DNA from: Aureococcus anophagefferens
Lineage: Eukaryota > Sar > Pelagophyceae > Pelagomonadales > Pelagomonadaceae
DNA length: 64,000 nt
Assembly (NCBI RefSeq): GCF_000186865.1
Contig: NW_008705568.1
Location: 1,401,506-1,465,505, forward strand
Direction of reading: 5' to 3'
The stretch's first letter is position 1. Each line of letters starts with the position of its first letter. A program made the translations under genes and the position numbers. The notes below the pieces were generated by a model. It saw only the letters and a list, made by a program, of their open reading frames with translations, made no database searches and had not been told where the DNA came from. Shown piece after piece: positions 1 to 64,000 of the stretch.

Positions 1-1816
1 GCGCGCGCTTCACGAAGGACTTGAGCGCCTCGCGGACGTCGACGGCGACGCGCGGCGGCGACCGCGCGGCGGCCGGCGGCGCGGCCGCGCGCGCGGCGGC
101 CGCGGCGACGATCGCCGCGGTCCACGCGTCGCGGTCCTCGGCCGTCTCCGCGCAGAGCGACGTGGGCTCGCCGCCGCCGGCGAACGTGAGGTCGAAGCAG
201 GCGCCCGTGCGTCCCCCGCCGTCGACGGAGACGACGTCGGCCAGGTCCCGGAGGAAGCACTCGCCGAGCACGCGCGCGTCGCCGTTCCGGTAGACCAGAC
301 GCGTGCGCCGGCCGTCGAGGACGAGCGACGCGTGCCGCTTCTTCCAGGGCGTCGCCGCGCCCCGGCGCCAGAGCAGGCCCTCCATGGCGACGTCCGGCGC
401 GGACCGCCGCAGCTCGCACGCGAGGTCGTAGGGCGACGGGCCCCGGTGTTCCGGTTCCTCGGCGGACGGCGCGCTCGACGCCGTCGACGGCGCGTCGCCG
501 ACGTCGGGCGCCTCCGGCCGCGGCGGCGACCGCCCGAGGAACCGCGCGAGCTCGTAGGGCGACGACGCCGCCGACGGCGGCGGCGCCGCGGGCTCCGGCT
601 GCGCCGGCGGCGCCGCGGCGGCCGCCGGCGGGTCCGGCGACTCGCGCGCCTCGATCTCGTAGAGGAGGCCCGCGGGCGGCGCCGGGGGCCGCGCGGCGCC
701 CCCGCGCCGCAGCGCGACGACGGCGTCGCGGCGGCGCCGCGGCTTGTGGCCGAGCCCCCCGTCGCGCAGCGCCGCGCCGACGTCGTAGTGGCGGTCGATG
801 ACGGCGCGGCAGCGGACCGCCCAGGTCTCCGCGTCCGCCGCGGAGCACGCGCGGAAGACGAGCGTTTCGGCGACGGCCGGCGGGAAGTCGACGCGGAACG
901 CGTCGCCGTCGGCCGCGACGGCGACGCAGCCGTCGAGGAGGTGCGCGTCGACGACGGCGCGCGGCGAGTTCGGATCGCCGCGGTCGTAGCGGCGGATGGC
1001 GGGGCCGACGTAGACGCCGTCGTCGTCGAACGTCGTCGGCGCGAGGCCGTAGAAGCCCCGCTCGCCGTTTTGCTCGAGGAAGCCCAGCTTGACGACGGCG
1101 CCCGCGAGCGTCGCCTCGGCCGCGGCGTCGAGCGTCCACTCGACGGCCGCGATCGCCCGCGCGGCCTCGGCCGCGGGCGGCGGCGCGGCCGCGGCGCCGA
1201 GCGCCGCGAGCCAGCCGTCGGCGGCGGCCTCCGACGGCGCGACGAGCGTCGTCCCCGCGACGGCAAAGGCCCGCGGCCCCGCGCGCGACACGTCGCGCAC
1301 GGGCAGCTCGCGCGCGGCCTCGCCCGCGCGGTCGTCGCAGACGCGGAGCGCCGTCGACCGCGCCGTCGCGACCAGCAAACCGAAGACCGCGGCGCCGCCG
1401 AGCTCCAGGGCCCCGCCCTTGAGGAGCCGCTCGCCGTCGCCGCGGACGAAGAAGTCGCTGTCGCTGTCGAGGTCCTCGACGATCGTCGCCGGCGACGACG
1501 TCGCGAGGCGGCGACGGTGCGTCGGCGTCTCCGCGCGCGTCGGCGTCGCCGCGCGCGCGAGGCCCGGCGACGGCGGCCGGGGGAAGAGGCCCCGCGCGAC
1601 GGGGGAAGCGCGGCCCGTCGGCGTCGCCGACCGCGGGATCTGCCGCCGGAGCGGCGTCCCGATGGAGTAGCCCGACGAGTCGAGGCCCGTCGACGAGCCC
1701 GTCTCCGGCGACTCGCCGTTCACGCAGCGCATCGAGAGCTCCGTCGAGCCGGCGGCCGAAAGTTTTGATGGCGCGTCGAACGACGCCACGATGGCCTCGC
1801 GCGTTGTGATCACCAT
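1..1816 (-). CDS. Multi-PH-domain protein (C-terminus beyond window)
   Basis: One open frame starts at the ATG at 1816, with an in-frame TAA 15 bases upstream, and runs off the left edge, so at least 605 residues are seen. The clearest domain is a pleckstrin-homology fold at about residues 478-585. It opens with MEGLLWRRGAATPWKKR, contains a RTRLVYRNG strand, and closes with the helix AETAEDRDAWTAAI carrying the invariant Trp. Two weaker PH-like segments lie at about 125-210 and 242-350; the latter ends DAETWAVRCRAVID. Low-complexity Ala/Pro/Ser linkers separate them. PH domains bind phosphoinositides or proteins at membranes, so a signalling or trafficking adaptor is the natural inference, but no catalytic domain is visible. 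The Arg-rich frames on both strands here are shadows of this gene. The third PH domain is secure; the first two are inferred from pattern only. Confidence 0.75.
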   Translation of the reverse strand, partial: MVITTREAIVASFDAPSKLSAAGSTELSMRCVNGESPETGSSTGLDSSGYSIGTPLRRQIPRSATPTGRASPVARGLFPRPPSPGLARAATPTRAETPTHRRRLATSSPATIVEDLDSDSDFFVRGDGERLLKGGALELGGAAVFGLLVATARSTALRVCDDRAGEAARELPVRDVSRAGPRAFAVAGTTLVAPSEAAADGWLAALGAAAAPPPAAEAARAIAAVEWTLDAAAEATLAGAVVKLGFLEQNGERGFYGLAPTTFDDDGVYVGPAIRRYDRGDPNSPRAVVDAHLLDGCVAVAADGDAFRVDFPPAVAETLVFRACSAADAETWAVRCRAVIDRHYDVGAALRDGGLGHKPRRRRDAVVALRRGGAARPPAPPAGLLYEIEARESPDPPAAAAAPPAQPEPAAPPPSAASSPYELARFLGRSPPRPEAPDVGDAPSTASSAPSAEEPEHRGPSPYDLACELRRSAPDVAMEGLLWRRGAATPWKKRHASLVLDGRRTRLVYRNGDARVLGECFLRDLADVVSVDGGGRTGACFDLTFAGGGEPTSLCAETAEDRDAWTAAIVAAAAARAAAPPAAARSPPRVAVDVREALKSFVKRA

Positions 1817-1971
1817 CTGCGACGTCGACGTTTAGACGCTCGGTTCACGCTCGCCGAGCAGCCTCCGAGCAGGCCCTCGACGAGTCCATGTACGAGTCCT
1901 TCGTGCGCCGAAGGCTCGCCGAGTCCTTCCTCGCCGGCGTCGACCATTAGTAACCTAGAGCTCGACCCCCC

Positions 1972-4389
1972 CTAGCAGCCGTACTGCTGGCTGAGGGCCT
2001 GCTTCGCGTCGGAGACCTCGGCCATCTTCCGCGCGGCGCGCTCCTTGGAGCCGCGGGCCTTGTCCGGGTGCCACTGGCGCGCCATCTTCTTGTGGTGCTT
2101 CTTGAGCCAGAAGCACTTGCGGTCCTTGGAGAGCGAGTCGACGTTCGCCGGGAGCTCGAGGACCTTGGCGTGGTCGCGGCGCTTCTCCCACGCGTCCTCG
2201 CCGCGCCGCGCGTCCTGGAGCTTCCGCCGGAGGTCGTGCTCGACCTGTGTGGATTCCAAATCTTCAACCCGACTTCAATGTGCGCGTAATCGAACGATTT
2301 GGACCAGACTCTTTCGCTGTGCTTCGAGAACTCGACGAGAGCAATCGATTCGTCCAAAAATCAGCCGAATCGACTTCGATTTGACCGAAATAGAGAGTTC
2401 TGAAGTTTGGTGGGGACCCCCCAAACCAGTGGTTGGAATCCACACTGTGCTCGACGCCCTCGTCGTCGACGTACGCGTAGGCCTCGTTCGCCATGCGCTC
2501 GCCGCCGACGAGCTCGATGCACGCGCGCCAGTCGCGCACGGCGCTCTCGAAGTCGTCGTCGCGCTCGTACGCGAGCGCGCGCGCCGCGCGCGCGTCGACG
2601 GAGTCGAGCGCGGCGACGGCGCCGTCGCACGCGTCGAAGGCGACCTCGTGGCGCTTCACCTTGGAGTTGGCGTGGCAGGCCCGGAGCTGGAGCGTCGCGC
2701 GGTAGCTCGCGAGCCGCGACCCCTCGAGCTCGTGGCTCAGCGCGTCGAGGCTCCCGAAGGCCTCGTCGAGCGCGTCCAACGCCTTCACGGAGTAGCCCTT
2801 CCTCAGGTGCTTGTCGACGGCCTCCGTCTTCCGCTTCAGCGACTTGAGCCCGTCGTACTGCTTCTTGAGCGGCGCCGAGTCGGGGTCGTGGCGCAGGCCC
2901 GCCTGGACGAACTTGATCGACTTGTCGAGGCGGCCGCGCTCGAGCGCCGCGGCCGCGCCGATGGTCAGCGCGAGGGTCTTCGGCGCGCCGGCGTCGAAGG
3001 GGAGGCGCATCGTCGCCTTGTCCGACGTCTCGAGGTGCTGCAGCGCCGCGGCCGCGGCGGCCTCGGCGCCCGCGTGGTCGCCGAGCACCGCGCGGGACCG
3101 CGCGAGCCAGACGGCCCACTTCGTCGGCGCGCCGCCGCGGACGAGCAGGCCGAGCGACGCGACGGCCTTGGTCCAGTCGGCCTTGGAGTCCTCGTCCGTC
3201 GCGCGTTCGTCGAGCGCGCGCGACAGGTCCCGCACGGCGTGGACGGCGGCCCGGCAGGTCTTCCGCAGCCGGTCGAGGTCCTCGTGGAGCTTCTTGACCA
3301 GGAGCGCGCCGTCGTCGGACGCGCCCGCGAGCGGCTCCGCGGCCAACGCCGCGCGGATCAGGTCCGCGAGGGCGCCGGCGAGGTCGCCCGCGGCCTCGGC
3401 GACCGCCGCCGCGTCCCGCAGCGCCGCCGGGTCGCCGGCCGCGGCGCCGCCGAGCTGCCGCGCGACGTCGAGCGCGTGCGCGTTCGTGCACTCGTAGGTT
3501 TCGGCCGGCGGCGCGCCCGCGCAGAAGCGCGCGGCGGCGGCGGCGCCGTCCTCGCCGGCGCGCTTGATCACTTTGCACTTGACGTCGCCGGGGTTCAATG
3601 TAAAAGCCACGCCGGGGCCCGGCGTTTGCGGGTCGTCGCGCGCGGCGGCGAGCGCGGCCGCCTCGCGCTCGAGCATGGCCCGGAAGCCGGCCTCGGCGTC
3701 GCGGCGCCGCGCCAGCGCCGCGTCGCGGCTCGCGGCCTCGCGGGCCATGCGAGCGTCGTAGATCGCGCGCGCGGCGGCCTCTTTTTCGAGCTGCTCGCGG
3801 TGGGCCTTTTCGTCGCGCATCGCCTCCTCGGCCATCTTGCGGAACGACTCGACCTTGTCGCGCTCGATGCCCTTGCGCCGCGACGCGCGCAGGTAGTCCG
3901 CCGCCGCGGCCATGTGGCGGTCCTCGAGGGCCGATTCCTCCGCGCGCCGGACATGCTTGCCTACCAAGCATGATGGTGACGATTTCTCATTGCTTTCCCC
4001 ACCCGAAATATCTCGAAAATCGTCACGGCCACAGGACGCTGGTGCTTGCCCGCCGTCTTTAACACGGTGTTGTTGGCCGCCGCGAGCGCGGCGGTTCTGG
4101 CGGTCGTCGCCTCGCCGGCGTCGAGCTGCTGCTCGACGATGTCGGCGATGCGGCAGGCGAAGTCGACGTCCGGGTTGATGGCGCGCACGTGGTAGACGAA
4201 GCGCAGCGCCGCGTGGACGGCGTCCTCGCCGATGGCGACCTCGACCTGCGTCTGCTCCTGGGACTTGTCGAACTTGATGCCCACGCTCGCGAAGGGCGGT
4301 TCCGCGGACCCGTCGACGCCCACGGCGACCTCGGCGCACCGGGCCAGCGACGCGCAGAGCGCCAACGCGACGACGAGCTTGGCTGCCAT
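1972..4389 (-). CDS. Secretory-pathway TPR/J-domain co-chaperone (P58IPK-like)
   Basis: Three exons, 4389-4050, 3960-2456 and 2244-1972, give about 705 residues. The start MAAKLVVALALCASLARCA is a signal peptide. A charged coiled coil follows (about 130-200, rich in EKEAAARA and MAREAASR), then helical TPR-type repeats. The last exon (residues 616-705) is a J domain with the HPD motif in MARQWHPDKARG, which stimulates Hsp70 ATPase. Signal peptide, TPRs and a C-terminal J domain are the architecture of ER DNAJC3/P58IPK. There is no KDEL; the C-terminus is QQYGC. Intron 1 (3961-4049) is GC-AG with a 7-bp direct repeat. Intron 2 (2245-2455) is an introner element inserted just before the J domain. 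Both splices preserve frame exactly. The ATG at 4389 is the only one in frame. Family placement is likely; orthology to P58IPK is inferred. Confidence 0.75.
2245..2455 (+). mobile_element. Introner element, family 1 (copy 1), acting as an intron
   Basis: A 211-bp element lies in the TPR/J gene, read on the minus strand as an intron. The target duplication is GTCGAGCAC, present at 2447-2455 and again in the exon at 2236-2244. In gene sense, the GT of the upstream copy is the 5' splice site and the element's terminal CCACACAG is the 3' splice site. Removal restores GAG GGC GTC GAG CAC GAC with no codon change. Terminal inverted repeats are TGTGGATTCCAA-like. The core shared with other copies, AAAATCAGCCGAATCGAC, reads on the plus strand. 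The orientation is opposite to the gene. Confidence 0.9.
3961..4049. mobile_element. Candidate short introner of a third type (89 bp)
   Basis: This intron of the TPR/J gene is bounded by a 7-bp direct repeat, GCAAGCA in gene sense, at 4043-4049 and 3954-3960. The upstream copy supplies a GC 5' splice site and the element ends in TAG. Inside, GTGACGATTT near one end is repeated inverted as AAATCGTCAC near the other, about 15 bases in from each end, so the whole could fold as a MITE-like hairpin. Splicing joins ACG GCG G to GC AAG CAT in phase 1, exactly in frame. Its sequence is unrelated to the ~200-bp introners. It could instead be an ordinary intron with a chance inverted repeat. Confidence 0.5.
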
Positions 4390-4630
4390 GACACGCGGCG
4401 CGGCGATTTGCTCGATGCCTTTGTCAGCCAAAAAAGGTTGCCTTCATCTCCGGCCAAAAACCGCTTCTCGCAAGCATGGTAATAGCTACCGAGCTTCCCA
4501 TGCTTTGACCGCGTCGTCGCCGTGGTCGCGTCGTCACCTGCGTCGCAGCGCGAGCCGCAAGGGCAGCGAGGCGCGCTGCGAGCAGCGAAGCGGATCTCGC
4601 CGCGGCTGTGCGCCGCCCGGCGCGCCGCGC

Positions 4631-6052
4631 ATGGGCGGCCCGGTCGAGCGCTGCCCGCGCTCTTTCGACGTCGAGGCGCAGCGGAGCGCGGCGCAGGTGG
4701 ACGCGGACGCGGCGCGCGGGTGCGTGGCGCCGTGCTGGGACGAGACGGACAACGGCATCCCCGACGTTTGCCTCGAGCGGCGGTGGTGCCCCTTCAACCC
4801 GGACAACCCCGTCACGAACGACAACTTCGTGTGCCACGTCTTCGGGAACATCGGCTTCCCCTACTTCGACCGGACGCGGAAGCGCTACATGGGCGTCGCC
4901 ATGTGGTCGACGCTGCTGGCCATGTTCGTCACGGCCTTCGGCGCGCTGTCGCTGTCCACGGACCCGGACGTCGTCCGCGCGAGCTACTGGCTCAAACTCG
5001 AGGCCGTCAACGGCACGGCGGGCGGCGCGACGGCCAAATACTACCTCGGGCTCCGCTCCGTCGTCACGGTGCGCGGCGGCGGCGACGAGAGCACGGACCG
5101 CCTCGAGCAGGACTTCTACGTCGGCGCGATCCCGGGCAGCGACTCGCGCGACCCCGTCCAGCGCGAGGTCCTGGACGCGTGCGCGGCCGGCGCCGCGGGG
5201 AACCAGATCGGCGCCCTACTTTCCTGCGTGACGCTCATCTTCGCGCTCCTGGGGACGATCAACCGCATGCGGTTCTCGAGCGACGCGAACGTGCAGAAGG
5301 CGCTGGGCCTCGTCACGGACACGTGGGGCGCCGCGACGCTGACGTGGACGCTCGCGCACTTCCACCTCCGGTGCTTCGCGGGCCTGCCGGCGCGCCACGG
5401 CGCGCTCGAGCTCGAGCACGCGTGGGGGCCGGCGTGGGTCTGCTACCTCGTCTGCTGCCTGAGCGGCATCATCCGCGCGGCGGCGCACTGGGTGACGCCG
5501 ACGCCGGGCAACGGCGCGGGCGCGTGCGTGTTCAGCCTGCCACAGCGCATCCTGCGCGTGCTGGAGGCGGACCTCGGCGACGCGCTCTCCTACGCGGAGC
5601 AGAAGCGCACGTACAAGCTGCTCCGCGCGGCCATGGCCGAAGAGGGCCACGTCGTCAACGCCTTCGTGCGCGAGAGTCTGGCGAAGGTGTCGGGCGCGCT
5701 GAGGGACGCGGCCGGCGGCGTCGAGAACGCCGTCGCGGCGCTCGTGGGCGACGCGCGGCGCGCGACGGGCGTCGCCGGGCCCGAGGCGAACGGCGGCCTC
5801 GACGACGCGGCGCTCCGCGTGGCGCTCACGGTGGCCAAGCTGAAGCTGCGCCGCGCCCCCGCGAAGCGCGACCTCTTCGAGGGCAGCGGCCGCCCGACGA
5901 CGCGCGGCGACCTCGCCAGGCGCACGGTCCGCGCGGCGTCGATGCCGTCGCTCCTCCTCGGCCTCGTCGACGAGCGCCACCCGCCGGAGCCCGTCCGCGT
6001 CCAGCCCTCCTTCGGCGCCGGCGAGGAGACGAGGCCGCCGGAGGGGGCGTAA
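4631..6052 (+). CDS. Four-transmembrane protein of unknown function
   Basis: Single exon, 473 residues, first ATG in frame at 4631 and TAA at 6050-6052. Four hydrophobic segments are visible: about 95-117 (VAMWSTLLAMFVTAFGAL), 195-213 (IGALLSCVTLIFALLGTI), 232-248 (a weaker span in AATLTWTLAHFHL) and 270-292 (AWVCYLVCCLSGIIRAAA). The extracellular or luminal loop between the first two holds a possible NGT glycosylation site. The N-terminus is Cys-rich (CVAPCWDETDNGIPDVC). The 180-residue tail is hydrophilic and Ala/Arg-rich, so probably cytosolic. The topology recalls tetraspan proteins such as claudins, but no diagnostic motif is present. The intergenic stretch to the divergent TPR/J gene is about 240 bp and includes a short hairpin, AAGCATGG with CCATGCTT, near 4475-4505. 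Confidence 0.7.
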   Translation: MGGPVERCPRSFDVEAQRSAAQVDADAARGCVAPCWDETDNGIPDVCLERRWCPFNPDNPVTNDNFVCHVFGNIGFPYFDRTRKRYMGVAMWSTLLAMFVTAFGALSLSTDPDVVRASYWLKLEAVNGTAGGATAKYYLGLRSVVTVRGGGDESTDRLEQDFYVGAIPGSDSRDPVQREVLDACAAGAAGNQIGALLSCVTLIFALLGTINRMRFSSDANVQKALGLVTDTWGAATLTWTLAHFHLRCFAGLPARHGALELEHAWGPAWVCYLVCCLSGIIRAAAHWVTPTPGNGAGACVFSLPQRILRVLEADLGDALSYAEQKRTYKLLRAAMAEEGHVVNAFVRESLAKVSGALRDAAGGVENAVAALVGDARRATGVAGPEANGGLDDAALRVALTVAKLKLRRAPAKRDLFEGSGRPTTRGDLARRTVRAASMPSLLLGLVDERHPPEPVRVQPSFGAGEETRPPEGA

Positions 6053-6126
6053 CCAGGTAAGTTGCCTTTGGAGAGTCCAGTTGTTGCCGCAGGCCCCTGT
6101 CTGTGAGTGCTGTTGCCCGACCCAGG

Positions 6127-6615
6127 ATGTCGAAGCTCGGAGACGCGCTCAAGCCCGGCCTCGGCGCGCTGCTCGCCTTCGCCGTCGTCCAGCAGGTCGG
6201 CGTGGTCCTCGCGGACCACGGCCTCAAGTGCGTCTGCCCGCCGACGGGCGCCCTGGCCGTGCTGCTGTTTCTCATGCCCGGCGCGCCGGCGTCGCAGCCC
6301 ACGTGCGTCGTCCTCGCGCACGTGCTCGCCGCCGCCGCCGCGAGCCTCTGCGTCGACTACTACCCGGCGGCGCTCGCGGAACTCGTGCCGCCGACGTCCG
6401 GCGCGGTCGTCCTGGCCATCGTCGCGATGAAGGCCTTCGGCGCCGTGCACCCGCCGGCGGCGGCCTACGCCTTCCTCTTCGCCATGCAGAAGATGCCGCC
6501 GGTCATGATCGTCAAGGGGCCGGGCTTGCTCGGCGCGCTCGTGCTCCTCGCGGTCCAGCAGGGCGCGTATCTCCCGGCGCTCAAGGCCCTCGAGGCCAAG
6601 GGCAAGACCGCGTGA
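6127..6615 (+). CDS. HPP-family integral membrane protein
   Basis: Single exon, 162 residues, with ATG at 6127 just after a CCCAGG that could be a 3' splice site in the leader. It has four to five closely packed hydrophobic segments and carries the family signatures PPTGALAVLLF (about residue 38) and AVHPPAAAYAF (about residue 108), where HPP names the family. HPP proteins of plants and cyanobacteria include plastid-envelope nitrite transporters, so anion transport across an organelle membrane is possible; substrate is not visible from sequence. The protein is about the size of the bare HPP domain, with no CBS domains or clear transit peptide. The stop region is repeated downstream: GGCAAGACCGCGTGAGCG at the 3' end recurs within 30 bases. 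Confidence 0.75.
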   Translation: MSKLGDALKPGLGALLAFAVVQQVGVVLADHGLKCVCPPTGALAVLLFLMPGAPASQPTCVVLAHVLAAAAASLCVDYYPAALAELVPPTSGAVVLAIVAMKAFGAVHPPAAAYAFLFAMQKMPPVMIVKGPGLLGALVLLAVQQGAYLPALKALEAKGKTA

Positions 6616-7011
6616 GCGGCCGCCGAGGGCAAGACCGCGTGAGCGACCGCAAGACCGCGCGCCGCGGCGCTCGGCGGAGGCGCGCGCGGCGCGGCGTCGC
6701 GAGACGGCGCGGAGCCGCCGCGCGCCGTCGAGACCGCGCGGACTCGGACGCGCGTGCGCGCCGCGGCCGACGCTCCGGCCGCCCACGAAGAAGACCAAGC
6801 GAGCGAGTATAAGCGAATGTGTAAAACACGCCGCGTCCGCATCGGGCGGCCAGACGGAGCCTCGGAGGCCGTCATTGAAGAGCACGTGCCTCGTCCTTGA
6901 AGATTTGGAGGCTCTCACAGCTGCGGCGCCATCTCGCGCGCCGTCGCGACGGCAACACACCGAGCCTCTCCGGCGCTCCACAGAACACCGCAGCCTCGCG
7001 CCGCAGCCATA
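6616..7011. other. Intergenic region between HPP and oxidoreductase genes
   Basis: No gene is supported here. The first 60 bases hold two further partial copies of the GCAAGACCGCG block that ends the HPP gene, a small tandem duplication that includes the stop codon. A simple CG-rich stretch rich in CGCGCGG follows, then a less GC-rich segment (6800-7000), presumably the leader and promoter of the oxidoreductase gene. I see no TATA box or other recognisable site. Confidence 0.5.
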
Positions 7012-8130
7012 ATGGCCGCGCTCGTCGACGGCAAGCCGCCGGCGCGCATCGCCGTGCTCGGCGCCGGCTGGTGGGCGCAGGGTTGGCATCTTCCCGACCT
7101 GCACACCAACCCGGAAACGACCATCGCCGCCATCGTCGACCCGAACCCGCAGCCGCGGTCCGCCATCCCGCCGGCGCTCGAGCCGCTCGCGGCGCTCGCC
7201 GCGAAATACGACTGCCCGACGTTCGCGAGCTTGGACGCGCTGCTCGCGGCGGGCGTCGCGTTCGACGGCGTCGTCTGCTGCGCGCCGCACGCGTCGCACT
7301 ACGCGCTCGGCGCGGCGGCGCTGGCCGCCGGGAAGCACGTGCTCATGGAGAAGCCCATGACGACGGACGTCGGCGAGGCGGCGCGGCTCGCGGACGCGGC
7401 CAAACGGCATCCGCGCCTCTACTTCGCCGTGAACAACACGGCGTCGTGGCGGCCCCAGGCGCTCGCGGCGGCGGCCTGGGTCCGCGGCGGCCGCGTGGGC
7501 ACCGTCGAGCACGTCAGTTGCTCGTTCCACAGCCCCCTGCTCTGGCTCTTCGACGACCCGGCGAACGTCGGCTGGACGACGCCGTCGGGCGCGATGCTCG
7601 GCAACGGCTTCGCCTGGGGCCAGATGAGCCACCCGATCGCCTGGATCCTGCAGGCCACGGGCCTCGAGCCGTCGTTCGCGACGTGCGCCATGACCTTCGC
7701 CGAGAGGTCGGGCGCGGACCTCACGAACGCCGCGACGATCGAGACGAAATCGGGCGCGACGGTGTCGCTGTCCGGCGCCGGGTCCGTGCCGGGCACGGCG
7801 CACGGCGCCGGGTCCGTGGGCAAGTTCGTCTCCATCCGCATCTTCGGCTCCGAGGGGATGGTCTCCTACGAGGGCGACGACTCGAAGCCGGAGAGCGGCA
7901 AGCTCGAGCTCTCGCGGCGCGACGGCGGCCGCGACGTCGTCGACGGCTTCCTCTTCGAGAACTTCGTCCAGGGCGGCCGCGGGCCCGAGAGCCTGCTCGC
8001 CTTCGTCGCCGCCTGCCGGGGCGAGGCCGCCGTCGCCGCCATCGACGCGCCCCTCGGCGCGGCCGTCGTCGGGACGATCGACGCCATGTACCGGAGCGCC
8101 AAGGCCGGCGCGCGCGTGAGCATCGCCTAA
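7012..8130 (+). CDS. Gfo/Idh/MocA-family NAD(P)-dependent oxidoreductase
   Basis: Single exon of 372 residues starting at the ATG at 7012. The N-terminal Rossmann fold has the dinucleotide motif RIAVLGAGWWAQGWHLP (about residues 12-28) and an acidic residue at the end of the second strand (AAIVDP). The family's substrate-site motif EKPMTTD, with the Lys usually described as catalytic, is at about 107-113. The C-terminal alpha/beta domain carries HPIAWILQATG, with a His in the position often used as the catalytic acid/base. Length is typical for the family, whose members act on sugars, inositols or amino-sugar derivatives. No signal peptide is evident, so a cytosolic enzyme is likely. Substrate cannot be assigned. 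Confidence 0.85.
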   Translation: MAALVDGKPPARIAVLGAGWWAQGWHLPDLHTNPETTIAAIVDPNPQPRSAIPPALEPLAALAAKYDCPTFASLDALLAAGVAFDGVVCCAPHASHYALGAAALAAGKHVLMEKPMTTDVGEAARLADAAKRHPRLYFAVNNTASWRPQALAAAAWVRGGRVGTVEHVSCSFHSPLLWLFDDPANVGWTTPSGAMLGNGFAWGQMSHPIAWILQATGLEPSFATCAMTFAERSGADLTNAATIETKSGATVSLSGAGSVPGTAHGAGSVGKFVSIRIFGSEGMVSYEGDDSKPESGKLELSRRDGGRDVVDGFLFENFVQGGRGPESLLAFVAACRGEAAVAAIDAPLGAAVVGTIDAMYRSAKAGARVSIA

Positions 8131-8219
8131 GGCCCTTAATTGAAGGCTTCAATCACGAGAGCTTGAAACTCCCAACTCTCGAGAGCTTCGTGGCCACTGG
8201 CACCATCGTCGACACAATA

Positions 8220-8804
8220 ATGGAGACCGAAGTTCCAACAGTGTCGGAGATGCACCGCGGCGGCGCCCCCCTGGAGCTCCGACACTGCTCGAGCTCCGAC
8301 ACTGGAGCTCCGGCCGCGGCCGCGGCCCCCGCGGCGGCGAGCGCCTACCTGGAGGAGACCGGCGCGGCGAACCGGTCGCACTTCTGCCTCGCCGACTGCT
8401 GCTGTGCGCAAGAGCCGCCGAGCAAGGACGCCGTGAGCTCCTACGACCACTACTGGGACTGCTGCGGCTGCCCGGAGATCGATCCCCAGGGCGCCTGCGG
8501 CCCGCTGGCGTGCTGCGGCTGCGGCTGCAAGCTCGCGCTCTGCGCCGCGGACGTCGCGTGTTTGTGCCTCCCGCGGGCCGCCGGCGCGTGCGCGGAGCGG
8601 GTCCGCGAGGCCTCGGACTTCAAGCGCGCGCACCAGACGCGGGCGCACTTCGACCCGTACCCCGCGTCCTTCGGCGAGGCCAAGGGGTGCGCGGGCAAGT
8701 TGCTGTGGACCTTCGGGACGTGCGGCAACCTGCACTACCCGTTCGGGAACGCCGGCGTCGCGTGCTGCGGCAAGATCTGCTGGACCGAGGAGCGCAACTC
8801 GTAA
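8220..8804 (+). CDS. Cysteine-rich protein of unknown function
   Basis: Single exon of 194 residues, ATG at 8220. The first 45 residues are low-complexity. From about residue 58 the protein is dense in Cys with many CC pairs: CLADCCCAQE, WDCCGCPE, CCGCGCKLALCAADVACLC, and near the end GTCGNLHYPFGNAGVACCGKICW. Vicinal-Cys clusters resemble PLAC8-type or palmitoylated membrane-anchored proteins, but no defined domain is recognised and secretion is not indicated. The frame is also open for a long distance upstream, but that part has shadow composition and overlaps the oxidoreductase, so the first ATG after the upstream stop codon region was chosen. Inverted and direct copies of CTCCGACACTG lie in its first 90 bases. 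Confidence 0.55.
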   Translation: METEVPTVSEMHRGGAPLELRHCSSSDTGAPAAAAAPAAASAYLEETGAANRSHFCLADCCCAQEPPSKDAVSSYDHYWDCCGCPEIDPQGACGPLACCGCGCKLALCAADVACLCLPRAAGACAERVREASDFKRAHQTRAHFDPYPASFGEAKGCAGKLLWTFGTCGNLHYPFGNAGVACCGKICWTEERNS

Positions 8805-8944
8805 CCGAGGAGCCCAATAACAATTGAGACCCGGGGTCAGTCTCGGGGTGCACCGGCCGAATCTAGGGGGGTGCAACACCGCACATCAACGCCACATCAA
8901 TGAAGTACTCATTCGGGGGGGGAGATTTCCGCGGAGGCAGCCCG

Positions 8945-9739
8945 ATGGCTGGGAATCGTGCAGCTCGCTGCTGTTGTCTCAGCGGCAGCTGGCTGCGCCT
9001 CGCGTTGCCGCTGCTCCTCGTCGCCGCGGCGACGGCCCTCCACGGACCGCAGACGTCGCGGCGCCGGGCGGTGCGCGCCTTCGGCGGCGACGAGTGCCTG
9101 TCGATCAAGTTCGTCACGGGCAACGCCATGAAGCTGCGGGAGGTCGAGGCGATCCTGTCGCAGAACGGGCTGCCGCTGCCCCTGGAGCAGTGCGACCTCG
9201 ACCTCGACGAGTACCAGGGCGTCGCCGAGGACATCGCGGCCGCGAAGTGCCGTTTGGCCGCGGAGGCGACGGGCGGCGCGGCGATGATCGACGACACGAG
9301 CCTCTGCCTCGAGGCGCTCGGCGGCATGCCCGGGCCCTACATCAAGTGGTTCAGCCACGTGGACCTGCCGCGCGTGCTCGAGGGCTACGAGTGCAAGCGC
9401 GCCTACGCGCAGAGCTGCGTCGCGTTCTCCGTCGGGCCGGGGTCCGTGCCGCTCGTCTTCACGGGCCGCGCGCACGGCGTCATCGTCGACGCGCCGCGGG
9501 GCGACGCGGGCTTCGGCTGGGACGCGTGCTTCAAGCCCGACGGCCACGACGCGACCTTCGCGGAGATGGACGCGGCGACGAAGAACGGCATCTCGCACCG
9601 GTCCCGCGCGCTCGAGCAGCTGTCCAACTACCTCAAGGGCGACGCGGACCTCCTCGTGGCGCTCTGCGCGGAGCGCGTCATGGAGGCCCAGGAACCCGAG
9701 GACCGCTTCTTCTTCCACCGGAGGCGAAAGGAGATCTAG
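8945..9739 (+). CDS. Inosine triphosphate pyrophosphatase (Ham1/ITPA family)
   Basis: Single exon, 264 residues from ATG 8945. The enzyme hydrolyses ITP, dITP and XTP to monophosphates and keeps deaminated purines out of nucleic acid. Family motifs are in order: KFVTGNAMKLREVEAIL (substrate loop, about 55), LDLDEYQG, AMIDDTSLCLEALGGMPGPY (about 115), FGWDACFKPDG (about 197), FAEMDAATKNGISHRSRAL. The pattern is closest to eukaryotic ITPA (SLCLEALGGMPGPYIKWF). Unlike cytosolic human ITPA, it has a hydrophobic N-terminus (LRLALPLLLVAAATALHG) followed by an Arg-rich stretch, a layout consistent with signal peptide plus transit peptide into a complex plastid; that location is inferred. Its stop lies 5 bp from the stop of the opposing gene. 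Confidence 0.9.
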   Translation: MAGNRAARCCCLSGSWLRLALPLLLVAAATALHGPQTSRRRAVRAFGGDECLSIKFVTGNAMKLREVEAILSQNGLPLPLEQCDLDLDEYQGVAEDIAAAKCRLAAEATGGAAMIDDTSLCLEALGGMPGPYIKWFSHVDLPRVLEGYECKRAYAQSCVAFSVGPGSVPLVFTGRAHGVIVDAPRGDAGFGWDACFKPDGHDATFAEMDAATKNGISHRSRALEQLSNYLKGDADLLVALCAERVMEAQEPEDRFFFHRRRKEI

Positions 9740-9744
9740 GTTTG

Positions 9745-10947
9745 TTAGTCCGGCGGCGCCCAGCGCGCCCGCTCCGCGGCCGCCTTGGCCTCGATGGCGT
9801 CCCGGCACGCGGCGCCGCGCCGCGCGGGCGCGAGGTCCGGGTGGAAGAAGCGCAGCAGCAGCACGACCCGCGCCCTGTCCGTGTCGTTGCGGACCTCGTG
9901 CTCGAAGCTGTCGTCGAAGAGGAGGCACCGGCCCTCGGCCCAGGTCCGCCAGTCGGCGCCGACGCGGATGCGGCAGCCGCCGCCGGGGGGCACGGCCAAA
10001 CCCAGGTGGCAGGTCAACCGTAGATTCGTCGGCGCGCAGTGGGGGCGGATCGCGCTCCGCGGCGCGAGGCGGCTCAGGATGACCTCGCCGCCCCCGGAAT
10101 CGCAGAGGTCCGCCGCGTCGGGCACGCGGTCCCGGACGAAGCGCGCCGTCGCCGGCGCCGCGCCGTCGACGGCGCCGGCCCCCAGGAGCACGACCTCGCG
10201 CCAGGAGCCGTCGACGACGGCGCCGTCGTGGGCGCCGCTCGGGCCGCGGCCCTGGCCGCCGACGTCCGACCAGGTCTCCGCGTCGACGAGCGCCGCGGCC
10301 TCCGCTCGGACCTCGCCGCTCGCGGCCTCGAGCGCCGCGACCCAGGGGAATTGTGCCCCGTCCCACCAGGGCTGCGCGCGGAGGCCGCGCTCCAAATAGC
10401 CCGGCCGCTGCTCCGGCGACGCCCAGAGGCCGGGGCACCGCGCGACGACGGCTTTCGCGGCGACGATGTCTCCCTCGTCGCGCTCGCGGACGAGGAGCAG
10501 CTCGCGCCAGGCGTCGCCGTTGGACGGGTCGAGCGCCACGGCGCGCTCGAGGTGGGCCGCGGCGCCGCCGGCGTCGCCCGCGTCCGACCGGCAGTAGCCC
10601 AGGAACGTCGCGCGCCGCGACGCCGTCCGGGGGTCGCCGGATTCCGGCGCGGCCCGCAGCGCGCGCACGGCCTCCTCGAGGAGCGGGCCGCTCGACTCGC
10701 GGAGCGCCCGAGCCCAGAGGGCCGCGCCGTCGGCCCAGGACCGCTTCGGCGGCGCGCAGGTCCGCCGGTGCTGCGGCCAGGCCGACTGCTGGCAGGCACG
10801 CGAGCAGAAGTGGACGGCCTTGCACCGCGAGCAGCGGTTCGTCGCCGGCGCCGCGCCGCAGTGGAAGCACGATGGCGGCGCCGCGTCCAGCTTGACGCGC
10901 TTGCGCGCGGCGTCGTCGTCGTCGTCGTCGACGGTGAGAATGTCCAT
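9745..10947 (-). CDS. MYND zinc finger fused to aspartyl/asparaginyl hydroxylase domain
   Basis: Single exon, 400 residues, ATG at 10947. After an Asp-rich start and a KRVKL basic patch, a MYND zinc finger (about 27-64) has the expected Cys/His order: CFHCGAAPATNRCSRCK, FCSRACQQSAWPQHRRTC. A TPR-like helical middle follows. The C-terminal 150 residues are an aspartyl/asparaginyl beta-hydroxylase fold of the 2OG-Fe(II) class: IRPHCAPTNLRLTCHLGL with the first iron-binding His, WAEGRCLLFDDSFEHEVRN with the second, and VVLLLRFFHPD containing a likely 2-oxoglutarate Arg. In AspH-type enzymes the Fe ligands are two His. Human ASPH is ER-resident, whereas this protein has no signal peptide and a protein-binding MYND, so a cytosolic or nuclear hydroxylase is inferred. 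Confidence 0.85.
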   Translation of the reverse strand: MDILTVDDDDDDAARKRVKLDAAPPSCFHCGAAPATNRCSRCKAVHFCSRACQQSAWPQHRRTCAPPKRSWADGAALWARALRESSGPLLEEAVRALRAAPESGDPRTASRRATFLGYCRSDAGDAGGAAAHLERAVALDPSNGDAWRELLLVRERDEGDIVAAKAVVARCPGLWASPEQRPGYLERGLRAQPWWDGAQFPWVAALEAASGEVRAEAAALVDAETWSDVGGQGRGPSGAHDGAVVDGSWREVVLLGAGAVDGAAPATARFVRDRVPDAADLCDSGGGEVILSRLAPRSAIRPHCAPTNLRLTCHLGLAVPPGGGCRIRVGADWRTWAEGRCLLFDDSFEHEVRNDTDRARVVLLLRFFHPDLAPARRGAACRDAIEAKAAAERARWAPPD

Positions 10948-11621
10948 CGCCTCTCAGCGGCGGCTAACCACAGCCACGAAAGTTGAATTCAGCTAGGGGG
11001 GGGTTTGCTCCGCCAGTGGCGCCCCGGCCGACCCCTCTAGCGCAGCGACGCTGTACTCGAAAGTCACGATCTTGAGCGCGATCGAAGCTTCATAGTACCG
11101 TCGATTAGGAAACCAAGGGGCATGTCCAACGCCATCGATGGTGGCGAGATCGACTGTGCCGGATTTGTCCGTAGGAGCGCGGTGGACGAACGAGGCCCGT
11201 AGGGTGGATTTTGGACCAACACCGAAACTGCGTCTCCGGCACTGACCAACCGTCCAGGGCGACGCCAGGGGTCATGGGGCGTCGCCCCGACCACAAAAAG
11301 CGACCGTTCTGCGCCTATACGCAGCGCATGGCTGGCGCGTATACGCGCGTATTCGTACGTAGGCGGTCCTTTTTCGAGCATATTTCAGTGATTTCGTCGA
11401 GTTAGAAAGAGCTTGCTTCACGCGGGCGTAGCTCGCCGGGACGTCTGGGACCATGCAAAAAAGAGTGACTTTAGACGCCGCCGTCGCGCGACCGCGCCGA
11501 CCTTGCCGGAGCAACCCCCCCCATTTCAGCTTTGGCTCGGCGAGACGATGGACGAGCATCTTGGACGAGCTATGAGCTGTGCGAGTTCGAGTGACAAGCA
11601 ATATAACGAGTGACAAGCAAT
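10948..11621. other. Intergenic region, moderately AT-richer, no gene supported
   Basis: GC content drops relative to the flanking genes and reading frames on both strands lack coding character. Notable bits are the repeated GCGTATACG-like words around 11310-11360 and the partial duplication of the next gene's start (separate entry). It probably holds the two divergent promoters of the hydroxylase and methyltransferase genes. Confidence 0.5.
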
Positions 11622-11653
11622 ATGACGAGCTATGAGCTGCGCGAGTTCGAGTG
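11564..11653 (+). repeat. Duplicated methyltransferase start region
   Basis: The 30-base segment beginning GACGAGCTATGAGCTG occurs at 11564-11593 and again at 11624-11653, with one mismatch. The second copy is codons 1-11 of the methyltransferase. Between them GAGTGACAAGCAATAT is itself tandemly doubled. The upstream copy reads into a stop (TGA) and is not coding. Confidence 0.85.
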
Positions 11654-12383
11654 GCTGCCGGACCTGGACCTCGCGACGGTGGAACCGCTCGTCGCGTCGA
11701 TCGACCGCGACGGCCTCTGCGTGGTCCCCGGCTGCGGCACGTCCTGCGTCTCGGCGACGCTGCGCGACGGCTGGGGCTTCCGACGGGTGCTCTCCCTCGA
11801 CAGCGACGCCGCGGCCATCGATTTCATGCGCGCGCGGCAGCGCGACGACGCGCGGCGGTGCGACTTCGTCGTCGCCGACGCGACGGACTGCGCGGACGTC
11901 GTCGCCGACGGCGCCGCGGCGCTCGTCGTCGACAAGTCGACCTTGGATTGTTTGCTCTGCGGCGACGCGGCGGCCTACGCGTGCTCCGTCGCGCGCATGC
12001 TCGCCGTCGGCGGCTGTTTTCTGGTCATGTCCTTCCACGACGCCGAGTTCCTCAAGGCGGCGCTCTGCGCCGCGCTGCCCTTTTGCGTGGAGCGCGAGGT
12101 CGTCCGCGAAAAAAACGTCGCGCTGCTCCTGCGGCGGACGGCCGGCGCCTGGGAGCCCGAGGCCGTCGCCGCGGCGCTGCTCCGGCCGACGGTGCCGCCG
12201 GAGCGCCTCGCGCGCCTGCGCGCGAGCTGGGGCGGCGCGCGGCCGCTCCGCGAGGCCTACGACCTCCTCTTCTCCGACGCGCTCAAGGCCGAGTACGCCT
12301 TCGCCGACTTCGAGGCGGACGCTGGTTCCGCGGACCGCTGGTCCCTCGACGACGCCCTCGCCTTCCTCCGAAGGACGCAGTAA
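11622..12383 (+). CDS. Class I SAM-dependent methyltransferase (METTL13/EEF1AKMT4-like)
   Basis: Single exon, 253 residues from ATG 11622. The Rossmann-type SAM site reads LCVVPGCGTSCVSATL (motif I, about residues 31-46), VLSLDSDAAAIDFM (motif II, acidic Asp at the strand end) and FVVADATDCADV. The post-motif segment VVDKSTLDCLLCGD closely matches the VDKGTLDAL element of the METTL13/EEF1AKMT4 group, which methylates lysine on translation elongation factor eEF1A. The subfamily call rests on this element; the substrate is inferred. The start lies in a local duplication, and an ATG 12 bases earlier (11610) is equally possible. Confidence 0.75.
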   Translation: MTSYELREFEWLPDLDLATVEPLVASIDRDGLCVVPGCGTSCVSATLRDGWGFRRVLSLDSDAAAIDFMRARQRDDARRCDFVVADATDCADVVADGAAALVVDKSTLDCLLCGDAAAYACSVARMLAVGGCFLVMSFHDAEFLKAALCAALPFCVEREVVREKNVALLLRRTAGAWEPEAVAAALLRPTVPPERLARLRASWGGARPLREAYDLLFSDALKAEYAFADFEADAGSADRWSLDDALAFLRRTQ

Positions 12384-12466
12384 GCCTTAGTAAAGCCCGA
12401 CCGCGGCGTCGACGGCGCTTCGGCCGGTCGTGAAGGTCCTGGTGAAGGTGCAGCCCCAACGACGCG

Positions 12467-13022
12467 ATGGGCGCGAGTCGAGACGACGCGCCGCCGAGGG
12501 ACGAGCTCGCCGACGCGTTCGCCGCGGACTACGCCGAGGTCAAGGCCGGCGGCCTCGTCGTCGGCGCGTCGGACCTGCCCTTCTCCCTCAGCGAGTTCCC
12601 GCGGCTCGTGCCTGGCGAGCAGTTCTTCCTGGGCCGCGTCGCCGGCATGCTCGGCGGCGGCGGGCGCCTCGCGGCCTGCATGGTCGCCATCGGCAACGCC
12701 AAGTCCGCGGACGTGCTCCTGGGCCTGACGCGGCCCGAGGGGGGCGACCGCTGCCTCCTCGTCGTCGACGTCGCCGGAGCGCAGGCGAAGCCGTTAGCGG
12801 CCGTCGAGGCGGCGCTCGAGGCGCTGCCCTGGAAGGAGAAGGTGCCCGAGGAACTGGCGGCGCTGCCGCCCCTCGCGGCCATGGGCGCCGCGGACGCCGG
12901 CGTCGGGCCCGACTACGGGGAATTTGGGGCGACGACGCGCGCGCGCGTCGTCTTCCGCCATTTGGGCAACGAGCTCGAGGCGCCGCGCGCCGCGCGGGTC
13001 CACGAGCACCTGCCCCGCGACG
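12467..13022 (+). CDS. Unknown protein, 3' end in assembly gap
   Basis: ATG at 12467, then 185 residues before the frame enters the N gap. No family is recognised. The N-terminus is acidic, followed by an alternating alpha/beta-like pattern (GRLAACMVAIGNAKSADVLL, DRCLLVVDVAGAQAKPL) and no signal peptide or membrane segment. Codon bias (G/C in third positions) matches its neighbours, supporting a real gene. It runs toward the GCK-domain gene on the opposite strand, so both 3' ends are hidden by the gap. Confidence 0.5.
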
Positions 13023-13072
13023 NNNNNNNNNNNNNNNNNNNNNNNNNNNNNNNNNNNNNNNNNNNNNNNNNN
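13023..13072. other. Assembly gap (50 N)
   Basis: A run of exactly 50 Ns, probably a placeholder of arbitrary length. It hides the 3' ends of two convergent genes. Confidence 0.98.
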
Positions 13073-13934
13073 CCGAAGTGGTCCGGGTATTTCTCCCGCA
13101 GGCCTTCAGCGCGAGCGTCGGCTCGGCGCACTCGGCCATGAACTTCTCCTGGCGCGCGTCGTCGTCGCCGTCGCCGCCCTCGCAGGCGTTGAGGCAGTCC
13201 TCCCAGACCTTGAAGGGCGCCGCGCAGGGCGAGTCCTCCATGAACTGGCAGAGCGGGCATTTCAGCATCGGCGGCAGGTGGCATTCGCCGTCGACGAAGT
13301 ACTCGGACTTGCAGATGACGCCGGACAGGGGCGGATCGTCGCCCCAGGCGTAGGGCGCCGAGTTGCCGGCGTTCGTGCGCAGCTCCGCGGCCGCGTAGTC
13401 CGCGTCGCCGTCCGAGTCCTCGCCGCCGAGATGTCCGAACGACGCGCAAGGCACGTGCTCCAGGCCCTCGAGGGCCGACCCGTTGAGCTCGCAGGCCATG
13501 GTCAGCGCGAGCGCGCCGGACGGGAGTCGCGTCGTCGCGGCGACTTTCGCCGTCGCCCGCTCCTGCATCAGCGGCGCGTAGACCGCGGGCAGTTTCGGGT
13601 CCGCGACGCGCGCGGCCGGTTCCAGGAGCACGTAGGACGCGCTCCGGGCGCCGGCGCTCGCCGGCCACGTCGCGGCGAGGCGCGCGCGCGACGCGTCGTC
13701 GAGGAAGAGGCCCACGAACCTGCGCGGCGGGTTTTTGCCACAAAAAAAAACAGCCAAGAGCGGGACGCTGTGCTCGCGCGGCGTCACGCCGGGCACCGGC
13801 AGCTCCGGTTCCTCCGGCGCGGTCGACGTCGCCTCCTCGGTGCGCGCCGCCTGGCTCGCGAACGCGCCCGCCGCGACGGCGGCGCACCGCGCTGCGCTGG
13901 CCGCGGACATCGCTCGGAGCGAGCGCGGCAGCAT
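13073..13934 (-). CDS. GCK-domain protein with targeting leader (3' end in gap)
   Basis: ATG at 13934, 287 residues visible before the gap. The N-terminus MLPRSLRAMSAASAARC is Arg/Ser/Ala-rich without acidic residues, like a mitochondrial presequence. The end of the visible part is a GCK domain (about 235-287): CPLCQFMEDSPCAAPFKVWE, DCLNACE, then MAECAEPTLALKAC, with Cys spacing as in the family. The next expected element, EKYPDHFG, is present in the neighbouring frame immediately before the Ns, so a single-base error or frameshift lies at the gap edge (near 13085-13095). Function of GCK domains is not established. The gene starts 46 bp from the divergent EEP gene. Confidence 0.6.
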
Positions 13935-13980
13935 TGCCGTCAATGTTTGAGGTGAAGCGCGCTCGGATCGGTGCCTGCCA

Positions 13981-16900
13981 ATGGCCGCAATGGCCGACGA
14001 CGCCGACGGCCCCGCGCGCCGCTGGTCGACGGCCGTCGCCGCCGTGGCGGCGTCGAAGATCCAGGCCGTCGTGCGCTTCAAGGCCGGCGCCGACGGCGTG
14101 CGGGCGCTCCACGCGGCGTTCCGCGAGGAGATGCGGTCCGCGGGCGTGGACCCGCGCTACCTCGGCGACGAGCACTGGGCCCGGGGCTGGGGCAAGCACT
14201 TCGAGCACCTGCCCTGCGACGGCGCCATCCCCCGGGCCTTCGGGGCCGCGCGGTCGCTCCGCGTCATGCAGTGGAACCTGCTGGCCGAGGGCCTGACGCC
14301 CGACGGCTTCCTCATGCCGCTCGTCTCCGCGGAGCACGTCGCGCGCTTCGAGGCCTTCCTCGCGGACCTCGTGTCCACGGACGTCGCGCGCGCCGCGGAC
14401 CTCTACGCGCGGGGGCACCGCAACGTCATCTGGGAGGAGGGGTCGCGGGACTACGTCGCCTTCGCGAGCATGGCCGCTGAGACGATGACGCGCATGAAGA
14501 AGTGCGCCGGCAAGGACGAGAAGAACGCCGTGGGCCTCGAGCTGAAGGCCAAGTACTCGCCGGCGTCGACGTCCGACGACGGGTCCGGCCAGATGTCCGT
14601 CAACGAGGCGGCCGTCACGTCCGTCGGCCACCGACTGCTCCGCGCGCGCCCGCGCGACAAAAACTTCAAACAAAAACTTCAAACTTCAAACAAAACCGTC
14701 CAACTTCGACGTGCGACCGCGTCGACGCGCGCGCGTCGCTTCGAGCGCCATGGATGCGTCCAACGATGGCCCGCGCGACGTCGACGCGGCCGCGCTCGCG
14801 CGTTTTTTACGTTCCGCCACGCGAAAACCCGGCGCTCCCTTTACGTAGGCGTGCTCTGGTTCGTCGCCGTCGCCGAGCCGGACGTCTTCTGCGTGCAGGA
14901 GTGCGACAACTTTGAATTCCTGAGCGAGCGGCTCGGCGAGATGGGCTACGCGTGCGCCGCCGAGGGCGACGACGCGTACGTCCCTTTGAAGGATCGCGCC
15001 GGCGCGACGTACGCGGAGAAGCTGAACGCGTCGCGCTTCGCCTTCGCGCCGAAGACCGACGCCAAGCCCAAGAAGAAGGGCAAGTCGAACGCGCGCTTCT
15101 TCCTGGAGAACCGGACCAAGGGCCCCATCTGCGGGAAGGCGTACGGCACCGACGACGACGGCACGGCCGTGTTCTGGAAGGCGTCGCGCCTCAAGCTCGT
15201 CGACGGCCCCGAGTTCCGCGTGCTGCCCGGCGAGAAGGACGTCGAGGCCTACGCGACGGGCGCCGCGGAGGAGCTCGGGAACGCCCGCGGCGACGCGGCG
15301 GCCGTCCGGCTCCGCTTCGAGCTGTTGGACCCCGCGTACCGCGGCCACGCGGTCCACGTCACCGCGACGCACCTGAGCTCGGGCAAGAACAAGGAGGTGC
15401 GGCGCCTCGCGGAGCTGCGGGGGCTCTGGGGCAAGAGCCGCTACCCGGAGGTCTGGTGCCGTGCCGAAATCAATCACCGGTCGGGTTCTTCCGGCCAAAC
15501 TTCTCGAGCTCGGTCACATCGACGTCGATTCGGCTGATGTTTGGACGAATCGATCGCTCTCGTCGAGTTCTCGAAGCACAGCAGAAAATCTCACGTCGAA
15601 ACTTGCTCCTACGCGCACATTGAAGTCGGGTTGAAGATGTGATTGCAGGTCTGGTGCATGGACGCGAACACGGAGCTCGACTTCGAGGACCCGGCGCGCG
15701 CGCTCGGCAACCCCGTGGGCGTGCCCGGCCACAGCAACGCGCTGCGCACCTTCCTGCGGGAGCGGCCCCTGCTGCGGAGCGTCTGGGCGGCCCACTACGA
15801 CGGCGCGGCGCCCGGCGAGCGGCCCGTGTCCGTGTGGAAGATGCGAGGCGCCGCGCCGTGTGGAAATCAAATCTTCAACCCGACTTCAATGTAAGCGTAT
15901 GCGACCGTTTCGACGCAAGCTCTTCGGCTGTGCTTCGAGAACTCGACGAGAGCAATCGATTCGTCCAAAAATCAGCCGAATCGACTTCGATTTTGACCGA
16001 GCTAGAGAGGTTTGAAGTTTGGTCAGGACCACCCAAACCAGTGGTTGAATTCCACACAGGCGCCGCGTCGAGCCAGCCGACGAAGATCGGCGAGGACGAC
16101 TACCAGCTCATCGACCACGTCTTCTACGACGGCAAGGACCTCTTCGACGCGGGCCACCTCGCCCTCCACCTCCGGGAGCACAAGACGGGCGCCTACGGCG
16201 AGGACCGCGCGGCGCGCGCCCGCGTGGACATCAAATATGCAACCCGACTTCAATGTGAGCGTATGTGACCGGTTCGACGCGAGCTCTACTGCCGTGCTTC
16301 GAGAACTCGCCAAGAGCACTCGATTCGTCCAAAAATCAGCCGAATCGACTTCGATGTGACCGAGCCGGAGATTTCTGGAGTTTGGCCCCGACGTCCCAGC
16401 TCACCGGTTGATTTCCACGCAGGCCGGCACGCTCGACCGCCGCGACTGGCTCGGGCTGCTCCCCAACGAGATCGTCCCGAGCGACCACCTGCCCATCGTC
16501 TGGGACTTTCGCCTGCGCCGGGCGCCGCGCCTCTGCCTGCCGGGCCTCCTCGACGCCGCGGCCGCGCTGCTCGCGGGCTCGCCGCGGTCGCGCCTCGCGG
16601 CGCCGGACCTCGACGACGGCGGCGCCGCGTGGCTCGCGGCGCTCCGGGGCGACGCGGCGCGCGTCCTCGAGGGCGGCGCGTCCTTCGAGGCCGAGCTCGG
16701 CGGCGGCGCGCGCGCGCCGCGGCGCGACGCGGCCGCGCTCAGGGACGACGCGGCGAACGCGGGCCTCTTCCTCGCCGGCGCGCTCTTCGCGGACCGGGAC
16801 CACGCGCCGACGCACCAGGAGACGCTGCTCCTCGCGGCCCTGCGCTGCGCCTACGCCGCCGTCGACGGCCTCGGCGGCGACGGCGCCGGCGGCGGCGTGT

Positions 16901-18006
16901 CGTCGCGCGCGGCGCTCGCGGTCGCGGGACACGCGTCGGAGCTGTTGCTGGGCCCGTCGCCGGCGAGCGTCGTCTACGAGAACTTGGACGGCGCCGGCGC
17001 GGCGACGCTCGACGACCGCGAGCTCGACGCGCTCCTCGGCGCCGCGGAGCGCGAGATCGCGGACGTCGCCGACGGCCGCGCGGCGTCGTTCGACGGCGTC
17101 GCGCCCCTGCTCTTCGCGCTGTCCTGCCTCGACTGGCGCGCGATCCGCGCCACGGGGGGGCTCCTCGCGGCGCGCGTCGTCGCGCTGACGACGGCGCTCA
17201 TGGAGCGGCGGCCGTCCGCGCTCGGCCGCGGCGGCGTCCAGGAGGACGCGGCCGTCCGCGTGCTCAAGAAGGTCGCCGCGTCGCCGAACATCGACGCCGG
17301 CGGCGGCCTCGACGTGCTCCTCTGCGCCCTGCGCGAGCACCTGGACGGGGCGACCTGCGACGACGCGCTCTTCCGCGCGCGCGCGCTCGGGCGGCCGCCG
17401 CCGGCGTACGCTTTGTCGTTCGTCCGCGCGGCGACGGCCGTGCTCTGCGGCAAGATCCCGCCGGCGCGGCTCCTCGTCAAGACGGCGAAGCTGCGCGTCG
17501 GCGAGGACGTGCGGGGCCGGAGCAGCGGCGGCTCCGCGGTCGACCACCTCGTCGCGTCGCTCGACTGGACGCCCGAGGCGGGCGACCGGTCGCGGTTCTC
17601 CCGCGACGTCAAGACCGACGGCTACGTGCTCAAGATCCTGCGGGACGTCGCGGGCGTGTCGGCCCACGGCAAGCGCTGCCTCCTGGCGCTCTTCCTCGAG
17701 GAGAGAGGGCTCGCGCGGCTCCGCAACGTGCTCAAGAACTGCTTCGCGCTCGACGGCCGCGACGGCGAGCGCCACCGGGCCCACCTCCGGGCGCTGGAGC
17801 TGCTCAACGCGCTCTGCGCGGCGCCGGGGGACTCGCGCGACGACCTGTTGTCGGCCTTCCGCGACCAGTTCGTCCGCAAGGCCGCGGCCGACGCCGCGCT
17901 CCACGTGCTCCTCCAGCGCGGCCTCGAGGACTCGCCCGACGACCTCCAGCCCCACGTCACGCGCGAGACCGCGACGCTCCTCGCCACGCTCCACACGACC
18001 GCCTGA
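13981..18006 (+). CDS. EEP-family phosphatase/nuclease (CCR4/nocturnin-like) with three introners
   Basis: Five exons: 13981-14641, 14849-15450, 15649-15847, 16060-16223, 16423-18006; about 1069 residues. The EEP core motifs are in order: VMQWNLLAEG, PDVFCVQECDNF (metal-binding Glu), VTATHLSS, VWCMDANTELDF (D-x-N), YQLIDHVFYDG and EIVPSDHLPIVWDF (catalytic Asp-His). This order and the LLAEG/CVQE forms fit the CCR4/nocturnin/Angel group, which removes 3' phosphates or degrades RNA; substrate is unassigned. An IQ-like KIQAVVRFKAG is at about residue 20. The C-terminal ~520 residues are a helical, leucine-rich extension with no recognised domain. The first intron is the least certain (GC donor at 14642). 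The other three are introner elements; each removal joins D-x-N and D-H motifs in frame. Confidence 0.85.
15451..15648 (-). mobile_element. Introner element, family 1 (copy 2)
   Basis: A 198-bp intron in the EEP gene. Target duplication GTCTGGTGC at 15451-15459 and 15649-15657. The GT of the first copy is the donor; the element ends GATTGCAG, a diverged form of the usual TTCCACACAG. Splicing gives CCG GAG GTC TGG TGC ATG, completing the VWCMDAN catalytic motif. Core TCGGCTGATGTTTGGACG reads on the plus strand, so the element is reversed relative to copies 3 and 4 in the same gene. Its 5' inverted repeat is eroded (GTGCCGAAATCAA). Confidence 0.88.
15848..16059 (+). mobile_element. Introner element, family 1 (copy 3), GC donor
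   Basis: A 212-bp intron with target duplication GCGCCGCG at 15848-15855 and 16060-16067. The upstream copy supplies a GC donor in phase 1: CGA G joins GC GCC GCG TCG. A better-looking GTAAGC inside the element at about 15891 would put the next exon out of frame and is rejected. Terminal repeats GTGTGGAAATCAA and TTGAATTCCACACAG are well preserved. Confidence 0.88.
16224..16422 (+). mobile_element. Introner element, family 1 (copy 4), duplication not recognisable
   Basis: A 199-bp intron. The sequence is clearly the same element (GTGGACATCAAATATGC start, TTGATTTCCACGCAG end), but the bases before it (GCGCGCGCC) and after it (GCCGGCACG) no longer match. The simplest in-frame donor is the GT of the element's own first repeat at 16224, phase 0. 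A GC donor at 16212, nine bases earlier, would also keep the frame. Splicing joins AARAR to AGTLDRRDWLG, upstream of the SDH catalytic motif. Confidence 0.8.
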
Positions 18007-18245
18007 AACGAGCGGCGACGCCCCGCCGGCGCCGGCTAAACGCTAGGCGCGGGGGTGGAGGCAACTCAGCTACTGCGGAAACCTTGCACTCCAGGCCGAG
18101 CATTGGCAGCTATGGGAGCATTCCATTGATAGCGGCCGGGGCGTCGCAGCGCGCGGTCGTGGTGAATTCGCGCCTTCATGAGCACGCCCAGCCCGGCGCC
18201 GAGGGCCTACCGCACGCAAAGTGACTCATATATAGTGGCCGCTCC

Positions 18246-19178
18246 CTAGGACTTGGGCGCGTCGTCGTCGCGGGGCCGGGGCAGGTCCTCGCTCGACGGC
18301 GGCTTCTTCGGCCCGGAGATCCAGACGCCCTCGAAGACGCCGAACTCGCCCTCCTTGGGCTCGAGGAAGCCGCCGCGCCTCCTCTCCGGGAGCAGGGGGT
18401 TCACGCGGGGCCCGTGCGCGGCGTAGCGGTCGTGCGCGGCCTGGATGATCGGCGACCGCGGCGGCTCCCAGGGCGCGGCCGCGCCGTGCGGCGCGCCCGC
18501 CGGGTACCGGCGGACGCCGTTGCGCCGCGGCCGCGCGCGGCAAAAGTCGTACATCCGCCGCATCTCGCGCGTCGCGGAGATGTTGCTCTCGGCCATGCGG
18601 TCGTAGGACAGCACGAGGACCGGGAAGGCGTGGTAGCCCGGCGCCGGTTTCAGGTAGAAGTCGAGGAATTTCCGCATCTCCGCGGCGACGGCCGCCTCGC
18701 AGTCGGCCGCGCCGCCGCGCGCCGCGGCCCGCGCGGCGGACGCGCACCAGGACCGCGGGCTCCGGTCGATCACGACGATGCCCTCGACGGCGCCGCGGCG
18801 GTCGCCGCCCTCGGGCCGCGCCGGGTACCGCGTCGCGACGACGATTGGGTCGCCGGCCGCGGCAGGTCGCACGACGCCGCAGCGCTTCGACGACTCGAGG
18901 CGCTCGTCCGGCGGCCGCCGGCTCCCGCAGGGCGAGCCCCAGGACCGCGACCGCGCACTAAAAACGTCGCCGGGGTGCTTTTCGTCCGCGCTCTGGGACG
19001 CGACGCCCGTCGAGAGGTCCCAGATATTCCGCACCCAGGATGCGCCGGCGGACGGATAGCTCGCCAACAGAAAGACGTCCTTCGCCTTCGTCGCGTTCGA
19101 TTCGGCTTTTTGTCGACCTCGCCTGCGCCTACGGCCGTGCGCGAGGGCGCACAGGAGCGCGACGACGGCGACGCGCAT
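18246..19178 (-). CDS. Secreted/Golgi-type sulfotransferase-like protein
   Basis: Single exon, 310 residues from ATG 19178. The start MRVAVVALLCALAHG is a signal peptide or anchor, followed by an Arg-rich run. The segment DVFLLASYPSAGASWVRNIW matches the 5' phosphosulfate loop of PAPS sulfotransferases (SYPRSGNTWLR in typical members), and GIVVIDRSPRSWCAS resembles the 3'-phosphate-binding strand-loop. LVLSYDRMAESN matches the following YE/YD element. Such enzymes transfer sulfate to carbohydrates or proteins in the Golgi. Note that the usual Arg/Gly-Asn of the loop is replaced by Ala-Gly-Ala, so activity is uncertain. It is divergent from the 2OG oxygenase with about 95 bp between the starts. 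Confidence 0.65.
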   Translation of the reverse strand: MRVAVVALLCALAHGRRRRRGRQKAESNATKAKDVFLLASYPSAGASWVRNIWDLSTGVASQSADEKHPGDVFSARSRSWGSPCGSRRPPDERLESSKRCGVVRPAAAGDPIVVATRYPARPEGGDRRGAVEGIVVIDRSPRSWCASAARAAARGGAADCEAAVAAEMRKFLDFYLKPAPGYHAFPVLVLSYDRMAESNISATREMRRMYDFCRARPRRNGVRRYPAGAPHGAAAPWEPPRSPIIQAAHDRYAAHGPRVNPLLPERRRGGFLEPKEGEFGVFEGVWISGPKKPPSSEDLPRPRDDDAPKS

Positions 19179-19272
19179 CGTCTCGGCGCTCGCTAAATAA
19201 ATGCCGCAGGTTCGCACGTGGTGTGTTGCTGCCGCGCCGCGTCCTACTGCGGCCGCGACTGTGCGCTCAAAC

Positions 19273-20492
19273 ATGTGGTCGCAACGCCTTCTGCTCGTCG
19301 TCGCCGCGACCTGCTCCGCCTACCCGCGGTCCGTGCCGGGCCTGTTCAGCGTCGAGGAGACGGAGCGCATCGTCGCCCTCTTCGACGGCTCGGAGCCGTC
19401 GAGGGATGTGCGGGACGACTTCCAGGTGCGCCGCACGAACCGCTGGCTCGGCGGCGCGGCCCTCGCCGCGGGCGCGTTCGATTGGGTCATGGCGAAGATC
19501 CTCGCGGCCGACGACTCCTGGGGCGGCGCGCGCTGGGCCGACGTGTCGTCGTTCCTCGCGGAGCGCGTCGAATTCGTGTTGCTCCACGAATTCGCGGCGG
19601 CGGACGGCTTCGGCTGGCACGTCGACGCGACGCCCAACGACGTCCTCGACGACAAGCACCGCTTCCTCAACGTCAACGTCGTCCTGAGCGACCCGGGGGA
19701 CTACGACGGCGGCGCCCTCCAGGTCGGCGCGACGAACGTCTCGCTCGGCCGCGGCGACTTGCACGTGTACCGCGCGTCGACCCCGCATCGCGTCTACGAG
19801 GTCACGCGCGGCGTGCGGAGGACGCTCGTCGTCGCGACGAAGTTCGGCGGCGACCGCTTCGGCCTCCGCGACGGCCCGCGCGGACGTCGACCCTTCGACG
19901 CGACTTCGACGGACCGGACGCTTCGGCCGCGCTTCGAGAGCGATGAATTCGTCCCAAACTTGAGCAGCCAAGACGACGTCGATTTTTTTGCGCAGGCGAC
20001 GACGAGCGCGCGCGGTTCTGGGAGTTCGCGGGCACGGAGTACGCGCGGCTCTGCGACGGCGCGCTCTTCGACGTCGACGAGTGCCACTGGATCATGAGCC
20101 AGTACCTCGCGGAGCGCGGCGAGGACGCGGCGGCGCGGCGGCGGGCGCAGGTCGTCTACCGCCGCGAGCCCGCGGAGGAGCGGGCCCGGTCCGTCGCGTT
20201 CTTCACGAACCGCGCCAAGGAGCGGCGCGCCGGCGGCGACCTCCGGGGCGCCATCGAGGACCTCGAGTTCGCCATCGGCGTCGAGCCCGACCCAAGGCTC
20301 CACTTCAACCTCGCGTTCATGATCCTCACGGCGGCGGACGCGACCGTGACGGCCGCGCGCCTCGACGCGGCCGACTCCGCGCTCGTCGACGCGCTCGAGC
20401 TCGCCGACGACGAGTTCCGGCCGCGCATCCGCCGCCTCCAGGAGGGGCTCGCGGCGCGCCGCGGCGAGCTCGCGGACGCCGGGGAGCTGTAA
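19273..20492 (+). CDS. 2-oxoglutarate/Fe(II) oxygenase (prolyl 4-hydroxylase-like), secreted
   Basis: Two exons, 19273-19849 and 19996-20492, about 357 residues. The N-terminus LLLVVAATCSA is a signal peptide. The double-stranded beta-helix core has the iron ligands H-x-D in FGWHVDATPND (about residue 118) and the distal His in RASTPHRVYEV, with the 2OG-binding Arg in RGVRRTLVVATKF. LNVNVVLSDPGDYDGGALQV is the typical P4H strand. The intron is 146 bp, GC-AG, phase 1: TTC GGC G joins GC GAC GAC GAG, and it ends in a T-run then GCGCAG. The second exon adds a helical tail with TPR-like repeats (RRAGGDLRGAIEDLEFAIGV). Peptidyl-proline is the likely substrate class; the actual target is unknown. 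Confidence 0.8.
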
Positions 20493-20664
20493 TGCCTTTT
20501 CGCCTCTCCAGCCGCGCCTCGTTGCACGCGGCGACGAGGGCGTCTCCCACGCCGCGCGCGCCGCGGCGCGCTCGTCTCGCAAGTTGAAGCACGCTTGAAG
20601 CCTAGTTGGCGCCGCCGGCAAGCTTCTCCAAAAGCGCCGGCCGCGCGTCGCGCCCGGCAGCAGC

Positions 20665-22509
20665 ATGCTGCATCGCGGCACGAGCGCGCCGTCGTTCGTC
20701 GACTACGACGTCGCGTCGCCGGGTGCGCTCGACGCGACGCCGTCGGCCGTGTCGCGCCCCCCGCCGGTGCTCACGTCCGCCGACGGCGCGAGCCCGCGGT
20801 CCGGCGGGCGGCGCCTGTCGCGCGAGCGGTGCCAGCCGTCGCGGTCCCTGAGCCCCGGCGACCGGCGGAGCCGGAGCCCGCGCGCGCTCGTCGCCGCGGC
20901 CTACGGCGGCAAGTCGAAGGAGCTCGAGTTCGACGGCGGCTTCCGAGTGTCGTCGCCGACGGGCGGCCGGTCGTCGCCCGCGCGGTCGCCGTCGGGCGGC
21001 CGCCGCGACGCGCCCGCGGGCGCCTGGCATGGGCTCCTCGCCTTCGCGAAGACCGAGGCCTTTGGGGAGCGCCACTCCGCGGGTCTGGACGACTCGGTGC
21101 CCGAGGCCATCGACAACTTCCTCGCGGTGCCGGCCAAGTTCGAGCGCTTCGTCGCCTTCGGCGTGCTCGCGTGCCTCGACACGTTCCTCTACACGGTGAC
21201 GTTCCTCCCGTTGAGAGCGGGCATCGCCGCGGGCTGGCTCGCGCTCGAGGCGTGGCGCCGCGCGACGAGCCAGCGCGCGGCGCGGCCGTCCTACGCGATC
21301 ACGGCCTTCGACGGCTTCAGCCGCGCGCGCGCCTACGACCTCGCGCGCTTCCTGACGATCCTGCTCGTCAACTACGTGCTCAAGCAGGTGCCCCTGAGCC
21401 GCGCGTACCACTGGATCAGAGGCCAGAACACGATCAAGCTTTATGTGATCGTGGGCATCATGGAGGTCTTCGACCGGCTCTTGTGCGCCTTCTCCCAGGA
21501 CGCGCTCGACTCCTTCTACCTGACGACGCGCCACGCGACGGAGTGGCGGCGCGTGCTCCTCTTCTTCGGTCTCGTCAACGTCGTCGTCGTCTCGCATAGC
21601 CTCCTGCTCTACACGCACCTCACGACGTTAAACGTCGTCGTCAACGCGTCGGAGGACTCGGCGCTCGTCGCGCTGCTCGTGTCCAACAACTTCTCGGAGA
21701 TCAAGAGCGCGGTCTTCAAGAAGTACAACGCGACGAACCTGTTCGACATCGCGTGCTCCGACGTCTGCGAGCGCTTCAAGCTGCTCCTCTTCCTCTGCCT
21801 GCTGACGCTGCTGAGCTGGTCCCAGGTCGCGGGCGACGCCGAGGAGCGCTCCTCGGGGCTGAGAGTGGTGGCGGCGCAGAGCGCGGTCGTCTTCGGGTTC
21901 GAGGTCGTGGCCGACTGGCTCAAGCACGCGTTCGTCGCCAAGTTCAACCGGCTCGACGCGTCGGTCTTCGACGCCTACGCGGCGCGGCTCGCGCGGGACG
22001 TCGTCACGGGCCGGTCCCAGGGGGGGCTCGCGCTCGACCACACGCACGCGGTGACGCGGCGATTAGGGTTCGCGGTGCTGCCGCTCGCGTGCGTGTCCCT
22101 GCGCTACCTGTCGCTGGCGTCGAACTGGCTCCGGCTGTCGCTGGACCTGGGCACGGCGGAGCTCGCGGTGATACTTGCCGGCTTCGCGGTCCTGCTCTTC
22201 CAGCTGAAGCTGCTGTCGTCGATCTGCCTCGCGGGCCTCGCGTGCGGCTACGGCGACGCCGCGGCCCAACCCGCGGCGCCGCGGCCCAACCGGGCGCGGC
22301 CGTCGAACTCCTTCGACGCCGAGGGCCTGCCGGGCTCGCCGAAGCCCCGGCCGGGCACGCCGCCGGCCGCGCCGCCGCGCGGCGCGGACGCCGCGACGCG
22401 GGCCCCGCGGCCCAAGCCGCCCCGCGTCGACGCCGCGCCGCGCAAGGCGACCTTCGCGGAGCCCCCGGCGCCGGCCAAGGGCAAGGGGAAGCGGGGGAAG
22501 CGGCGGTAA
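20665..22509 (+). CDS. TAPT1/DUF747-family multi-span membrane protein
   Basis: Single exon, 614 residues from ATG 20665. The N-terminal 120 residues are Ser/Arg/Pro-rich and disordered. The conserved domain begins about residue 150 and includes the family hallmarks QNTIKLYVIVGIMEVFDRL, LLCAFSQDALDSFY and NASEDSALVALLVSNNF, followed by EIKSAVFKKYNATNLFDI and CSDVCERFKLLLFL. At least six hydrophobic segments are present. TAPT1 in animals and its fungal and plant homologues (EMP65, POD1) act in the ER and at ciliary bases in protein folding and trafficking. The C-terminal 100 residues are Pro/Ala/Arg-rich and basic. No intron is needed. Confidence 0.9.
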   Translation: MLHRGTSAPSFVDYDVASPGALDATPSAVSRPPPVLTSADGASPRSGGRRLSRERCQPSRSLSPGDRRSRSPRALVAAAYGGKSKELEFDGGFRVSSPTGGRSSPARSPSGGRRDAPAGAWHGLLAFAKTEAFGERHSAGLDDSVPEAIDNFLAVPAKFERFVAFGVLACLDTFLYTVTFLPLRAGIAAGWLALEAWRRATSQRAARPSYAITAFDGFSRARAYDLARFLTILLVNYVLKQVPLSRAYHWIRGQNTIKLYVIVGIMEVFDRLLCAFSQDALDSFYLTTRHATEWRRVLLFFGLVNVVVVSHSLLLYTHLTTLNVVVNASEDSALVALLVSNNFSEIKSAVFKKYNATNLFDIACSDVCERFKLLLFLCLLTLLSWSQVAGDAEERSSGLRVVAAQSAVVFGFEVVADWLKHAFVAKFNRLDASVFDAYAARLARDVVTGRSQGGLALDHTHAVTRRLGFAVLPLACVSLRYLSLASNWLRLSLDLGTAELAVILAGFAVLLFQLKLLSSICLAGLACGYGDAAAQPAAPRPNRARPSNSFDAEGLPGSPKPRPGTPPAAPPRGADAATRAPRPKPPRVDAAPRKATFAEPPAPAKGKGKRGKRR

Positions 22510-22932
22510 CGGCGGTGTTCCGTGGCTGGGGACGGGGGGGGGTCCCTGACGAACTCCGTATGCCGCGACTCGGACCCGTGGCCGTGGCGGTCGGTGTGGC
22601 GGGGGGCGCGCCGACGCGTCTGGCGGGCTTCTACGCGCGAACCAGAGCGGAAACAGGGCATGCGCAATCCTTAACTTTATCCAAGTTGAACTACCGTATC
22701 GGCTGTGTATCGCTAGGACGCAGACGACGTGAGCATTAGTACACGGCTATAGACGCTAAGCCAGTTGCGGAGCGTCCGAAGCGTCCGAAGCCGGCCCCTA
22801 TCCCCCGGGCCCGCCCACGAAATCGCGGTCCGCCGCTGCCTCTTCGTGAACGCAGTCCGCCGCCAATTCCGCGCCCGACGCAGCGCCGCCCGCCGCCGCT
22901 CTCCCGAAACCGGAGAACTCGTCGCCTCAACT
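22510..22932. other. Intergenic region upstream of the MYB gene
   Basis: No gene supported. It holds a G-run near 22540, a less GC-rich segment at 22655-22760 that is the likely promoter zone, and a short direct repeat GCGTCCGAAGCGTCCGAAG at about 22772. Nothing else recognisable. Confidence 0.5.
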
Positions 22933-24647
22933 ATGCAGGACGCCGCCGTGGCCCCGCTGGGCTACGCGGCGGTGCACACGATCCTGCCGGAGGCCGATTC
23001 GGCGCTCGCGCCGGTCATGCCCGGGTCCATCAACATCATCCCCGAGACGCCGTCGTGGCCCGCGGCGCCGCCGCCGGCCGCCGCGGCGCCGCCGCCGGCC
23101 GCGGCCGCGGCCGCCGCGGCGCCGCCCCCGCCCCTGCCCGACGCCGGCGCCGGCCAGCAGGCGCCGGAGGCCGGCCCGCCGCGCGCCCGGGGCGTCGCGC
23201 GCGCGCGGTGGAACAACGAGGAGGAGGACCACCTCAAGCGGCTCGTCGGGGAGCACGGGTCGAAGCGCGAGTGGCAGCTCATCTCGGAGCGCCTCGGCAC
23301 GGGCCGCACGGCCTCCGGCGTCGAGCAGCACTGGCAGGTCATGACGGGCCAGCGCCAGCGCAACGGCACGACGATCCCCAAGGAGCAGCAGAACCCGGAG
23401 CAGGCGAAACTCGGCGAGCTCGGGAACAAGGACGGCCGGTCCGGCGCGGAGCGGCGCACGTCGGCGCGGTGGACGACGGAGGAGGAGGCCATCCTCAAGC
23501 AGGCCGTCGGCGAGCTCGGCAAGGGCAAGTGGACCGTCGTCGCGGAGCGCCTCGGCAGCGGCCGGTCGCCGTCCGCCGTCGAGCAGCACTGGCAGATCGT
23601 CACGGGCCGGCGCGAGTATCTTCAACCCGACTTCAATGTGCGCGCATGCGACCGTTTCGACGCGAGCTCTTCCGCCGCGCTTCGAGAACTCGACGAGAGA
23701 AAACGATCCGTCCAAAAATCGGCCGAATCGACGTCGACGCGACCGAGCGAGAGAAGTTTGGCGGGGATAATCGAGCTCACTGGTTGATTTCCACACAGGT
23801 CACGGGCCAGCGCAAGTCCAAGGGCGCGCACGCGCAGGCGCGCGCGACGTTGGCCCCGGCGGGCGCCGCCGCCCCGCTCGTGCCGGGCCTGGGCGCGCCG
23901 GTCGCGGCGGTCGCGGCGGCCGCCGGGGGCGCCGCGCGCGACAAGGGCGGCGCGCGGTGGAACGCCGACGAGGAGGCGGCGCTCGGCCGCTTGGTCGCCG
24001 AGCTCGGCCCCCGGGGCAACTGGCTCGCCATCAGCACCCGCCTCGACTCCGGCCGGTCGCCGGGCGCCGTCGAGCAGCACTGGCAGATCATGCACGGCGC
24101 GCGCAAGGAGGGCGACGCCGGCGAGAAGCGCAAGGGCGGCGCGGGCGCCAAGAGCCGGTCCGTCGCGCACCGCTGGACCGCCGAGGAGGAGGCGAGCCTC
24201 AGGCGCCTCGTCGGCGAGCTCGGCGGCCGCGGCAAGTGGCAGGCCATCGCGGACCGCCTCGACAGCGGGCGGACGCCGAGCGGCGTCGAGCAGCACTGGA
24301 AGATCATGCACCACACGCACCACGGGACCAAAAAGCCGCGCCTCGAGCCGGCGCCGGCGCCCGTCGCCGCGGCGGCGGCGCCCCTCCCGGCCCTCGCGCC
24401 CGCGCCGGCCGTGGAGCAGGCGGCCGTCGCGGCCGTCGAGCCGCTCGGCGCCGTCGCGCCGGTCGTCGCGGCCGCGCCGCCGCCGCTCGCGCCGCCGCCG
24501 CCGCCGGACGTCGTCCACACCGTGCCCGTCGTCGAGCCCGAGACCATCAACATCATCCCCCAGATCGTCCCCAACTCCTTCGAGCCCATGCCCGTCGCGG
24601 GCGCGCCCGTCGACGCGTCGACGGGGCTCCCGGGCATCGAGCCCTGA
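22933..24647 (+). CDS. Four-repeat MYB/SANT-like DNA-binding protein
   Basis: Two exons, 22933-23598 and 23799-24647, 504 residues. Four MYB-type helix-turn-helix repeats of about 50 residues have three spaced aromatic residues each: RWNNEEEDHLKRLVGEHG..W, RWTTEEEAILKQAVGELG..W, RWNADEEAALGRLVAELG..W and RWTAEEEASLRRLVGELG..W. Each closes with GVEQHWQ or AVEQHWQ. Such proteins bind DNA as transcription regulators. Long Ala/Pro-rich linkers separate the repeats. The two ends of the protein echo each other: HTILPE...PGSINIIPETP near the start and HTVPVVEPETINIIPQIVP near the end. The second exon begins after an introner inserted within the end of repeat 2 (QHWQI | VTGQRKS). Four near-identical repeats suggest internal duplication. 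Confidence 0.85.
23599..23798 (+). mobile_element. Introner element, family 1 (copy 5), 5' terminus lost
   Basis: A 200-bp intron in the MYB gene, with target duplication GTCACGGGCC at 23599-23608 and 23799-23808. The upstream copy gives the GT donor, phase 0. The element's first ~14 bases (the usual TGTGGAAATCAAAT repeat) are missing or replaced by GGCGCGAGT, while the 3' repeat TTGATTTCCACACAG is intact. The intron is therefore consistent with splicing needing only the target-derived donor and the 3' terminus. Confidence 0.88.
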
Positions 24648-24893
24648 GCGACCGAAAGCCACGCATGTCCAGCCCCCGCCCCCCCCCCCCCCCTGTCGTA
24701 ACGAAGTGTGAACGGACGCCAAGTCCCGCGCCGCTCGCGCCATTCCCGCGCGAAGTGAAGGACGCTGTCGATGCACCGTGACTTCACTGTGAAGATGCCG
24801 CAGAGAGCAATGGCGCCCTGCTCTCGCGCTTGCGGAGCGATGACGACGTCGCAGCCGCGCTGAGGACATAGGAACGCACTCGGGCTTTTGGCC

Positions 24894-26483
24894 ATGCCCA
24901 CGCCGCGGCCGTGCGCGGTCTGCGGGGTGGCGACGGAGCTGCAGTGCGCAGCCTGTCTGACCCCGCGCTACTGCGGTGGGGCTTGTCAAAAGAAGGACTG
25001 GAGCGCGCACCGTCCGCGCTGTCGCGAGCTGAGGGAAGGAGTGTCCTCCGCGCTGTGGACGAGTCGGCGCGGCAAGGAGGTGTGCGCCGTGTGCTCGGCG
25101 CGCGTGGCGGACGAATCGACGGGGACGAGACTGATCTGCGGCTGCCTCTTCCACAGCGCGTGCGCTCGGAGCTGGTTCGCGCGGCGGGGCACGTGTCCCT
25201 CGTGCGAGACGCTCCATCGGTACGTCAAGGTCGTCTACCGCGGCTTCGGTTTCGACGTCGAAGTCACGGGCGACGTCATGGACATTGGCCACGCCTGCCT
25301 CAACATGTTGGACCAGTTCCGGGAGAAGTATATGTATTTCCACTTCCGCCTTACGCCGAGCACGGACCCGGCGTCCTACGTCATCACCTGGAAGCGGGGC
25401 AAGACACCGCTCAACCCCCGGGCCACGATCGCGCTCCTCGAGAACGTGGCCGCGGCCGCGCGCGAGTCTCGGGGCGAAACGGGGCCGGCCGTCGTCTCGG
25501 TCGCGGTCGACATCCCCGCGCACGACATGGCCATCCCGAACGACGAGTTCCAATGGGCGCGCATCGAACTCAAGAAGCCGGAGAACGTCACGGACTGGGA
25601 GCACGCGGTCAACGCGCCGCCGGGCTGCCACGACTTCTACCGGCGCCCGCCCGGCTGGGTGGCGCGCGCGCAAGAGGAGCACCTGAACGGCCGGTGCAGC
25701 TGGACGCGGCTGAAGCGCCTCCGCGAGCTCGAGGCGGAGCTGGTCCACGACTACCTCGTAGACTTCGACGACGAGGCCTGGGAGGCGCGGCGGCCGCTCT
25801 ACGTCGAGCTCCACCAGGCCCTCGCCGCGTGCCGATCCGACGACGGCGTCACCCGTTGGACTCCCGAGCAGCTGCCGAAGCAGTTCCCCGTCGACACGAC
25901 GTTCATCCATCCGCCGCCCGGCAGGGACTACGACGAACACCACATCATCGACGAAGCGGCGTGGTCCGCCCCCGTCTATCTGTACGGGTGTCCGTTCATC
26001 CTCGAGACGATTGCCGTTTCGAATTATCTCCATAACGCGATGTTGCAGGCCGGGATCGACGCCGCGAAGAAGCACGACCAGACCGAACCGATCTACGGAA
26101 ATCCAGACCTGGTGCGACACGTGTCGATCGAGATGAAGGCGGGTTCCTACAAACAAGCCATGGCTTCCGTCAACCCCGCCTGCCTGTGGGAGGACGAAAA
26201 GTTGGATGAGTCTTTCAAGAATCTGGCGGCCGCGGTCGTCGTCATCATACGATTCGAGGAAGAGGGAAATGGGGAGAACGTCTCGCACGTCATTTGTTGG
26301 AACAAGCACCACGCTGAGTTCTGCAAGCTCCCGGAGATGTCCGCCGAAGAGGCCCAAATCCTGATGCCCTTCGACTTGCCCCTTGCAGCCCTTCTTCGAT
26401 CTTCCGAAAACGCCTCGAAAAAGAAGGCGCTCGCAAAACAGAAGAAAGAGCGGCGCGCGAGGCGTAAAGCGCGGTCACGGTGA
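24894..26483 (+). CDS. MYND and RING-like zinc-finger protein
   Basis: Single exon, 529 residues from ATG 24894. The N-terminus is a MYND finger (about 5-43): CAVCGVATELQCAACLTPRYC, CQKKDWSAHRPRC. A RING-like cluster follows (about 62-105): VCAVCSARVADESTGTRLIC, CLFHSACARSWFARRGTC and PSC, a C3H2C3-type order with the His in FHSAC. The remaining 400 residues contain no domain I recognise. They are mixed alpha/beta with aromatic motifs (YMYFHFRLTP, EFQWARIELKKP, TTFIHPPPGRDYDEHH). The basic C-terminus KKKALAKQKKERRARRKARSR could be a nuclear localisation signal. A RING suggests E3 ubiquitin ligase activity, but this is inferred from zinc ligands only. A run of 14 C residues precedes the gene near 24680. 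Confidence 0.7.
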   Translation: MPTPRPCAVCGVATELQCAACLTPRYCGGACQKKDWSAHRPRCRELREGVSSALWTSRRGKEVCAVCSARVADESTGTRLICGCLFHSACARSWFARRGTCPSCETLHRYVKVVYRGFGFDVEVTGDVMDIGHACLNMLDQFREKYMYFHFRLTPSTDPASYVITWKRGKTPLNPRATIALLENVAAAARESRGETGPAVVSVAVDIPAHDMAIPNDEFQWARIELKKPENVTDWEHAVNAPPGCHDFYRRPPGWVARAQEEHLNGRCSWTRLKRLRELEAELVHDYLVDFDDEAWEARRPLYVELHQALAACRSDDGVTRWTPEQLPKQFPVDTTFIHPPPGRDYDEHHIIDEAAWSAPVYLYGCPFILETIAVSNYLHNAMLQAGIDAAKKHDQTEPIYGNPDLVRHVSIEMKAGSYKQAMASVNPACLWEDEKLDESFKNLAAAVVVIIRFEEEGNGENVSHVICWNKHHAEFCKLPEMSAEEAQILMPFDLPLAALLRSSENASKKKALAKQKKERRARRKARSR

Positions 26484-26617
26484 CCTCCTAGTCGCGCGCC
26501 GCGCGCGCGCGCCGTCGCGACGGCACCGTCGGCCGCGAAAGATTTGGTTGCCCTGGTCGAACCGTGAGCAACGCGGTGGGGGCGCCCCGACAGCCCGCCT
26601 CGTCCCGCGGCCCGACC

Positions 26618-27559
26618 ATGGGGAAGAAGAAGCAGGAGGAGCACGTCATCAAGGAGGCGACGGTGGACACGGACCTCTGGCGCACGGCCATGTTCGGCAT
26701 GAACGACTCGCTCCGGAAGATCGTCGAGGACGCGTCCGCCGGCTCGGACGAGAGCGGCGTCGTCTTCGACATCAACGCCAAGGACGCTTCGGGCGCGACG
26801 CCCCTCATCTACGCCGCGCGCGCGGGCCACGTCGAGACCATCCAGTACCTCGTCGACAACGGCGGCGACGTCTCCGAGGCCGGCTACGGCGGCCTCCTCC
26901 CGCTGCACCACGCGATCAACCACATGAGAGAGCCGACGTGCACGCTCCTCCTCGACCTCGACGCGAACCCCAACGCCGGCGACGAGCACGGCGCCACGGC
27001 CCTCCACTTCGCCGCCATGGCGGGCGCGCTCAACGCGCGTTTTCCCGGCGCCCGCGTCGCGGCGCGCGCGGGCCGCGACGTCGTTCTTTTTAGGTGCTCG
27101 TGCGGCTCATCGAGAAGAACGCGGACGTCAACGCGGCGACGAAGACGGGCACGGTGCCCCTCCACGTCGCCGCGCAGACGGGCGGCGACGCCATCGCCGC
27201 GAAACTCATCGAGCGCCGCGCCCGCGCCGGCTCGGGGGCTTCGCCCGCGTTCGGGACGAGCGACCGCGTCGGGACGAGCGACCGCGCCGCTCGGCCGGGG
27301 GCGGACGCGCGACGAGCGACGGTTTCTTTTTTTTCACGTTCAACGTCGACCCAGGTACGGCGCGGAGCTCGACGCGCAGGACGCGTCGGGCAACACGGCG
27401 CTCCACTACGCGGCCATGATCGGCTTCCCGACCTTCGTCAACGCCCTCCTCAAGAACGGCGCGTCCGTCAAGCTCACGAACGGCAAGCGGCAGATCCCGG
27501 CGGACGTCGCGGCCGACGGCGACATCGCCGCGCTCCTCAAGAAGAGCGCGACGGCCTAG
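26618..27559 (+). CDS. Ankyrin-repeat protein
   Basis: Three exons, 26618-27034, 27094-27212 and 27355-27559, about 246 residues. After a KKKQEE-rich start, about five ankyrin repeats are seen: ATPLIYAARAGHVETIQYLV, LLPLHHAINHMREPTCTLLL, ATALHFAAMAGALN|VLVRLI, TVPLHVAAQTGGDAIAAKLI and NTALHYAAMIGFPTFVNALL. The intron positions were fixed by restoring repeat length. Intron 1 is 59 bp (AAC|GCGCGT to TTTTTAG|GTG) and intron 2 is 142 bp (GA|GCGCCG to CCCAG|G). Both have GC donors. Without removal the frame keeps reading through Arg-rich sequence that breaks the repeats. Ankyrin stacks bind protein partners; the partner is unknown. No other domain. Confidence 0.8.
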   Translation: MGKKKQEEHVIKEATVDTDLWRTAMFGMNDSLRKIVEDASAGSDESGVVFDINAKDASGATPLIYAARAGHVETIQYLVDNGGDVSEAGYGGLLPLHHAINHMREPTCTLLLDLDANPNAGDEHGATALHFAAMAGALNARFPGARVAARAGRDVVLFRCSCGSSRRTRTSTRRRRRARCPSTSPRRRAATPSPRNSSSAAPAPARGLRPRSGRATASGRATAPLGRGRTRDERRFLFFHVQRRPRYGAELDAQDASGNTALHYAAMIGFPTFVNALLKNGASVKLTNGKRQIPADVAADGDIAALLKKSATA

Positions 27560-27743
27560 GGGGGAAGGGGCTGTAGACGTGGGCCCGACGACCGCGGGGG
27601 GGGAGCATCAAGCGCCGGGTGTCCGAGCGGGCGGCTGACCGTCGCCGGAGCCCGTCGCAGGCCTATTTTTTGCCGCAGTGCCAAGTGCGAGGATCGCAGA
27701 AATTCGCCGAGCGCGGATCCATCGCACGACCCGACCCCAAAGG

Positions 27744-29694
27744 ATGCACATCCTCCTGCTCGTCGCGAACTTCCCCTGGTTCTACGGCGCCTACACGGAC
27801 CAGGGCTGGAAGCTGGCCAACGGCCTCGTGGACCTGGGCCACGACGTGACCTGGTGCACGTGGATGTTCCACCACCCGGGCTACCACGACGACCACGCCG
27901 CGGCGGCGAAGGCCGCGGGCAAGCGGCCGCCGACGCCCGAGGAGTTCGTCGGCGAGCCCTGGGACCGCGTGCGCTACTTGGGCCTCGACAAGCGCGAGCG
28001 GCCCGCGGAGGGCTTCCGCATCTCGGACGTGAACCGCATCGCGTCCGAGCTCGCCGTCGACGGCGTCATCTCGCTCAGCGACGTCGGCCGCATGGTGCCC
28101 GACGAGAACGCGCGGGTCCGCTTCGCGTCGTGGTTCCCGCTCCACTTCGCCAAAATCGACGCGGACTTTGCGCGCGCGCTCAACGTGTACTCGGACATCG
28201 TCGCGCTCGCGCCGTCCAGAGCAGGAACAGGGTGATTCAACGTCGCTTCAATGTGAGTATTCCGCGCGCGCGCGCGTTCCGGAGAAAGCATGCACGCGTC
28301 GAGAGCGCTCCGAGAGATCATCGCTCGTCCAAAAATGAGCCGAAACGAGCGGAACACGACCGAGAGAGGAGCCTTTGAAGGTCGGAATGTCGCACTCTTT
28401 TCCTGCCCAGGCGCCGTCGGCGAACAGGGCCCTCGCGCTGGGCCTCGCCAAGGAGGTCACGGTGACGACGATCCCCCACGCCGTGGAACCGCCGCCGTCC
28501 TTCACACCCGTCAACGACGTCGCCGCGCGGCGCAAGGCGCGCGGCATGCCGCCGGACGCGTTCGTCGCGTTGATCCACTGCGGCAACTACGAGAACTACA
28601 ACCGCAAGGCCCTCGACATCTCCTTCATGGCCTTCGCCAAGTTCCACGAAGCGCGGTCGTCCCCCGGGGGCCGCGAGCTCTTCCTCTACGTCCACGCCAT
28701 CTCCGTGAAGCGCATCAACGACAACTTCGGGAACCCGCAGGGCGGCCCCGACGTCGGCGCGGACGTCGAGTCCATCGCGGAGCACAGCGGCCTGCCGAAG
28801 GGGTCCTACGTCTGGGACGACGTCATCCACGAGATCGGCGCGGCCTTCGAGCTCATGGCCCTCGCGGACGTGCTCCTCATGCCGAGCCGCGTCGAGGGCT
28901 TCGGCATCCCGATATTGGAAGCGCAGCTCCTCGGCACGCCCGCGATCACGGCCGACTTCCTCGCTATGGGCGACTACACGTGGTACGGCGAGGCCGTGCC
29001 CATCCTCCAGACCGAGTACATGGTCAAGGGCATGGTCGCGACGCCGAGCGTCAACGGCACGGCCGCCGCGCTCGGCCGCGCGCTCGACAAGGGGCCGGGC
29101 TTCCGGGCGGCGGACGCGGCAAAGGCGCGCGCCAAAATCAAAAACATGATGTCCCGCGCGACCGTCGCCAAAGCCTTCGAGACCCTGCTCGCGAAACCGC
29201 TCGCGCCGGCGTGGCTCGCGCGCGCGCGGCCCGCGCCGGCCAAGCCCGCGGCCGTCGACGGGACGTGGCTCGCCGTCGCCTACGAGGCCGAGGCGTCGGC
29301 GTACCTCGCGGCCTACGACGCGCGGCTCCCGTCCTGGGCGCTGACCTACTCCGAGGACTACGCCGTCGACGAGACCTGCGTCGCGCGGGCCATGAACAGC
29401 GTCGCGTCCGAGGCGAACCACCTCGGCGAGGCGGACTACACGGTCCTCTTCGGCGCGCTCGACGCCGACGGCAACGAGTTCCCGACGCAGGCGCACCTCG
29501 ACGCGAATGTCCTGCCGCCGGCGACGCCGCTCGTCGTCCCGGCCTGGAAGCTGCGCAAGGAGCTCGCGACGGCCAAGCCGGGCGCCGCGGGCAACTTCCA
29601 GGCGGCCTACCAGCTCTTCCTCCAGGCCAAGATCAAGCGCCGCGGCGACACGTCCTGCGTGACGGCCCGCAAGTCGAAGCAGGCCGAGCTCTAA
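27744..29694 (+). CDS. GT-B-type glycosyltransferase (GT4-like)
   Basis: Two exons, 27744-28208 and 28411-29694, 582 residues. The N-terminal Rossmann-like half begins MHILLLVANFPWFYGAYTDQ, the typical start of GT-B enzymes with a glycine-poor loop. After the intron the C-terminal half reads FVALIHCGNYENYNRK, ADVLLMPSRVEGFGIPILEA and LLGTPAITADF; the last two are the nucleotide-sugar-binding E-x7-E region of GT4 enzymes (here E-G-F-G-I-P-I-L-E). The final 150 residues are an extension with no recognised fold. The single intron is a family-2 introner with a GC donor; splicing gives IVALAPSANRALALG, a normal helix in this fold. The donor sugar and acceptor are unknown. Its stop is 17 bp from the opposing gene's stop. 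Confidence 0.8.
28209..28410 (+). mobile_element. Introner element, family 2 (copy 1), GC donor
   Basis: A 202-bp intron in the glycosyltransferase gene. Target duplication GCGCCGTC at 28209-28216 and 28411-28418. The upstream copy supplies a GC donor in phase 0 and the element ends CCTGCCCAG. Its inverted termini (GCAGGAACAGGGTG and CACTCTTTTCCTGC) differ from family 1, but the interior GTCCAAAAATGAGCCGAA is clearly related to the family-1 core. A GTGAGT inside the element at about 28251 lies downstream of an in-frame stop, so it cannot be the donor. Confidence 0.85.
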
Positions 29695-29711
29695 GGGATG
29701 CCGTTCCGCGG

Positions 29712-30923
29712 TTACGCGCGTTTGAGGAGCACGTGGCGCAGCGCGCGGGCCGCGGGCGCGGACATGTCGCGCGGCGCGCACACGCGCGCCGCGATGGCCG
29801 CCGCGGCGACGCGGGCGTCGTCGTCGAGCGGGGCCGCGCCGCGGACGCGGCGCAGCGCGCGCGCGACGCGGCGCCGCGGCCGGAGGTCGTCGAGCGCCGC
29901 GTCGATGGCCGCGTCCGCGGACGCAACGGCCGCGGCGCGCGGTACGCCCGGCTGCGTCTTCGGCTCCGGGTCCGCGGCGTCGCGCGCGACGGCCGCGCGG
30001 TTCGCCGCGAGCTTGGCGCGCGCCTCGGCGACGGCGGGCGCGTCGCGGAGCGCCGCGCGGTCGCCGACGCACGCGTCGAGCATGGCCGCGGCCGCGGCGT
30101 CGGCCGCCGCGACCTTGGCCGCCGTCGCCGGGTCGTCCTTGCGGAAGATGCGGAGGAACGAGCTCGTCACGGCCGTCCACGAGTACGCGTCGCCCTTGAC
30201 GCGGCGCCCGTAGGCGGGCTCGGCGTCCATGGCGGCGAACCAGGCCTCCAGGCCCGGGCGGCCGGCGTCGAGCGGCGGGAAGTCGGGCTTGAGCACGCGC
30301 AGCTGGTAGTAGAAGCGCTCCATCGTCGGGACGAGCTCGAGGTCGCGCGCCGACAGGTCCGCGCCGAGGACGAAGGGCCCGCGCGCGGCGAGGTCCGCGT
30401 CGAGCGCGTCGAGCGCCTTGGCGAAGGCGCGCTCCGCGAGGAAGAGCTCCGTCGCCGTCCGGTTCGACGGCCCGTAGACGAAGCCCACGGACGTCTCGAG
30501 CACGCGCTTCATGAGCGGCGCCTCCGCGCCGGCGAGCGCCGGGCCGCCGAACTCGGCGTCGAGCGCCGCCAGGATGTCCGCGGACTCCCAGACGAGGCGG
30601 CCCGAGCCGCGCGCCGACGCGTCCCAGGCGTCGTCGTGGAACTCGATCGCGGGCACGAGCGTCGTCGGTACGATCTCCTTGTACCAGTCGGGCTTGTCCT
30701 GGAGGTTGATGAGCACCTCGTCGTAGGGGATGCCCTTCTTCTCCAGCGCGACCCAGACGCGCTCGCAGAACGGGCACCAGCCGTTCGTGTCGCGGTAGAG
30801 CGTCAGCGCCGGCGCGCGCTCCTCGACGGCCGCCGAGCCGGCGCGCAGGGCGAGGCCGCGCGGGCGCTTCGGGCCGCCGCCAAAGGCCAGCGCCGCCGGC
30901 GCGAGGAAGAGCAGGGCCAGCAT
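29712..30923 (-). CDS. Glutathione S-transferase-like protein, probably plastid-targeted
   Basis: Single exon, 403 residues from ATG 30923. The N-terminus MLALLFLAPAALAFGGGPKR has a signal peptide ending in ALAF, matching the Phe-containing cleavage motif of stramenopile plastid preproteins. The thioredoxin-fold half holds a catalytic CPFC (NGWCPFCERVWVALE, about residues 48-62) and the cis-Pro region TTLVPAIEF; SADILAALD is the glutathione gamma-glutamyl contact. A GST C-terminal helical domain follows (about 120-250), with ARDLELVPTMERF. The last ~140 residues are an Ala/Arg-rich helical extension not normal for GSTs. The CPFC form is that of omega/lambda-class GSTs and glutaredoxin-like enzymes, which act by thiol transfer. 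Confidence 0.85.
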   Translation of the reverse strand: MLALLFLAPAALAFGGGPKRPRGLALRAGSAAVEERAPALTLYRDTNGWCPFCERVWVALEKKGIPYDEVLINLQDKPDWYKEIVPTTLVPAIEFHDDAWDASARGSGRLVWESADILAALDAEFGGPALAGAEAPLMKRVLETSVGFVYGPSNRTATELFLAERAFAKALDALDADLAARGPFVLGADLSARDLELVPTMERFYYQLRVLKPDFPPLDAGRPGLEAWFAAMDAEPAYGRRVKGDAYSWTAVTSSFLRIFRKDDPATAAKVAAADAAAAAMLDACVGDRAALRDAPAVAEARAKLAANRAAVARDAADPEPKTQPGVPRAAAVASADAAIDAALDDLRPRRRVARALRRVRGAAPLDDDARVAAAAIAARVCAPRDMSAPAARALRHVLLKRA

Positions 30924-31140
30924 CGCGATCGCGAGGTGGTCTCTGTGCGGCTGCGCGGCGACGACGATCGGCGCGGTGGCGATGGGAGCGGACGACGCGA
31001 CGGCGGCGCGGACGACGCGACGGCGGCGCGGATCTCGTGGCGGCGGCGGCGAGAGCGCTGACTCGGCGGCTTCCTCACTTTCGCTTCACTGAAGCCTTCA
31101 AGCAGCCAAGCTCCACGAGCGTGTCATCTGCTCTGCAAAT

Positions 31141-31350
31141 TTAGTACGAGAGGAAGCAGGCCACGGGGTTTGCGCGCGCGGCGTCCTCGGCGTGGCGCCG
31201 CTCGTCTCTCGCACGCCGCTCCCGCACGCCGTAGTCGACGCGATCGAGGACCGCGCACAGTGCCGCGCGCATATCGTCGTCGGGCGACTTGTCGGGCGCC
31301 TCACCCGGCGCGTCGACGCGCTTGAAGCCCGCGTTGCCGCCGCCACAGGC
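31141..31350 (-). CDS. Possible terminal exon of an unidentified gene
   Basis: From a TAG splice-acceptor-like site at 31351-31353 the minus strand is open for 69 codons to a TAA at 31141. It reads GGGNAGFKRVDAPGEAP, SPDDDMRAALCAVLDRV and ends ANPVACFLSY. Composition and codon bias (G/C third positions) look coding, and the frame starts cleanly after the acceptor in phase 0. The upstream exon is not identified and would lie in the confused region near the second gap. It could also be chance. Confidence 0.3.
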   Translation of the reverse strand, partial: ACGGGNAGFKRVDAPGEAPDKSPDDDMRAALCAVLDRVDYGVRERRARDERRHAEDAARANPVACFLSY

Positions 31351-31886
31351 CTAATCTAGAGCGCATTAGAAGCAGCCCAAGAGCCAGCCCGTGCCGCAGC
31401 TCGCGCCGTCGTCGCTGCCCCCCGGGCGGCCCGACCATGGCGGGCCCGCTGCTCGTCTGGGAGTCCGGCGCGACGTTGTCCGTGCACGGCTTGACGGTGG
31501 CGCATTCCGGCTCCCGTCCCATCCAGTGTCGGTTGGCGGCGGCGACTTCAGGTCGTGCGCGAGCACGCTGGTTCGGCGCCCCCGGGCATCTCTGGGTTCG
31601 GACCCTCGAGGCCGCCGACTTCCGCGTTCGAGGGGGGCGCACGACCGTGCCGCGCTCCATGGAGGCGCGCTGGCTCGAGACTCTCCGCGGCGCCCGAATT
31701 GCTCGCCGCCGCGCGGCGGGCTTTCAGGGCAACCGCGTGCACGTCCGAGACCCACGGCGCCAGCCTCTGCGGCGTGGGCTACGCCGAGCCCAAGCAGNNN
31801 NNNNNNNNNNNNNNNNNNNNNNNNNNNNNNNNNNNNNNNNNNNNNNNATAGCCCCGAGGCGCGCGCGATGATCGTCGGCCTGAACT
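31351..31886. other. Unresolved region around the second assembly gap
   Basis: No gene can be called with confidence. The plus strand has an ATG at 31437 whose frame (MAGPLLVWESGATLSVHG) has a beta-helix-like flavour and stays open to the gap, but the other frames are also open and none shows a clear domain. The 50-N gap lies at 31798-31847. GC is lower than in the flanking genes. Confidence 0.4.
31798..31847. other. Assembly gap (50 N)
   Basis: Run of 50 Ns, again a placeholder length. It may conceal the start or end of one gene on either side. Confidence 0.98.
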
Positions 31887-33065
31887 TCAGAGTGGCGGTC
31901 CATCGCCGATGACTCCCGCGAGCGGCACGCCGGAGTCTCGGATCGTCGTCTCCTTGAAGAACGCGGTGACCAGCTTCGACTTCTCCCACGAGATGTGCGT
32001 CTTGGGGATGCACCCGAAGTGGCCCTGGAGCTTGAGGCCCCAGAGCGTGCGCGTCTCCGCGGGCGGGCTCGTCGCGTAGCCGGCCTCGGCGAACGCGTAG
32101 AAGTACTCGAGCTGGTCGTCCGTGGTCCCCTCGTCGAGCAAGTAGATCCACGTGTCCCTGGCGTCCGCCGCGAGCGACAGGGCGACCTCTGAGACCAGGA
32201 GGCTCTCCGCGCCGATGATCGCGCGCGTCGCGTCCAAGGGCACCAAGCCCTGCTTCGCACAGGCCTCGTGCCACGCCGTCTGCGCGTCGTCGTCGCCGAG
32301 GCCCTTCTTGAGCACGCCCGTGGGGATGACGCCGACGCAGAGCTTCTCGTCGAACCCGTGCTTCGTGAAGACCGCGCCCTCCGCGCCGATGTACTCCGCC
32401 CACTGCTTGAGCGTCGTGAACGAGTACGAGATGGTCCTCCGGCGGACCGCGACGTCGCCCGAGTAGGTCTGCTGCTTCTTCGGGTTCTTCGCGACGAGCT
32501 CGTCGCGCGAGGCGCGCGCCGACATGAAGAGCAGGTCGAACTCGTCGGCGGTCTTGACCTCGAACTTGACTTCGCGCATCAACGTCGCGTCCAGCCCGGA
32601 GATGCCCCGCGGGACCTGCTTGCGCAGGACCCCGCGCAAGAGGAACAGCGCCTGGCGCGCGTTGTGCAGCGCGTGGACGCCCTTGAAGAGGAAGGAGCAC
32701 TCGCCCTCGAGCGTGTCCGGCGCGTTGTCGTCCCACTTGACGTACTCGAGCAGCGTCTTCTGCTCCGCCGGCGCGTCCCCGTCGTCCCACACGAAGAGGC
32801 CATACTCCGGCTCAATCATCCTCGAGAACGTGCCCGAGATCATCTGATTGTGCCACGTGCTGGGGAACGTTTGCTTCGCCCACCCCTGCCCGAAGGTCCA
32901 CGCCGGGACCCGCGCCGACGCCCCGCGGATGTACTTCTTCGGCCGCTCCTCGACGTCCGCCGCGAGCTCCACGTTCGCGCCGACCATGGAGGGCATGTCG
33001 CCGGGCTCGAAGATGGGCAGCGGGTCCATTGGGGCTGGCCCAGGCGCCGCGACGGGGGCTGCCAT
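31887..33065 (-). CDS. Protein of unknown function, 392 aa
   Basis: Single exon from ATG 33065 to a TGA at 31887. I do not recognise the family. The N-terminus is Pro/Ala-rich, then EERPKKYIRGASARVPAWTF. The body is a mixed alpha/beta soluble domain with no signal or membrane segment, repeated aromatic motifs (EYGLFVWDDGD, GECSFLFKGVHAL, ISYSFTTLKQWAEYIG), and a late segment IPKTHISWEKSKL. Codon bias is that of the genome. It begins 45 bp downstream of the end of the Cache-domain gene on the same strand. The stop lies 39 bp from the gap, and the last residues GVIGDGPPL might be read-through of an unrecognised intron. Confidence 0.55.
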   Translation of the reverse strand: MAAPVAAPGPAPMDPLPIFEPGDMPSMVGANVELAADVEERPKKYIRGASARVPAWTFGQGWAKQTFPSTWHNQMISGTFSRMIEPEYGLFVWDDGDAPAEQKTLLEYVKWDDNAPDTLEGECSFLFKGVHALHNARQALFLLRGVLRKQVPRGISGLDATLMREVKFEVKTADEFDLLFMSARASRDELVAKNPKKQQTYSGDVAVRRRTISYSFTTLKQWAEYIGAEGAVFTKHGFDEKLCVGVIPTGVLKKGLGDDDAQTAWHEACAKQGLVPLDATRAIIGAESLLVSEVALSLAADARDTWIYLLDEGTTDDQLEYFYAFAEAGYATSPPAETRTLWGLKLQGHFGCIPKTHISWEKSKLVTAFFKETTIRDSGVPLAGVIGDGPPL

Positions 33066-33110
33066 TCGAACGCGGGCCCGCCCGCCCGGCGCTTGCTGGT
33101 GCGCTCTATT

Positions 33111-36100
33111 TTAGGCCTGCGCGCAGCACAGGAAGCCGTTGATGCCCATCGCCGGCGCGTTGGCGAGGGCCTCGGGGAACGTGATGTCCTCGAAGGCGAT
33201 CGTGGTCTCGGGGTAGAGGCCGTCGTCGCCGTCGTCGCCCGGCGGAGGCTCGCGCTCGGCCGCCTCGAGCTCGAGCGGGGACCGCGGGCGCTCGGGCGCG
33301 TCGCGCTCCGCGGGCGCGTCGCGCGCCTCGACCTCGTCGCCCTCCGCGGCGGCGCGCCGCGCGACGCGCGCGACGATGAGCGCGATGAGCGCGAGCGGTA
33401 AAACGACGCCGCAGAGGAAGAGGAGGCCGCGGTAGACCTCCCGCGAGAAGCGCGGCTCGTCGGACATGTCGACGCGCCGCGCGAGCGCGACGATGTAGAC
33501 GAGCGTGACGATGATCGCGGCGCCGCCTGCGGGGAATCGGCGCGTCGCGCGGCGCGTCGCGCGCGCGAAGATCGCCGGGCCCCGCCGCCGATCTCGTCGT
33601 CCTCCTCCTCGACGTAGGGCGTCATCGTCGCCACGGCGAAGGCGTAGACGAAGGCGACGAAGAGGCCGAGGAGCGTCTGCGTGGACTCGCCCCGCGCGAC
33701 GACGGCGAGGCCCGCGGAGAGCATGAGCCTCCGGAGCGCGTCGAGGGAATCGAAGTACCAGTACCGGGGCTCGTACCTGCGCGGGCACAGCGTGCGGCAG
33801 AGACGGCGCGACGAAAGCACGCACTCGCGGTAGAGGAGGCTGTAGGGCGCGATCTCCAGAAAGCCGTCGCGGACCCTCTGCTTCGCGCGCGGCACGGCCT
33901 CGTCGAGCTCGCGGAGGAACGCGCGCGACTCGCGCGCGGCCGCGTCGTCGGAGGCCGCGAGGGCCTTGAGGCCGCCGCCGCCCGTCGGCGTCGCCAGGTC
34001 CACGAACGCGGCGAAGTCGAGGTACGGGTTCAGCCGGTCCCGGTGACGCCAGAGGAGCGCGAAGAAGAAGAGCGGCACGGCGGGGTAGACGGCGCAGAAG
34101 AGCGCGGCGTAGAAACGGATGGCGTGGTACCTCGGCGAGCGGCAGGAGACGGCGTAGTCGAGGACGAGGACGCGCGCGAACGCGTCGGAGTGCGGGTAGT
34201 CGAAGTTCTCGCAGACGAAGCTCTGGAAGAGGAGCTGGGACGCGGACGGGAAGACGACGTAGAGGATCGCGATGGACGCGTGCGTCGCCTTGCCCCGGGT
34301 CTCGCGCCGGCGGCCGAGCGCGAGCCACACGCCCGCGACGGCGCCGAGGGGCCAGAGCGTCGTCACGACGAGCCGCGTCCCGAAGCCCCAGCCGAAGGAG
34401 CAGCCGAGGGGCACGGCCTCGACGAGGTCGATATTGACGACCTTGCCCAGGGCGTTCCAGACCTTGCTGTAGAGCGGCGGGAAGGGCACGTCGAGCACGA
34501 ACTCCATGTCGCCGAGGAGCTGGAAGAGGATTATCGCGCACTTGATTTTCGGGCGGACCGCGTTCCAGAGCCACGCGACGCTCGAGGCCTCGACGGCGTC
34601 CTCCGCGTCGTCCTCGACGAGGGCCGACGGGTCGCCGTCGTGGCTGTCGAGGTGGTCGAGGAACGCGGCGGCGGCCTCGCGGCCCGCGCGGCGGCGCAGG
34701 GCGACGGCCGCGAGGACGAGGACGAGCCCCGCGGCGGCCGCGAGGACGAGGACCTCGCGGCGCCAGCCCGCGGCGCCGCCGCAGGGCTCGCAGCCGAGGC
34801 TCTCGCCGTCGGGGCTCCCCGCGGCGACGAAGCCGGCGCCGCACAGCGCGCACTTGGGGCCCCGGCTCTCGCCCGCGCAGAGCCCGTCGCCGCCGCCGCG
34901 GCCCCCGGGGCAGTCGTCGACGAAGTCGCACGCCGCCGTCCGCAGGGAGTCGGTCGACGACCGCCAGTAGCCGGACCGCAGCGCCAGCGTCTCGACGGTC
35001 ACGCCCTCGGCGTCGCAGGGCTCGACCCCCTTGACGTGGTGGCACTTCTCGCACGACCCGCTCGCGTCCAAGAAATAGTCGCGCGTGCACGAGTCGCAGT
35101 GCAGCGCGTCGCCGACGCTCCACGTCGGCGGCTCGCACGACGCGCACCTGCGCGCGTCTTTCTCGCGGGGGGTAACCGTAAGAAGGGGAGACGCGGCGGG
35201 GCCGCGCTTGAGCGCGTCCATGTCGAGGCCCTGCCCGTCGGGGCAGTAGACGTTGTGCACCGCCGTCGCGTTCCACGAGAAGCCGAAGGCGTCGTCGACG
35301 TTCACGCGCAGGAGCATGTAGGGGTGGTCGTCGACCTGCGCGGCGGCGGTGGCGCCCCCCCCCCCCCTGCACGCGCGCGGGCGCGGCGCGTAGAAGATCG
35401 CCTCCGCCATGTGCCAGTCGTCGAAGCCCGGCGTCGTCGCGAGCCGCGCCGCCGCCGCCGTCACGGGGTCGCTCGAGTCCCGGGCCATGATCTCGTAGGG
35501 CCCCGCGCCGAAGAGGTCCGACGCCTCGACGAGCTTGCCCGCGGCGTCCGTGACGAAGACGAGCGCGCCCTCGTCGATCGCGTAGGCCGCGAGCGCGGCG
35601 TGGATCGCGTCGAAGCTCACGTCTACCGCGCCGACGCCGACGAACGCGCCGTCGCTTGAGGAGACGAGCGCGCGGCCCGCCGTGACGCCGACGACGCCCG
35701 TGCTGAAGAGGTAGGGGTCGCTCCAGAACTGGGTCGTCGCGCCCGTCGCGTCGAAGGCGTCGCCGCCCGCCTCGTACCAGGGCCGGGCCCGCGGGTCGTA
35801 GGCGTCGTCGCTCGCGTGATTGTCGAACCAGCAGCCGTCCTGGGGCCGGAGCTGCGGCGTCGCGCCGCTCGCGGGCGTCGCGTTCGCCGGGTCGCAGAGC
35901 GGCACGCCCGTGTGGTTGTCCGTGGCGTAGGTGCGGAAGCACCGCGCGGCCGGTGGGTAGCCCTCTGCGCAGGGGTCGTCCGCGGCGCCGCCGCAGGCGG
36001 CGCTGTAGTTCCAGGGGCACGCGCCGCCGTGGAGCAGCGAGTACGCGACGGCGCCGCGGGCGACCTCGTAGCCCGCGAAGGTGCCGTCCTCGAGGCCCGC

Positions 36101-36385
36101 GTAGACGTAGTAGGCCGACGAGGTCTCCACGGCGCGCGCGTGCGTGTAGAGGCTCTGGCGGAGCCGCTCGAAGTCGACGGGCGCCGCGCGCGCGGTGCCG
36201 CTGCGGAACAGCGCGTGCACGCCGTCGAGCACGTAGGGCGCCACGGCGATGATGTCCAGGACCCGCGACCGCGTGTACGCGAGCATGCCCCGCCGCTCGC
36301 TGGTCGCCAGCGACTGGGGGTCCGTGATGTTCCAGTGCGGCGAGTACTGCTGTGCCACGGCGACGGGCAGGAGCCAGCGCCGCAT
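33111..36385 (-). CDS. Cache-like sensor, Cys-rich region and multi-span membrane protein
   Basis: Two exons, 36385-33589 and 33526-33111, about 1070 residues. The start MRRWLLPVAVAQQY is a short secretory leader. Residues ~30-330 resemble a double-Cache ligand-binding domain: YYVYAGLEDGTFAGYE, DPRARPWYEAGGD, FSTGVVGVTAGRAL and GAFVGVGAVDVSFDAIH. Residues ~405-560 are Cys-rich, with CASCEPPTWSVGDALHCDSC and CEKCHHVKGVEPCDAEG in a GCC2/TNFR-like pattern. About seven hydrophobic segments follow (e.g. VLVLAAAAGLVLVLAAVAL, FYAALFCAVYPAVPLFFFALL, LLGLFVAFVYAFAVATM, LLFLCGVVLPLALIALIV). The tail is acidic and disordered. The single intron is 62 bp, GC-AG (ATC G|GCGGCG to CCCGCAG|GC), phase 1, falling just before a membrane segment. 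A sensory receptor is inferred; the ligand is unknown. Confidence 0.7.
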
Positions 36386-36563
36386 GGCCGCCGCCGCAGC
36401 GCGGCCGGAACCGCGGTCACGCCGCGGTCACGCGGTCGCGCCGCGGTCACGCGGCACGTCGACGGGCTGCCGCAAAGAACGTTTCCATACAGATGGTAGG
36501 CATCAATAATTCTCGCCCGAGGCAGCCGTGCCGCCAACGTGAAGCCCGCGAGGTGGATCTCGA

Positions 36564-36644
36564 GGTGGACAATCGTGGAGCGTGTCGAGGTGCTCGTGGC
36601 AGCGCAAGGAGGTGGACGACCGCTCGTGGAGCGTGTCGAGGTGC
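36564..36644 (+). repeat. Short tandem duplication
   Basis: The 19-mer GTGGAGCGTGTCGAGGTGC is at 36575-36593 and 36626-36644, each preceded by GGTGGAC. It lies just before the macrodomain gene. Upstream, near 36415-36465, the word CGCGGTCACG is repeated several times. Confidence 0.8.
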
Positions 36645-36672
36645 CCGCGGCGCAGCGGCGCCACGCTCGCGC

Positions 36673-37544
36673 ATGCGCCTCGTGCTGCGGCGCGGCCGCC
36701 TGGAGGCGCAGCGCGCGGGCGCGCTCATCACGAGCGCGAACGACGCGCTCTGCGGCAACGACCAGCCGGCCTACTGGCGCTTCGAGCACCGCGACAACAA
36801 CGTCGACGGCGCCCTGCGCGCCGCCGCCGGGCCCGCGCTCGCGCGCGCGTGCCTCGAGCTGCCGCGCGTGGAGGATTCTGACGTGCGACGAGACATCGCG
36901 CGGTGGCCCGGCGGCTGCAAGCGCGGCGCGTCGGCGCCCGTGCGCTGCCCGACGGGGTCGGCCGTCGCGACGGCGGCGTCCGGCGACCTCGACGCGGCCG
37001 TCGTGGTCCACGCCGTCGCGCCGGACGTCGAGCTCACGCACGGCCGCTACTCGGGCCGCTACTCGGGCTCCGGCGACGACCGCGACCGGCTGCCCGAGGA
37101 GCTGCTCCGCGGCGCGTACGCCGCCGCGCTCGCCGCGGCCGCGGCGGCGGCGACGACGGCGGCGTGCCCCGCGCTCGGCGCGGGCGTCAAGGGCTGGGCG
37201 CCGGCCGTGACCGCGGCCTTCGGCCTCGACGCCGCGGCGCGCGCGGCCGGCGGGGGCCTCGACGCCGTCGCCTTCGTCCTCGGCGACCGACTGGGCGCGC
37301 GTCGCGGCGGCGCTCCGTCGGGCCGCCGGCCGGCGGCGGCGCGGGCCTCGCCGACGCCGCGGCGTCGGGCGCGGACCTCGAGTGGACGCTCGCGCCGGCC
37401 GCGGCCGGCGGCGGCGACGCGCTCAGACTCCGCGACCTCCCCGAGTTCGGGCGGCCCCGCGCGTCCTGGGCCACGGAGGCCGCGGGGACCCGGTCCGGCG
37501 GCAACGCCTGGCGCTGGAACCCGTCGGACGTGCGCGCGGTCTAA
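36673..37544 (+). CDS. Macrodomain (ADP-ribose-binding) protein, frame disrupted
   Basis: The ATG at 36673 opens a macrodomain: GALITSANDALCGNDQP (the strand plus Asn loop that binds ADP-ribose), NNVDGALRAAAGPAL, RCPTGSAVATAASGDL, AAVVVHAVAPDVEL and a later ACPALGAGVKGWAP, matching the FPAIGTGV-type loop. Such domains bind or hydrolyse ADP-ribose on proteins. The frame then fails: after AVAFVLGD (about 37287) the expected helix DWARVAAALRRA is in the +1 frame, and the final part LADAAASGADLEWTLAP... to the stop at 37544 is in the +2 frame. Either there are two single-base errors in this very GC-rich stretch, an unrecognised intron (no AG lies within it), or a decaying gene. The coordinates cover all three frames. 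Confidence 0.6.
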
Positions 37545-37989
37545 GGCTGGTGAATTCGATAATGAATTGGGAGGGGAGCGGGCCCGCGCCGTCGTTGGTG
37601 GTCGCGGGGCCGCCGCACAGACATGGCGTGAAGAAGGGGCCGCGGATCTCGTCCAGGAGGTGGAGCGCGCGGTCGGCGAAGATTGCCGAGGTTGGACGGG
37701 CCGGTCCGGCGGAGGAGCGGAGAGCACGCCCGGGATCGGGGCTCTCGGGGGGAGGGGGTGCGCGGTCGGGCCGTAGGTCGAAGAAGCAAGGCGAGGTCGG
37801 AGTTCTCGAAGCGGTGCGGTCGGACCGAAGAAGAATGACAGGGCCGGGAAAAACCGCGAGGTGAGTGGGGCGGAGGGGTCCGCGAGCGCGGGAATCGCCG
37901 TCGAGGCGACTCGGTGGCGAGACGGAGGGGTCGGGGACTTGGTCGGCGCGCGCGGCGCGTCCGGTTCCCGGGTCGCCGCGCGGCGCCGC
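37545..37989. other. Intergenic region between convergent genes
   Basis: Lies between the 3' ends of the macrodomain gene and the giant gene. GC-rich with open frames on both strands, but without conserved motifs or coding-like protein. Nothing recognised. Confidence 0.45.
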
Positions 37990-40900
37990 TCAGAGGCCGC
38001 GCGGGGGGGCACCGTCCCGGCCCTGGAGCTTGAGGATCTGGTCGAGGCGCTGCTCGAGCTTCGCGAGCGTCGCCGTCTGCTTCCGCTGGCTCACGTAGAC
38101 GAAGGCGAGCGACGCGACGAGCACGACGGCGGCGGCGGCCGTCGCGACGACGTGCTCGCGGCGGCTCTCGTGGATGATGGTCGTCGTCGACGTCTCGCGG
38201 ATCGCGGCGGGCGCGGCGCGCGCGTCGCGCTTGAGCCACTTGCGCATCTTGGCGTCGTCCGCGAGCGCCGCGAGGGACCGGCGGCGGCGGCGGCGCGTCT
38301 GCGTGTCGAGGGCGGGGACGTAGTCGCAGCACGCTTTGACGCAGGCGTCGTAGGCGGGCACGATCTCGTCGTCGTCGAAATCGTCCGCGTCGCTCGTCCC
38401 GTCCACGCCGCACAACGAGTCTTTGTTTTCGCCGACCTGCGTGCACGTGTCCCCGGAGTCGCTCGCCACCCACGTGTCGTCGTCCTCGAGGCCGAGCTCC
38501 GACGAGCAGCGGTCCCAGCCAAAGTTGGGGATGGAGAACGACGGCGAGTAGTAGCACCCGAAGGGTTCGTAGTCCTCGTCCCAGGCGTTGTTCTCGCAGT
38601 CCTCGTCGTCGGAGCCGTCGCAGTACGTCGAGTTGTGCCAGACCGGGTGCAGGACCGTGATGCTGCCGTCGTCGTTGAGCTGCTCCTGGTACTGCGTGCA
38701 GCTGTCGGCGGCGCACGACGTGTAGATGGAGATCGTGATGCCCGTATAGTCGTCGCAGGCCGTGTCGGGCCCGTGCTCGATCTTGAGGATGTACTCCCAC
38801 TGGCCGAACTCGATGCCGTTCGCGAACTGCGCGAGGTCGCCCGCGCCGCGCCCGGACCCGTCCATCACGGTGATGTCGAGGCCGAGGTGGTAGCCGTCGG
38901 ACCCGCAACCGTCGTTGTCGGCGTCGTAGTAGTCCTTGCCCGCGTTCCAGGGCGCGTAGACCTGGTCGACCTGGAGGTTGAAATTGACCGGGTAGTCGGC
39001 GGTAACTTGGTCGATTTCCATCGTGTTCTGCAGGATGATCCCGAAGTAGATCGCGTCGCCCGGCACCTGGCCTTCGCAGGACGTGGCGCCCTCCTGGACC
39101 TCGAAGCCGTACCTGCGCGGGTCCCGTGACGCGCGGCCGCGGCGGGGGGCGCGCGGGCGCCGGCGCCGCGCTGGCAGTGGGGGATGATGTCGAAGATCGT
39201 GACCTCCTCGGCGCGGCGCGTCGTCGCGGTCTCGCCCGGGCACGTCGACTCGCCCCCGATGGTCGTAAAGATGGGCGTGCCGTAGACCGTGTCCGTCTCG
39301 ATCTTGACGGCGAAGACGTCGCCGGTCTCCTCGTCGCCGAGCGAGATCGACACCGCGTGGCTCCGCGCCTGGCTCTTCTCCCCGGACCGCCCGAGCTCGA
39401 CGGCGACGGAGCCCTTGGTGGTGAGCGCCATCTCCTCCTCCGTCTCGGCGCCGACGATGTTCAGTTTGCTCTCCGCGAAGAGCGACGCCGAGAACTCGGC
39501 CTCCGCGGCGTAGCCGACGACCTGCTCCAGCGTCGACGTCTGCGTGAACGCGTATTCCATCTCGATCTCGGCGCCGGCCCCGAAGGTGATGTAGCGCGTG
39601 CCGTCGCCGACGGTGTCGAGCATGTAGTTGGGCAGCAGGTCGTCGCCGTTGTTCTCGGGGACGGAGCAGAACGCCGTGAAGGACGGCAGGGTGACCATGT
39701 CGAAGTCGTCGCAGATGCCCAGGAGGTTATTGACCATCTCGAGGCTCGACTGCATCTTGCTGTAGACGTCGCACGTCTCGTCGCCGTAGAGCGAGCCGCT
39801 CTCGCAGTTCGCCTTCGTGTCGATGAGGACGGCGCCGAGGTACTCCGCCTGCGTGAGCATCTGCACGTACGAATACAGGGGAGTGATGCCGCCGACGACG
39901 CGCACGGACTCGAGGTAGAGCTGCCCCGTGTTGAGGAAGTCGGTGAACGTGCTCGTCGTGTCCGAGTCGCTGAGGAACGTCGTGAAGGTCGACGAGATGC
40001 TCGAGAGGATCGAGTTGATGTGGGTCTGGAGCGTCGCGACCTCGTCGCGATCGCTCGTGGCGCGGTAGTTCTTGAGGACCGTCTGCCAGTTGTCGATGGC
40101 CTGCTGGATCTCCTCGAGCTCGGCGGCGCTGAGCGACGTCGACGGGCACGTGTCGCAGGCGATGGGACAGGCCGACGACGCGTTGACGCCGGTGTCGTCG
40201 GTGAGCTGGCAGCGGCTTTGGGCCGTGTCGTCGTTGCTCGCGTACTCGGCGACGTAGTCGCAGTCCTCGGACGGGTTGCCGCTCGCGTACCAGCTCGTGG
40301 AATCCGAGCAGTCCGCGTCGGTCTTCTGCTTGGCGAGGCGCGTCATCTGCTGCTCGATCTGGCTCGCGCTGAGGACGTAGGTCGTCACCGTCTCCGGGAA
40401 CCACTCGTAGGTGTTCTGCGTGACGACGCAGTACTGGGGCCCCTCGGTCGGGTCGTCGTTGTACGCGGTCGCCGCCTCGCTCTTGTCGGACAGGTAGGCG
40501 TAGACCTGGGTCGCGGAGAGGATGCGCAGGTTCGCGCCGCCGCCGACGATGAGGTCCGACGGCTGGCCCGCCTCGAAGGGGTCTCCGCTCGTCGAGATGC
40601 CCGTCGTGAACTCGAACTCGAACTCGAAGGACTTGGTGTTCTCGCGCGTCACCGTCGTCACCGTCGAGTCCTGCTCTCCCTTGATGCCGGCCTTCAATTC
40701 AATCTTATCACCAGTCGTACTGGTGCCGATGCCCAGCGGCGCGATCATTATTTTTTCTTCCGTGTTGATACCCATCTTGGCCGAGAGTTCCTCCGCGTAG
40801 CCGTAGGCGCCCGCGTGCAAGCCGGCGATGGACATGGACACGCCCAGGGTCGACCCCTCCTCCATGCTCACCGACGACGTGCCGCCCGGCGGATCGCGGA

Positions 40901-43900
40901 TCACGGCGAAGATGAGCGTCGGGTCCGTCGTCGCCGCGTAGAGCCGCGGCACGTTGTCCGGCGCCGTGCCCAGGACGGCCATGACGCGGTCGAAGTCGAC
41001 CTCCGAGCCGTCGAACTCGCGGGAGAACGCCAGGCTGAATTGCAGCGTGTAGGGCGAGAAGACGTTGAGCGCGGCGGGCGTCAGCTCGTAGACGTAGCCG
41101 AAGCCGTCGTACATCGACGTGTAGTCGACCGTCAGGTCGTACTCGTCGCTGATCGTCGTCGTCAGGCCCGAAATGCGGTCGTTGAGGGTGATGTCGATGT
41201 CAAACCCGTCGCCGTTCGTCGGCGCGGCCTCGACGTAGACGTTGTCGTCCGTGAGCGAGACGGGCGCGCCGTCGCTCCCGCAGGTGTTCTGGTAATCGTC
41301 GTCGTCGCCGTCGACGGACGCGTACTCGCTGTACTGCCAGGGCCAGGCGCAGACGGCGCCGGGGTAGCGCTCGACGAGCTTGAAGCTCAGCACGAGGTTG
41401 TCCTCTTCCTTGACGAAGATCGACGTCGAGTTGATGCACGTGGGGCCGCCGTATTCGTTGTCGTCGGAGATGGTCGCGGCCGGCGCGTCGAGGAGGAGGA
41501 GCTCGTTGTAGTCCGGGTACTCGGAGAAGCAGGCCCCGGTCGACCCGCAGTTGTTGTACGGCTCGGTCGTGGCGTCGCGCTCGTCGTCGGTGCTCTCGTA
41601 CTCGATCGGCGTGAGCTCGCCGCTGACGAGCGGCAGCAGCTCCACGAAGCTCAGGCAGATCGGCGCCGTGTACGTGAAGTTCTCCTGCACGTCGCCGTTG
41701 GACATGTCGACGCCCGTCAGCTCGTTGAGGTAGAGGTCATTGAACCACTGGTCGATGCGGTTGTTGCTCGAGCCCGCTTCGGAGACGGCGCAGGGGAGGC
41801 GGTCGCTGCCCGAGAAGCCCGGGATGGGCACGCGGCAGGGGTTGACGTCGACGGAATCGTCGTCGTTCGATACGATGTCGTCGTAGGAGTAGTCCTCGCA
41901 ATTCTCGAGCGTCTCGCCGTCGAGGTCTTCGCTCTCGTACATGGTCACGGTGTAGGATTCGAGCGGGAAGACCTTGACCGTGTCGAGTCCCATGTAGGTG
42001 ACGAGCTCCTTCTCGAAGCCGCAGCTGTCCGCCGTGACGGAGAAGCCCTGGCCCGTGATGAACTCCTGGCCCGCCGCGCCGCCGAGGAGCGAGATGGTGA
42101 TGTACATCCACGTGCTCGTGACGAAGTCCACGTTCGCGTCGCCGTCCGTCGTGAAGGTGATCGACGGGGCCGCGACCTTGGTCTGGACGACCGCGTCGTC
42201 GTCGTCGACGTCGGTCGAGACCTTGAAGTCGATGGCGGTGTTGTTGTCGCTCCCGGCGTAGCCTTCAAAGTACACGGTGACGAGCTCGCCGATCATCGGC
42301 GCGAACTCAAAGTAGCCGAGGTCGTCCGTCGAGTACGAGTCCGTCGACCCGCTCTCGCGTAGCATGTAGATCGTCTGGCCCGACGGGAGCGCGCAGTAGC
42401 ACTGGCCCGCCGTGGCCTCGGGCTCCCAGGAGGGGAGGATCTGGTCGCCGCAGTCGCCCCAGTACTTGTCGAAGTTCCGGTCCGGGTTCGAGCTGTCCGT
42501 GCCGCCCCCCGACCGGAGGTAGCCGCGGACCGAGACGGACGTCTCGTCCTTGATGTTGGCATTGCCGCCGTAGACGTGCGTCGAGGTCACGGCCTGCCAG
42601 GACGGGTTGAAGACGTGGGGCCCGAGCACGGGGTCGACGAGGCTGCAGGTCACGTTGAAGTACTGCTTCGACGCGCTCCACGTCTCGTCGACGATGCGGA
42701 TGAGCGGGCTGTAGTCGCCGTTCACGTCCGTGTAGCCGTAGACGACGGGGTCGTAGCTCGGGTCCATCGTCGTGCTGTCGAGCATGTGGGACACGCTCAC
42801 GTAGACGTCGGGCACGGGCGTGCCCGCGCCGCTGGACGTCACGACGCTCACCGTGAAGAGGCTGAGCCAGGGCACGGTGTAGACCGTCGTGCCCGTGAAA
42901 TTGGTCATGTCCGTGTCTTGGTCGGCCCAGTTCGGGTTCGCGACGACGGTGTAGACGACGCGGGCACCGGGCGTGTAGCCGGTCTTCGTGTCCGTGAACG
43001 TGAGGGGCGCGACCGTGGCGCCGCACTTGGAGCTCGGCACGAGCACGTCCGCGACCTGGGTGTTCGAGCTCGCCGACGTGCCCTGGGACCGGCGGTAGAC
43101 GTTGAACTCGCCCTCGCTGTTGTACGTGTCGAGCCACGTCAGCGTGACGCCGTTGAAGCCCGCGGCGCCGTTGCCCATGTCCGGCAGGATGTCGAGGGGC
43201 GCGCCGAGGACGCGGAGGCCGACCATGCAGATGATGGACGTGAGCGCGGCGTCCGCGTCGTCGTCGCCGTCCCCGTCGTACTCCGTGTAGATGCAGTAGA
43301 TGCGCTTCGTGTCGATCTGCGCGATGCTCAGGCCGTCGGAGATCGTGTAGGACCGGCCGGTGGACGCGTCGACGTAGTCGGAGGGGAAGGAGTCGTCGTC
43401 CATCTCGATGCCGTTGAGGTAGCCGCACTGGCGGTAGACGATCGAGCCCGCGTCGTCGTCCGGGTCCGGGTACGCGTCCTCCGTGTAGGCCCACGTGACG
43501 TCGACGGGCGTGTCGAGGCTCGCGCCGCAGACGTCCGACGAGTCGGACGTCGACGGGAACGACGCCGCGTAGGAGTCGATGAAGGTGCTCCCGCCCCAGT
43601 AGTAGGTCTGGGACATCTGGAGCGACGCCATCGCGCTCGTGACCATGGACGTGATCAGGACCGTCGAGTCGTCGTCGTCGTTCGTGTAGTACTCCTTCTG
43701 ATCCGTCTCGATCGTGTACGAGAAGTAGTCGTCGTTGTCGTCCTGCGAGAGCGTCGCGTCCCAGGTGCTCGACATGCCGCTGGGCTGCGACACGGTGATC
43801 GTGATCGCCGCGTCGTCGACGTCGTCGGACTTGACCAGGAAGAAGATCTTGCGGAGGCCGTAGGACGTCGGGAACGTCGCGGACGCCGTGCCCGTGTCGT

Positions 43901-46849
43901 CGTCCCAGACCTCGCAGCTGTAGCTCAGCTTGACGTCGTTGTTGCCGAACGCGCGGATCTTGAAGTCGTCCGTGTCCGAGATGGCGCCCGTGGCCTGCAC
44001 GATGGAGACGGTGTAGAGCGAGTCCGCGGTATCGCAGTCGTCCGTCGACGCGACGATGGGCTCGGGCACGGGGACGGACCAGACGTAGTTGTTCGTGTCG
44101 TCGAGGTTCGTCACGTTGACGTGGTACGTCGCGAGGCAGGCCGTGACCTCGGCGTAGGTCAGGATGTTGTTGCTGTCGAGGTCCCACTCCTGGAGCGCGG
44201 AGCGGACGTCGTTCGTCACCGTGACCGTGTCGTCGACGGCCGCCGTCGTGCCGATGTACGCGCGCGTCAGCGGGTTCGCCATGAGGAGCATGTGGCCGAG
44301 CGAGATCGTCGCGACGGTCGAGCACGAGGTCACGGTGCACAGCTCGCCCGCCCAGCCGGTCTCGCAGACGCACTCGCCCTGCGACGCGGCCCCGTCGGAG
44401 TAGGTGGAGTAGTGGCCCGGCTCGCCGTCGTCGTTGTCGGCGGCGCAGTCGACGCAGTCCGTCGCGCCGGCCGCGTCCTGGTACGTGCCGCCGGGGCACG
44501 CCGCGCACCCCGTCGCGCCGTCGTGGCCCGAGTAGCGGCCCGCGGGGCAGTCCGTGCACTCAGTCGCGGCGTCGCCGCTGTAGGTGCCCGCGGGGCACGT
44601 GACGCACTCGGTGCCGGCGTCGTACGTGCCCGCCTCGCAGAGCGTGCAGGCCGTCTCGAGGGAGATGGCGCCCGTCTCGCCCGTGGAGACGTAGCCCGTG
44701 GGGCACGCCGTGCAGTTGGACGCGCCGCTCCCGGCGTAGCTGCCCGCGGCGCACGTCGTGCACGTCGAGCGGCCGGCCTCGGCGTACGTGCCCGACGGGC
44801 AGCTCTTGCAGCCCGTCGCCCCGTCGACGCTCGAGTAGCGCCCGCTGGCGCACTCGCTGCAGCCGTGGCTCCAGTAGTAGTAGTCCATGCCCTGCGCGTT
44901 CCCGTTCGACGGCGCGCAGCCAAAATAAAGGCCGCAGCCGTAGCCCGTGGAGTCGTCGGCGTCGAAGTAGATGCCGTCGCACTGCTCGCTCGTGCAGAGG
45001 TCCTGGCAGGCCTCGAGGCTGTCGCCCGCGTCCGTCGTGGAGAACTCGTAGTACTCGACCTGGCCGGCGCTGTCGTCGTCGCCCTGGAGGTGGCCGCCGA
45101 AGTAGTTGCCGCAGCCGTGGCCCTGGGACCAGTAGATGGCGTCGCAGCCGGCCTCCATGCACTGGTCCTGGCAGCCCTCGAGGCTCACGGACGCCGGGAG
45201 GCCGAGCGCGTTGTCCGTGTCGTAGCCGTAGCCGCAGCCCCCGGACACGTCCGGGCAGTAGCGCTCGAAGGAGCTCCAGCTCTCCCAGTAGCCCGCGACC
45301 CTCGTGAAGATGCCCGTGGCCACGTAGCCGCCGCCCCAGACGTAGCCCTCCGGGCGGCAGGCGCCCGCGTCGCTCGGGCAGTAGGCGGCGAACTCCGTCC
45401 AGTCGGCGCAGACGCGGCCCGCGCCCAGGGCGACGAAGGCCCCGGCGTTCGCGTCGAGGCCCGACGAGGCGCCGTAGTAGCCCGCGGGGCAGGACGTGCA
45501 GTCCTCGCCGCCGAAGGTGTAGGTGCCCTGCGGGCACGCCGCGCAGCCCGTCGCGGACCCGGAGCTGTAGCGGCCGCCGGGGCAGTCCTCGCAGTTCGTG
45601 CACGTGCAGCAGCTGTCGCATTCGTCGTCGCAGCCGCTGTGGGAATCGTCGCAGCCGTTGTCGCAGCTGCCGCCGCACAGGTAGGGCCAGTCCTGGCAGT
45701 CCTTGCCCGCGTAGTAGCCGCTGCTGCTGTACGTGTTGGGCGGGCAGCCGGTGCTGCTGATGTCGCAGAGGCCGAGGTCGCCCTCGTCGAGCTGGCGCCG
45801 GAACTCGGCCATGAGATCGCCGGCCGGCGCCTGCTCGTCGCAGACCGCGGCCCGCGTGCCGGCGAGGCCGAGCGTGAGGTGCGTCGAGCCCTCCGCCTCC
45901 GTCGCGCGCGCGCTGTGCACGGCGCCCTGGGGCAGGAAGAGCAGGTCGCCGGGCCCGAGCTCGAAGTCGTCGCAGACCTCGAGGCCCGACATCTCGCTCG
46001 CGTCGTACGTCGCGCACGTGCCGTGCTTGGCGACGGCGTGCACCTGCGCGGCGTTCAAATGCTCCGGCGTCGCGCGGATCGCGCGGCGCGCGCGAGCGCC
46101 GCCGCGAGCTCGACGAGCGACGGACGCTTCGTCCGATCATCGGCCGGAGCGACGTCGACGCGACCGGGCTCGGGCGCCGTCGACGTCGGGCCCCGCGCGG
46201 CTTCGACGCCGGCCGGAGCCGGCGTGCAGACGTGCCAGGCCTTGGCCCCGGCGATCTGGAAGACGACGACGTCGTTGAGGTCCGTGTGGTTCGCCAGCGC
46301 CGCGGCGCCGGGCGCGGACACGTAGACGTGGGCCGTGTCGCCGCGGTCGAGGTCGAAGACGGGCTTGGGGAAGAGGCGTTCGACGGCGGCCGTCGCCGCG
46401 CGCTCCGACGCGTCGACGCCGAAGAGGTACTCGAGGCGCGCGACGACGGACATGCGCTCCTCGCGCGCGTCGGACGCCACCGGCTCCGGCGCGCCCAGGC
46501 CCGCGAGCAGCGCGGCGGCCGCGGCGTCGCCGCCGAACGGCTCGCCGCCGCCGTCGCCCTTGACCGCGGTGCGCGGCGCGGCGCCGTCGCTCACGAAGGG
46601 CGCCAGCAGCGCGCTCCGCAGCGTGGCGAGCTCGTCCGGCGCGTAGGCGCCGCCGCCGCGCGCGAGGAAGACCTCGCGCCGCGCGACGTGCGCCGCGAAC
46701 CAGGTCGCATTCGGGCCGATGTCGCTGCCCCAGGCCGTGGAGAGGTCTTCGTGCTGCAGGGTCGCGACCACCTCGGGGTCGAGACGGTCGAACTGGAAGC
46801 CGGAGGAGACGGGGAGCGCGAGCAGCAGGGCGAGCGCGGCACGCGCCAT
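37990..46849 (-). CDS. Giant fusion: JmjC-type cupin plus Cys-rich ectodomain and C-terminal membrane anchor
   Basis: Exons 46849-46103, 46043-39172 and 39112-37990, 2913 residues. The start MARAALALLLALPVSSG is a signal peptide. Residues ~1-310 are a cupin_4/JmjC-like 2OG hydroxylase core with iron ligands H-x-D in ALANHTDLNDVVVFQIAGAK (about 185-187) and the distal His in LFLPQGAVHSARA (about 290). Residues ~350-810 are Cys-rich, with many GCC2/GCC3-type repeats (CPAGTYSGDAATECTDCPAG), two PAN-like blocks (LEGCQDQCMEAGCDAIYW) and an EGF-like CVCETGWAGELC. A DLDSNNILTYAEV EF-hand loop follows (about 868), then a long Asp/Ser/Thr-rich extracellular region including FN3-like parts. HVVATAAAAVVLVASLAFVYV (about 2857-2877) is the anchor, followed by a short coiled coil. 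Both introns are 59 bp, GC-AG, and frame-exact. Confidence 0.7.
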
Positions 46850-47390
46850 GAGATCGAGAGTTTGAAGCATGCTGCCCGCAGAAATCGACGTCGAAGGCGG
46901 TCGGAATGCCTGAAGATCGAGGCTGCCTGCTTCGGAAAATCGGGCACGCAGCTGCGTTGGACAACGCACTAATATAATCTGCATGGCAGAGTTGACCAAT
47001 TTATTGAAGGGAACGCGAACCCAGATTTATCGACCGAGAGCTCTGACACAAATTCATATGCAAAACTAACCCTTGACGGAATAAACTTCACAATCTATGA
47101 TGAATTTTGGGATATTGATGGCTCGGAGCGCACAGCTTATATTGAAGGAGATGCAGACCTTTAAACGAATGGCTCGCATCGTTTATGATATATACGTTGG
47201 GCAATTATAATCACTACGGCTCATTTCCTATATGTTGAAGCTTAAAAAGCTGAGTTCAAGTTGCAAACTTTGAACTTGCTTGCAACGTAACACGTAACCC
47301 GAATAAGTACCCGAATCCAGCGGCTCCGAGTTCCCACCGAGCCCGCTGAGACTGCCCGTTGCAAGCATAGTACACTTGTGCGCCGGGACC
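46850..47390. other. Intergenic region with an AT-rich island
   Basis: The first 100 bases are the leader and promoter zone of the giant gene. Base composition then changes sharply: 46960-47300 is AT-rich, unlike anything else in the window. It contains the ORF remnant described separately and no other feature I can name. Confidence 0.6.
46973..47164 (+). other. AT-rich open reading frame without a start codon (possible foreign gene fragment)
   Basis: Between a TAA at 46970-46972 and a TAA at 47162-47164 there are 63 sense codons with A/T-rich third positions, unlike every neighbour. The reading is protein-like: QFIEGNANPDLSTESSDTNS, YAKLTLDGINFTIYDEFWD and YIEGDADL. There is no ATG in the frame. 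It could be an exon with nearby splice sites, a fragment of a laterally acquired or viral gene, or chance in a low-GC stretch. No family recognised. Confidence 0.3.
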
Positions 47391-48504
47391 TCAGAGCGCG
47401 GGCCGCGCCGCGGCCGCGGAGAAGACGTGCTCCGTCGCGTGCGCGTAGGTCGATCCCGGGCGGAGCACGGCGGAGGGGAAGTGCGCGTTGTGGAGCGCGT
47501 CGGGGAAGAGCTGGGTCTCGAGGCAGAGGCCCGCGTGGCGCCCGTAGCGCGTCCCGCCGCGGCCGGCGACGCCGTCGAGGAAGTTGCCCGTGTAGACCTG
47601 GACGCCCGGCTGGTCCGTGGACACGACCATGGCGCGGCCGCTCGCCGGCGCGTAGAGCGCCGCGGCGCGCCGGAGGCCGCCGGGCGCGACGGCGCCGCCG
47701 AGCGCCTGCGGTCGCGGGGGGAACGCGGTCGCGGGCCGTCGCGGCGGGGAAAGATTCCCCGGCGCGGGGCCGCGCGTAGTTGTGGTCGTAGCCGGCGCCC
47801 CCGTCGGTGTCGTAGAGCGCGTCGCCGAGGCGGCGGCCGGCGGAGAGGTCCATGGCCCCCGCGGCCCGCCGGATCTCGCCCGTCGGGATCGCGCCCTCGC
47901 CGACGGGCGTGTAGAACGACGCGTCGACCTGGAGCTCGTGGTCGACGACGGGCGACGCGCCGCCGTCGTTGAGGTTCCAGTAGGCGTGGTTCGTCAGGTT
48001 CACGGGCGTCGCCTTGTCCGTCGTCGCGGCGTAGGCCACGCGCAGCGTCCTCGGGTCGGGGAGGCTGTAGGTCACTCGGGCGTCGAGCGTTCCCGGGTAG
48101 CCCTCGTCGCCGTCGCCGCTCCGCAGCGCGAGCGTCAGCGCCGTCGCACTCGCGTCGACCACGGTCCAGCGCCGCTTGTCGAAGCCGACGGTTCCGCCGT
48201 GGAGGTGGTTCGCGCCGTCGTTCGCCGCGAGCGTATACGTCGCGCCGTCGAGCTCGAAGGCCGCGCCCTTCGTGCGGTTCGCGACGCGGCCGGCGACGCA
48301 CCCGAAATAGGCGCTCCGCCCGTCGAGGTAGGGCGCGTCGCCCTCGCCCTCGTCGAAGCCCAGGGTCACCTCGCCGAGGGCGCCGTTCCGGTCCGGCGCG
48401 AGGACGCTCGACAGCGTCGCGCCGAGGGGCCGCACCGTGACGACGATGCTCGACGCGACGGCGTGGCGCAGCGTGTACGACGCCTGCTGCGTCATCGCCG
48501 CCAT
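47391..48504 (-). CDS. Aldose 1-epimerase (galactose mutarotase) family
   Basis: Two exons, 48504-47776 and 47705-47391, about 347 residues. The enzyme interconverts alpha and beta anomers of aldoses such as galactose and glucose. Family motifs are GCVAGRVANRTKGAAFEL, ANDGANHLHGGTVGFDKR (catalytic His), TPVNLTNHAYWNLN (second His), GYDHNY and, after the intron, GVQVYTGNFLDG, with ETQLFPDALHN (catalytic Glu). The intron is 70 bp with a GC donor: AAC TAC|GCGCGG to CCGCAG|GCG CTC. Splicing restores GYDHNYALGGAVAPGGLRRAA, a normal epimerase sequence, whereas read-through is Arg-rich and out of frame. No signal peptide from the ATG at 48504, so cytosolic. Confidence 0.85.
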
Positions 48505-48802
48505 GGGGGAGATGCTGCCGAGTGCCGGAGACTGCGCACGGCCCAGTGCGGCCGCGCGCGAGCGAGTGGTGATTCTTGCCGCACCTGCGGGCAGGCTATT
48601 CTCCGAAGCAGCGGTGCCCACCGTGCACTCGGCTTGCACTTCATGTGCTCATGTTGACGTCGAGAAATTACGAGCTCTCCAAAGCGCGCTCGCGGCCCCG
48701 CCCTCCTCGCCGACGTGGCCTCGCGGGCCCTGGCGCGCGCGCCCTCGGGAGCTTCGCGGCGCCGCCGGCTCCGGGCGCGCCCGGCGCGGCCCGGCGCGCG
48801 CG

Positions 48803-49365
48803 CTAGTTCATGTTCGGCATGCACGAACACGAACCTGCGACGAACGAAGCCGTCGACGCGCCGGCCGCGCCCCGCGTCCCCCCCCCCGCGCGCGCCTCGC
48901 GGACGCCGGCCGGGGCTGCAGTCGAAGCCGTCGTCGTCGTCGACGACGGGCGGCTGGTCTCTGTTGGTCAGCGCGACCTGCTCGTCGAGCCTGCGCGGGG
49001 GGGGAGACGGGGTCGGCGGCCGCGCGCCGCTCGGACGGCGCCCCGGCGGGGCGGGGGGGGGCGGGGGGGGTGCCCCGAGGGGGGGCGCGGCCCGGGGCGC
49101 GGCGGCGCGCGGTTTGTCGGTTTTCAGGGGCTTGCCTCCGACGAGGAAGCGGCACTCGGCCTCGTCGATGCCGCTCAGCTCCGCGTACTGTTTGATGACC
49201 TCCGTCATGGGCGTCCCCGCCTGGACCTTCATCAATCGCACCTGCGGCGGGCCCGACCTTCCTTCGACGGACGATGGTGTCCGGGGCCGTCGGCGCGTCC
49301 GGGAGGCGCCGGCGCGCCACCTCGCCGGTCTCCTTGTCCGTCGCGCGGATCGTGTACGACGGCAT
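48803..49365 (-). CDS. Small SUMO-like (ubiquitin-fold) protein
   Basis: Modelled as four exons: 49365-49321, 49241-49111, 48990-48920, 48834-48803, about 92 residues. The first two give MPSYTIRATDKETGE joined to VRLMKVQAGTPMTEVIKQYA and ELSGIDEAECRFLVGGKPL, the pattern of SUMO and Rad60-SLD domains (strand, VKxxTPLxxLMxxY helix, FLxxGxxL). The first intron (79 bp, GTGGCG donor) is well supported because it restores the beta-hairpin. The others are less so: a 120-bp GC-donor intron keeps frame either way, and the third exon leads to an acidic VVDDDDGFD then CSCSCMPNMN. There is no terminal Gly-Gly for conjugation in this model, so it may act as a binding module or the 3' model may be wrong. 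Confidence 0.5.
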
Positions 49366-49507
49366 GGTCCGCGAGACCCCCGCCCCTTTGGCCCCCGAAG
49401 CGTAACTAGCACGCTCTTGTCGGCCGCACAGCCGGGGCTGCCCTCGATTCGGTGGCCCGCGTCTGAATTGTCGAAGATATATCGATGCCGTGCCCTTCAA
49501 CACGGGC

Positions 49508-50921
49508 TTAATCGAGGTCCGCGCGCGGCGGCCGCGGCGGCGCCGGCGGCGGGGCCGCGTCGGGGCGCGCCATGGGGAAGGACAGCTTGTAGAAGAAGCG
49601 GTCGACGACGGTGCCGCCGGCCGGCGCCGCGCGGTCGCCGCTCCAGTGGTCCGCGACGGCGGCCGCGGGCGCGGGCGGCGGCGGCGCGCGCAGCGCGCCG
49701 GCCATGGCGAGGGCGTGGGCGCAGCGCAGGTGCCCCCCGCGCGTCGCGTAGCCCAGCGCCGTGCGGCCGTCGCCGTCGGCCGCGCGGACGTCCGCGCCTC
49801 GGCCGACGAGCGCGTCGACGGATTCGCAACACCCGAACCGCGCGGCGTGGACCAGCGCCGTCGCGCCGTCGGCGCCCGCGGCGTCCAAGTCGAGGCCCGG
49901 CGCGTGCTCGAGGAGCGCGAGCGCGCAGGCGCCGTGGCCGTAGCGGCAGGCCTTGATGAGCGGCGTCTCGCCGTCCGGGTGCGACCGCGCGCCCGCGTCC
50001 GCGCCGCGCGCCGCGAGCGTCGCCGCGGCGTCCGGCAGGTCGTTGACGCAGGCCCAGTGCAGGGGCGCGTAGCCGCCGCCGGGCGCGTCGAGCGCGCCCG
50101 CCGCGACGAGGCCCCGGGCCTCGAGCTCGAGCGCCAGGACGACGGCCGCGCGCGACGCGGACCGCGACGCCGCGAGCGCCAGCGGCGCGAAGCCCTGGGC
50201 GTTCCGCGCCGTCGCGTCGGCGCCGGCGTCGAGCAGGAGGCGCAGGCAGGGCACGGCGTCCGTCGCCGCCGCCGCGTGGACCTGTGTGGAAATCAACCAC
50301 CGGTTCGGCACGTCCCGACCAAACTTTCTCGAGCTCGGTCGAATCGACGTCGATTCGGCTGATTTGTAGACGAATCGATTGCTCTCGTCGAGTTCTCGAA
50401 GCACGGCCGAAGAGTCTGGTCCAAACCGTTCGATTGCGCGCACATTGAAGTCGGGTTGAAGATTTGAGTTCCACGCGGGCGTGGACGGCCGTGTCGCCGT
50501 GGGCATCTCTGACGTCGAGCTTCCGCGCGTCCATCGCCAGAAGCCGCGCGACGTCGGCCGCCGCGGACGCGCGCGTCGCGAAGCGGTGGAGCGCCGTCGA
50601 CCCCTTGGCGTCGAGCGCGAAGAGCGCGGCGTCCCGGTCCCTCGCGGCGTCCGCGTCCGACCGCTTCGGCTTCGCCTTGGGCGCGCGCGCGACGGCGTTC
50701 TGCGGCGCGACGAGCGCGCGGCTGGGCGCGGTCTCGCGGCCGGGCACGGTCTCGCCGCAGCGCTCCGCGGCGAGCGCGAGCGCGGCGGACCGCCGCGCCG
50801 CCGCGGCCTCGCGCGCCGCGTCCCGGTCCTCGGCCGGCGCCCGCGCCGCCGCCTCCTGCTCGCTCCGGCGGCGCCGCGCGGACGCGTACTCCTTGTCCTT
50901 CGACTTGCGCGCCGGCGGCAT
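49508..50921 (-). CDS. Ankyrin-repeat protein with an introner
   Basis: Two exons, 50921-50487 and 50281-49508, 402 residues. The N-terminal 80 residues are basic and coiled (KSKDKEYASARRRRSEQEAAA). Then about seven ankyrin repeats run to residue ~360: STALHRFATRASAAADVARL, DTAVHAAAATDAVPCLRLLL, FAPLALAASRSASRAAVVLA, YAPLHWACVNDLPDAAATLA, ETPLIKACRYGHGACALALL, ATALVHAARFGCCESVDALV and RTALGYATRGGHLRCAHALA. The introner sits within the second repeat (DTA|VHAAAA) and its removal is exact. The C-terminus is Pro/Ala-rich. No catalytic domain; a protein-binding scaffold is inferred. Confidence 0.85.
50282..50486 (-). mobile_element. Introner element, family 1 (copy 6)
   Basis: A 205-bp intron of the ankyrin gene (read on the minus strand). 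Target duplication GTCCACGC in gene sense, at 50479-50486 and 50274-50281. The upstream copy gives the GT donor, phase 0, and the element ends CCACACAG. Splicing produces GCC GTC CAC GCG GCG, restoring an ankyrin repeat of correct length. Orientation A (GAACTCAAATCTTCAACC first) relative to the gene. Confidence 0.9.
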
Positions 50922-51042
50922 GGCCTGTTCACGGCGGCGGCGCGTTCCTACGCGGCACGTCTGGGCTTTCCATTCACCATACTCATTATTTGCCACAACA
51001 AGCGCCCCAAAAGTCAATAAAAACAGCCGTGAGCACCGATCG

Positions 51043-52090
51043 ATGGCTCGAATGCGCGTCGTTCTTGCCCTCCTCCTCTGCCGCAGCGCCGACGCCTGGC
51101 TGGCGCGCCGCCATCCCGCGCATTGTTGGCAGCGGACCACCGGCGCCCGGCCGCTCCGCGACCAACCTTTACGCGCGACGACGCTGTCCGTCGAGGACAA
51201 GCTGGGCACGACGCGCGCGCCGGAGCTCGGCGCCGACGAGGAGCGCCGCGCCGTCGCCGCGCTCCGGTCGGCGGCGCCGTCGCTCAGCGACGCCGAGCTC
51301 GCCTGGTTCGCGCGGGACCGCCGCGGCGACGTGGCCGAGGCCGCTCCCAAAGCCGCGGCGTACGTCGCGTGGCGGAGGAACTTCGGGGGCCTCGGGGGCG
51401 ACCGGGCGGCGCTCCTGGACGCGGCGAGGAGCGAGCGGCGGAAGCGCGTGGGCTACCTCGCGCGCGAGCGCGACGTGCTCGGGCGGCCGGCCGTCGTCGT
51501 CGTCGCGCGGCGCCACGACGCGACGCGGCGGTCGCTCGACGCGTCCAAGGCGCTGTGCCTCGCCGTCCTCGAGGACGCCGTCGCGAGCCTCGAGGGCGAC
51601 GGCGAGCAGTTCCTCGCCGTCGTCGACCTGCGCGACGTCGGCCCGCCCCAGGTCGACATCCGTGTGCAAATCAAATCTTCAACCCGACTTCAATGTGCGC
51701 GTATGCGAATGTTTTGACACAAACTCTTCGGCTGGGCTTCGAGAACTCGACGAGAGCGATCGATTCGTCCAAAAATCAGCCGAATCGACTTCGATTTGAC
51801 CGAGCTAGAGAATTCTCAAGTTTGGCCCCGACGTCCCAGCTCACTGGTTGATTTGCACACAGGTCGACATCCCCTTCGTGCTCTGGCTCGTCCACGCGTT
51901 GCGGTCCTACTACCCGAAGCGCCTCGGCCAGGTCGCCCTCGTCGACCCGCCCACGGTGCTCTTCGAGAGCGCCTGGAGCGCCATCAAGCCCGCCGTCGGC
52001 CGGCACGCGAAGCTCGTCCGCCTCATCTCCAACGCGGAGCTCCGGCGCGACTACTTCCCCCCGAACCGCGCGCCCCGGGACCTCCTGTAG
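51043..52090 (+). CDS. Sec14/CRAL-TRIO lipid-transfer protein
   Basis: Two exons, 51043-51651 and 51863-52090, 278 residues. The N-terminus RMRVVLALLLCRSADAWLA is a signal-like leader with AW near the cut, possibly plastid-directed. The CRAL-TRIO N-helices include PSLSDAELAWFARDR and AAAYVAWRRNFGG; the lipid-binding domain has GRPAVVVVARRHD, EQFLAVVDLRDVG, then after the introner VDIPFVLWLVHALRSYYPKR, LGQVALVDPPTVLFESAWSA and IKPAVGRHAKLVRLIS. This is the conserved D-x-x-G, YPE-like, and hydrophobic-gate order. Members bind and exchange phosphatidylinositol or other lipids. Splicing is exact: CAG joins GTC GAC ATC CCC. Confidence 0.85.
51652..51862 (+). mobile_element. Introner element, family 1 (copy 7)
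   Basis: A 211-bp intron of the Sec14 gene. The duplication GTCGACATCC is perfect over 10 bp, at 51652-51661 and 51863-51872. GT donor from the upstream copy, phase 0. Terminal repeats GTGTGCAAATCAA and TTGATTTGCACACAG are exact inverted repeats sharing the same G-for-A change, which suggests a young insertion or a distinct subfamily. Confidence 0.92.
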
Positions 52091-52282
52091 CTTTAGACGC
52101 GGCGGTCGGTGTCGGCTGCGGGTGGCAGGGGGTGGAGGGCCGCGGCGGCGCGCGTTGCAGCCATCGATGCAGTCGGCCGGCGGCTTCAATAATCCGAACT
52201 TGCACTTTGCCTCCCGCCTCTGCCTCGCCGTCTTTGCAGCGTCGCCTCTGCCGCGGCGACCTGCGCGCGCGGCCGACGAGCC

Positions 52283-52885
52283 ATGGTGCGTGCCCGCGCC
52301 CATTTCGCGCGGTTGGCCGTCGCGCCGCGAAGGCGCGCGCTGTGCCGCGCGCGCGCGCCGCCGCCGACCGCCGCCGGCGCCGCGACGACCCGGCCCGGCG
52401 CAGGACTACCATGGGCAGAAGCTCGCGGAGATGATCTACTGCTACCTCATCGTCATCTTCGGGGCGCGCGGCGGCGCCCTCCGACATATCGCCGCGGGAG
52501 CAGTCGTTGGCGGCCGCGGCCGGAACCGCGCTCCGAGTAGGTCATCGCGTGGTTCTTCGGGTACTTCGCGCAGGACTTCACGGTCACCTTCGGCGGCTGG
52601 GCCGTCGGCCTCGTCATCGCCATGCTCCTCTGCGTGCCCGACTGGCCCATGTTCAACCGGCACCCCGCGCGCGCGCGGCGCGGGACCGCGCTCCGCGCGC
52701 GGCGCGCGACGCGCGGACGCGCGCAGGTGCCGTGGCTCGCGTCGATCCCGAGCTCCAAGTCCAAGTCCAAGTCGAAGAAGAAGAAGACCAAGGACGCCAA
52801 GGGCGGCGACAAGGCCAAGGCCCAGGCCGGCGGCGGCGCGGACGGGAAGAAGAAGAAGTCCAAGGGCAAGGGCGGCAAGCGATGA
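52283..52885 (+). CDS. Signal peptidase complex subunit 1 (SPC12 family)
   Basis: Four exons, 52283-52285 (ATG only), 52404-52463, 52541-52666, 52727-52885, 115 residues. The coding part begins ATG|GTGCGT and resumes at GAC, giving MDYHGQKLAEMIYCYLIVIF, then VIAWFFGYFAQDFTVTFGGW, AVGLVIAMLLCVPDWPMFNR and HPVPWLASIP: the family's DxxGQKxAE start, two transmembrane helices and the PxWPxxxRHP...W motif. This subunit helps signal peptidase in the ER membrane. The tail is a Lys-rich repeat (SKSKSKSKKKK) longer than in animals. Introns are 118 bp (GT), 77 bp (GC) and 60 bp (GC). The exact join of each conserved block supports them strongly. Confidence 0.85.
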
Positions 52886-53041
52886 GTGCCGGCGGCCGCG
52901 CGCGCCGCTCGTAACGTCGGACCCTTCGCGCCCGGGGCGGGATAGTATGCTGGCCCGTGCGGTGAACAGATTCAACTTGGACTTCAACCAAACTTAATTG
53001 AGGAGAGATGAGAACCCAAATCCACTGTTGGGCTGCATCCG

Positions 53042-54768
53042 ATGGAGGCGTGCTGCGCGCTGCATCCGGAGGCTGCGGAGCCACCGGTCCATAGCCACCA
53101 GGACCATCGCCATCATCATTATCATCAGGTCCTGCACCACCACCACCATCGTCGTTCTCCGTCGGCGCCGCCGGCGCTGCTCGCGGTGTACGACGGCGGC
53201 GGCGACGACGTCGGCGCGTACGCGGACATCTCGCCCTCGGCGGCGGGCCCGCGTCGCGAGGCGTCGGAGGCGGCGCTCGAGGCGCGGCTCGCCGCGGTCG
53301 AGGCGCGGCTCGAGGCGAAGGCGGCGCCGGCCGACGCGGCCGGCGGCGGCGACGCGGCGCCCCTGGGCCACGGGTACACGTTCCGCGTCCAGACCATGCT
53401 GCTCTACGACGCGACGTCGCCGACGCTGCTCCTCCACCTGGGCGCGTGCGTCGCGGTGAAGATGCTGCAGCTCGTCGCGCTGCAGGCGGTCTGGCAGACC
53501 ATCTTCTTCCCCATGGACTTCCAGCGCCGCGTCGCGGGCGACGACGCCTTCGACGACGGCTACCCCGCCTTCCAGGGCGGCATGCCCTTCCCCGTGGACT
53601 ACCAGTCCCTCTTCTCGAGGCACAACCACAACGGCGGCGTCGGCGTCGACGGCGTGAACTGGGTCGTCCTCTTCGTGCTCGTCTTCTGCAGGGCAGCAAA
53701 AGGGTGCGACATTCCCAACTTCAAAGGCTCCTATCTCGGCCGTTTTCCACTCGTTTCGGCTGATTTTTGGACGAGCGATCATCTCTCGGAACGGTCTCGA
53801 AGCGTAGATGCTTTTTCCGGAACGCGCGCGCGCGGAACACTCACGTTGAAGCGACGTTGAATCACCCTTGTGCCGCCCAGGTCTTCTGCTGCTTCTGCGC
53901 GACGCTCGCGACGGTGCCGGAGCTCGACAGCGTCAAGGCGGGCTTCCTGCTCCTCGCCGAGCGGGCCCACGCGTGCCTCGTCGACCGGAGCGAACTCAGT
54001 GGCGACGTCGCGTTCCGCCTCGCAATGTGCTTCCTCGTCCACCTCCTCCGCGTGACGCTCTTCTGGTATTATTTGGACATCCAGGCCCAGCTCTTCGGCA
54101 CGACGGACGGGCCCCTCGACCTCCTGCTCAACTCGCTCGCGCTCGGCTTCGTCCTCGAGGTCGACGACGTCATCACCTACGACGGGCCGAGCTCGAACCT
54201 CTTCGGCCTCGACCTCTCGGAGCGGCACCGCGCGGAGGCCTCCGAGCGCGGCGCGCGGGTCCGGGCGACGCTCGCGGCCGCCGCGGCCCACGTCCGCGGC
54301 GCCGGCGCCCGCGTCCGCGGGGCCTACTTCGCCATCCCGACGGCGTGCACGCTCGCCGTCGGCTCGGCGACCTTCCTCATCTCCTTCAAGATGCAGCGCT
54401 ACACGACCAACGGCGACTTCGTCACCATCGACGACGACTCGCCCCTCGGCAAGAAGCACCCGCAGCTCACCCACCTCTACAACTGGATGCTCTACGTGGC
54501 GCTCGCCGCGATCGTCGTCAACATCCACTCCGTCGCGTTCATCGTCGCCGAGTCCTACGACCGGGCCAAGCACCGACGCGCGGAAATCGCCGTCGCCGTC
54601 GGCCGCGCGCTCTTCGACTTCCACTTCTGCGCCCTCTTCCGCGTCTGCGTCGTCCAGTACCTCATCGGCCGGCTTTTCATGTTCAACCAGAGCACGACGA
54701 CCTTCTCCCTCGACTTCTGGAATACCCTGAACCCCGCGCCCGACCGCGCCAACGGCTCCGACGCATAA
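53042..54768 (+). CDS. Multi-span membrane protein of unknown function with an introner
   Basis: Two exons, 53042-53680 and 53881-54768, 508 residues. The N-terminus has a His-rich run (HRHHHYHQVLHHHHHRR, about residues 22-38) that could bind metal. Hydrophobic helices: SPTLLLHLGACVAVKMLQLV, NWVVLFVL|VFCCFCATLATV (spanning the intron), FRLAMCFLVHLLRVTLFWYY, AIPTACTLAVGSATFLISF and LYNWMLYVALAAIVVNIHSV. Loops include EVDDVITYDGPSSN. Family not recognised. The introner lies inside the second helix and its removal rebuilds an uninterrupted hydrophobic segment, good evidence that it splices. An earlier start is possible; 53042 is the first ATG in frame. Confidence 0.7.
53681..53880 (-). mobile_element. 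Introner element, family 2 (copy 2)
   Basis: A 200-bp intron. Target duplication GTCTTCTGC at 53681-53689 and 53881-53889. GT donor, phase 0; the element ends GTGCCGCCCAG. Terminal repeats GGGCAGCAAAAGGGTG and CACCCTTGTGCCGCCC match the other family-2 copy, but in reverse orientation relative to the gene. Interior TCGGCTGATTTTTGGACGA is identical to the family-1 core. Confidence 0.88.
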
Positions 54769-54902
54769 GGCCCGGCGATTGAACTAGTTATTGACAGGGA
54801 CGCGCGCTCGACTGGCGCCCGTCCGGGGAGGGGAGGGAGGCTCGTGTAGGAACAAGAACGATTGAAGTCAAGTTGACGTCGTTCAATCGGGGCAGCCTCG
54901 CA

Positions 54903-55658
54903 ATGGGCGACACAAATGATTCGCGATGCAAGCGGCAGAAGCTAGATGACGGCGAGGAGGAGGACGACGATGTCGAGGAGGAGGAGAACGACGACGACGA
55001 GCAAGAGGAAGCGGACGACGACGACGACGACGACGACGACGAGGAGGCGCGCCGCGCGCGCGACGAGGCCGTCCGGGCCCTCCGGGAGGCGGCGGCGGCC
55101 GCGACGGCCGACGACGCGGCCGCGCTCGCCGCCGACTTGAGGCATCGCTTCGGCGAGGAGCTCTTCGCGTCCATCGACGGCGGCTCCTGCACCGACGCGC
55201 TGCTCGACATGATCACGGGCGACCCCGCGCTGCTCAAGTGCGAGACGCCGTCCAACGGCCGGGGCTGGACACCCGTCGAGCTCTGCTGCCGCGCGCGCGG
55301 CGCCGCGGCGCGCGACGTCGCGGAGGAGCTCCTCGAGTTCGGCGCGGAGCCGACGGCGCGGGCCTGGGCGCTCGTCGTCGAGGCGCTCGCCTTCGCGGAG
55401 GGCGGCGGCGGCGACCTCTTCGCGGCCCTCGCGGCGACGGGCCTGCCGGAGGCCTTCGACGGCGCGCCGGCGCTCGACGTGCTCGCGGCCGCGTGCGGCG
55501 ACGGCGGGGACGACGCGGGCGACGCGTACTTCGCGGAGGCGGTCTTCCCCGCGTGGCTCGCGGCGAACGCCGCGGTCGTCGCGGGCGGCCGCCACGCGCT
55601 CTACCAGGCCGACGGCGCCTTCGCCGCCTACGCGCGGCGGATCGAGTACCCCTTGTAA
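54903..55658 (+). CDS. Acidic protein with helical repeats, function unknown
   Basis: Single exon, 251 residues from ATG 54903. The first 50 residues are an Asp/Glu run (DDGEEEDDDVEEEENDDDEQ) after a KRQK patch. The rest is helical and Ala-rich, with two or three ankyrin- or HEAT-like helix pairs (RGWTPVELCCRARGAAARDV, TARAWALVVEALAFAEGG). No signal or membrane segment. Acidic-tract proteins of this kind often bind histones or other basic proteins; that is only a suggestion. Its stop is 3 bp from the stop of the opposing cohesin-loader gene. The region just upstream contains the inverted repeat CGATTGAA...TTCAATCG. Confidence 0.6.
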   Translation: MGDTNDSRCKRQKLDDGEEEDDDVEEEENDDDEQEEADDDDDDDDDEEARRARDEAVRALREAAAAATADDAAALAADLRHRFGEELFASIDGGSCTDALLDMITGDPALLKCETPSNGRGWTPVELCCRARGAAARDVAEELLEFGAEPTARAWALVVEALAFAEGGGGDLFAALAATGLPEAFDGAPALDVLAAACGDGGDDAGDAYFAEAVFPAWLAANAAVVAGGRHALYQADGAFAAYARRIEYPL

Positions 55659-55661
55659 TGA

Positions 55662-58600
55662 TTACGCCTTGCGCTTCTTCTTGGGCTTGGCCGCGCGCCA
55701 GTCGCCGTCGTCGTCGTCGTCGTCCGGCGGGCTCGCCTGGTGGTCGAGGAGCGGCGCGGTCGGCCGCGTCGCGCGCTTGGACCGGCGCGCGGGCGGCGGC
55801 GGCATCGCGGCGTCGTCCGCCTTGGGCGGCCGGCCGCGCTTCTTCGCCGGCGCCTTCTCCGGCTTGTTTTCGAAGTCGTGGGACGGCTCGCTCGCGAGCG
55901 TCCGCGCGGCGTCGTCGAGGAACGCGGCGGCGTCCGCGTCTTCAGAGAGAAAGTGGCGCGGGACGTCGAGGTCCGGCGCCGCGCCGCGCTGCGGCAGGCC
56001 CTTGTCGTGGAGCTTGCGGTCGCCGGGCACGTACTCGACGCAGCGGGCGTCGCCGAGGCGGTAGAAGCGCTTGAGGTGGCGCTTCGCGCGCGCGGCGAGC
56101 GAGAGCGTCGCGCACGCGGCCAACCGCTCGCTGTCGGGCGCCGCGAGCGCGACCTGCTTGGAGAGCGCGTAGACGACGGAGAGGGGCTCGTCGGCGACGC
56201 GGTAGGGCAGCGTCGCGAGGAGCCGCGCGCCCAGCGCCGCGGCGCGGAGCCGCGACGCCGCGGGCGCGCCAGGCTCCGCGCCGACGTCGACGGCGCGGAG
56301 CGCGCCGCGGAGGAACTGCGCGCGGCTCTCGGGCCGCGCGCGCGCGCACGTCGCGTAGGCCGCGCCGAGGCTCGCGAGGACGGCGCCGCCGTCGCGCGCG
56401 TCGCCGGCGCCGAGCGCCGCGCCGCGCCGCGGCGGCTTCCCCGGGGACCCGGAGGCGCCGAGGCGTTCGGCGCGCCGCGCGTCGAGGGCCAGCAACCGCT
56501 CGACGAGCTTGGCCGCGTGGTCGGACGCGCGCGCCGCGGCGACGGCGGCCCGCTTCTCGCGCTTCGCGTTCGCGGCGTCGGACCCCGCCGCGCGGCTCGA
56601 CGCGAGCGCGGCCGCGAGGACCTCGGCGACGCGGCCGTCGTTGCCGCGCGCCGCCGCGGCGACGTCGACGATCTGCCGCGTCGTCGCGTCGAGCGGCGGC
56701 AGCTCTTTCTGGGCGACGTCCTCAAGGATCACGGAGCTCGGCGACACCTTCTCCGGCGCCGCCGCCTCCTCGTCCGCGCCCCGCTCGGCGAACCAGGCGT
56801 CGCGGATCACGTCCCCCACCAGATCCTTGACGGTCTGCTCCTCCTTGGGCCGCGACGCCCGGTCCAGCAGCGCCAGCAGCGTCCGCTTGTGGAGCTCGCG
56901 GAGCTGCTCGCCGCGGACGGCGAGCGACTTCTCGAGGATGCGCACGACGGCCTTGCGCACGGACACGCCCGCGTCGAGGAGCCGCTCGAGGAGCTCGCCG
57001 TGGTAGGCTAAAAGCGTCTCCGGCGCGTCGAGGGCGTGGTTCCCCACGAGGTCCACGGCGGCCGCGCGGACGGAGATGGCCTCGTCGAGGAACCGCGAGA
57101 GCACCGCGCGGCGCACGACGGGGTCGCGGAGCAGGGGCGCGTCGCCGCCGCCCCGCTCCCGCGCCACGCCATCCAGCGCCTTCAACGCGCGGCAGCGCAC
57201 GGCGGCGCCGTCGTGGCCGAGGAGCGCCGCGACCTGGTGCGTCAGCTGCACGCGCGCGTCGCCGAGCCGCGACCGGTTCGCGACGGCCACGCAGCAGCCG
57301 GCGAGGGCGTCGCGGGGCAGGACGACGTCCCAGTCGCCGCGGCGCATCATGAGCGCGCTCCGCCCCGCGAACTGGCCCGCGAGGTGCGCGCGGAGCGCCT
57401 CCGCGTCCGCGGGGAGCTCGCCGAACCACTTGGCGACGGCGAACTTGCGCGCGACGGCGGCCCAGCGCTCGCTCTTCCGCTCCTCGAGGCCGTTGAGCAC
57501 GAGCTGCTGGAGCGCCACGGTCTGCTCGAGGGGCGCGGCGTCGCCCGCGAGCGCGCACGCGCCCGCCTCTCCGCCGAACGTCGCGCCCGCGGGGAGCGCG
57601 GACGCGCCCGCCTCGGCCTCGCGGCGCCGGAGCGCCGTGAGCGCCGCGGCGACGCGGGCGACCACATCCACGAGGAAGCAGACGGCGCCCTCGGGCCGCT
57701 TCGCCCGCAGCTCCGCGGACGCCGCGGACGCCAGGGCGCGGAGCACCGTCTCCGCCGCGGGCCACTCCGCGGAGGGCAGCGCCGCGGCCGCGTCGTCGCA
57801 GAGCGCGAGGGCGCGCGACCGCCACTCGTTTGCGTTGTCGCCGCCCTGCTCGCCGGCGGCGCCCGCGCGCTCGAGGAGGCCCCGCGCGAGCCGCGCGGCG
57901 ACGCGGTCGCCCGCGGCGGCCGACGGCGGCGCGTCCGGGTCGCCGCCCGCGTCGTCGTCGGCGCCGACGGCGCCCTGGACGGCGACGAGGCACCAGGCGC
58001 TCGCCCAGGCGACGCGGGCGCCGCCCGGGGCCGACCCGCCGTCGAGGCGGAACGCGGCGGTTCCGCCCTTGCGCTTCCGCGGCGCGTCGCCCGCGGCCGC
58101 GGCGTGGTCGAACCAGTCCTCGACGAGGGCCCCGCGGTGGCCCGCGTAGGCGCCGAAGACCTCGCCGACGACGCCGAGGGCGCCGCGCCGCGCGCCCTCG
58201 GCCTCGTCCGTCGCGGCGTCGACGCGGAGCGCGGCGAACGCGGCGCCGCAGAGCGCCGCGACGGCCGCGTCCTCGAGCGCCCGGGCGCGCGCGAGGGCCC
58301 CGGCCCAGCCGAAGCACTCCTCGAGCTTGACGAGCGCGCCCGGTTCCGGGGGGGCGGCACCGGCGTCGCGCGGCGCCGCGGCCGCCGCCGCCGCGCGCCG
58401 CACGAGGCCGCAGCACGCGCCCGCGCGCTCCGCCCCGAGTCCGCAGCACGCCGCCCCGCGAGCGAGTGTCAACGCGCAGGCCTCGAGCGCGACGGCGTCG
58501 ACGCCCGCGCCGGCGTCGACGCCCGCGCCGGCGTAGCCCGCAGAAACCAGCGGATCAATCAGGGCGAAGGCGCGGGATTCGGCGGAAGCGTCGACCGCGG

Positions 58601-58748
58601 AATCGAGCGAGAGCGCTCGGTAGAGCTCCACGACGTCGGACACGTCGAGAGCCTCCTTGGCCTCGAGGTCGTCGAGGACCTTGAGCAGGTCGCCGCCCTC
58701 CTCAGCTGGCGCGGCCGTCTCGACGAGGCGACTGCTTCTGCGCGGCAT
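55662..58748 (-). CDS. Scc2/Nipped-B-like cohesin loader
   Basis: Single exon, 1028 residues from ATG 58748. HEAT-type helical repeats include the family core: FLDEAISVRAAAVDLVGNHA followed by LLDAGVSVRKAVVRILEKSL and, about 35 residues on, DLVGDVIRDAWFAERG. The C-terminal block CATLSLAAKAKRHL-like (here ATLSLAARAKRHLKRFYRLG) and RCVEYVPGDRKLHDKGLP matches the Scc2 end, where LKxFLKxxYxL and CxEYxP are conserved. Nipped-B/NIPBL/Scc2 loads cohesin onto chromosomes and stimulates loop extrusion. At 1028 residues it is shorter than the animal protein (>2000) and lacks the long disordered N-terminus. The tail is Lys/Arg-rich with KKRGRPPK, AT-hook-like. Confidence 0.8.
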   Translation of the reverse strand: MPRRSSRLVETAAPAEEGGDLLKVLDDLEAKEALDVSDVVELYRALSLDSAVDASAESRAFALIDPLVSAGYAGAGVDAGAGVDAVALEACALTLARGAACCGLGAERAGACCGLVRRAAAAAAAPRDAGAAPPEPGALVKLEECFGWAGALARARALEDAAVAALCGAAFAALRVDAATDEAEGARRGALGVVGEVFGAYAGHRGALVEDWFDHAAAAGDAPRKRKGGTAAFRLDGGSAPGGARVAWASAWCLVAVQGAVGADDDAGGDPDAPPSAAAGDRVAARLARGLLERAGAAGEQGGDNANEWRSRALALCDDAAAALPSAEWPAAETVLRALASAASAELRAKRPEGAVCFLVDVVARVAAALTALRRREAEAGASALPAGATFGGEAGACALAGDAAPLEQTVALQQLVLNGLEERKSERWAAVARKFAVAKWFGELPADAEALRAHLAGQFAGRSALMMRRGDWDVVLPRDALAGCCVAVANRSRLGDARVQLTHQVAALLGHDGAAVRCRALKALDGVARERGGGDAPLLRDPVVRRAVLSRFLDEAISVRAAAVDLVGNHALDAPETLLAYHGELLERLLDAGVSVRKAVVRILEKSLAVRGEQLRELHKRTLLALLDRASRPKEEQTVKDLVGDVIRDAWFAERGADEEAAAPEKVSPSSVILEDVAQKELPPLDATTRQIVDVAAAARGNDGRVAEVLAAALASSRAAGSDAANAKREKRAAVAAARASDHAAKLVERLLALDARRAERLGASGSPGKPPRRGAALGAGDARDGGAVLASLGAAYATCARARPESRAQFLRGALRAVDVGAEPGAPAASRLRAAALGARLLATLPYRVADEPLSVVYALSKQVALAAPDSERLAACATLSLAARAKRHLKRFYRLGDARCVEYVPGDRKLHDKGLPQRGAAPDLDVPRHFLSEDADAAAFLDDAARTLASEPSHDFENKPEKAPAKKRGRPPKADDAAMPPPPARRSKRATRPTAPLLDHQASPPDDDDDDGDWRAAKPKKKRKA

Positions 58749-59036
58749 CGTATGAGTGCGGCGCGGCGCCGTCGTGCCTTCTTTTCGTCGCGTTTGGTCT
58801 TGCGCTTTTGAGCACTCCTTGCTCGCGCGTGGCGAGGCGAGTTCGGTGCAGATGTGCTGGCCTACGGGGCCAGAAGATAGCAGGCTGGGCTTTTTGGCGG
58901 GAGACCTCGATGCGCGCGTCGAGTTGGCTCTCGTTTGGATGGTTCAAGGAGAAGGTCAACTTTGTCGCCGCGCAATCATGGACGGCCCCGCCGCCCCGTT
59001 TAAGCGCAAATACCTTATCCAAGCATCGACCCCCGC

Positions 59037-60278
59037 TCAACAACCCATCGCCGCGAGCGTCGCGCAGAGCTCGGCGTCGCCCCAGGCCGCCGCGGCCGCG
59101 GACCGTGACCTCGAGCGTCGCGNGGCGCGGTCAAAAATCCATCGCCGCGAGCTTCGCGCAGAGCTCGGCGTCGTCAGGTCGCCGCGCGCGCGCCGCGCGT
59201 CCGCGGCGGCCGTCGCGCCGGACGTCGCGGCCGCGGCGCGCGCCGCGGCGCGCTCCGCGGCGACGCCACAGGCGGTGACGACGCGGCGCCGCGCGTCGTC
59301 GACGCGGTCCCGGAGGAAAGGCGCCGCGCCGCAGTCCGCGGCGTCGAGCGAGGCGACGACCGCGCGGAGGCCGTCCGCGGCGTCCGCGGCGTCGAGGGCG
59401 CTGCCCCCGACGGCGTCGCAGGCGGCGACGACGGGCGCGACGACGGCCTCGAGCCGCGCGCAGGCGCCGCGGAGCGCGTCGAGCGCCCGCCAGCGCGCGC
59501 GCGCGGCGCGCAGCGAGCCGCCGGGCGCGGCCTCGCGCGCGTCGTCGTCGAGGCCGACGGCGTCGACGTCGTCGCGCAGGTCCCGCGCGAGCGCGAGGAC
59601 CTCGGCGACGGACGCCGGCTCCGGCGCGGCGAGCACCCTGTCCGCGACTTCGGCCGCCGCCGCCGCGGTCGCTTCGTAGGCCTTCCGCCGCTTCGCCTCC
59701 TGGGCCCGCTTGAGCTCGGCGACGAGATCGACGGCGACGGCCGGCCGCGCCGGGCGCTTCGCCGGCGGGGGCGGGGGGTCGCGGCGGCCGGCGGCGGGCG
59801 CGCCCGGACGCGATTCCGCCAACAGCGCCTCGAGGCGGCCGAGGACGGCTGCGGCGCGGTCCGCCGCCGCGCAGGCCTCGAGGTCGCCGACGTGGACCCG
59901 CGTCCAGCCGTCGTCGTCGGTGCTGCGCACGTCGACGCGCCGCAGGCCCGCGGAGAAGAGCGCGGCGTCCGCGGATCGCCAGCCCATGCCCGCGCCGCGT
60001 CTCGCGCGGCCGCCGACGGCCCCCGGCCAGTCCGCCGGCGCGGCGAGGAGCGTCGCCTTGCGCGGGCCGCCGTCGCCGCCCCGGGGCGCGCGGCCCAGGG
60101 CCCCGGCGAGCGCGCCGCGGGCGAAGGCGGGCACGGCGACGCGCGCGGCGCGCACGGGCTCGCAGCGCCAGAGCAGGAGCAGGCCGTCGCGGCCCCGCCG
60201 GAGCGCGCCGGCCGCCGCGTCGACGGCGGCCGGGCGGTCGTCGGCGAGCCAGGCGTCGGGCACCCAGCGGCGCAGCAT
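59037..60278 (-). CDS. Coiled-coil protein of unknown function with duplicated 3' end
   Basis: ATG at 60278 (MLRRWVPDAWLADD), about 413 residues. The first 150 residues alternate strands and helices (GLLLLWRCEPVRAARVAVPA) and might be a small globular domain; the remainder is Ala/Arg-rich and largely helical (VDLVAELKRAQEAKRRKAYE). No family recognised. The end is ambiguous. A 37-base block is repeated 95 bp apart, and its GDAELCATLAAMG reading is in frame in the second copy, while in the first copy the similar DDAELCAKLAAMDF is one frame away. One undetermined base (59123) lies between them. Either an intron joins to the first copy or the frame simply continues; both give a similar C-terminus. 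Confidence 0.45.
   Translation of the reverse strand: MLRRWVPDAWLADDRPAAVDAAAGALRRGRDGLLLLWRCEPVRAARVAVPAFARGALAGALGRAPRGGDGGPRKATLLAAPADWPGAVGGRARRGAGMGWRSADAALFSAGLRRVDVRSTDDDGWTRVHVGDLEACAAADRAAAVLGRLEALLAESRPGAPAAGRRDPPPPPAKRPARPAVAVDLVAELKRAQEAKRRKAYEATAAAAAEVADRVLAAPEPASVAEVLALARDLRDDVDAVGLDDDAREAAPGGSLRAARARWRALDALRGACARLEAVVAPVVAACDAVGGSALDAADAADGLRAVVASLDAADCGAAPFLRDRVDDARRRVVTACGVAAERAAARAAAATSGATAAADARRARGDLTTPSSARSSRRWIFDRAXRRSRSRSAAAAAWGDAELCATLAAMGC
59044..59175. repeat. 37-bp direct duplication around an undetermined base
   Basis: CCATCGCCGCGAGC... at 59044-59080 and again at 59139-59175, with two to three mismatches, offset 95 bp, both at the 3' end of the coiled-coil gene. 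A single N is at 59123. Either a true local duplication or an assembly problem. Confidence 0.75.
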
Positions 60279-60409
60279 CGCGACGAAGGCGCGGGGAGAG
60301 TGCGGCCGCGCGGCTCCGCACCGCGCTAAAGAAATTGTTCGGAGATTAACGGCACCATGATGGTTCAAGCAACCAGTTTTCATATGAAGGCGAGCCAACC
60401 GTGACGACG

Positions 60410-61798
60410 ATGGCGCCGCGGCACTTCCTCGACTTCGCGTTCAACGCGGGCGGCATGGGCAACAGCCTCTGCACCGTCGTCGCCGGCCTGCTCCTCGCGT
60501 CGACGCTCGACGTGTCCCTCGTCATGGACCGGCACCACGCGAGCAGCGACCAGTCGATCACGCGCCTGCTGGGCATGGACCGGGGCGACGCCTGCGGCGA
60601 AGCCTGCGGCGCGGGCCGCGTCGCGCCCGCGGCCTGCGCCGCGGGCCTCGCGCGCGCGAGGCTCGACTTCCGGTCGGGGTCGAAGACGTGCCGGAACCTC
60701 GCGGGCGCGGGCAGCCCCCAGTTCCTCGACCAGGCCAAGGTCGAGGCCTGGCGGTCGCGGCTCGCGGGCGAGCCGGCGGGCCTCCTGCTCGAGCTCAAGG
60801 GCGAGGGCAAGGACGGCTGCAACCTCTGCACGCACGCGCACCCGCGCGTCGCCGAGTTCCTGAGAGCGCGGCGCTTCGCGTTCCACCCGCGCCTCGACGG
60901 CCCCGCGATCTGCGGCGACGTGCCCAGGGCCTCGCTGCCGCCGGGGACGCTGACCGTGGGCATCCACGTGCGCCGCGGCGACTGCCCGAAGTGGCGCTAC
61001 GTCGGCTGGGACGTGTACCGGGCCGTGCTCGCGGAGCTCCGCGCGGCGCTCCAGCGGGCGGCGCCGGGCAGCGCGCGCGCGAAATACACGTCCATTTTCG
61101 CCTGCGTCGTCACCGAGGACCCCAACGCCCTCGCGGCCGAGCTCAAGGGCGCGCCGTCGCCCCCGGGCGTCACCGTGAAGGTCAAGGCGCCGCGCGCGCC
61201 GCCGCGGTCGCCGGGCCGCCGGCCGCCGCAACACCGCGCGGCGCCGCGGAAGAAGCGCGGGCCCCACCGGCGCCTCGCGTCGCAGCACTCCAACGGGCGC
61301 CAGTTCGACGACTTCCTCGAGCTCTCCGACGACTTCGACGTCGTCGTCGACTCGCTGTCGAGCTTCGTCTACTTCGCGGCGCTCTACGCGCGGGGGCTCA
61401 AGCTCATGCTCACCTGGACCATGCCCTACGCGCACCTGGGCTGCGCGCTGCCCGTGAAATGGCGCCGGCCGGCGAACCGCGGCGGCAAGTGGACGTACCC
61501 GAGGGCTTCGGGCCCGCTCCTCGACGCGGCGGACCTCGCCGGCGCCCTCGAGACGTACGCCGCCGGCGGGCGCAACGGCTCCTGCTACGCCCTCGACGAG
61601 GCCGCCATGGCGCCCTACGTGAACCCCGCGGCCGGCGCGCCGCGGCCGCCGGGATGGCCGCTCGAGTACGCGGAGCCCGCGCCCGGCGCGCCCGTCGTCG
61701 GCGTGCCCCTCCGGCCCACGACGGCGGGCGGCGCGAACGTATCCGCGCCGCGCGCGACGCCCTGGACCGCGTGGCCCCCAGGCGCGTGCGTGAAGTAA
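60410..61798 (+). CDS. Fucosyltransferase-like glycosyltransferase
   Basis: Two exons, 60410-61186 and 61286-61798, about 429 residues. The start MAPRHFLDFAFNAGGMGNSL has the GxGN loop of alpha-1,6/O-fucosyltransferases. The key motif GIHVRRGDCPKW (about 185) is the HxRRGD signature that contacts the GDP-fucose diphosphate. After the intron, VVVDSLSSFVYFAALYARGL is the S/T-rich loop that follows the helix in these enzymes. The 99-bp intron has a GC donor (AAG|GCGCCG to TCGCAG|CAC) and keeps frame; the unspliced reading there is PRAPPRSPGRRPP-type and unlike the family. ATG at 60410 chosen because the frame upstream starts at GTG. No signal peptide visible, which is odd for a Golgi enzyme, so an upstream exon may be missing. 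Confidence 0.65.
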   Translation: MAPRHFLDFAFNAGGMGNSLCTVVAGLLLASTLDVSLVMDRHHASSDQSITRLLGMDRGDACGEACGAGRVAPAACAAGLARARLDFRSGSKTCRNLAGAGSPQFLDQAKVEAWRSRLAGEPAGLLLELKGEGKDGCNLCTHAHPRVAEFLRARRFAFHPRLDGPAICGDVPRASLPPGTLTVGIHVRRGDCPKWRYVGWDVYRAVLAELRAALQRAAPGSARAKYTSIFACVVTEDPNALAAELKGAPSPPGVTVKVKAPRAPPRSPGRRPPQHRAAPRKKRGPHRRLASQHSNGRQFDDFLELSDDFDVVVDSLSSFVYFAALYARGLKLMLTWTMPYAHLGCALPVKWRRPANRGGKWTYPRASGPLLDAADLAGALETYAAGGRNGSCYALDEAAMAPYVNPAAGAPRPPGWPLEYAEPAPGAPVVGVPLRPTTAGGANVSAPRATPWTAWPPGACVK

Positions 61799-61928
61799 AT
61801 GTAGCATCACCTTGAAGGCAATCAGGCTTCAACCAAGGGTCCGCTAATGGGCCTGTGAGCCATTCGAAGCATGACGCAGCGTCCGATGGCAGAGACGCAA
61901 AGAGTTCCGACCCGGTCGTTCCGTAGGC

Positions 61929-62057
61929 ATGGAGATCTCACCGGCCGCCGTGGCCTGCGCCGTCGCGCTGGGCCTCGTCGCGGCGCTGGCGCTCGTGCAG
62001 TCGCGGAAGCGGAAGACGATCCCGCAGCTGCCCGACGACCTCGACAAAGAGGACTGA
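61929..62057 (+). CDS. 42-residue single-span ORF upstream of a J-protein gene
   Basis: ATG at 61929, TGA at 62055-62057, 42 residues. It is hydrophobic from residue 5 (AAVACAVALGLVAALALV) followed by a basic QSRKRK and an acidic end DDLDKED, a tail-anchor-like or tiny membrane-protein layout. It ends 2 bp before the ATG of the J-domain gene and in a different frame. It may be a real small protein (small membrane proteins of complexes are often this size), an upstream ORF regulating the J protein, or chance. Codon use matches neighbours. Confidence 0.4.
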   Translation: MEISPAAVACAVALGLVAALALVQSRKRKTIPQLPDDLDKED

Positions 62058-62059
62058 GC

Positions 62060-62770
62060 ATGCGGGCGCTGCTCCCGCTCGCGGCCTATGCGGCGGCGCA
62101 GGCCGCGCCGCGCTACACGCTGCGCGTCAGCTACGACGGCAAAGAGAAGGCGCTCGTGTTGTACCCCGGCGTCGAGCCCGCCGACGCCGCCGCGGCGTTC
62201 GTCTTCGACCACGCGCCGCGCGACGCGGCCGCGTCCTTCGAGTCCATCGTCGACCACCTCTGCGGCCGCTTCGCCTGCGCGCGGCGGACGGCGCGCGACG
62301 TCTTGTTCCCGCTGGACCTGACGCTGCCGGGATCGGGCCGGCGCGCGCGCATGCACGTGCACGACGGCGACGAGCCGCGCGCGCTCGCGGAAGCCGTCGC
62401 GGCGCGCCACGGCTTCCTCGGCGATCGGCTCCAGGCGGACGTCGAGCGGACGGTGCGAGCCGAGCTCGACAAGCGGAACCGGCGCCGCTACGACAGCGAG
62501 GACCCCTTCGTCGTCCTCGGCGTGCCGCGCGACGCCGAGGTGTCGGCCATCAAGCGCGCCTACCGCGAGCTTTCGAAGGCGCACCATCCGGACCGCGGCG
62601 GCGACGAGGCCGTCTTCGTCAAGGTCGCGCGCGCCTACGAGGCCGTCGGCGACGACGACGCAAAGCGCCGCTTCCTCGAGGCGGAGGAGCTCAAGCGGCG
62701 TCCGCCGCCGCCCCCGTCGGGCTTCAACCTCGTCATCCAGCCGGGGACCGTGTTCTACTTCCGGTTTTGA
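62060..62770 (+). CDS. Secretory DnaJ-domain protein
   Basis: Single exon, 236 residues from ATG 62060. The start MRALLPLAAYAAAQAAPRY is a signal peptide. Residues ~150-215 are a J domain: DPFVVLGVPRDAEVSAIKRA, YRELSKAHHPDRGG with the catalytic HPD, and VFVKVARAYEAVGD, the pattern of class III J proteins. Between them lies a region without recognised motifs (LRVSYDGKEKALVLYPGVEP). J proteins stimulate Hsp70; with this leader the ER lumen or a plastid compartment is inferred. A 42-residue ORF ends 2 bp upstream. Confidence 0.8.
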   Translation: MRALLPLAAYAAAQAAPRYTLRVSYDGKEKALVLYPGVEPADAAAAFVFDHAPRDAAASFESIVDHLCGRFACARRTARDVLFPLDLTLPGSGRRARMHVHDGDEPRALAEAVAARHGFLGDRLQADVERTVRAELDKRNRRRYDSEDPFVVLGVPRDAEVSAIKRAYRELSKAHHPDRGGDEAVFVKVARAYEAVGDDDAKRRFLEAEELKRRPPPPPSGFNLVIQPGTVFYFRF

Positions 62771-62788
62771 GGGGATGCGCGTCTATAT

Positions 62789-63589
62789 TTAAACGCGCTC
62801 GTTCCAGAAGTCCAAGATGAGCTTGAACACCTCGTCGGGCAGAAGCGTCCCCGCGGCGCTACTGGCGACGCGGCGCGCACGCGTCCGCGCGCGTCCGGCG
62901 TTGGGGATGGGCGGAGCTCCGAAGAGGCGCAGCAGATTCGCCGGCGCCGTCGCGCGGCCGGCCAGGGAGAGGTAGCGTAGCGCGAGGAGCTGCACGACGG
63001 GTTCGCGCAGGTAGCCCTTCCATGACCCAGCTGTGCTCACCTGCCTGAGAAGGCGCAAATGACATCCAGATCTATTCGAGGCTGCATATTGTATGACTCT
63101 TTCAACTTCAGTTAACATTCCATGTTGTTCACTGCGACAATCGACCCAAAATTCACATTCCTCGACCGCATTCCTACCTTGGTTATTTTCGAGTTTCGTT
63201 GAAGCTCCATGTCTCAGCAGAGCGCGAACGGCGTCGTAATTCTCAGCAGTTGGTGGATACCCTGCGCGTTCATGTAGCGCTGTATTACCGTCCGCCGCCT
63301 CTTGATAATCAAGCTCAGCGCCATGGGCGACGAGGAGATCGATGACAGGCGCGGTCTTGGCGACGATCAACGGCGTAAGGTCACCTTCATCGGCGATGAT
63401 GTTCGGGTTCGCGCCATGCTCTAGAAGAAATCTGGCTATGTCGCGTTCCTCGGCGTCTATCGAAATTATGAGCATCGTATCGCCATCAAGCGTCATATCG
63501 TTCACGTCCGTGCCAGTTGCGAGCGCGACCTCGACTCCTCGAAGGTCCCCGCACTCCACCGCGTCGCAAGCGGCTTCGGACAAAACCAT
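62789..63589 (-). CDS. Ankyrin-repeat protein with C-terminal helical domain
   Basis: Single exon, ATG 63589, 266 residues. Four ankyrin repeats: ACDAVECGDLRGVEVALATG, DTMLIISIDAEERDIARFLL, LTPLIVAKTAPVIDLLVAHG and NTALHERAGYPPTAENYDAV. The C-terminus runs REPVVQLLALRYLSLAGRAT and LPDEVFKLILDFWNERV; a helical LPxExF...ILxFW ending is common in algal ankyrin families and recalls F-box- or SOCS-like endings. The middle has more A/T third positions than the rest of the window, a possible sign of recent acquisition. No partner is known. Confidence 0.7.
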   Translation of the reverse strand: MVLSEAACDAVECGDLRGVEVALATGTDVNDMTLDGDTMLIISIDAEERDIARFLLEHGANPNIIADEGDLTPLIVAKTAPVIDLLVAHGAELDYQEAADGNTALHERAGYPPTAENYDAVRALLRHGASTKLENNQGRNAVEECEFWVDCRSEQHGMLTEVERVIQYAASNRSGCHLRLLRQVSTAGSWKGYLREPVVQLLALRYLSLAGRATAPANLLRLFGAPPIPNAGRARTRARRVASSAAGTLLPDEVFKLILDFWNERV

Positions 63590-63805
63590 GTCGGAGCCTT
63601 GCGCGCGCGCGCGCGGGTTCAGTCTTGGCCGGTGCTCATAATCTCGCGCGCCGGCGTGCTCATTCAAAGTCGGCTTCAGCAAAACGGGTTGCCGCGTGCG
63701 AGCACTGACATCTCGTTTTTTCTTGAAGCAGCCATCGTGTTTTGGCCAGGAGGCTAACCTTGAAAGCTCGACCGTGCCACGTCTCTCTCTGAATTAGCAT
63801 CGTCC

Positions 63806-64000
63806 CTAGAGCGCCGCCGCGGCGACGGCGAGGAGCGCCGCCGCGCCGCGGCCGTAGCGGGCGGCCGCGCCCGAGACGTACGCGCCGCCGCCGAAGACGT
63901 ACGCGGCGCCGCCGTTGCTGCTTCCCACGACGACGTAGTCGTCGCCCAGGGCCACGCTCGCGCCGAACTGGTCGTTCGCGGCGCCGTCGGAGGCCTCGAA
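63806..64000 (-). CDS. C-terminus of an FG-GAP-repeat surface protein (5' part beyond window)
   Basis: Sixty-five codons, including the stop, run in from the right edge to a TAG at 63806. They read ASDGAANDQFGASVALGDDY, VVVGSSNGGAAYVF, an FG-GAP repeat unit (GxxFGxSVAxxxDxxVVGA) as in integrin alpha beta-propellers, then a hydrophobic Ala/Leu tail (GAAALLAVAAAAL) that could be a GPI-anchor signal or membrane tail. Such propellers form calcium-binding cell-surface domains. Only the last repeat is inside the window. Confidence 0.7.
   Translation of the reverse strand, partial: FEASDGAANDQFGASVALGDDYVVVGSSNGGAAYVFGGGAYVSGAAARYGRGAAALLAVAAAAL

What the first reader, a model, noticed from the sequence alone, without database searches (positions are those of the whole stretch)
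2245..53880. Nine dispersed ~200-bp elements serve as introns: an introner-element system
Seven genes carry introns of 198-212 bp that share inverted terminal repeats and an interior core (AAAATCAGCCGAATCGAC or its complement). They lie at 2245-2455, 15451-15648, 15848-16059, 16224-16422, 23599-23798, 28209-28410, 50282-50486, 51652-51862 and 53681-53880. Each sits inside a conserved coding domain and each removal restores frame and domain. This matches the introner elements described in Aureococcus and Micromonas (Huff et al., Nature 2016): non-autonomous DNA transposons that create introns. No transposase is visible here, so they depend on an enzyme elsewhere.
Basis: partly seen in the sequence, partly recalled or inferred. 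Interest (0 to 1): 0.95.

Follow-up and report, generated by a model that had tools for sequence, protein, structure and literature searches.

The report
Transposon-made introns in algal genes
Nine roughly 200-base segments in the genes of a likely algal genome are copies of two related mobile-DNA-like families, each with over a thousand sequence matches in that genome, and they are predicted to be cut out of RNA as introns, as in the known 'introners' of the brown-tide alga Aureococcus.

Summary
Removing each restores the coding frame (9 of 9). Of 48 near-full-length copies from the window and genome loci, 46 have an 8-base target duplication matching at 7 or more bases (39 exact; control 5 and 1). 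In 45 of 46 testable copies the intron reads G[T/C]...AG, donor in the duplicated target, acceptor at the element's end. The genome holds 1,091 exact cores and 2,859 B-type ends. This is the anatomy published for Aureococcus anophagefferens; size and GC fit, but the species was not proven. No transposase was tied to the elements. New here: two older relics in the window (14642-14848, 19886-19995); B ends carry exactly one acceptor (27 of 27 complete pairs) and matched variants (21 of 27); and a related gene from another source (65% identical protein) appears to hold a B introner within about three codons of the A introner at 15451. Splicing was not tested in RNA.

The parts
2245..2455 (-). Introner A, antisense to its gene; intron = element 2245-2447 + duplication copy 2448-2455 (TGCTCGAC; other copy 2237-2244)
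   Evidence: 8/8 duplication, GT..AG on - strand, frame phase 0/0
14642..14848 (+). Decayed introner A relic, 207 bp, GC..AG, duplication GCGCGCGC / GCGTGCTC (6 of 8); fourth introner of the gene that holds 15451, 15848 and 16224
   Evidence: profile match 14678-14816, E 5e-5; homologs P0003, P0004, P0006, P0007 skip residues 232/233-300 of the open frame; removal gives HRLLR-VLWFV as in the homologs
15451..15648 (+). Introner A, antisense to its gene; duplication GTCTGGTG at 15451-15458 and 15649-15656
   Evidence: P0004-P0007 run ungapped across the junction
15848..16059 (+). Introner A, sense; GC donor; duplication GCGCCGCG at 15848-15855 and 16060-16067
   Evidence: P0004-P0007 run ungapped across the junction
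16224..16422 (+). Introner A, sense; decayed 5' end and duplication; donor uncertain (in-frame GC/GT at 16191, 16209, 16212, 16218, 16224)
19886..19995 (+). Shortened introner relic (110 bp, GT..AG) that still behaves as an intron by frame
   Evidence: profile E 5.3e-9 over 19879-19990; phase 1 on both sides
23599..23798 (+). Introner A, sense; duplication GTCACGGG at 23599-23606 and 23799-23806
28209..28410 (+). Introner B, sense; GC donor; duplication GCGCCGTC at 28209-28216 and 28411-28418
   Evidence: protein P0001 (95% identical) is continuous across the junction
50282..50486 (-). Introner A, sense to a - strand gene; element 50282-50478; duplication GCGTGGAC at 50274-50281 and 50479-50486
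   Evidence: ankyrin match spans the junction
51652..51862 (+). Introner A, sense; duplication GTCGACAT at 51652-51659 and 51863-51870
   Evidence: CRAL-TRIO match spans the junction
53681..53880 (+). Introner B, antisense; duplication GTCTTCTG at 53681-53688 and 53881-53888

Best explanation
The nine segments are copies of two related families of short transposon-like elements that sit in protein-coding genes and are predicted to be spliced out as introns. Shown in sequence: terminal inverted repeats, an 8-base target duplication, coding frame restored by removal, a GT or GC at the start of the first duplicate and an AG at the element's far end. Inferred: a transposase supplied in trans recognises the matched ends and pastes the element in with an 8-bp duplication. 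If the duplicated target starts with GT/GC on the gene's strand it becomes the 5' splice site, and the element's end supplies the 3' splice site, so the spliceosome removes the first duplicate plus the element and the mRNA is unchanged. Family A carries an acceptor-like CAG at both ends and so can work in either orientation. Family B carries an acceptor at one end only, so only insertions pointing the right way would be tolerated in exons. This is the introner-element mechanism described for Aureococcus.
For: Duplications: 46 of 48 near-full-length copies match at 7 or more of 8 bases and 39 at 8, against 5 and 1 of 48 in a control 25 bp further out with equal freedom. Frame: of 46 testable copies, 36 have strong coding signal on both sides and 35 of these keep frame after removal; the 10 weaker ones also do. 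At random non-introner places frame is kept in 473/478 with nothing removed, 360/379 with 210 bases (a multiple of three) removed, and 12/419, 11/398 and 14/377 with 200, 211 and 212 removed. Splice sites: 45 of 46 read G[T/C]...AG, 22 GT and 23 GC. Independent proteins cross junctions without gap: P0001 at 28209, P0004-P0007 at 15451 and 15848. Copy number: 548+543 exact cores, control 0; 774 A ends, control 0; 2,859 B ends, control 1. Ends are matched: B end variants agree within a copy in 21 of 27 complete pairs, shuffled mean 7.5, 0 of 20,000 shuffles reach it. Gaps between neighbouring hits fall at 126-211 (8) and 319-356 bp (4), none between (12 gaps under 400 bp, measured between hit ends, some hits partial), as expected if insertion avoids nucleosomes.
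Against: No RNA reads were available, so splicing itself is not shown. No autonomous partner was found: hAT and KDZ searches gave nothing (their controls were silent too), and MULE gave nothing (control rang in 3 of 14). P-type transposase loci exist but carry no A or B ends where readable. The donor at 16224 is ambiguous and homologs are gapped there. Homolog P0003 does not cross the 15451 junction: its match stops at residue 499 and it then reads into a B-like introner. The codon model was trained on three gene models that contain five of these introns, and duplication ends were chosen as the best of a small set of offsets (the control had the same freedom). The copy sample is not random except the 110-kb stretch of C1.
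Confidence: 0.93

Rival explanations
1. Unspliced MITE-type elements that simply disrupt these genes (pseudogenes or mis-assembled genes).
For: TIRs and target duplications are those of ordinary MITEs.
Against: Coding signal in the same frame resumes after removal in 45 of 46 testable copies; 45 of 46 carry G[T/C] at the start of the duplicate and AG at the far end; homologs cross two junctions of the gene with 15451-16422 and the 28209 junction without gap.
Confidence: 0.04
2. Introners that spread through RNA (reverse splicing), as proposed for some fungal introners.
For: The sampled copies lie in coding sequence: 36 of 46 with strong and 10 of 46 with weaker coding signal on both sides; no intergenic control was made.
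Against: TIRs, 8-bp duplications, antisense as well as sense insertions in both families (A 14 anti, 10 sense; B 13 anti, 6 sense); an RNA intermediate of a spliced intron would be expected to insert in sense only and leave no duplication (inference).
Confidence: 0.02
3. Ordinary old spliceosomal introns that look alike through shared composition or gene conversion.
For: They behave as introns by frame.
Against: End-to-end similarity at unrelated positions in unrelated genes, both orientations, with element-specific duplications.
Confidence: 0.01

Closest known systems
Introner elements of Aureococcus anophagefferens (Huff, Zilberman and Roy 2016; paper not held, recalled; described in passages seen of PMC9481584 and PMC7789003)
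   Same: Introns of about 210 bp (PMC9481584 calls this the characteristic length of the A. anophagefferens elements); TIRs and direct repeats of constant length with canonical splice motifs (PMC7789003); one splice site carried and one co-opted from the duplicated target (recalled). Assembly here 49.05 Mb, window 71.7% GC; A. anophagefferens CCMP1851 is 49.9 Mb, 70.5% GC (PMC11237714).
   Different: Nothing shown to differ. Published element sequences could not be compared, and the species of this genome is not proven.
Introners of Aureococcus sp. TARA_AOS_82_MAG_00129, family 4 (Gozashti et al. 2022, PMC9860276, sections 7-8 and passages read)
   Same: Same genus if the host is Aureococcus; 8-bp target duplication.
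   Different: The example there is 77 bp, carries both splice sites and adds 12 bp to the mRNA; here one site is co-opted and removal leaves mRNA length unchanged.
Introners of Symbiodinium microadriaticum (PMC9860276, Fig. 2B legend)
   Same: TIRs, acceptor carried by the element, donor co-opted from the duplication.
   Different: 4-bp rather than 8-bp duplication.
Non-autonomous DNA transposons (MITEs) with 8-bp duplications, e.g. of hAT or P superfamilies (recalled)
   Same: Length, TIRs, duplication length.
   Different: Ordinary MITEs are not spliced introns; superfamily here not assigned.

Membership tests
Introner elements (DNA-transposon type) | Many dispersed introns of high sequence similarity in unrelated genes | tested here: met
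   1,091 exact cores, 774 A ends, 2,859 B ends in G000; seven genes in the window
Introner elements (DNA-transposon type) | Terminal inverted repeats | tested here: met
   A about 15 bp, B about 13-18 bp, ends listed for 43 copies
Introner elements (DNA-transposon type) | Target-site duplication of constant length | tested here: met
   8 bp: 46 of 48 at 7 or more matches, 39 of 48 exact; control 5 and 1 of 48
Introner elements (DNA-transposon type) | One splice site carried, the other co-opted from the duplicated target | tested here: met
   45 of 46 G[T/C]...AG; by sequence only
Introner elements (DNA-transposon type) | Actually spliced in RNA | not testable with these tools
   no RNA reads; indirect support from frame and homologs
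Introner elements (DNA-transposon type) | Insertion between nucleosomes | tested here: inconclusive
   12 gaps under 400 bp fall at 126-211 and 319-356 bp; no nucleosome data, small number
Introner elements (DNA-transposon type) | Mobilised by a transposase encoded elsewhere with matching ends | tested here: inconclusive
   P-type genes found, no matching ends
The published A. anophagefferens introner families | Sequence identity to the published consensus | not testable with these tools
   paper not held
The published A. anophagefferens introner families | Host is A. anophagefferens | tested here: inconclusive

The most novel reading that the evidence does not exclude
Family B is a one-way introner whose acceptor end is not tied to its body, and it is older than its host species. 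Every complete pair of ends has exactly one acceptor end, yet the body lies in either orientation relative to it, even in copies 2.5% apart, so the outermost bases are reset or flipped during transposition. A relative whose ortholog is only 65% identical holds a B introner within about three codons of the A introner at 15451, so the same spot in one gene gained introns twice from two families. The partner enzyme would be a P-element-type transposase, one of whose genes here holds the most diverged introner body as an insert.
Probability: 0.13. Interest if true: 0.65.

Novelty: already known. Interest (0 to 1): 0.38.

Why it matters
Introners are the best-documented route by which new introns appear in bulk. 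This window is a clean, checkable example: duplications, co-opted donors (half of them GC), both orientations, and young, old and decayed copies side by side, four of them in one gene. If the one-way ends of family B and their matched variants hold genome-wide, they give a handle on how the transposition reaction treats terminal bases that double as splice sites, and a way to search for the missing transposase. The B-like introner in a related gene, at nearly the site of an A introner here, is a lead on introner families shared between species and on parallel intron gain.

Tried and rejected
Autonomous partner: nine 10-kb stretches chosen at A-type end hits, mostly lone or core-less ones, were fetched in hope of longer elements with the same ends. 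In eight, the profiles found only ordinary ~200-bp copies or pieces of them; in the ninth, the end pair 745 bp apart at C1:2651791-2652535 resolved into neighbouring copies. Pfam searches of the whole genome: hAT dimerisation 0 (control silent), KDZ 0 (control silent), MULE 0 (control rang in 3 of 14). P-type RNase H (PF21787): one match, C25:178372. A protein search added two 99.9% identical copies near the ends of C2 and C11, each with a 563-aa open frame. No A or B ends were found within the readable stretches (best 4 or more mismatches). I first took the introner body beside the C25 transposase for the end of an autonomous element. This was rejected: transposase homology resumes after it (L036 ORF 298-484 matches L033 5444-6034, E 3e-21), so the body is an insert in the gene.

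TIR swap between A and B: rejected as stated. The ends are more diverged than the body but still alignable. RNA stem as the reason for matched end variants: only eyeballed, with no excess of G-U over A-C mismatches seen; not pursued.

Viral spread: 3 IMG/VR contigs hold the exact core, but in AT-rich sequence without any introner profile match; about the number expected by chance (my estimate), so dropped.

Organism: rDNA route closed; protein searches gave no Aureococcus name.

Rows dropped before counts: 59 profile hits, less 2 duplicates in L008 and 9 partial copies = 48. Two of 48 lay too near a locus end for the frame test. Viral contigs L029-L031 and L032, L034-L037, L049 and L050 were left out of the copy sample. 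In one search, 65 listed ends gave 27 pairs; 11 single ends were set aside, and the later part of the list (one strand only) was not used.
Full report
What was checked. The nine intervals were read from the window. All are 198-212 bp and lie where stated. The exact 18-base core is in four of them and the others carry variants. Direct repeats of 8 or more bases flank eight of the nine near their boundaries (16224 is the exception).

Frame. Exon sequence around the junctions carries position-3 GC of 0.97-1.00. Pfam matches cross the junctions at 50282 (ankyrin), 51652 (CRAL-TRIO) and, by three residues, 28209 (GT4-type glycosyltransferase); one abuts the junction at 23599 (Myb); none covers the junctions at 2245 or 53681 or any of the 15451-16422 gene. 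A protein from other sequence collections, P0001, is 95% identical over 582 residues with no gap across the 28209 junction. Four Nocturnin-like homologs (P0004-P0007) run ungapped across 15451 and 15848 and are gapped at 16224; a fifth, P0003, stops one residue before the 15451 junction.

Copy number. The window lies in an unnamed 49.05-Mb genome in 86 contigs. The core 18-mer occurs 548+543 times, its reversed control 0 times. The A end 15-mer occurs 774 times, control 0, often as +/- pairs 203 bp apart in the part listed. The B end pattern occurs 2,859 times, control 1. An unselected 110-kb stretch of C1 holds 7 copies (L018 three, L019 one, L022 three), which scales to about 3,100 in the genome (my arithmetic, wide error).

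Anatomy over many copies. Profiles of A and B found 59 hits in 41 sequences (280 kb). After dropping 2 duplicates and 9 partial copies, 48 near-full-length copies remain (27 A, 21 B). The 8-bp duplication matches at 8/8 in 39 and at 7/8 or better in 46; the same search 25 bp further out gives 1 and 5. In 46 copies with enough flank, 36 have strong coding signal on both sides and 35 of these keep frame after removal of one duplicate plus the element. The other 10 are weaker but also consistent. Random places give 473/478 with nothing removed, 360/379 with 210 bases removed, and 12/419, 11/398 and 14/377 with 200, 211 or 212 removed. Splice sites read G[T/C]...AG in 45 of 46, with 23 GC and 22 GT donors. 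Both orientations occur: A 14 antisense and 10 sense, B 13 and 6. Phases among the 35 strong copies are 21/8/6 for phases 0/1/2, against 347/230/299 G[T/C] starts by codon position in the training exons, a modest phase-0 excess.

Two relics. 19886-19995 (110 bp, GT..AG) matches the A profile (E 5.3e-9) and has coding phase 1 on both sides. 14642-14848 (207 bp, GC..AG) matches it weakly (14678-14816, E 5e-5). It lies in an open multiple of three, so a reader sees no stop, but P0003, P0004, P0006 and P0007 skip it. Its removal gives HRLLR-VLWFVAVAEPD, as in those homologs, and its flanks match at 6 of 8 bases. The Nocturnin-like gene thus holds four introners.

An introner in a relative. P0003 (ENA contig of 2,506 bp, predicted protein of 527 aa) is 65% identical to this gene up to residue 499. 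After that its residues 410-434 match the translation of B elements read antisense (up to 76% identity, E about 1e-9 against the 48 copies; 22 kb-scale hits in the loci are listed). So the gene caller that made P0003 seems to have read into an unspliced B introner. Counting back through the element and an 8-bp duplicate puts its start within about three codons of the A introner at 15451 (my arithmetic; the DNA was not seen). This suggests that family B exists in a diverged relative and that the same spot was hit twice; Gozashti et al. report no homology between introners of different species outside a genus (PMC9860276, passage). Whether P0003 comes from another genus is unknown.

Mechanism. 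The acceptor CAG is the outermost part of the inverted repeat, and the donor is the first two bases of the duplicated target. Cutting out one duplicate plus the element leaves the exon unchanged. This is the published introner mechanism (Huff et al. 2016, recalled; not held; described in PMC7789003 and PMC9860276, passages and sections 7-8 read). PMC9481584 (passages) gives about 210 bp as the characteristic length in A. anophagefferens.

Two families. A consensus 203 bp, median copy identity 87%; B consensus 192 bp, median 95% (the B sample is biased to similar copies). Bodies are homologous (profile A finds B copies at E 2e-7 to 5e-14) and ends are more diverged. In A, the acceptor-side end keeps CTG (read inward) in 24 of 24, while the other end has T at position 2 in 11 of 24 and C, G or A in the rest, as expected when only the acceptor side is held by splicing.

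One-way ends in B. In the first 1.46 Mb of C1, 65 B ends are listed: 27 complete pairs and 11 single ends. Position 2 (left free in the pattern) is T at one end and A (24), G (2) or C (1) at the other in all 27 pairs; none has T at both. So each complete pair has exactly one acceptor. The body, however, lies in either orientation to the acceptor end (13 and 6), with only weak clustering by orientation (nearest neighbour same in 15 of 19, shuffled mean 10.3, P about 0.03), and the closest opposite pair differs by 2.5%. A four-way variant class at positions 8-11 is identical at both ends in 21 of 27 pairs (shuffled mean 7.5, 0 of 20,000). I have no tested explanation; recombination between the inverted ends that flips the body, or remaking of ends at insertion, would both do.

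Transposase. P-element-type genes are present: C25:177958-179139 (one match to PF21787; 7 TAG and no TAA/TGA in 394 codons) and two 99.9% identical open copies near the ends of C2 and C11. An introner-like body (E 2.3e-18) is inserted in the C25 gene, with transposase homology on both sides. It is a diverged copy: of the 40 matches scored in the genome (327 candidates), all but itself and one cover only a 66-72 bp core at 85-88%. None of these loci carries the A or B ends where readable, and part of the C25 flank is withheld. The 8-bp duplication would suit a P or hAT transposase (recalled), but no link is shown.

Organism. Size and GC fit A. anophagefferens (CCMP1851: 49.9 Mb, 70.5% GC, PMC11237714, first part of the text read). 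No rDNA could be read and no protein hit bore an Aureococcus name. I rate the host as probably Aureococcus, about 0.75.

Verdict. The kind is known and, if the host is A. anophagefferens, so probably are the elements. The additions are the two-family structure, the one-way and matched ends of B, the two relics, the B-like introner in a relative's gene, and the counts. After re-checking, interest was raised from 0.36 to 0.38 for the relative's introner.

Noticed in passing
P0003 residues 400-434 (ENA contig, Nocturnin-like gene): Predicted protein of a relative reads into a B-type introner within about three codons of the site of the window's A introner at 15451; possible parallel intron gain in another species.
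   Followed up: partly
window 14642-14848: Decayed introner hidden in an open frame (207 bp, no stop in the gene's frame); homologs skip it. Length-divisible, stop-free introners would be missed by frame-based readers.
   Followed up: yes
window 19886-19995: Shortened introner relic, 110 bp, GT..AG, coding phase 1 on both sides.
   Followed up: yes
window 46106-46171: Weak match to the A profile (E 3.6e-5) in GC-rich sequence; possibly exonised or chance.
   Followed up: no
L033 4087-5268 and 5444-6034 (G000:C25): P-element-type transposase gene whose first 394 codons hold 7 TAG but no TAA or TGA and no frameshift; decay or reassigned TAG not decided (the homologs aligned do not show Gln at the aligned TAGs). 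Second half is AT-rich.
   Followed up: partly
L033 5303-5431: Diverged introner body inserted in that transposase gene.
   Followed up: partly
L035, L036 (near ends of C2 and C11): Two 99.9% identical subterminal stretches with an open 563-aa P-type transposase frame; likely a subtelomeric duplication.
   Followed up: partly
B consensus, about 37 bases in: A GTGAGT donor-like motif lies inside B in the sense direction; its use would be expected to break the frame in sense copies, so it may be a vestige.
   Followed up: no
window 46856-47388, 62982-63347: AT-rich stretches (GC 0.47 and 0.52) without introner match.
   Followed up: no
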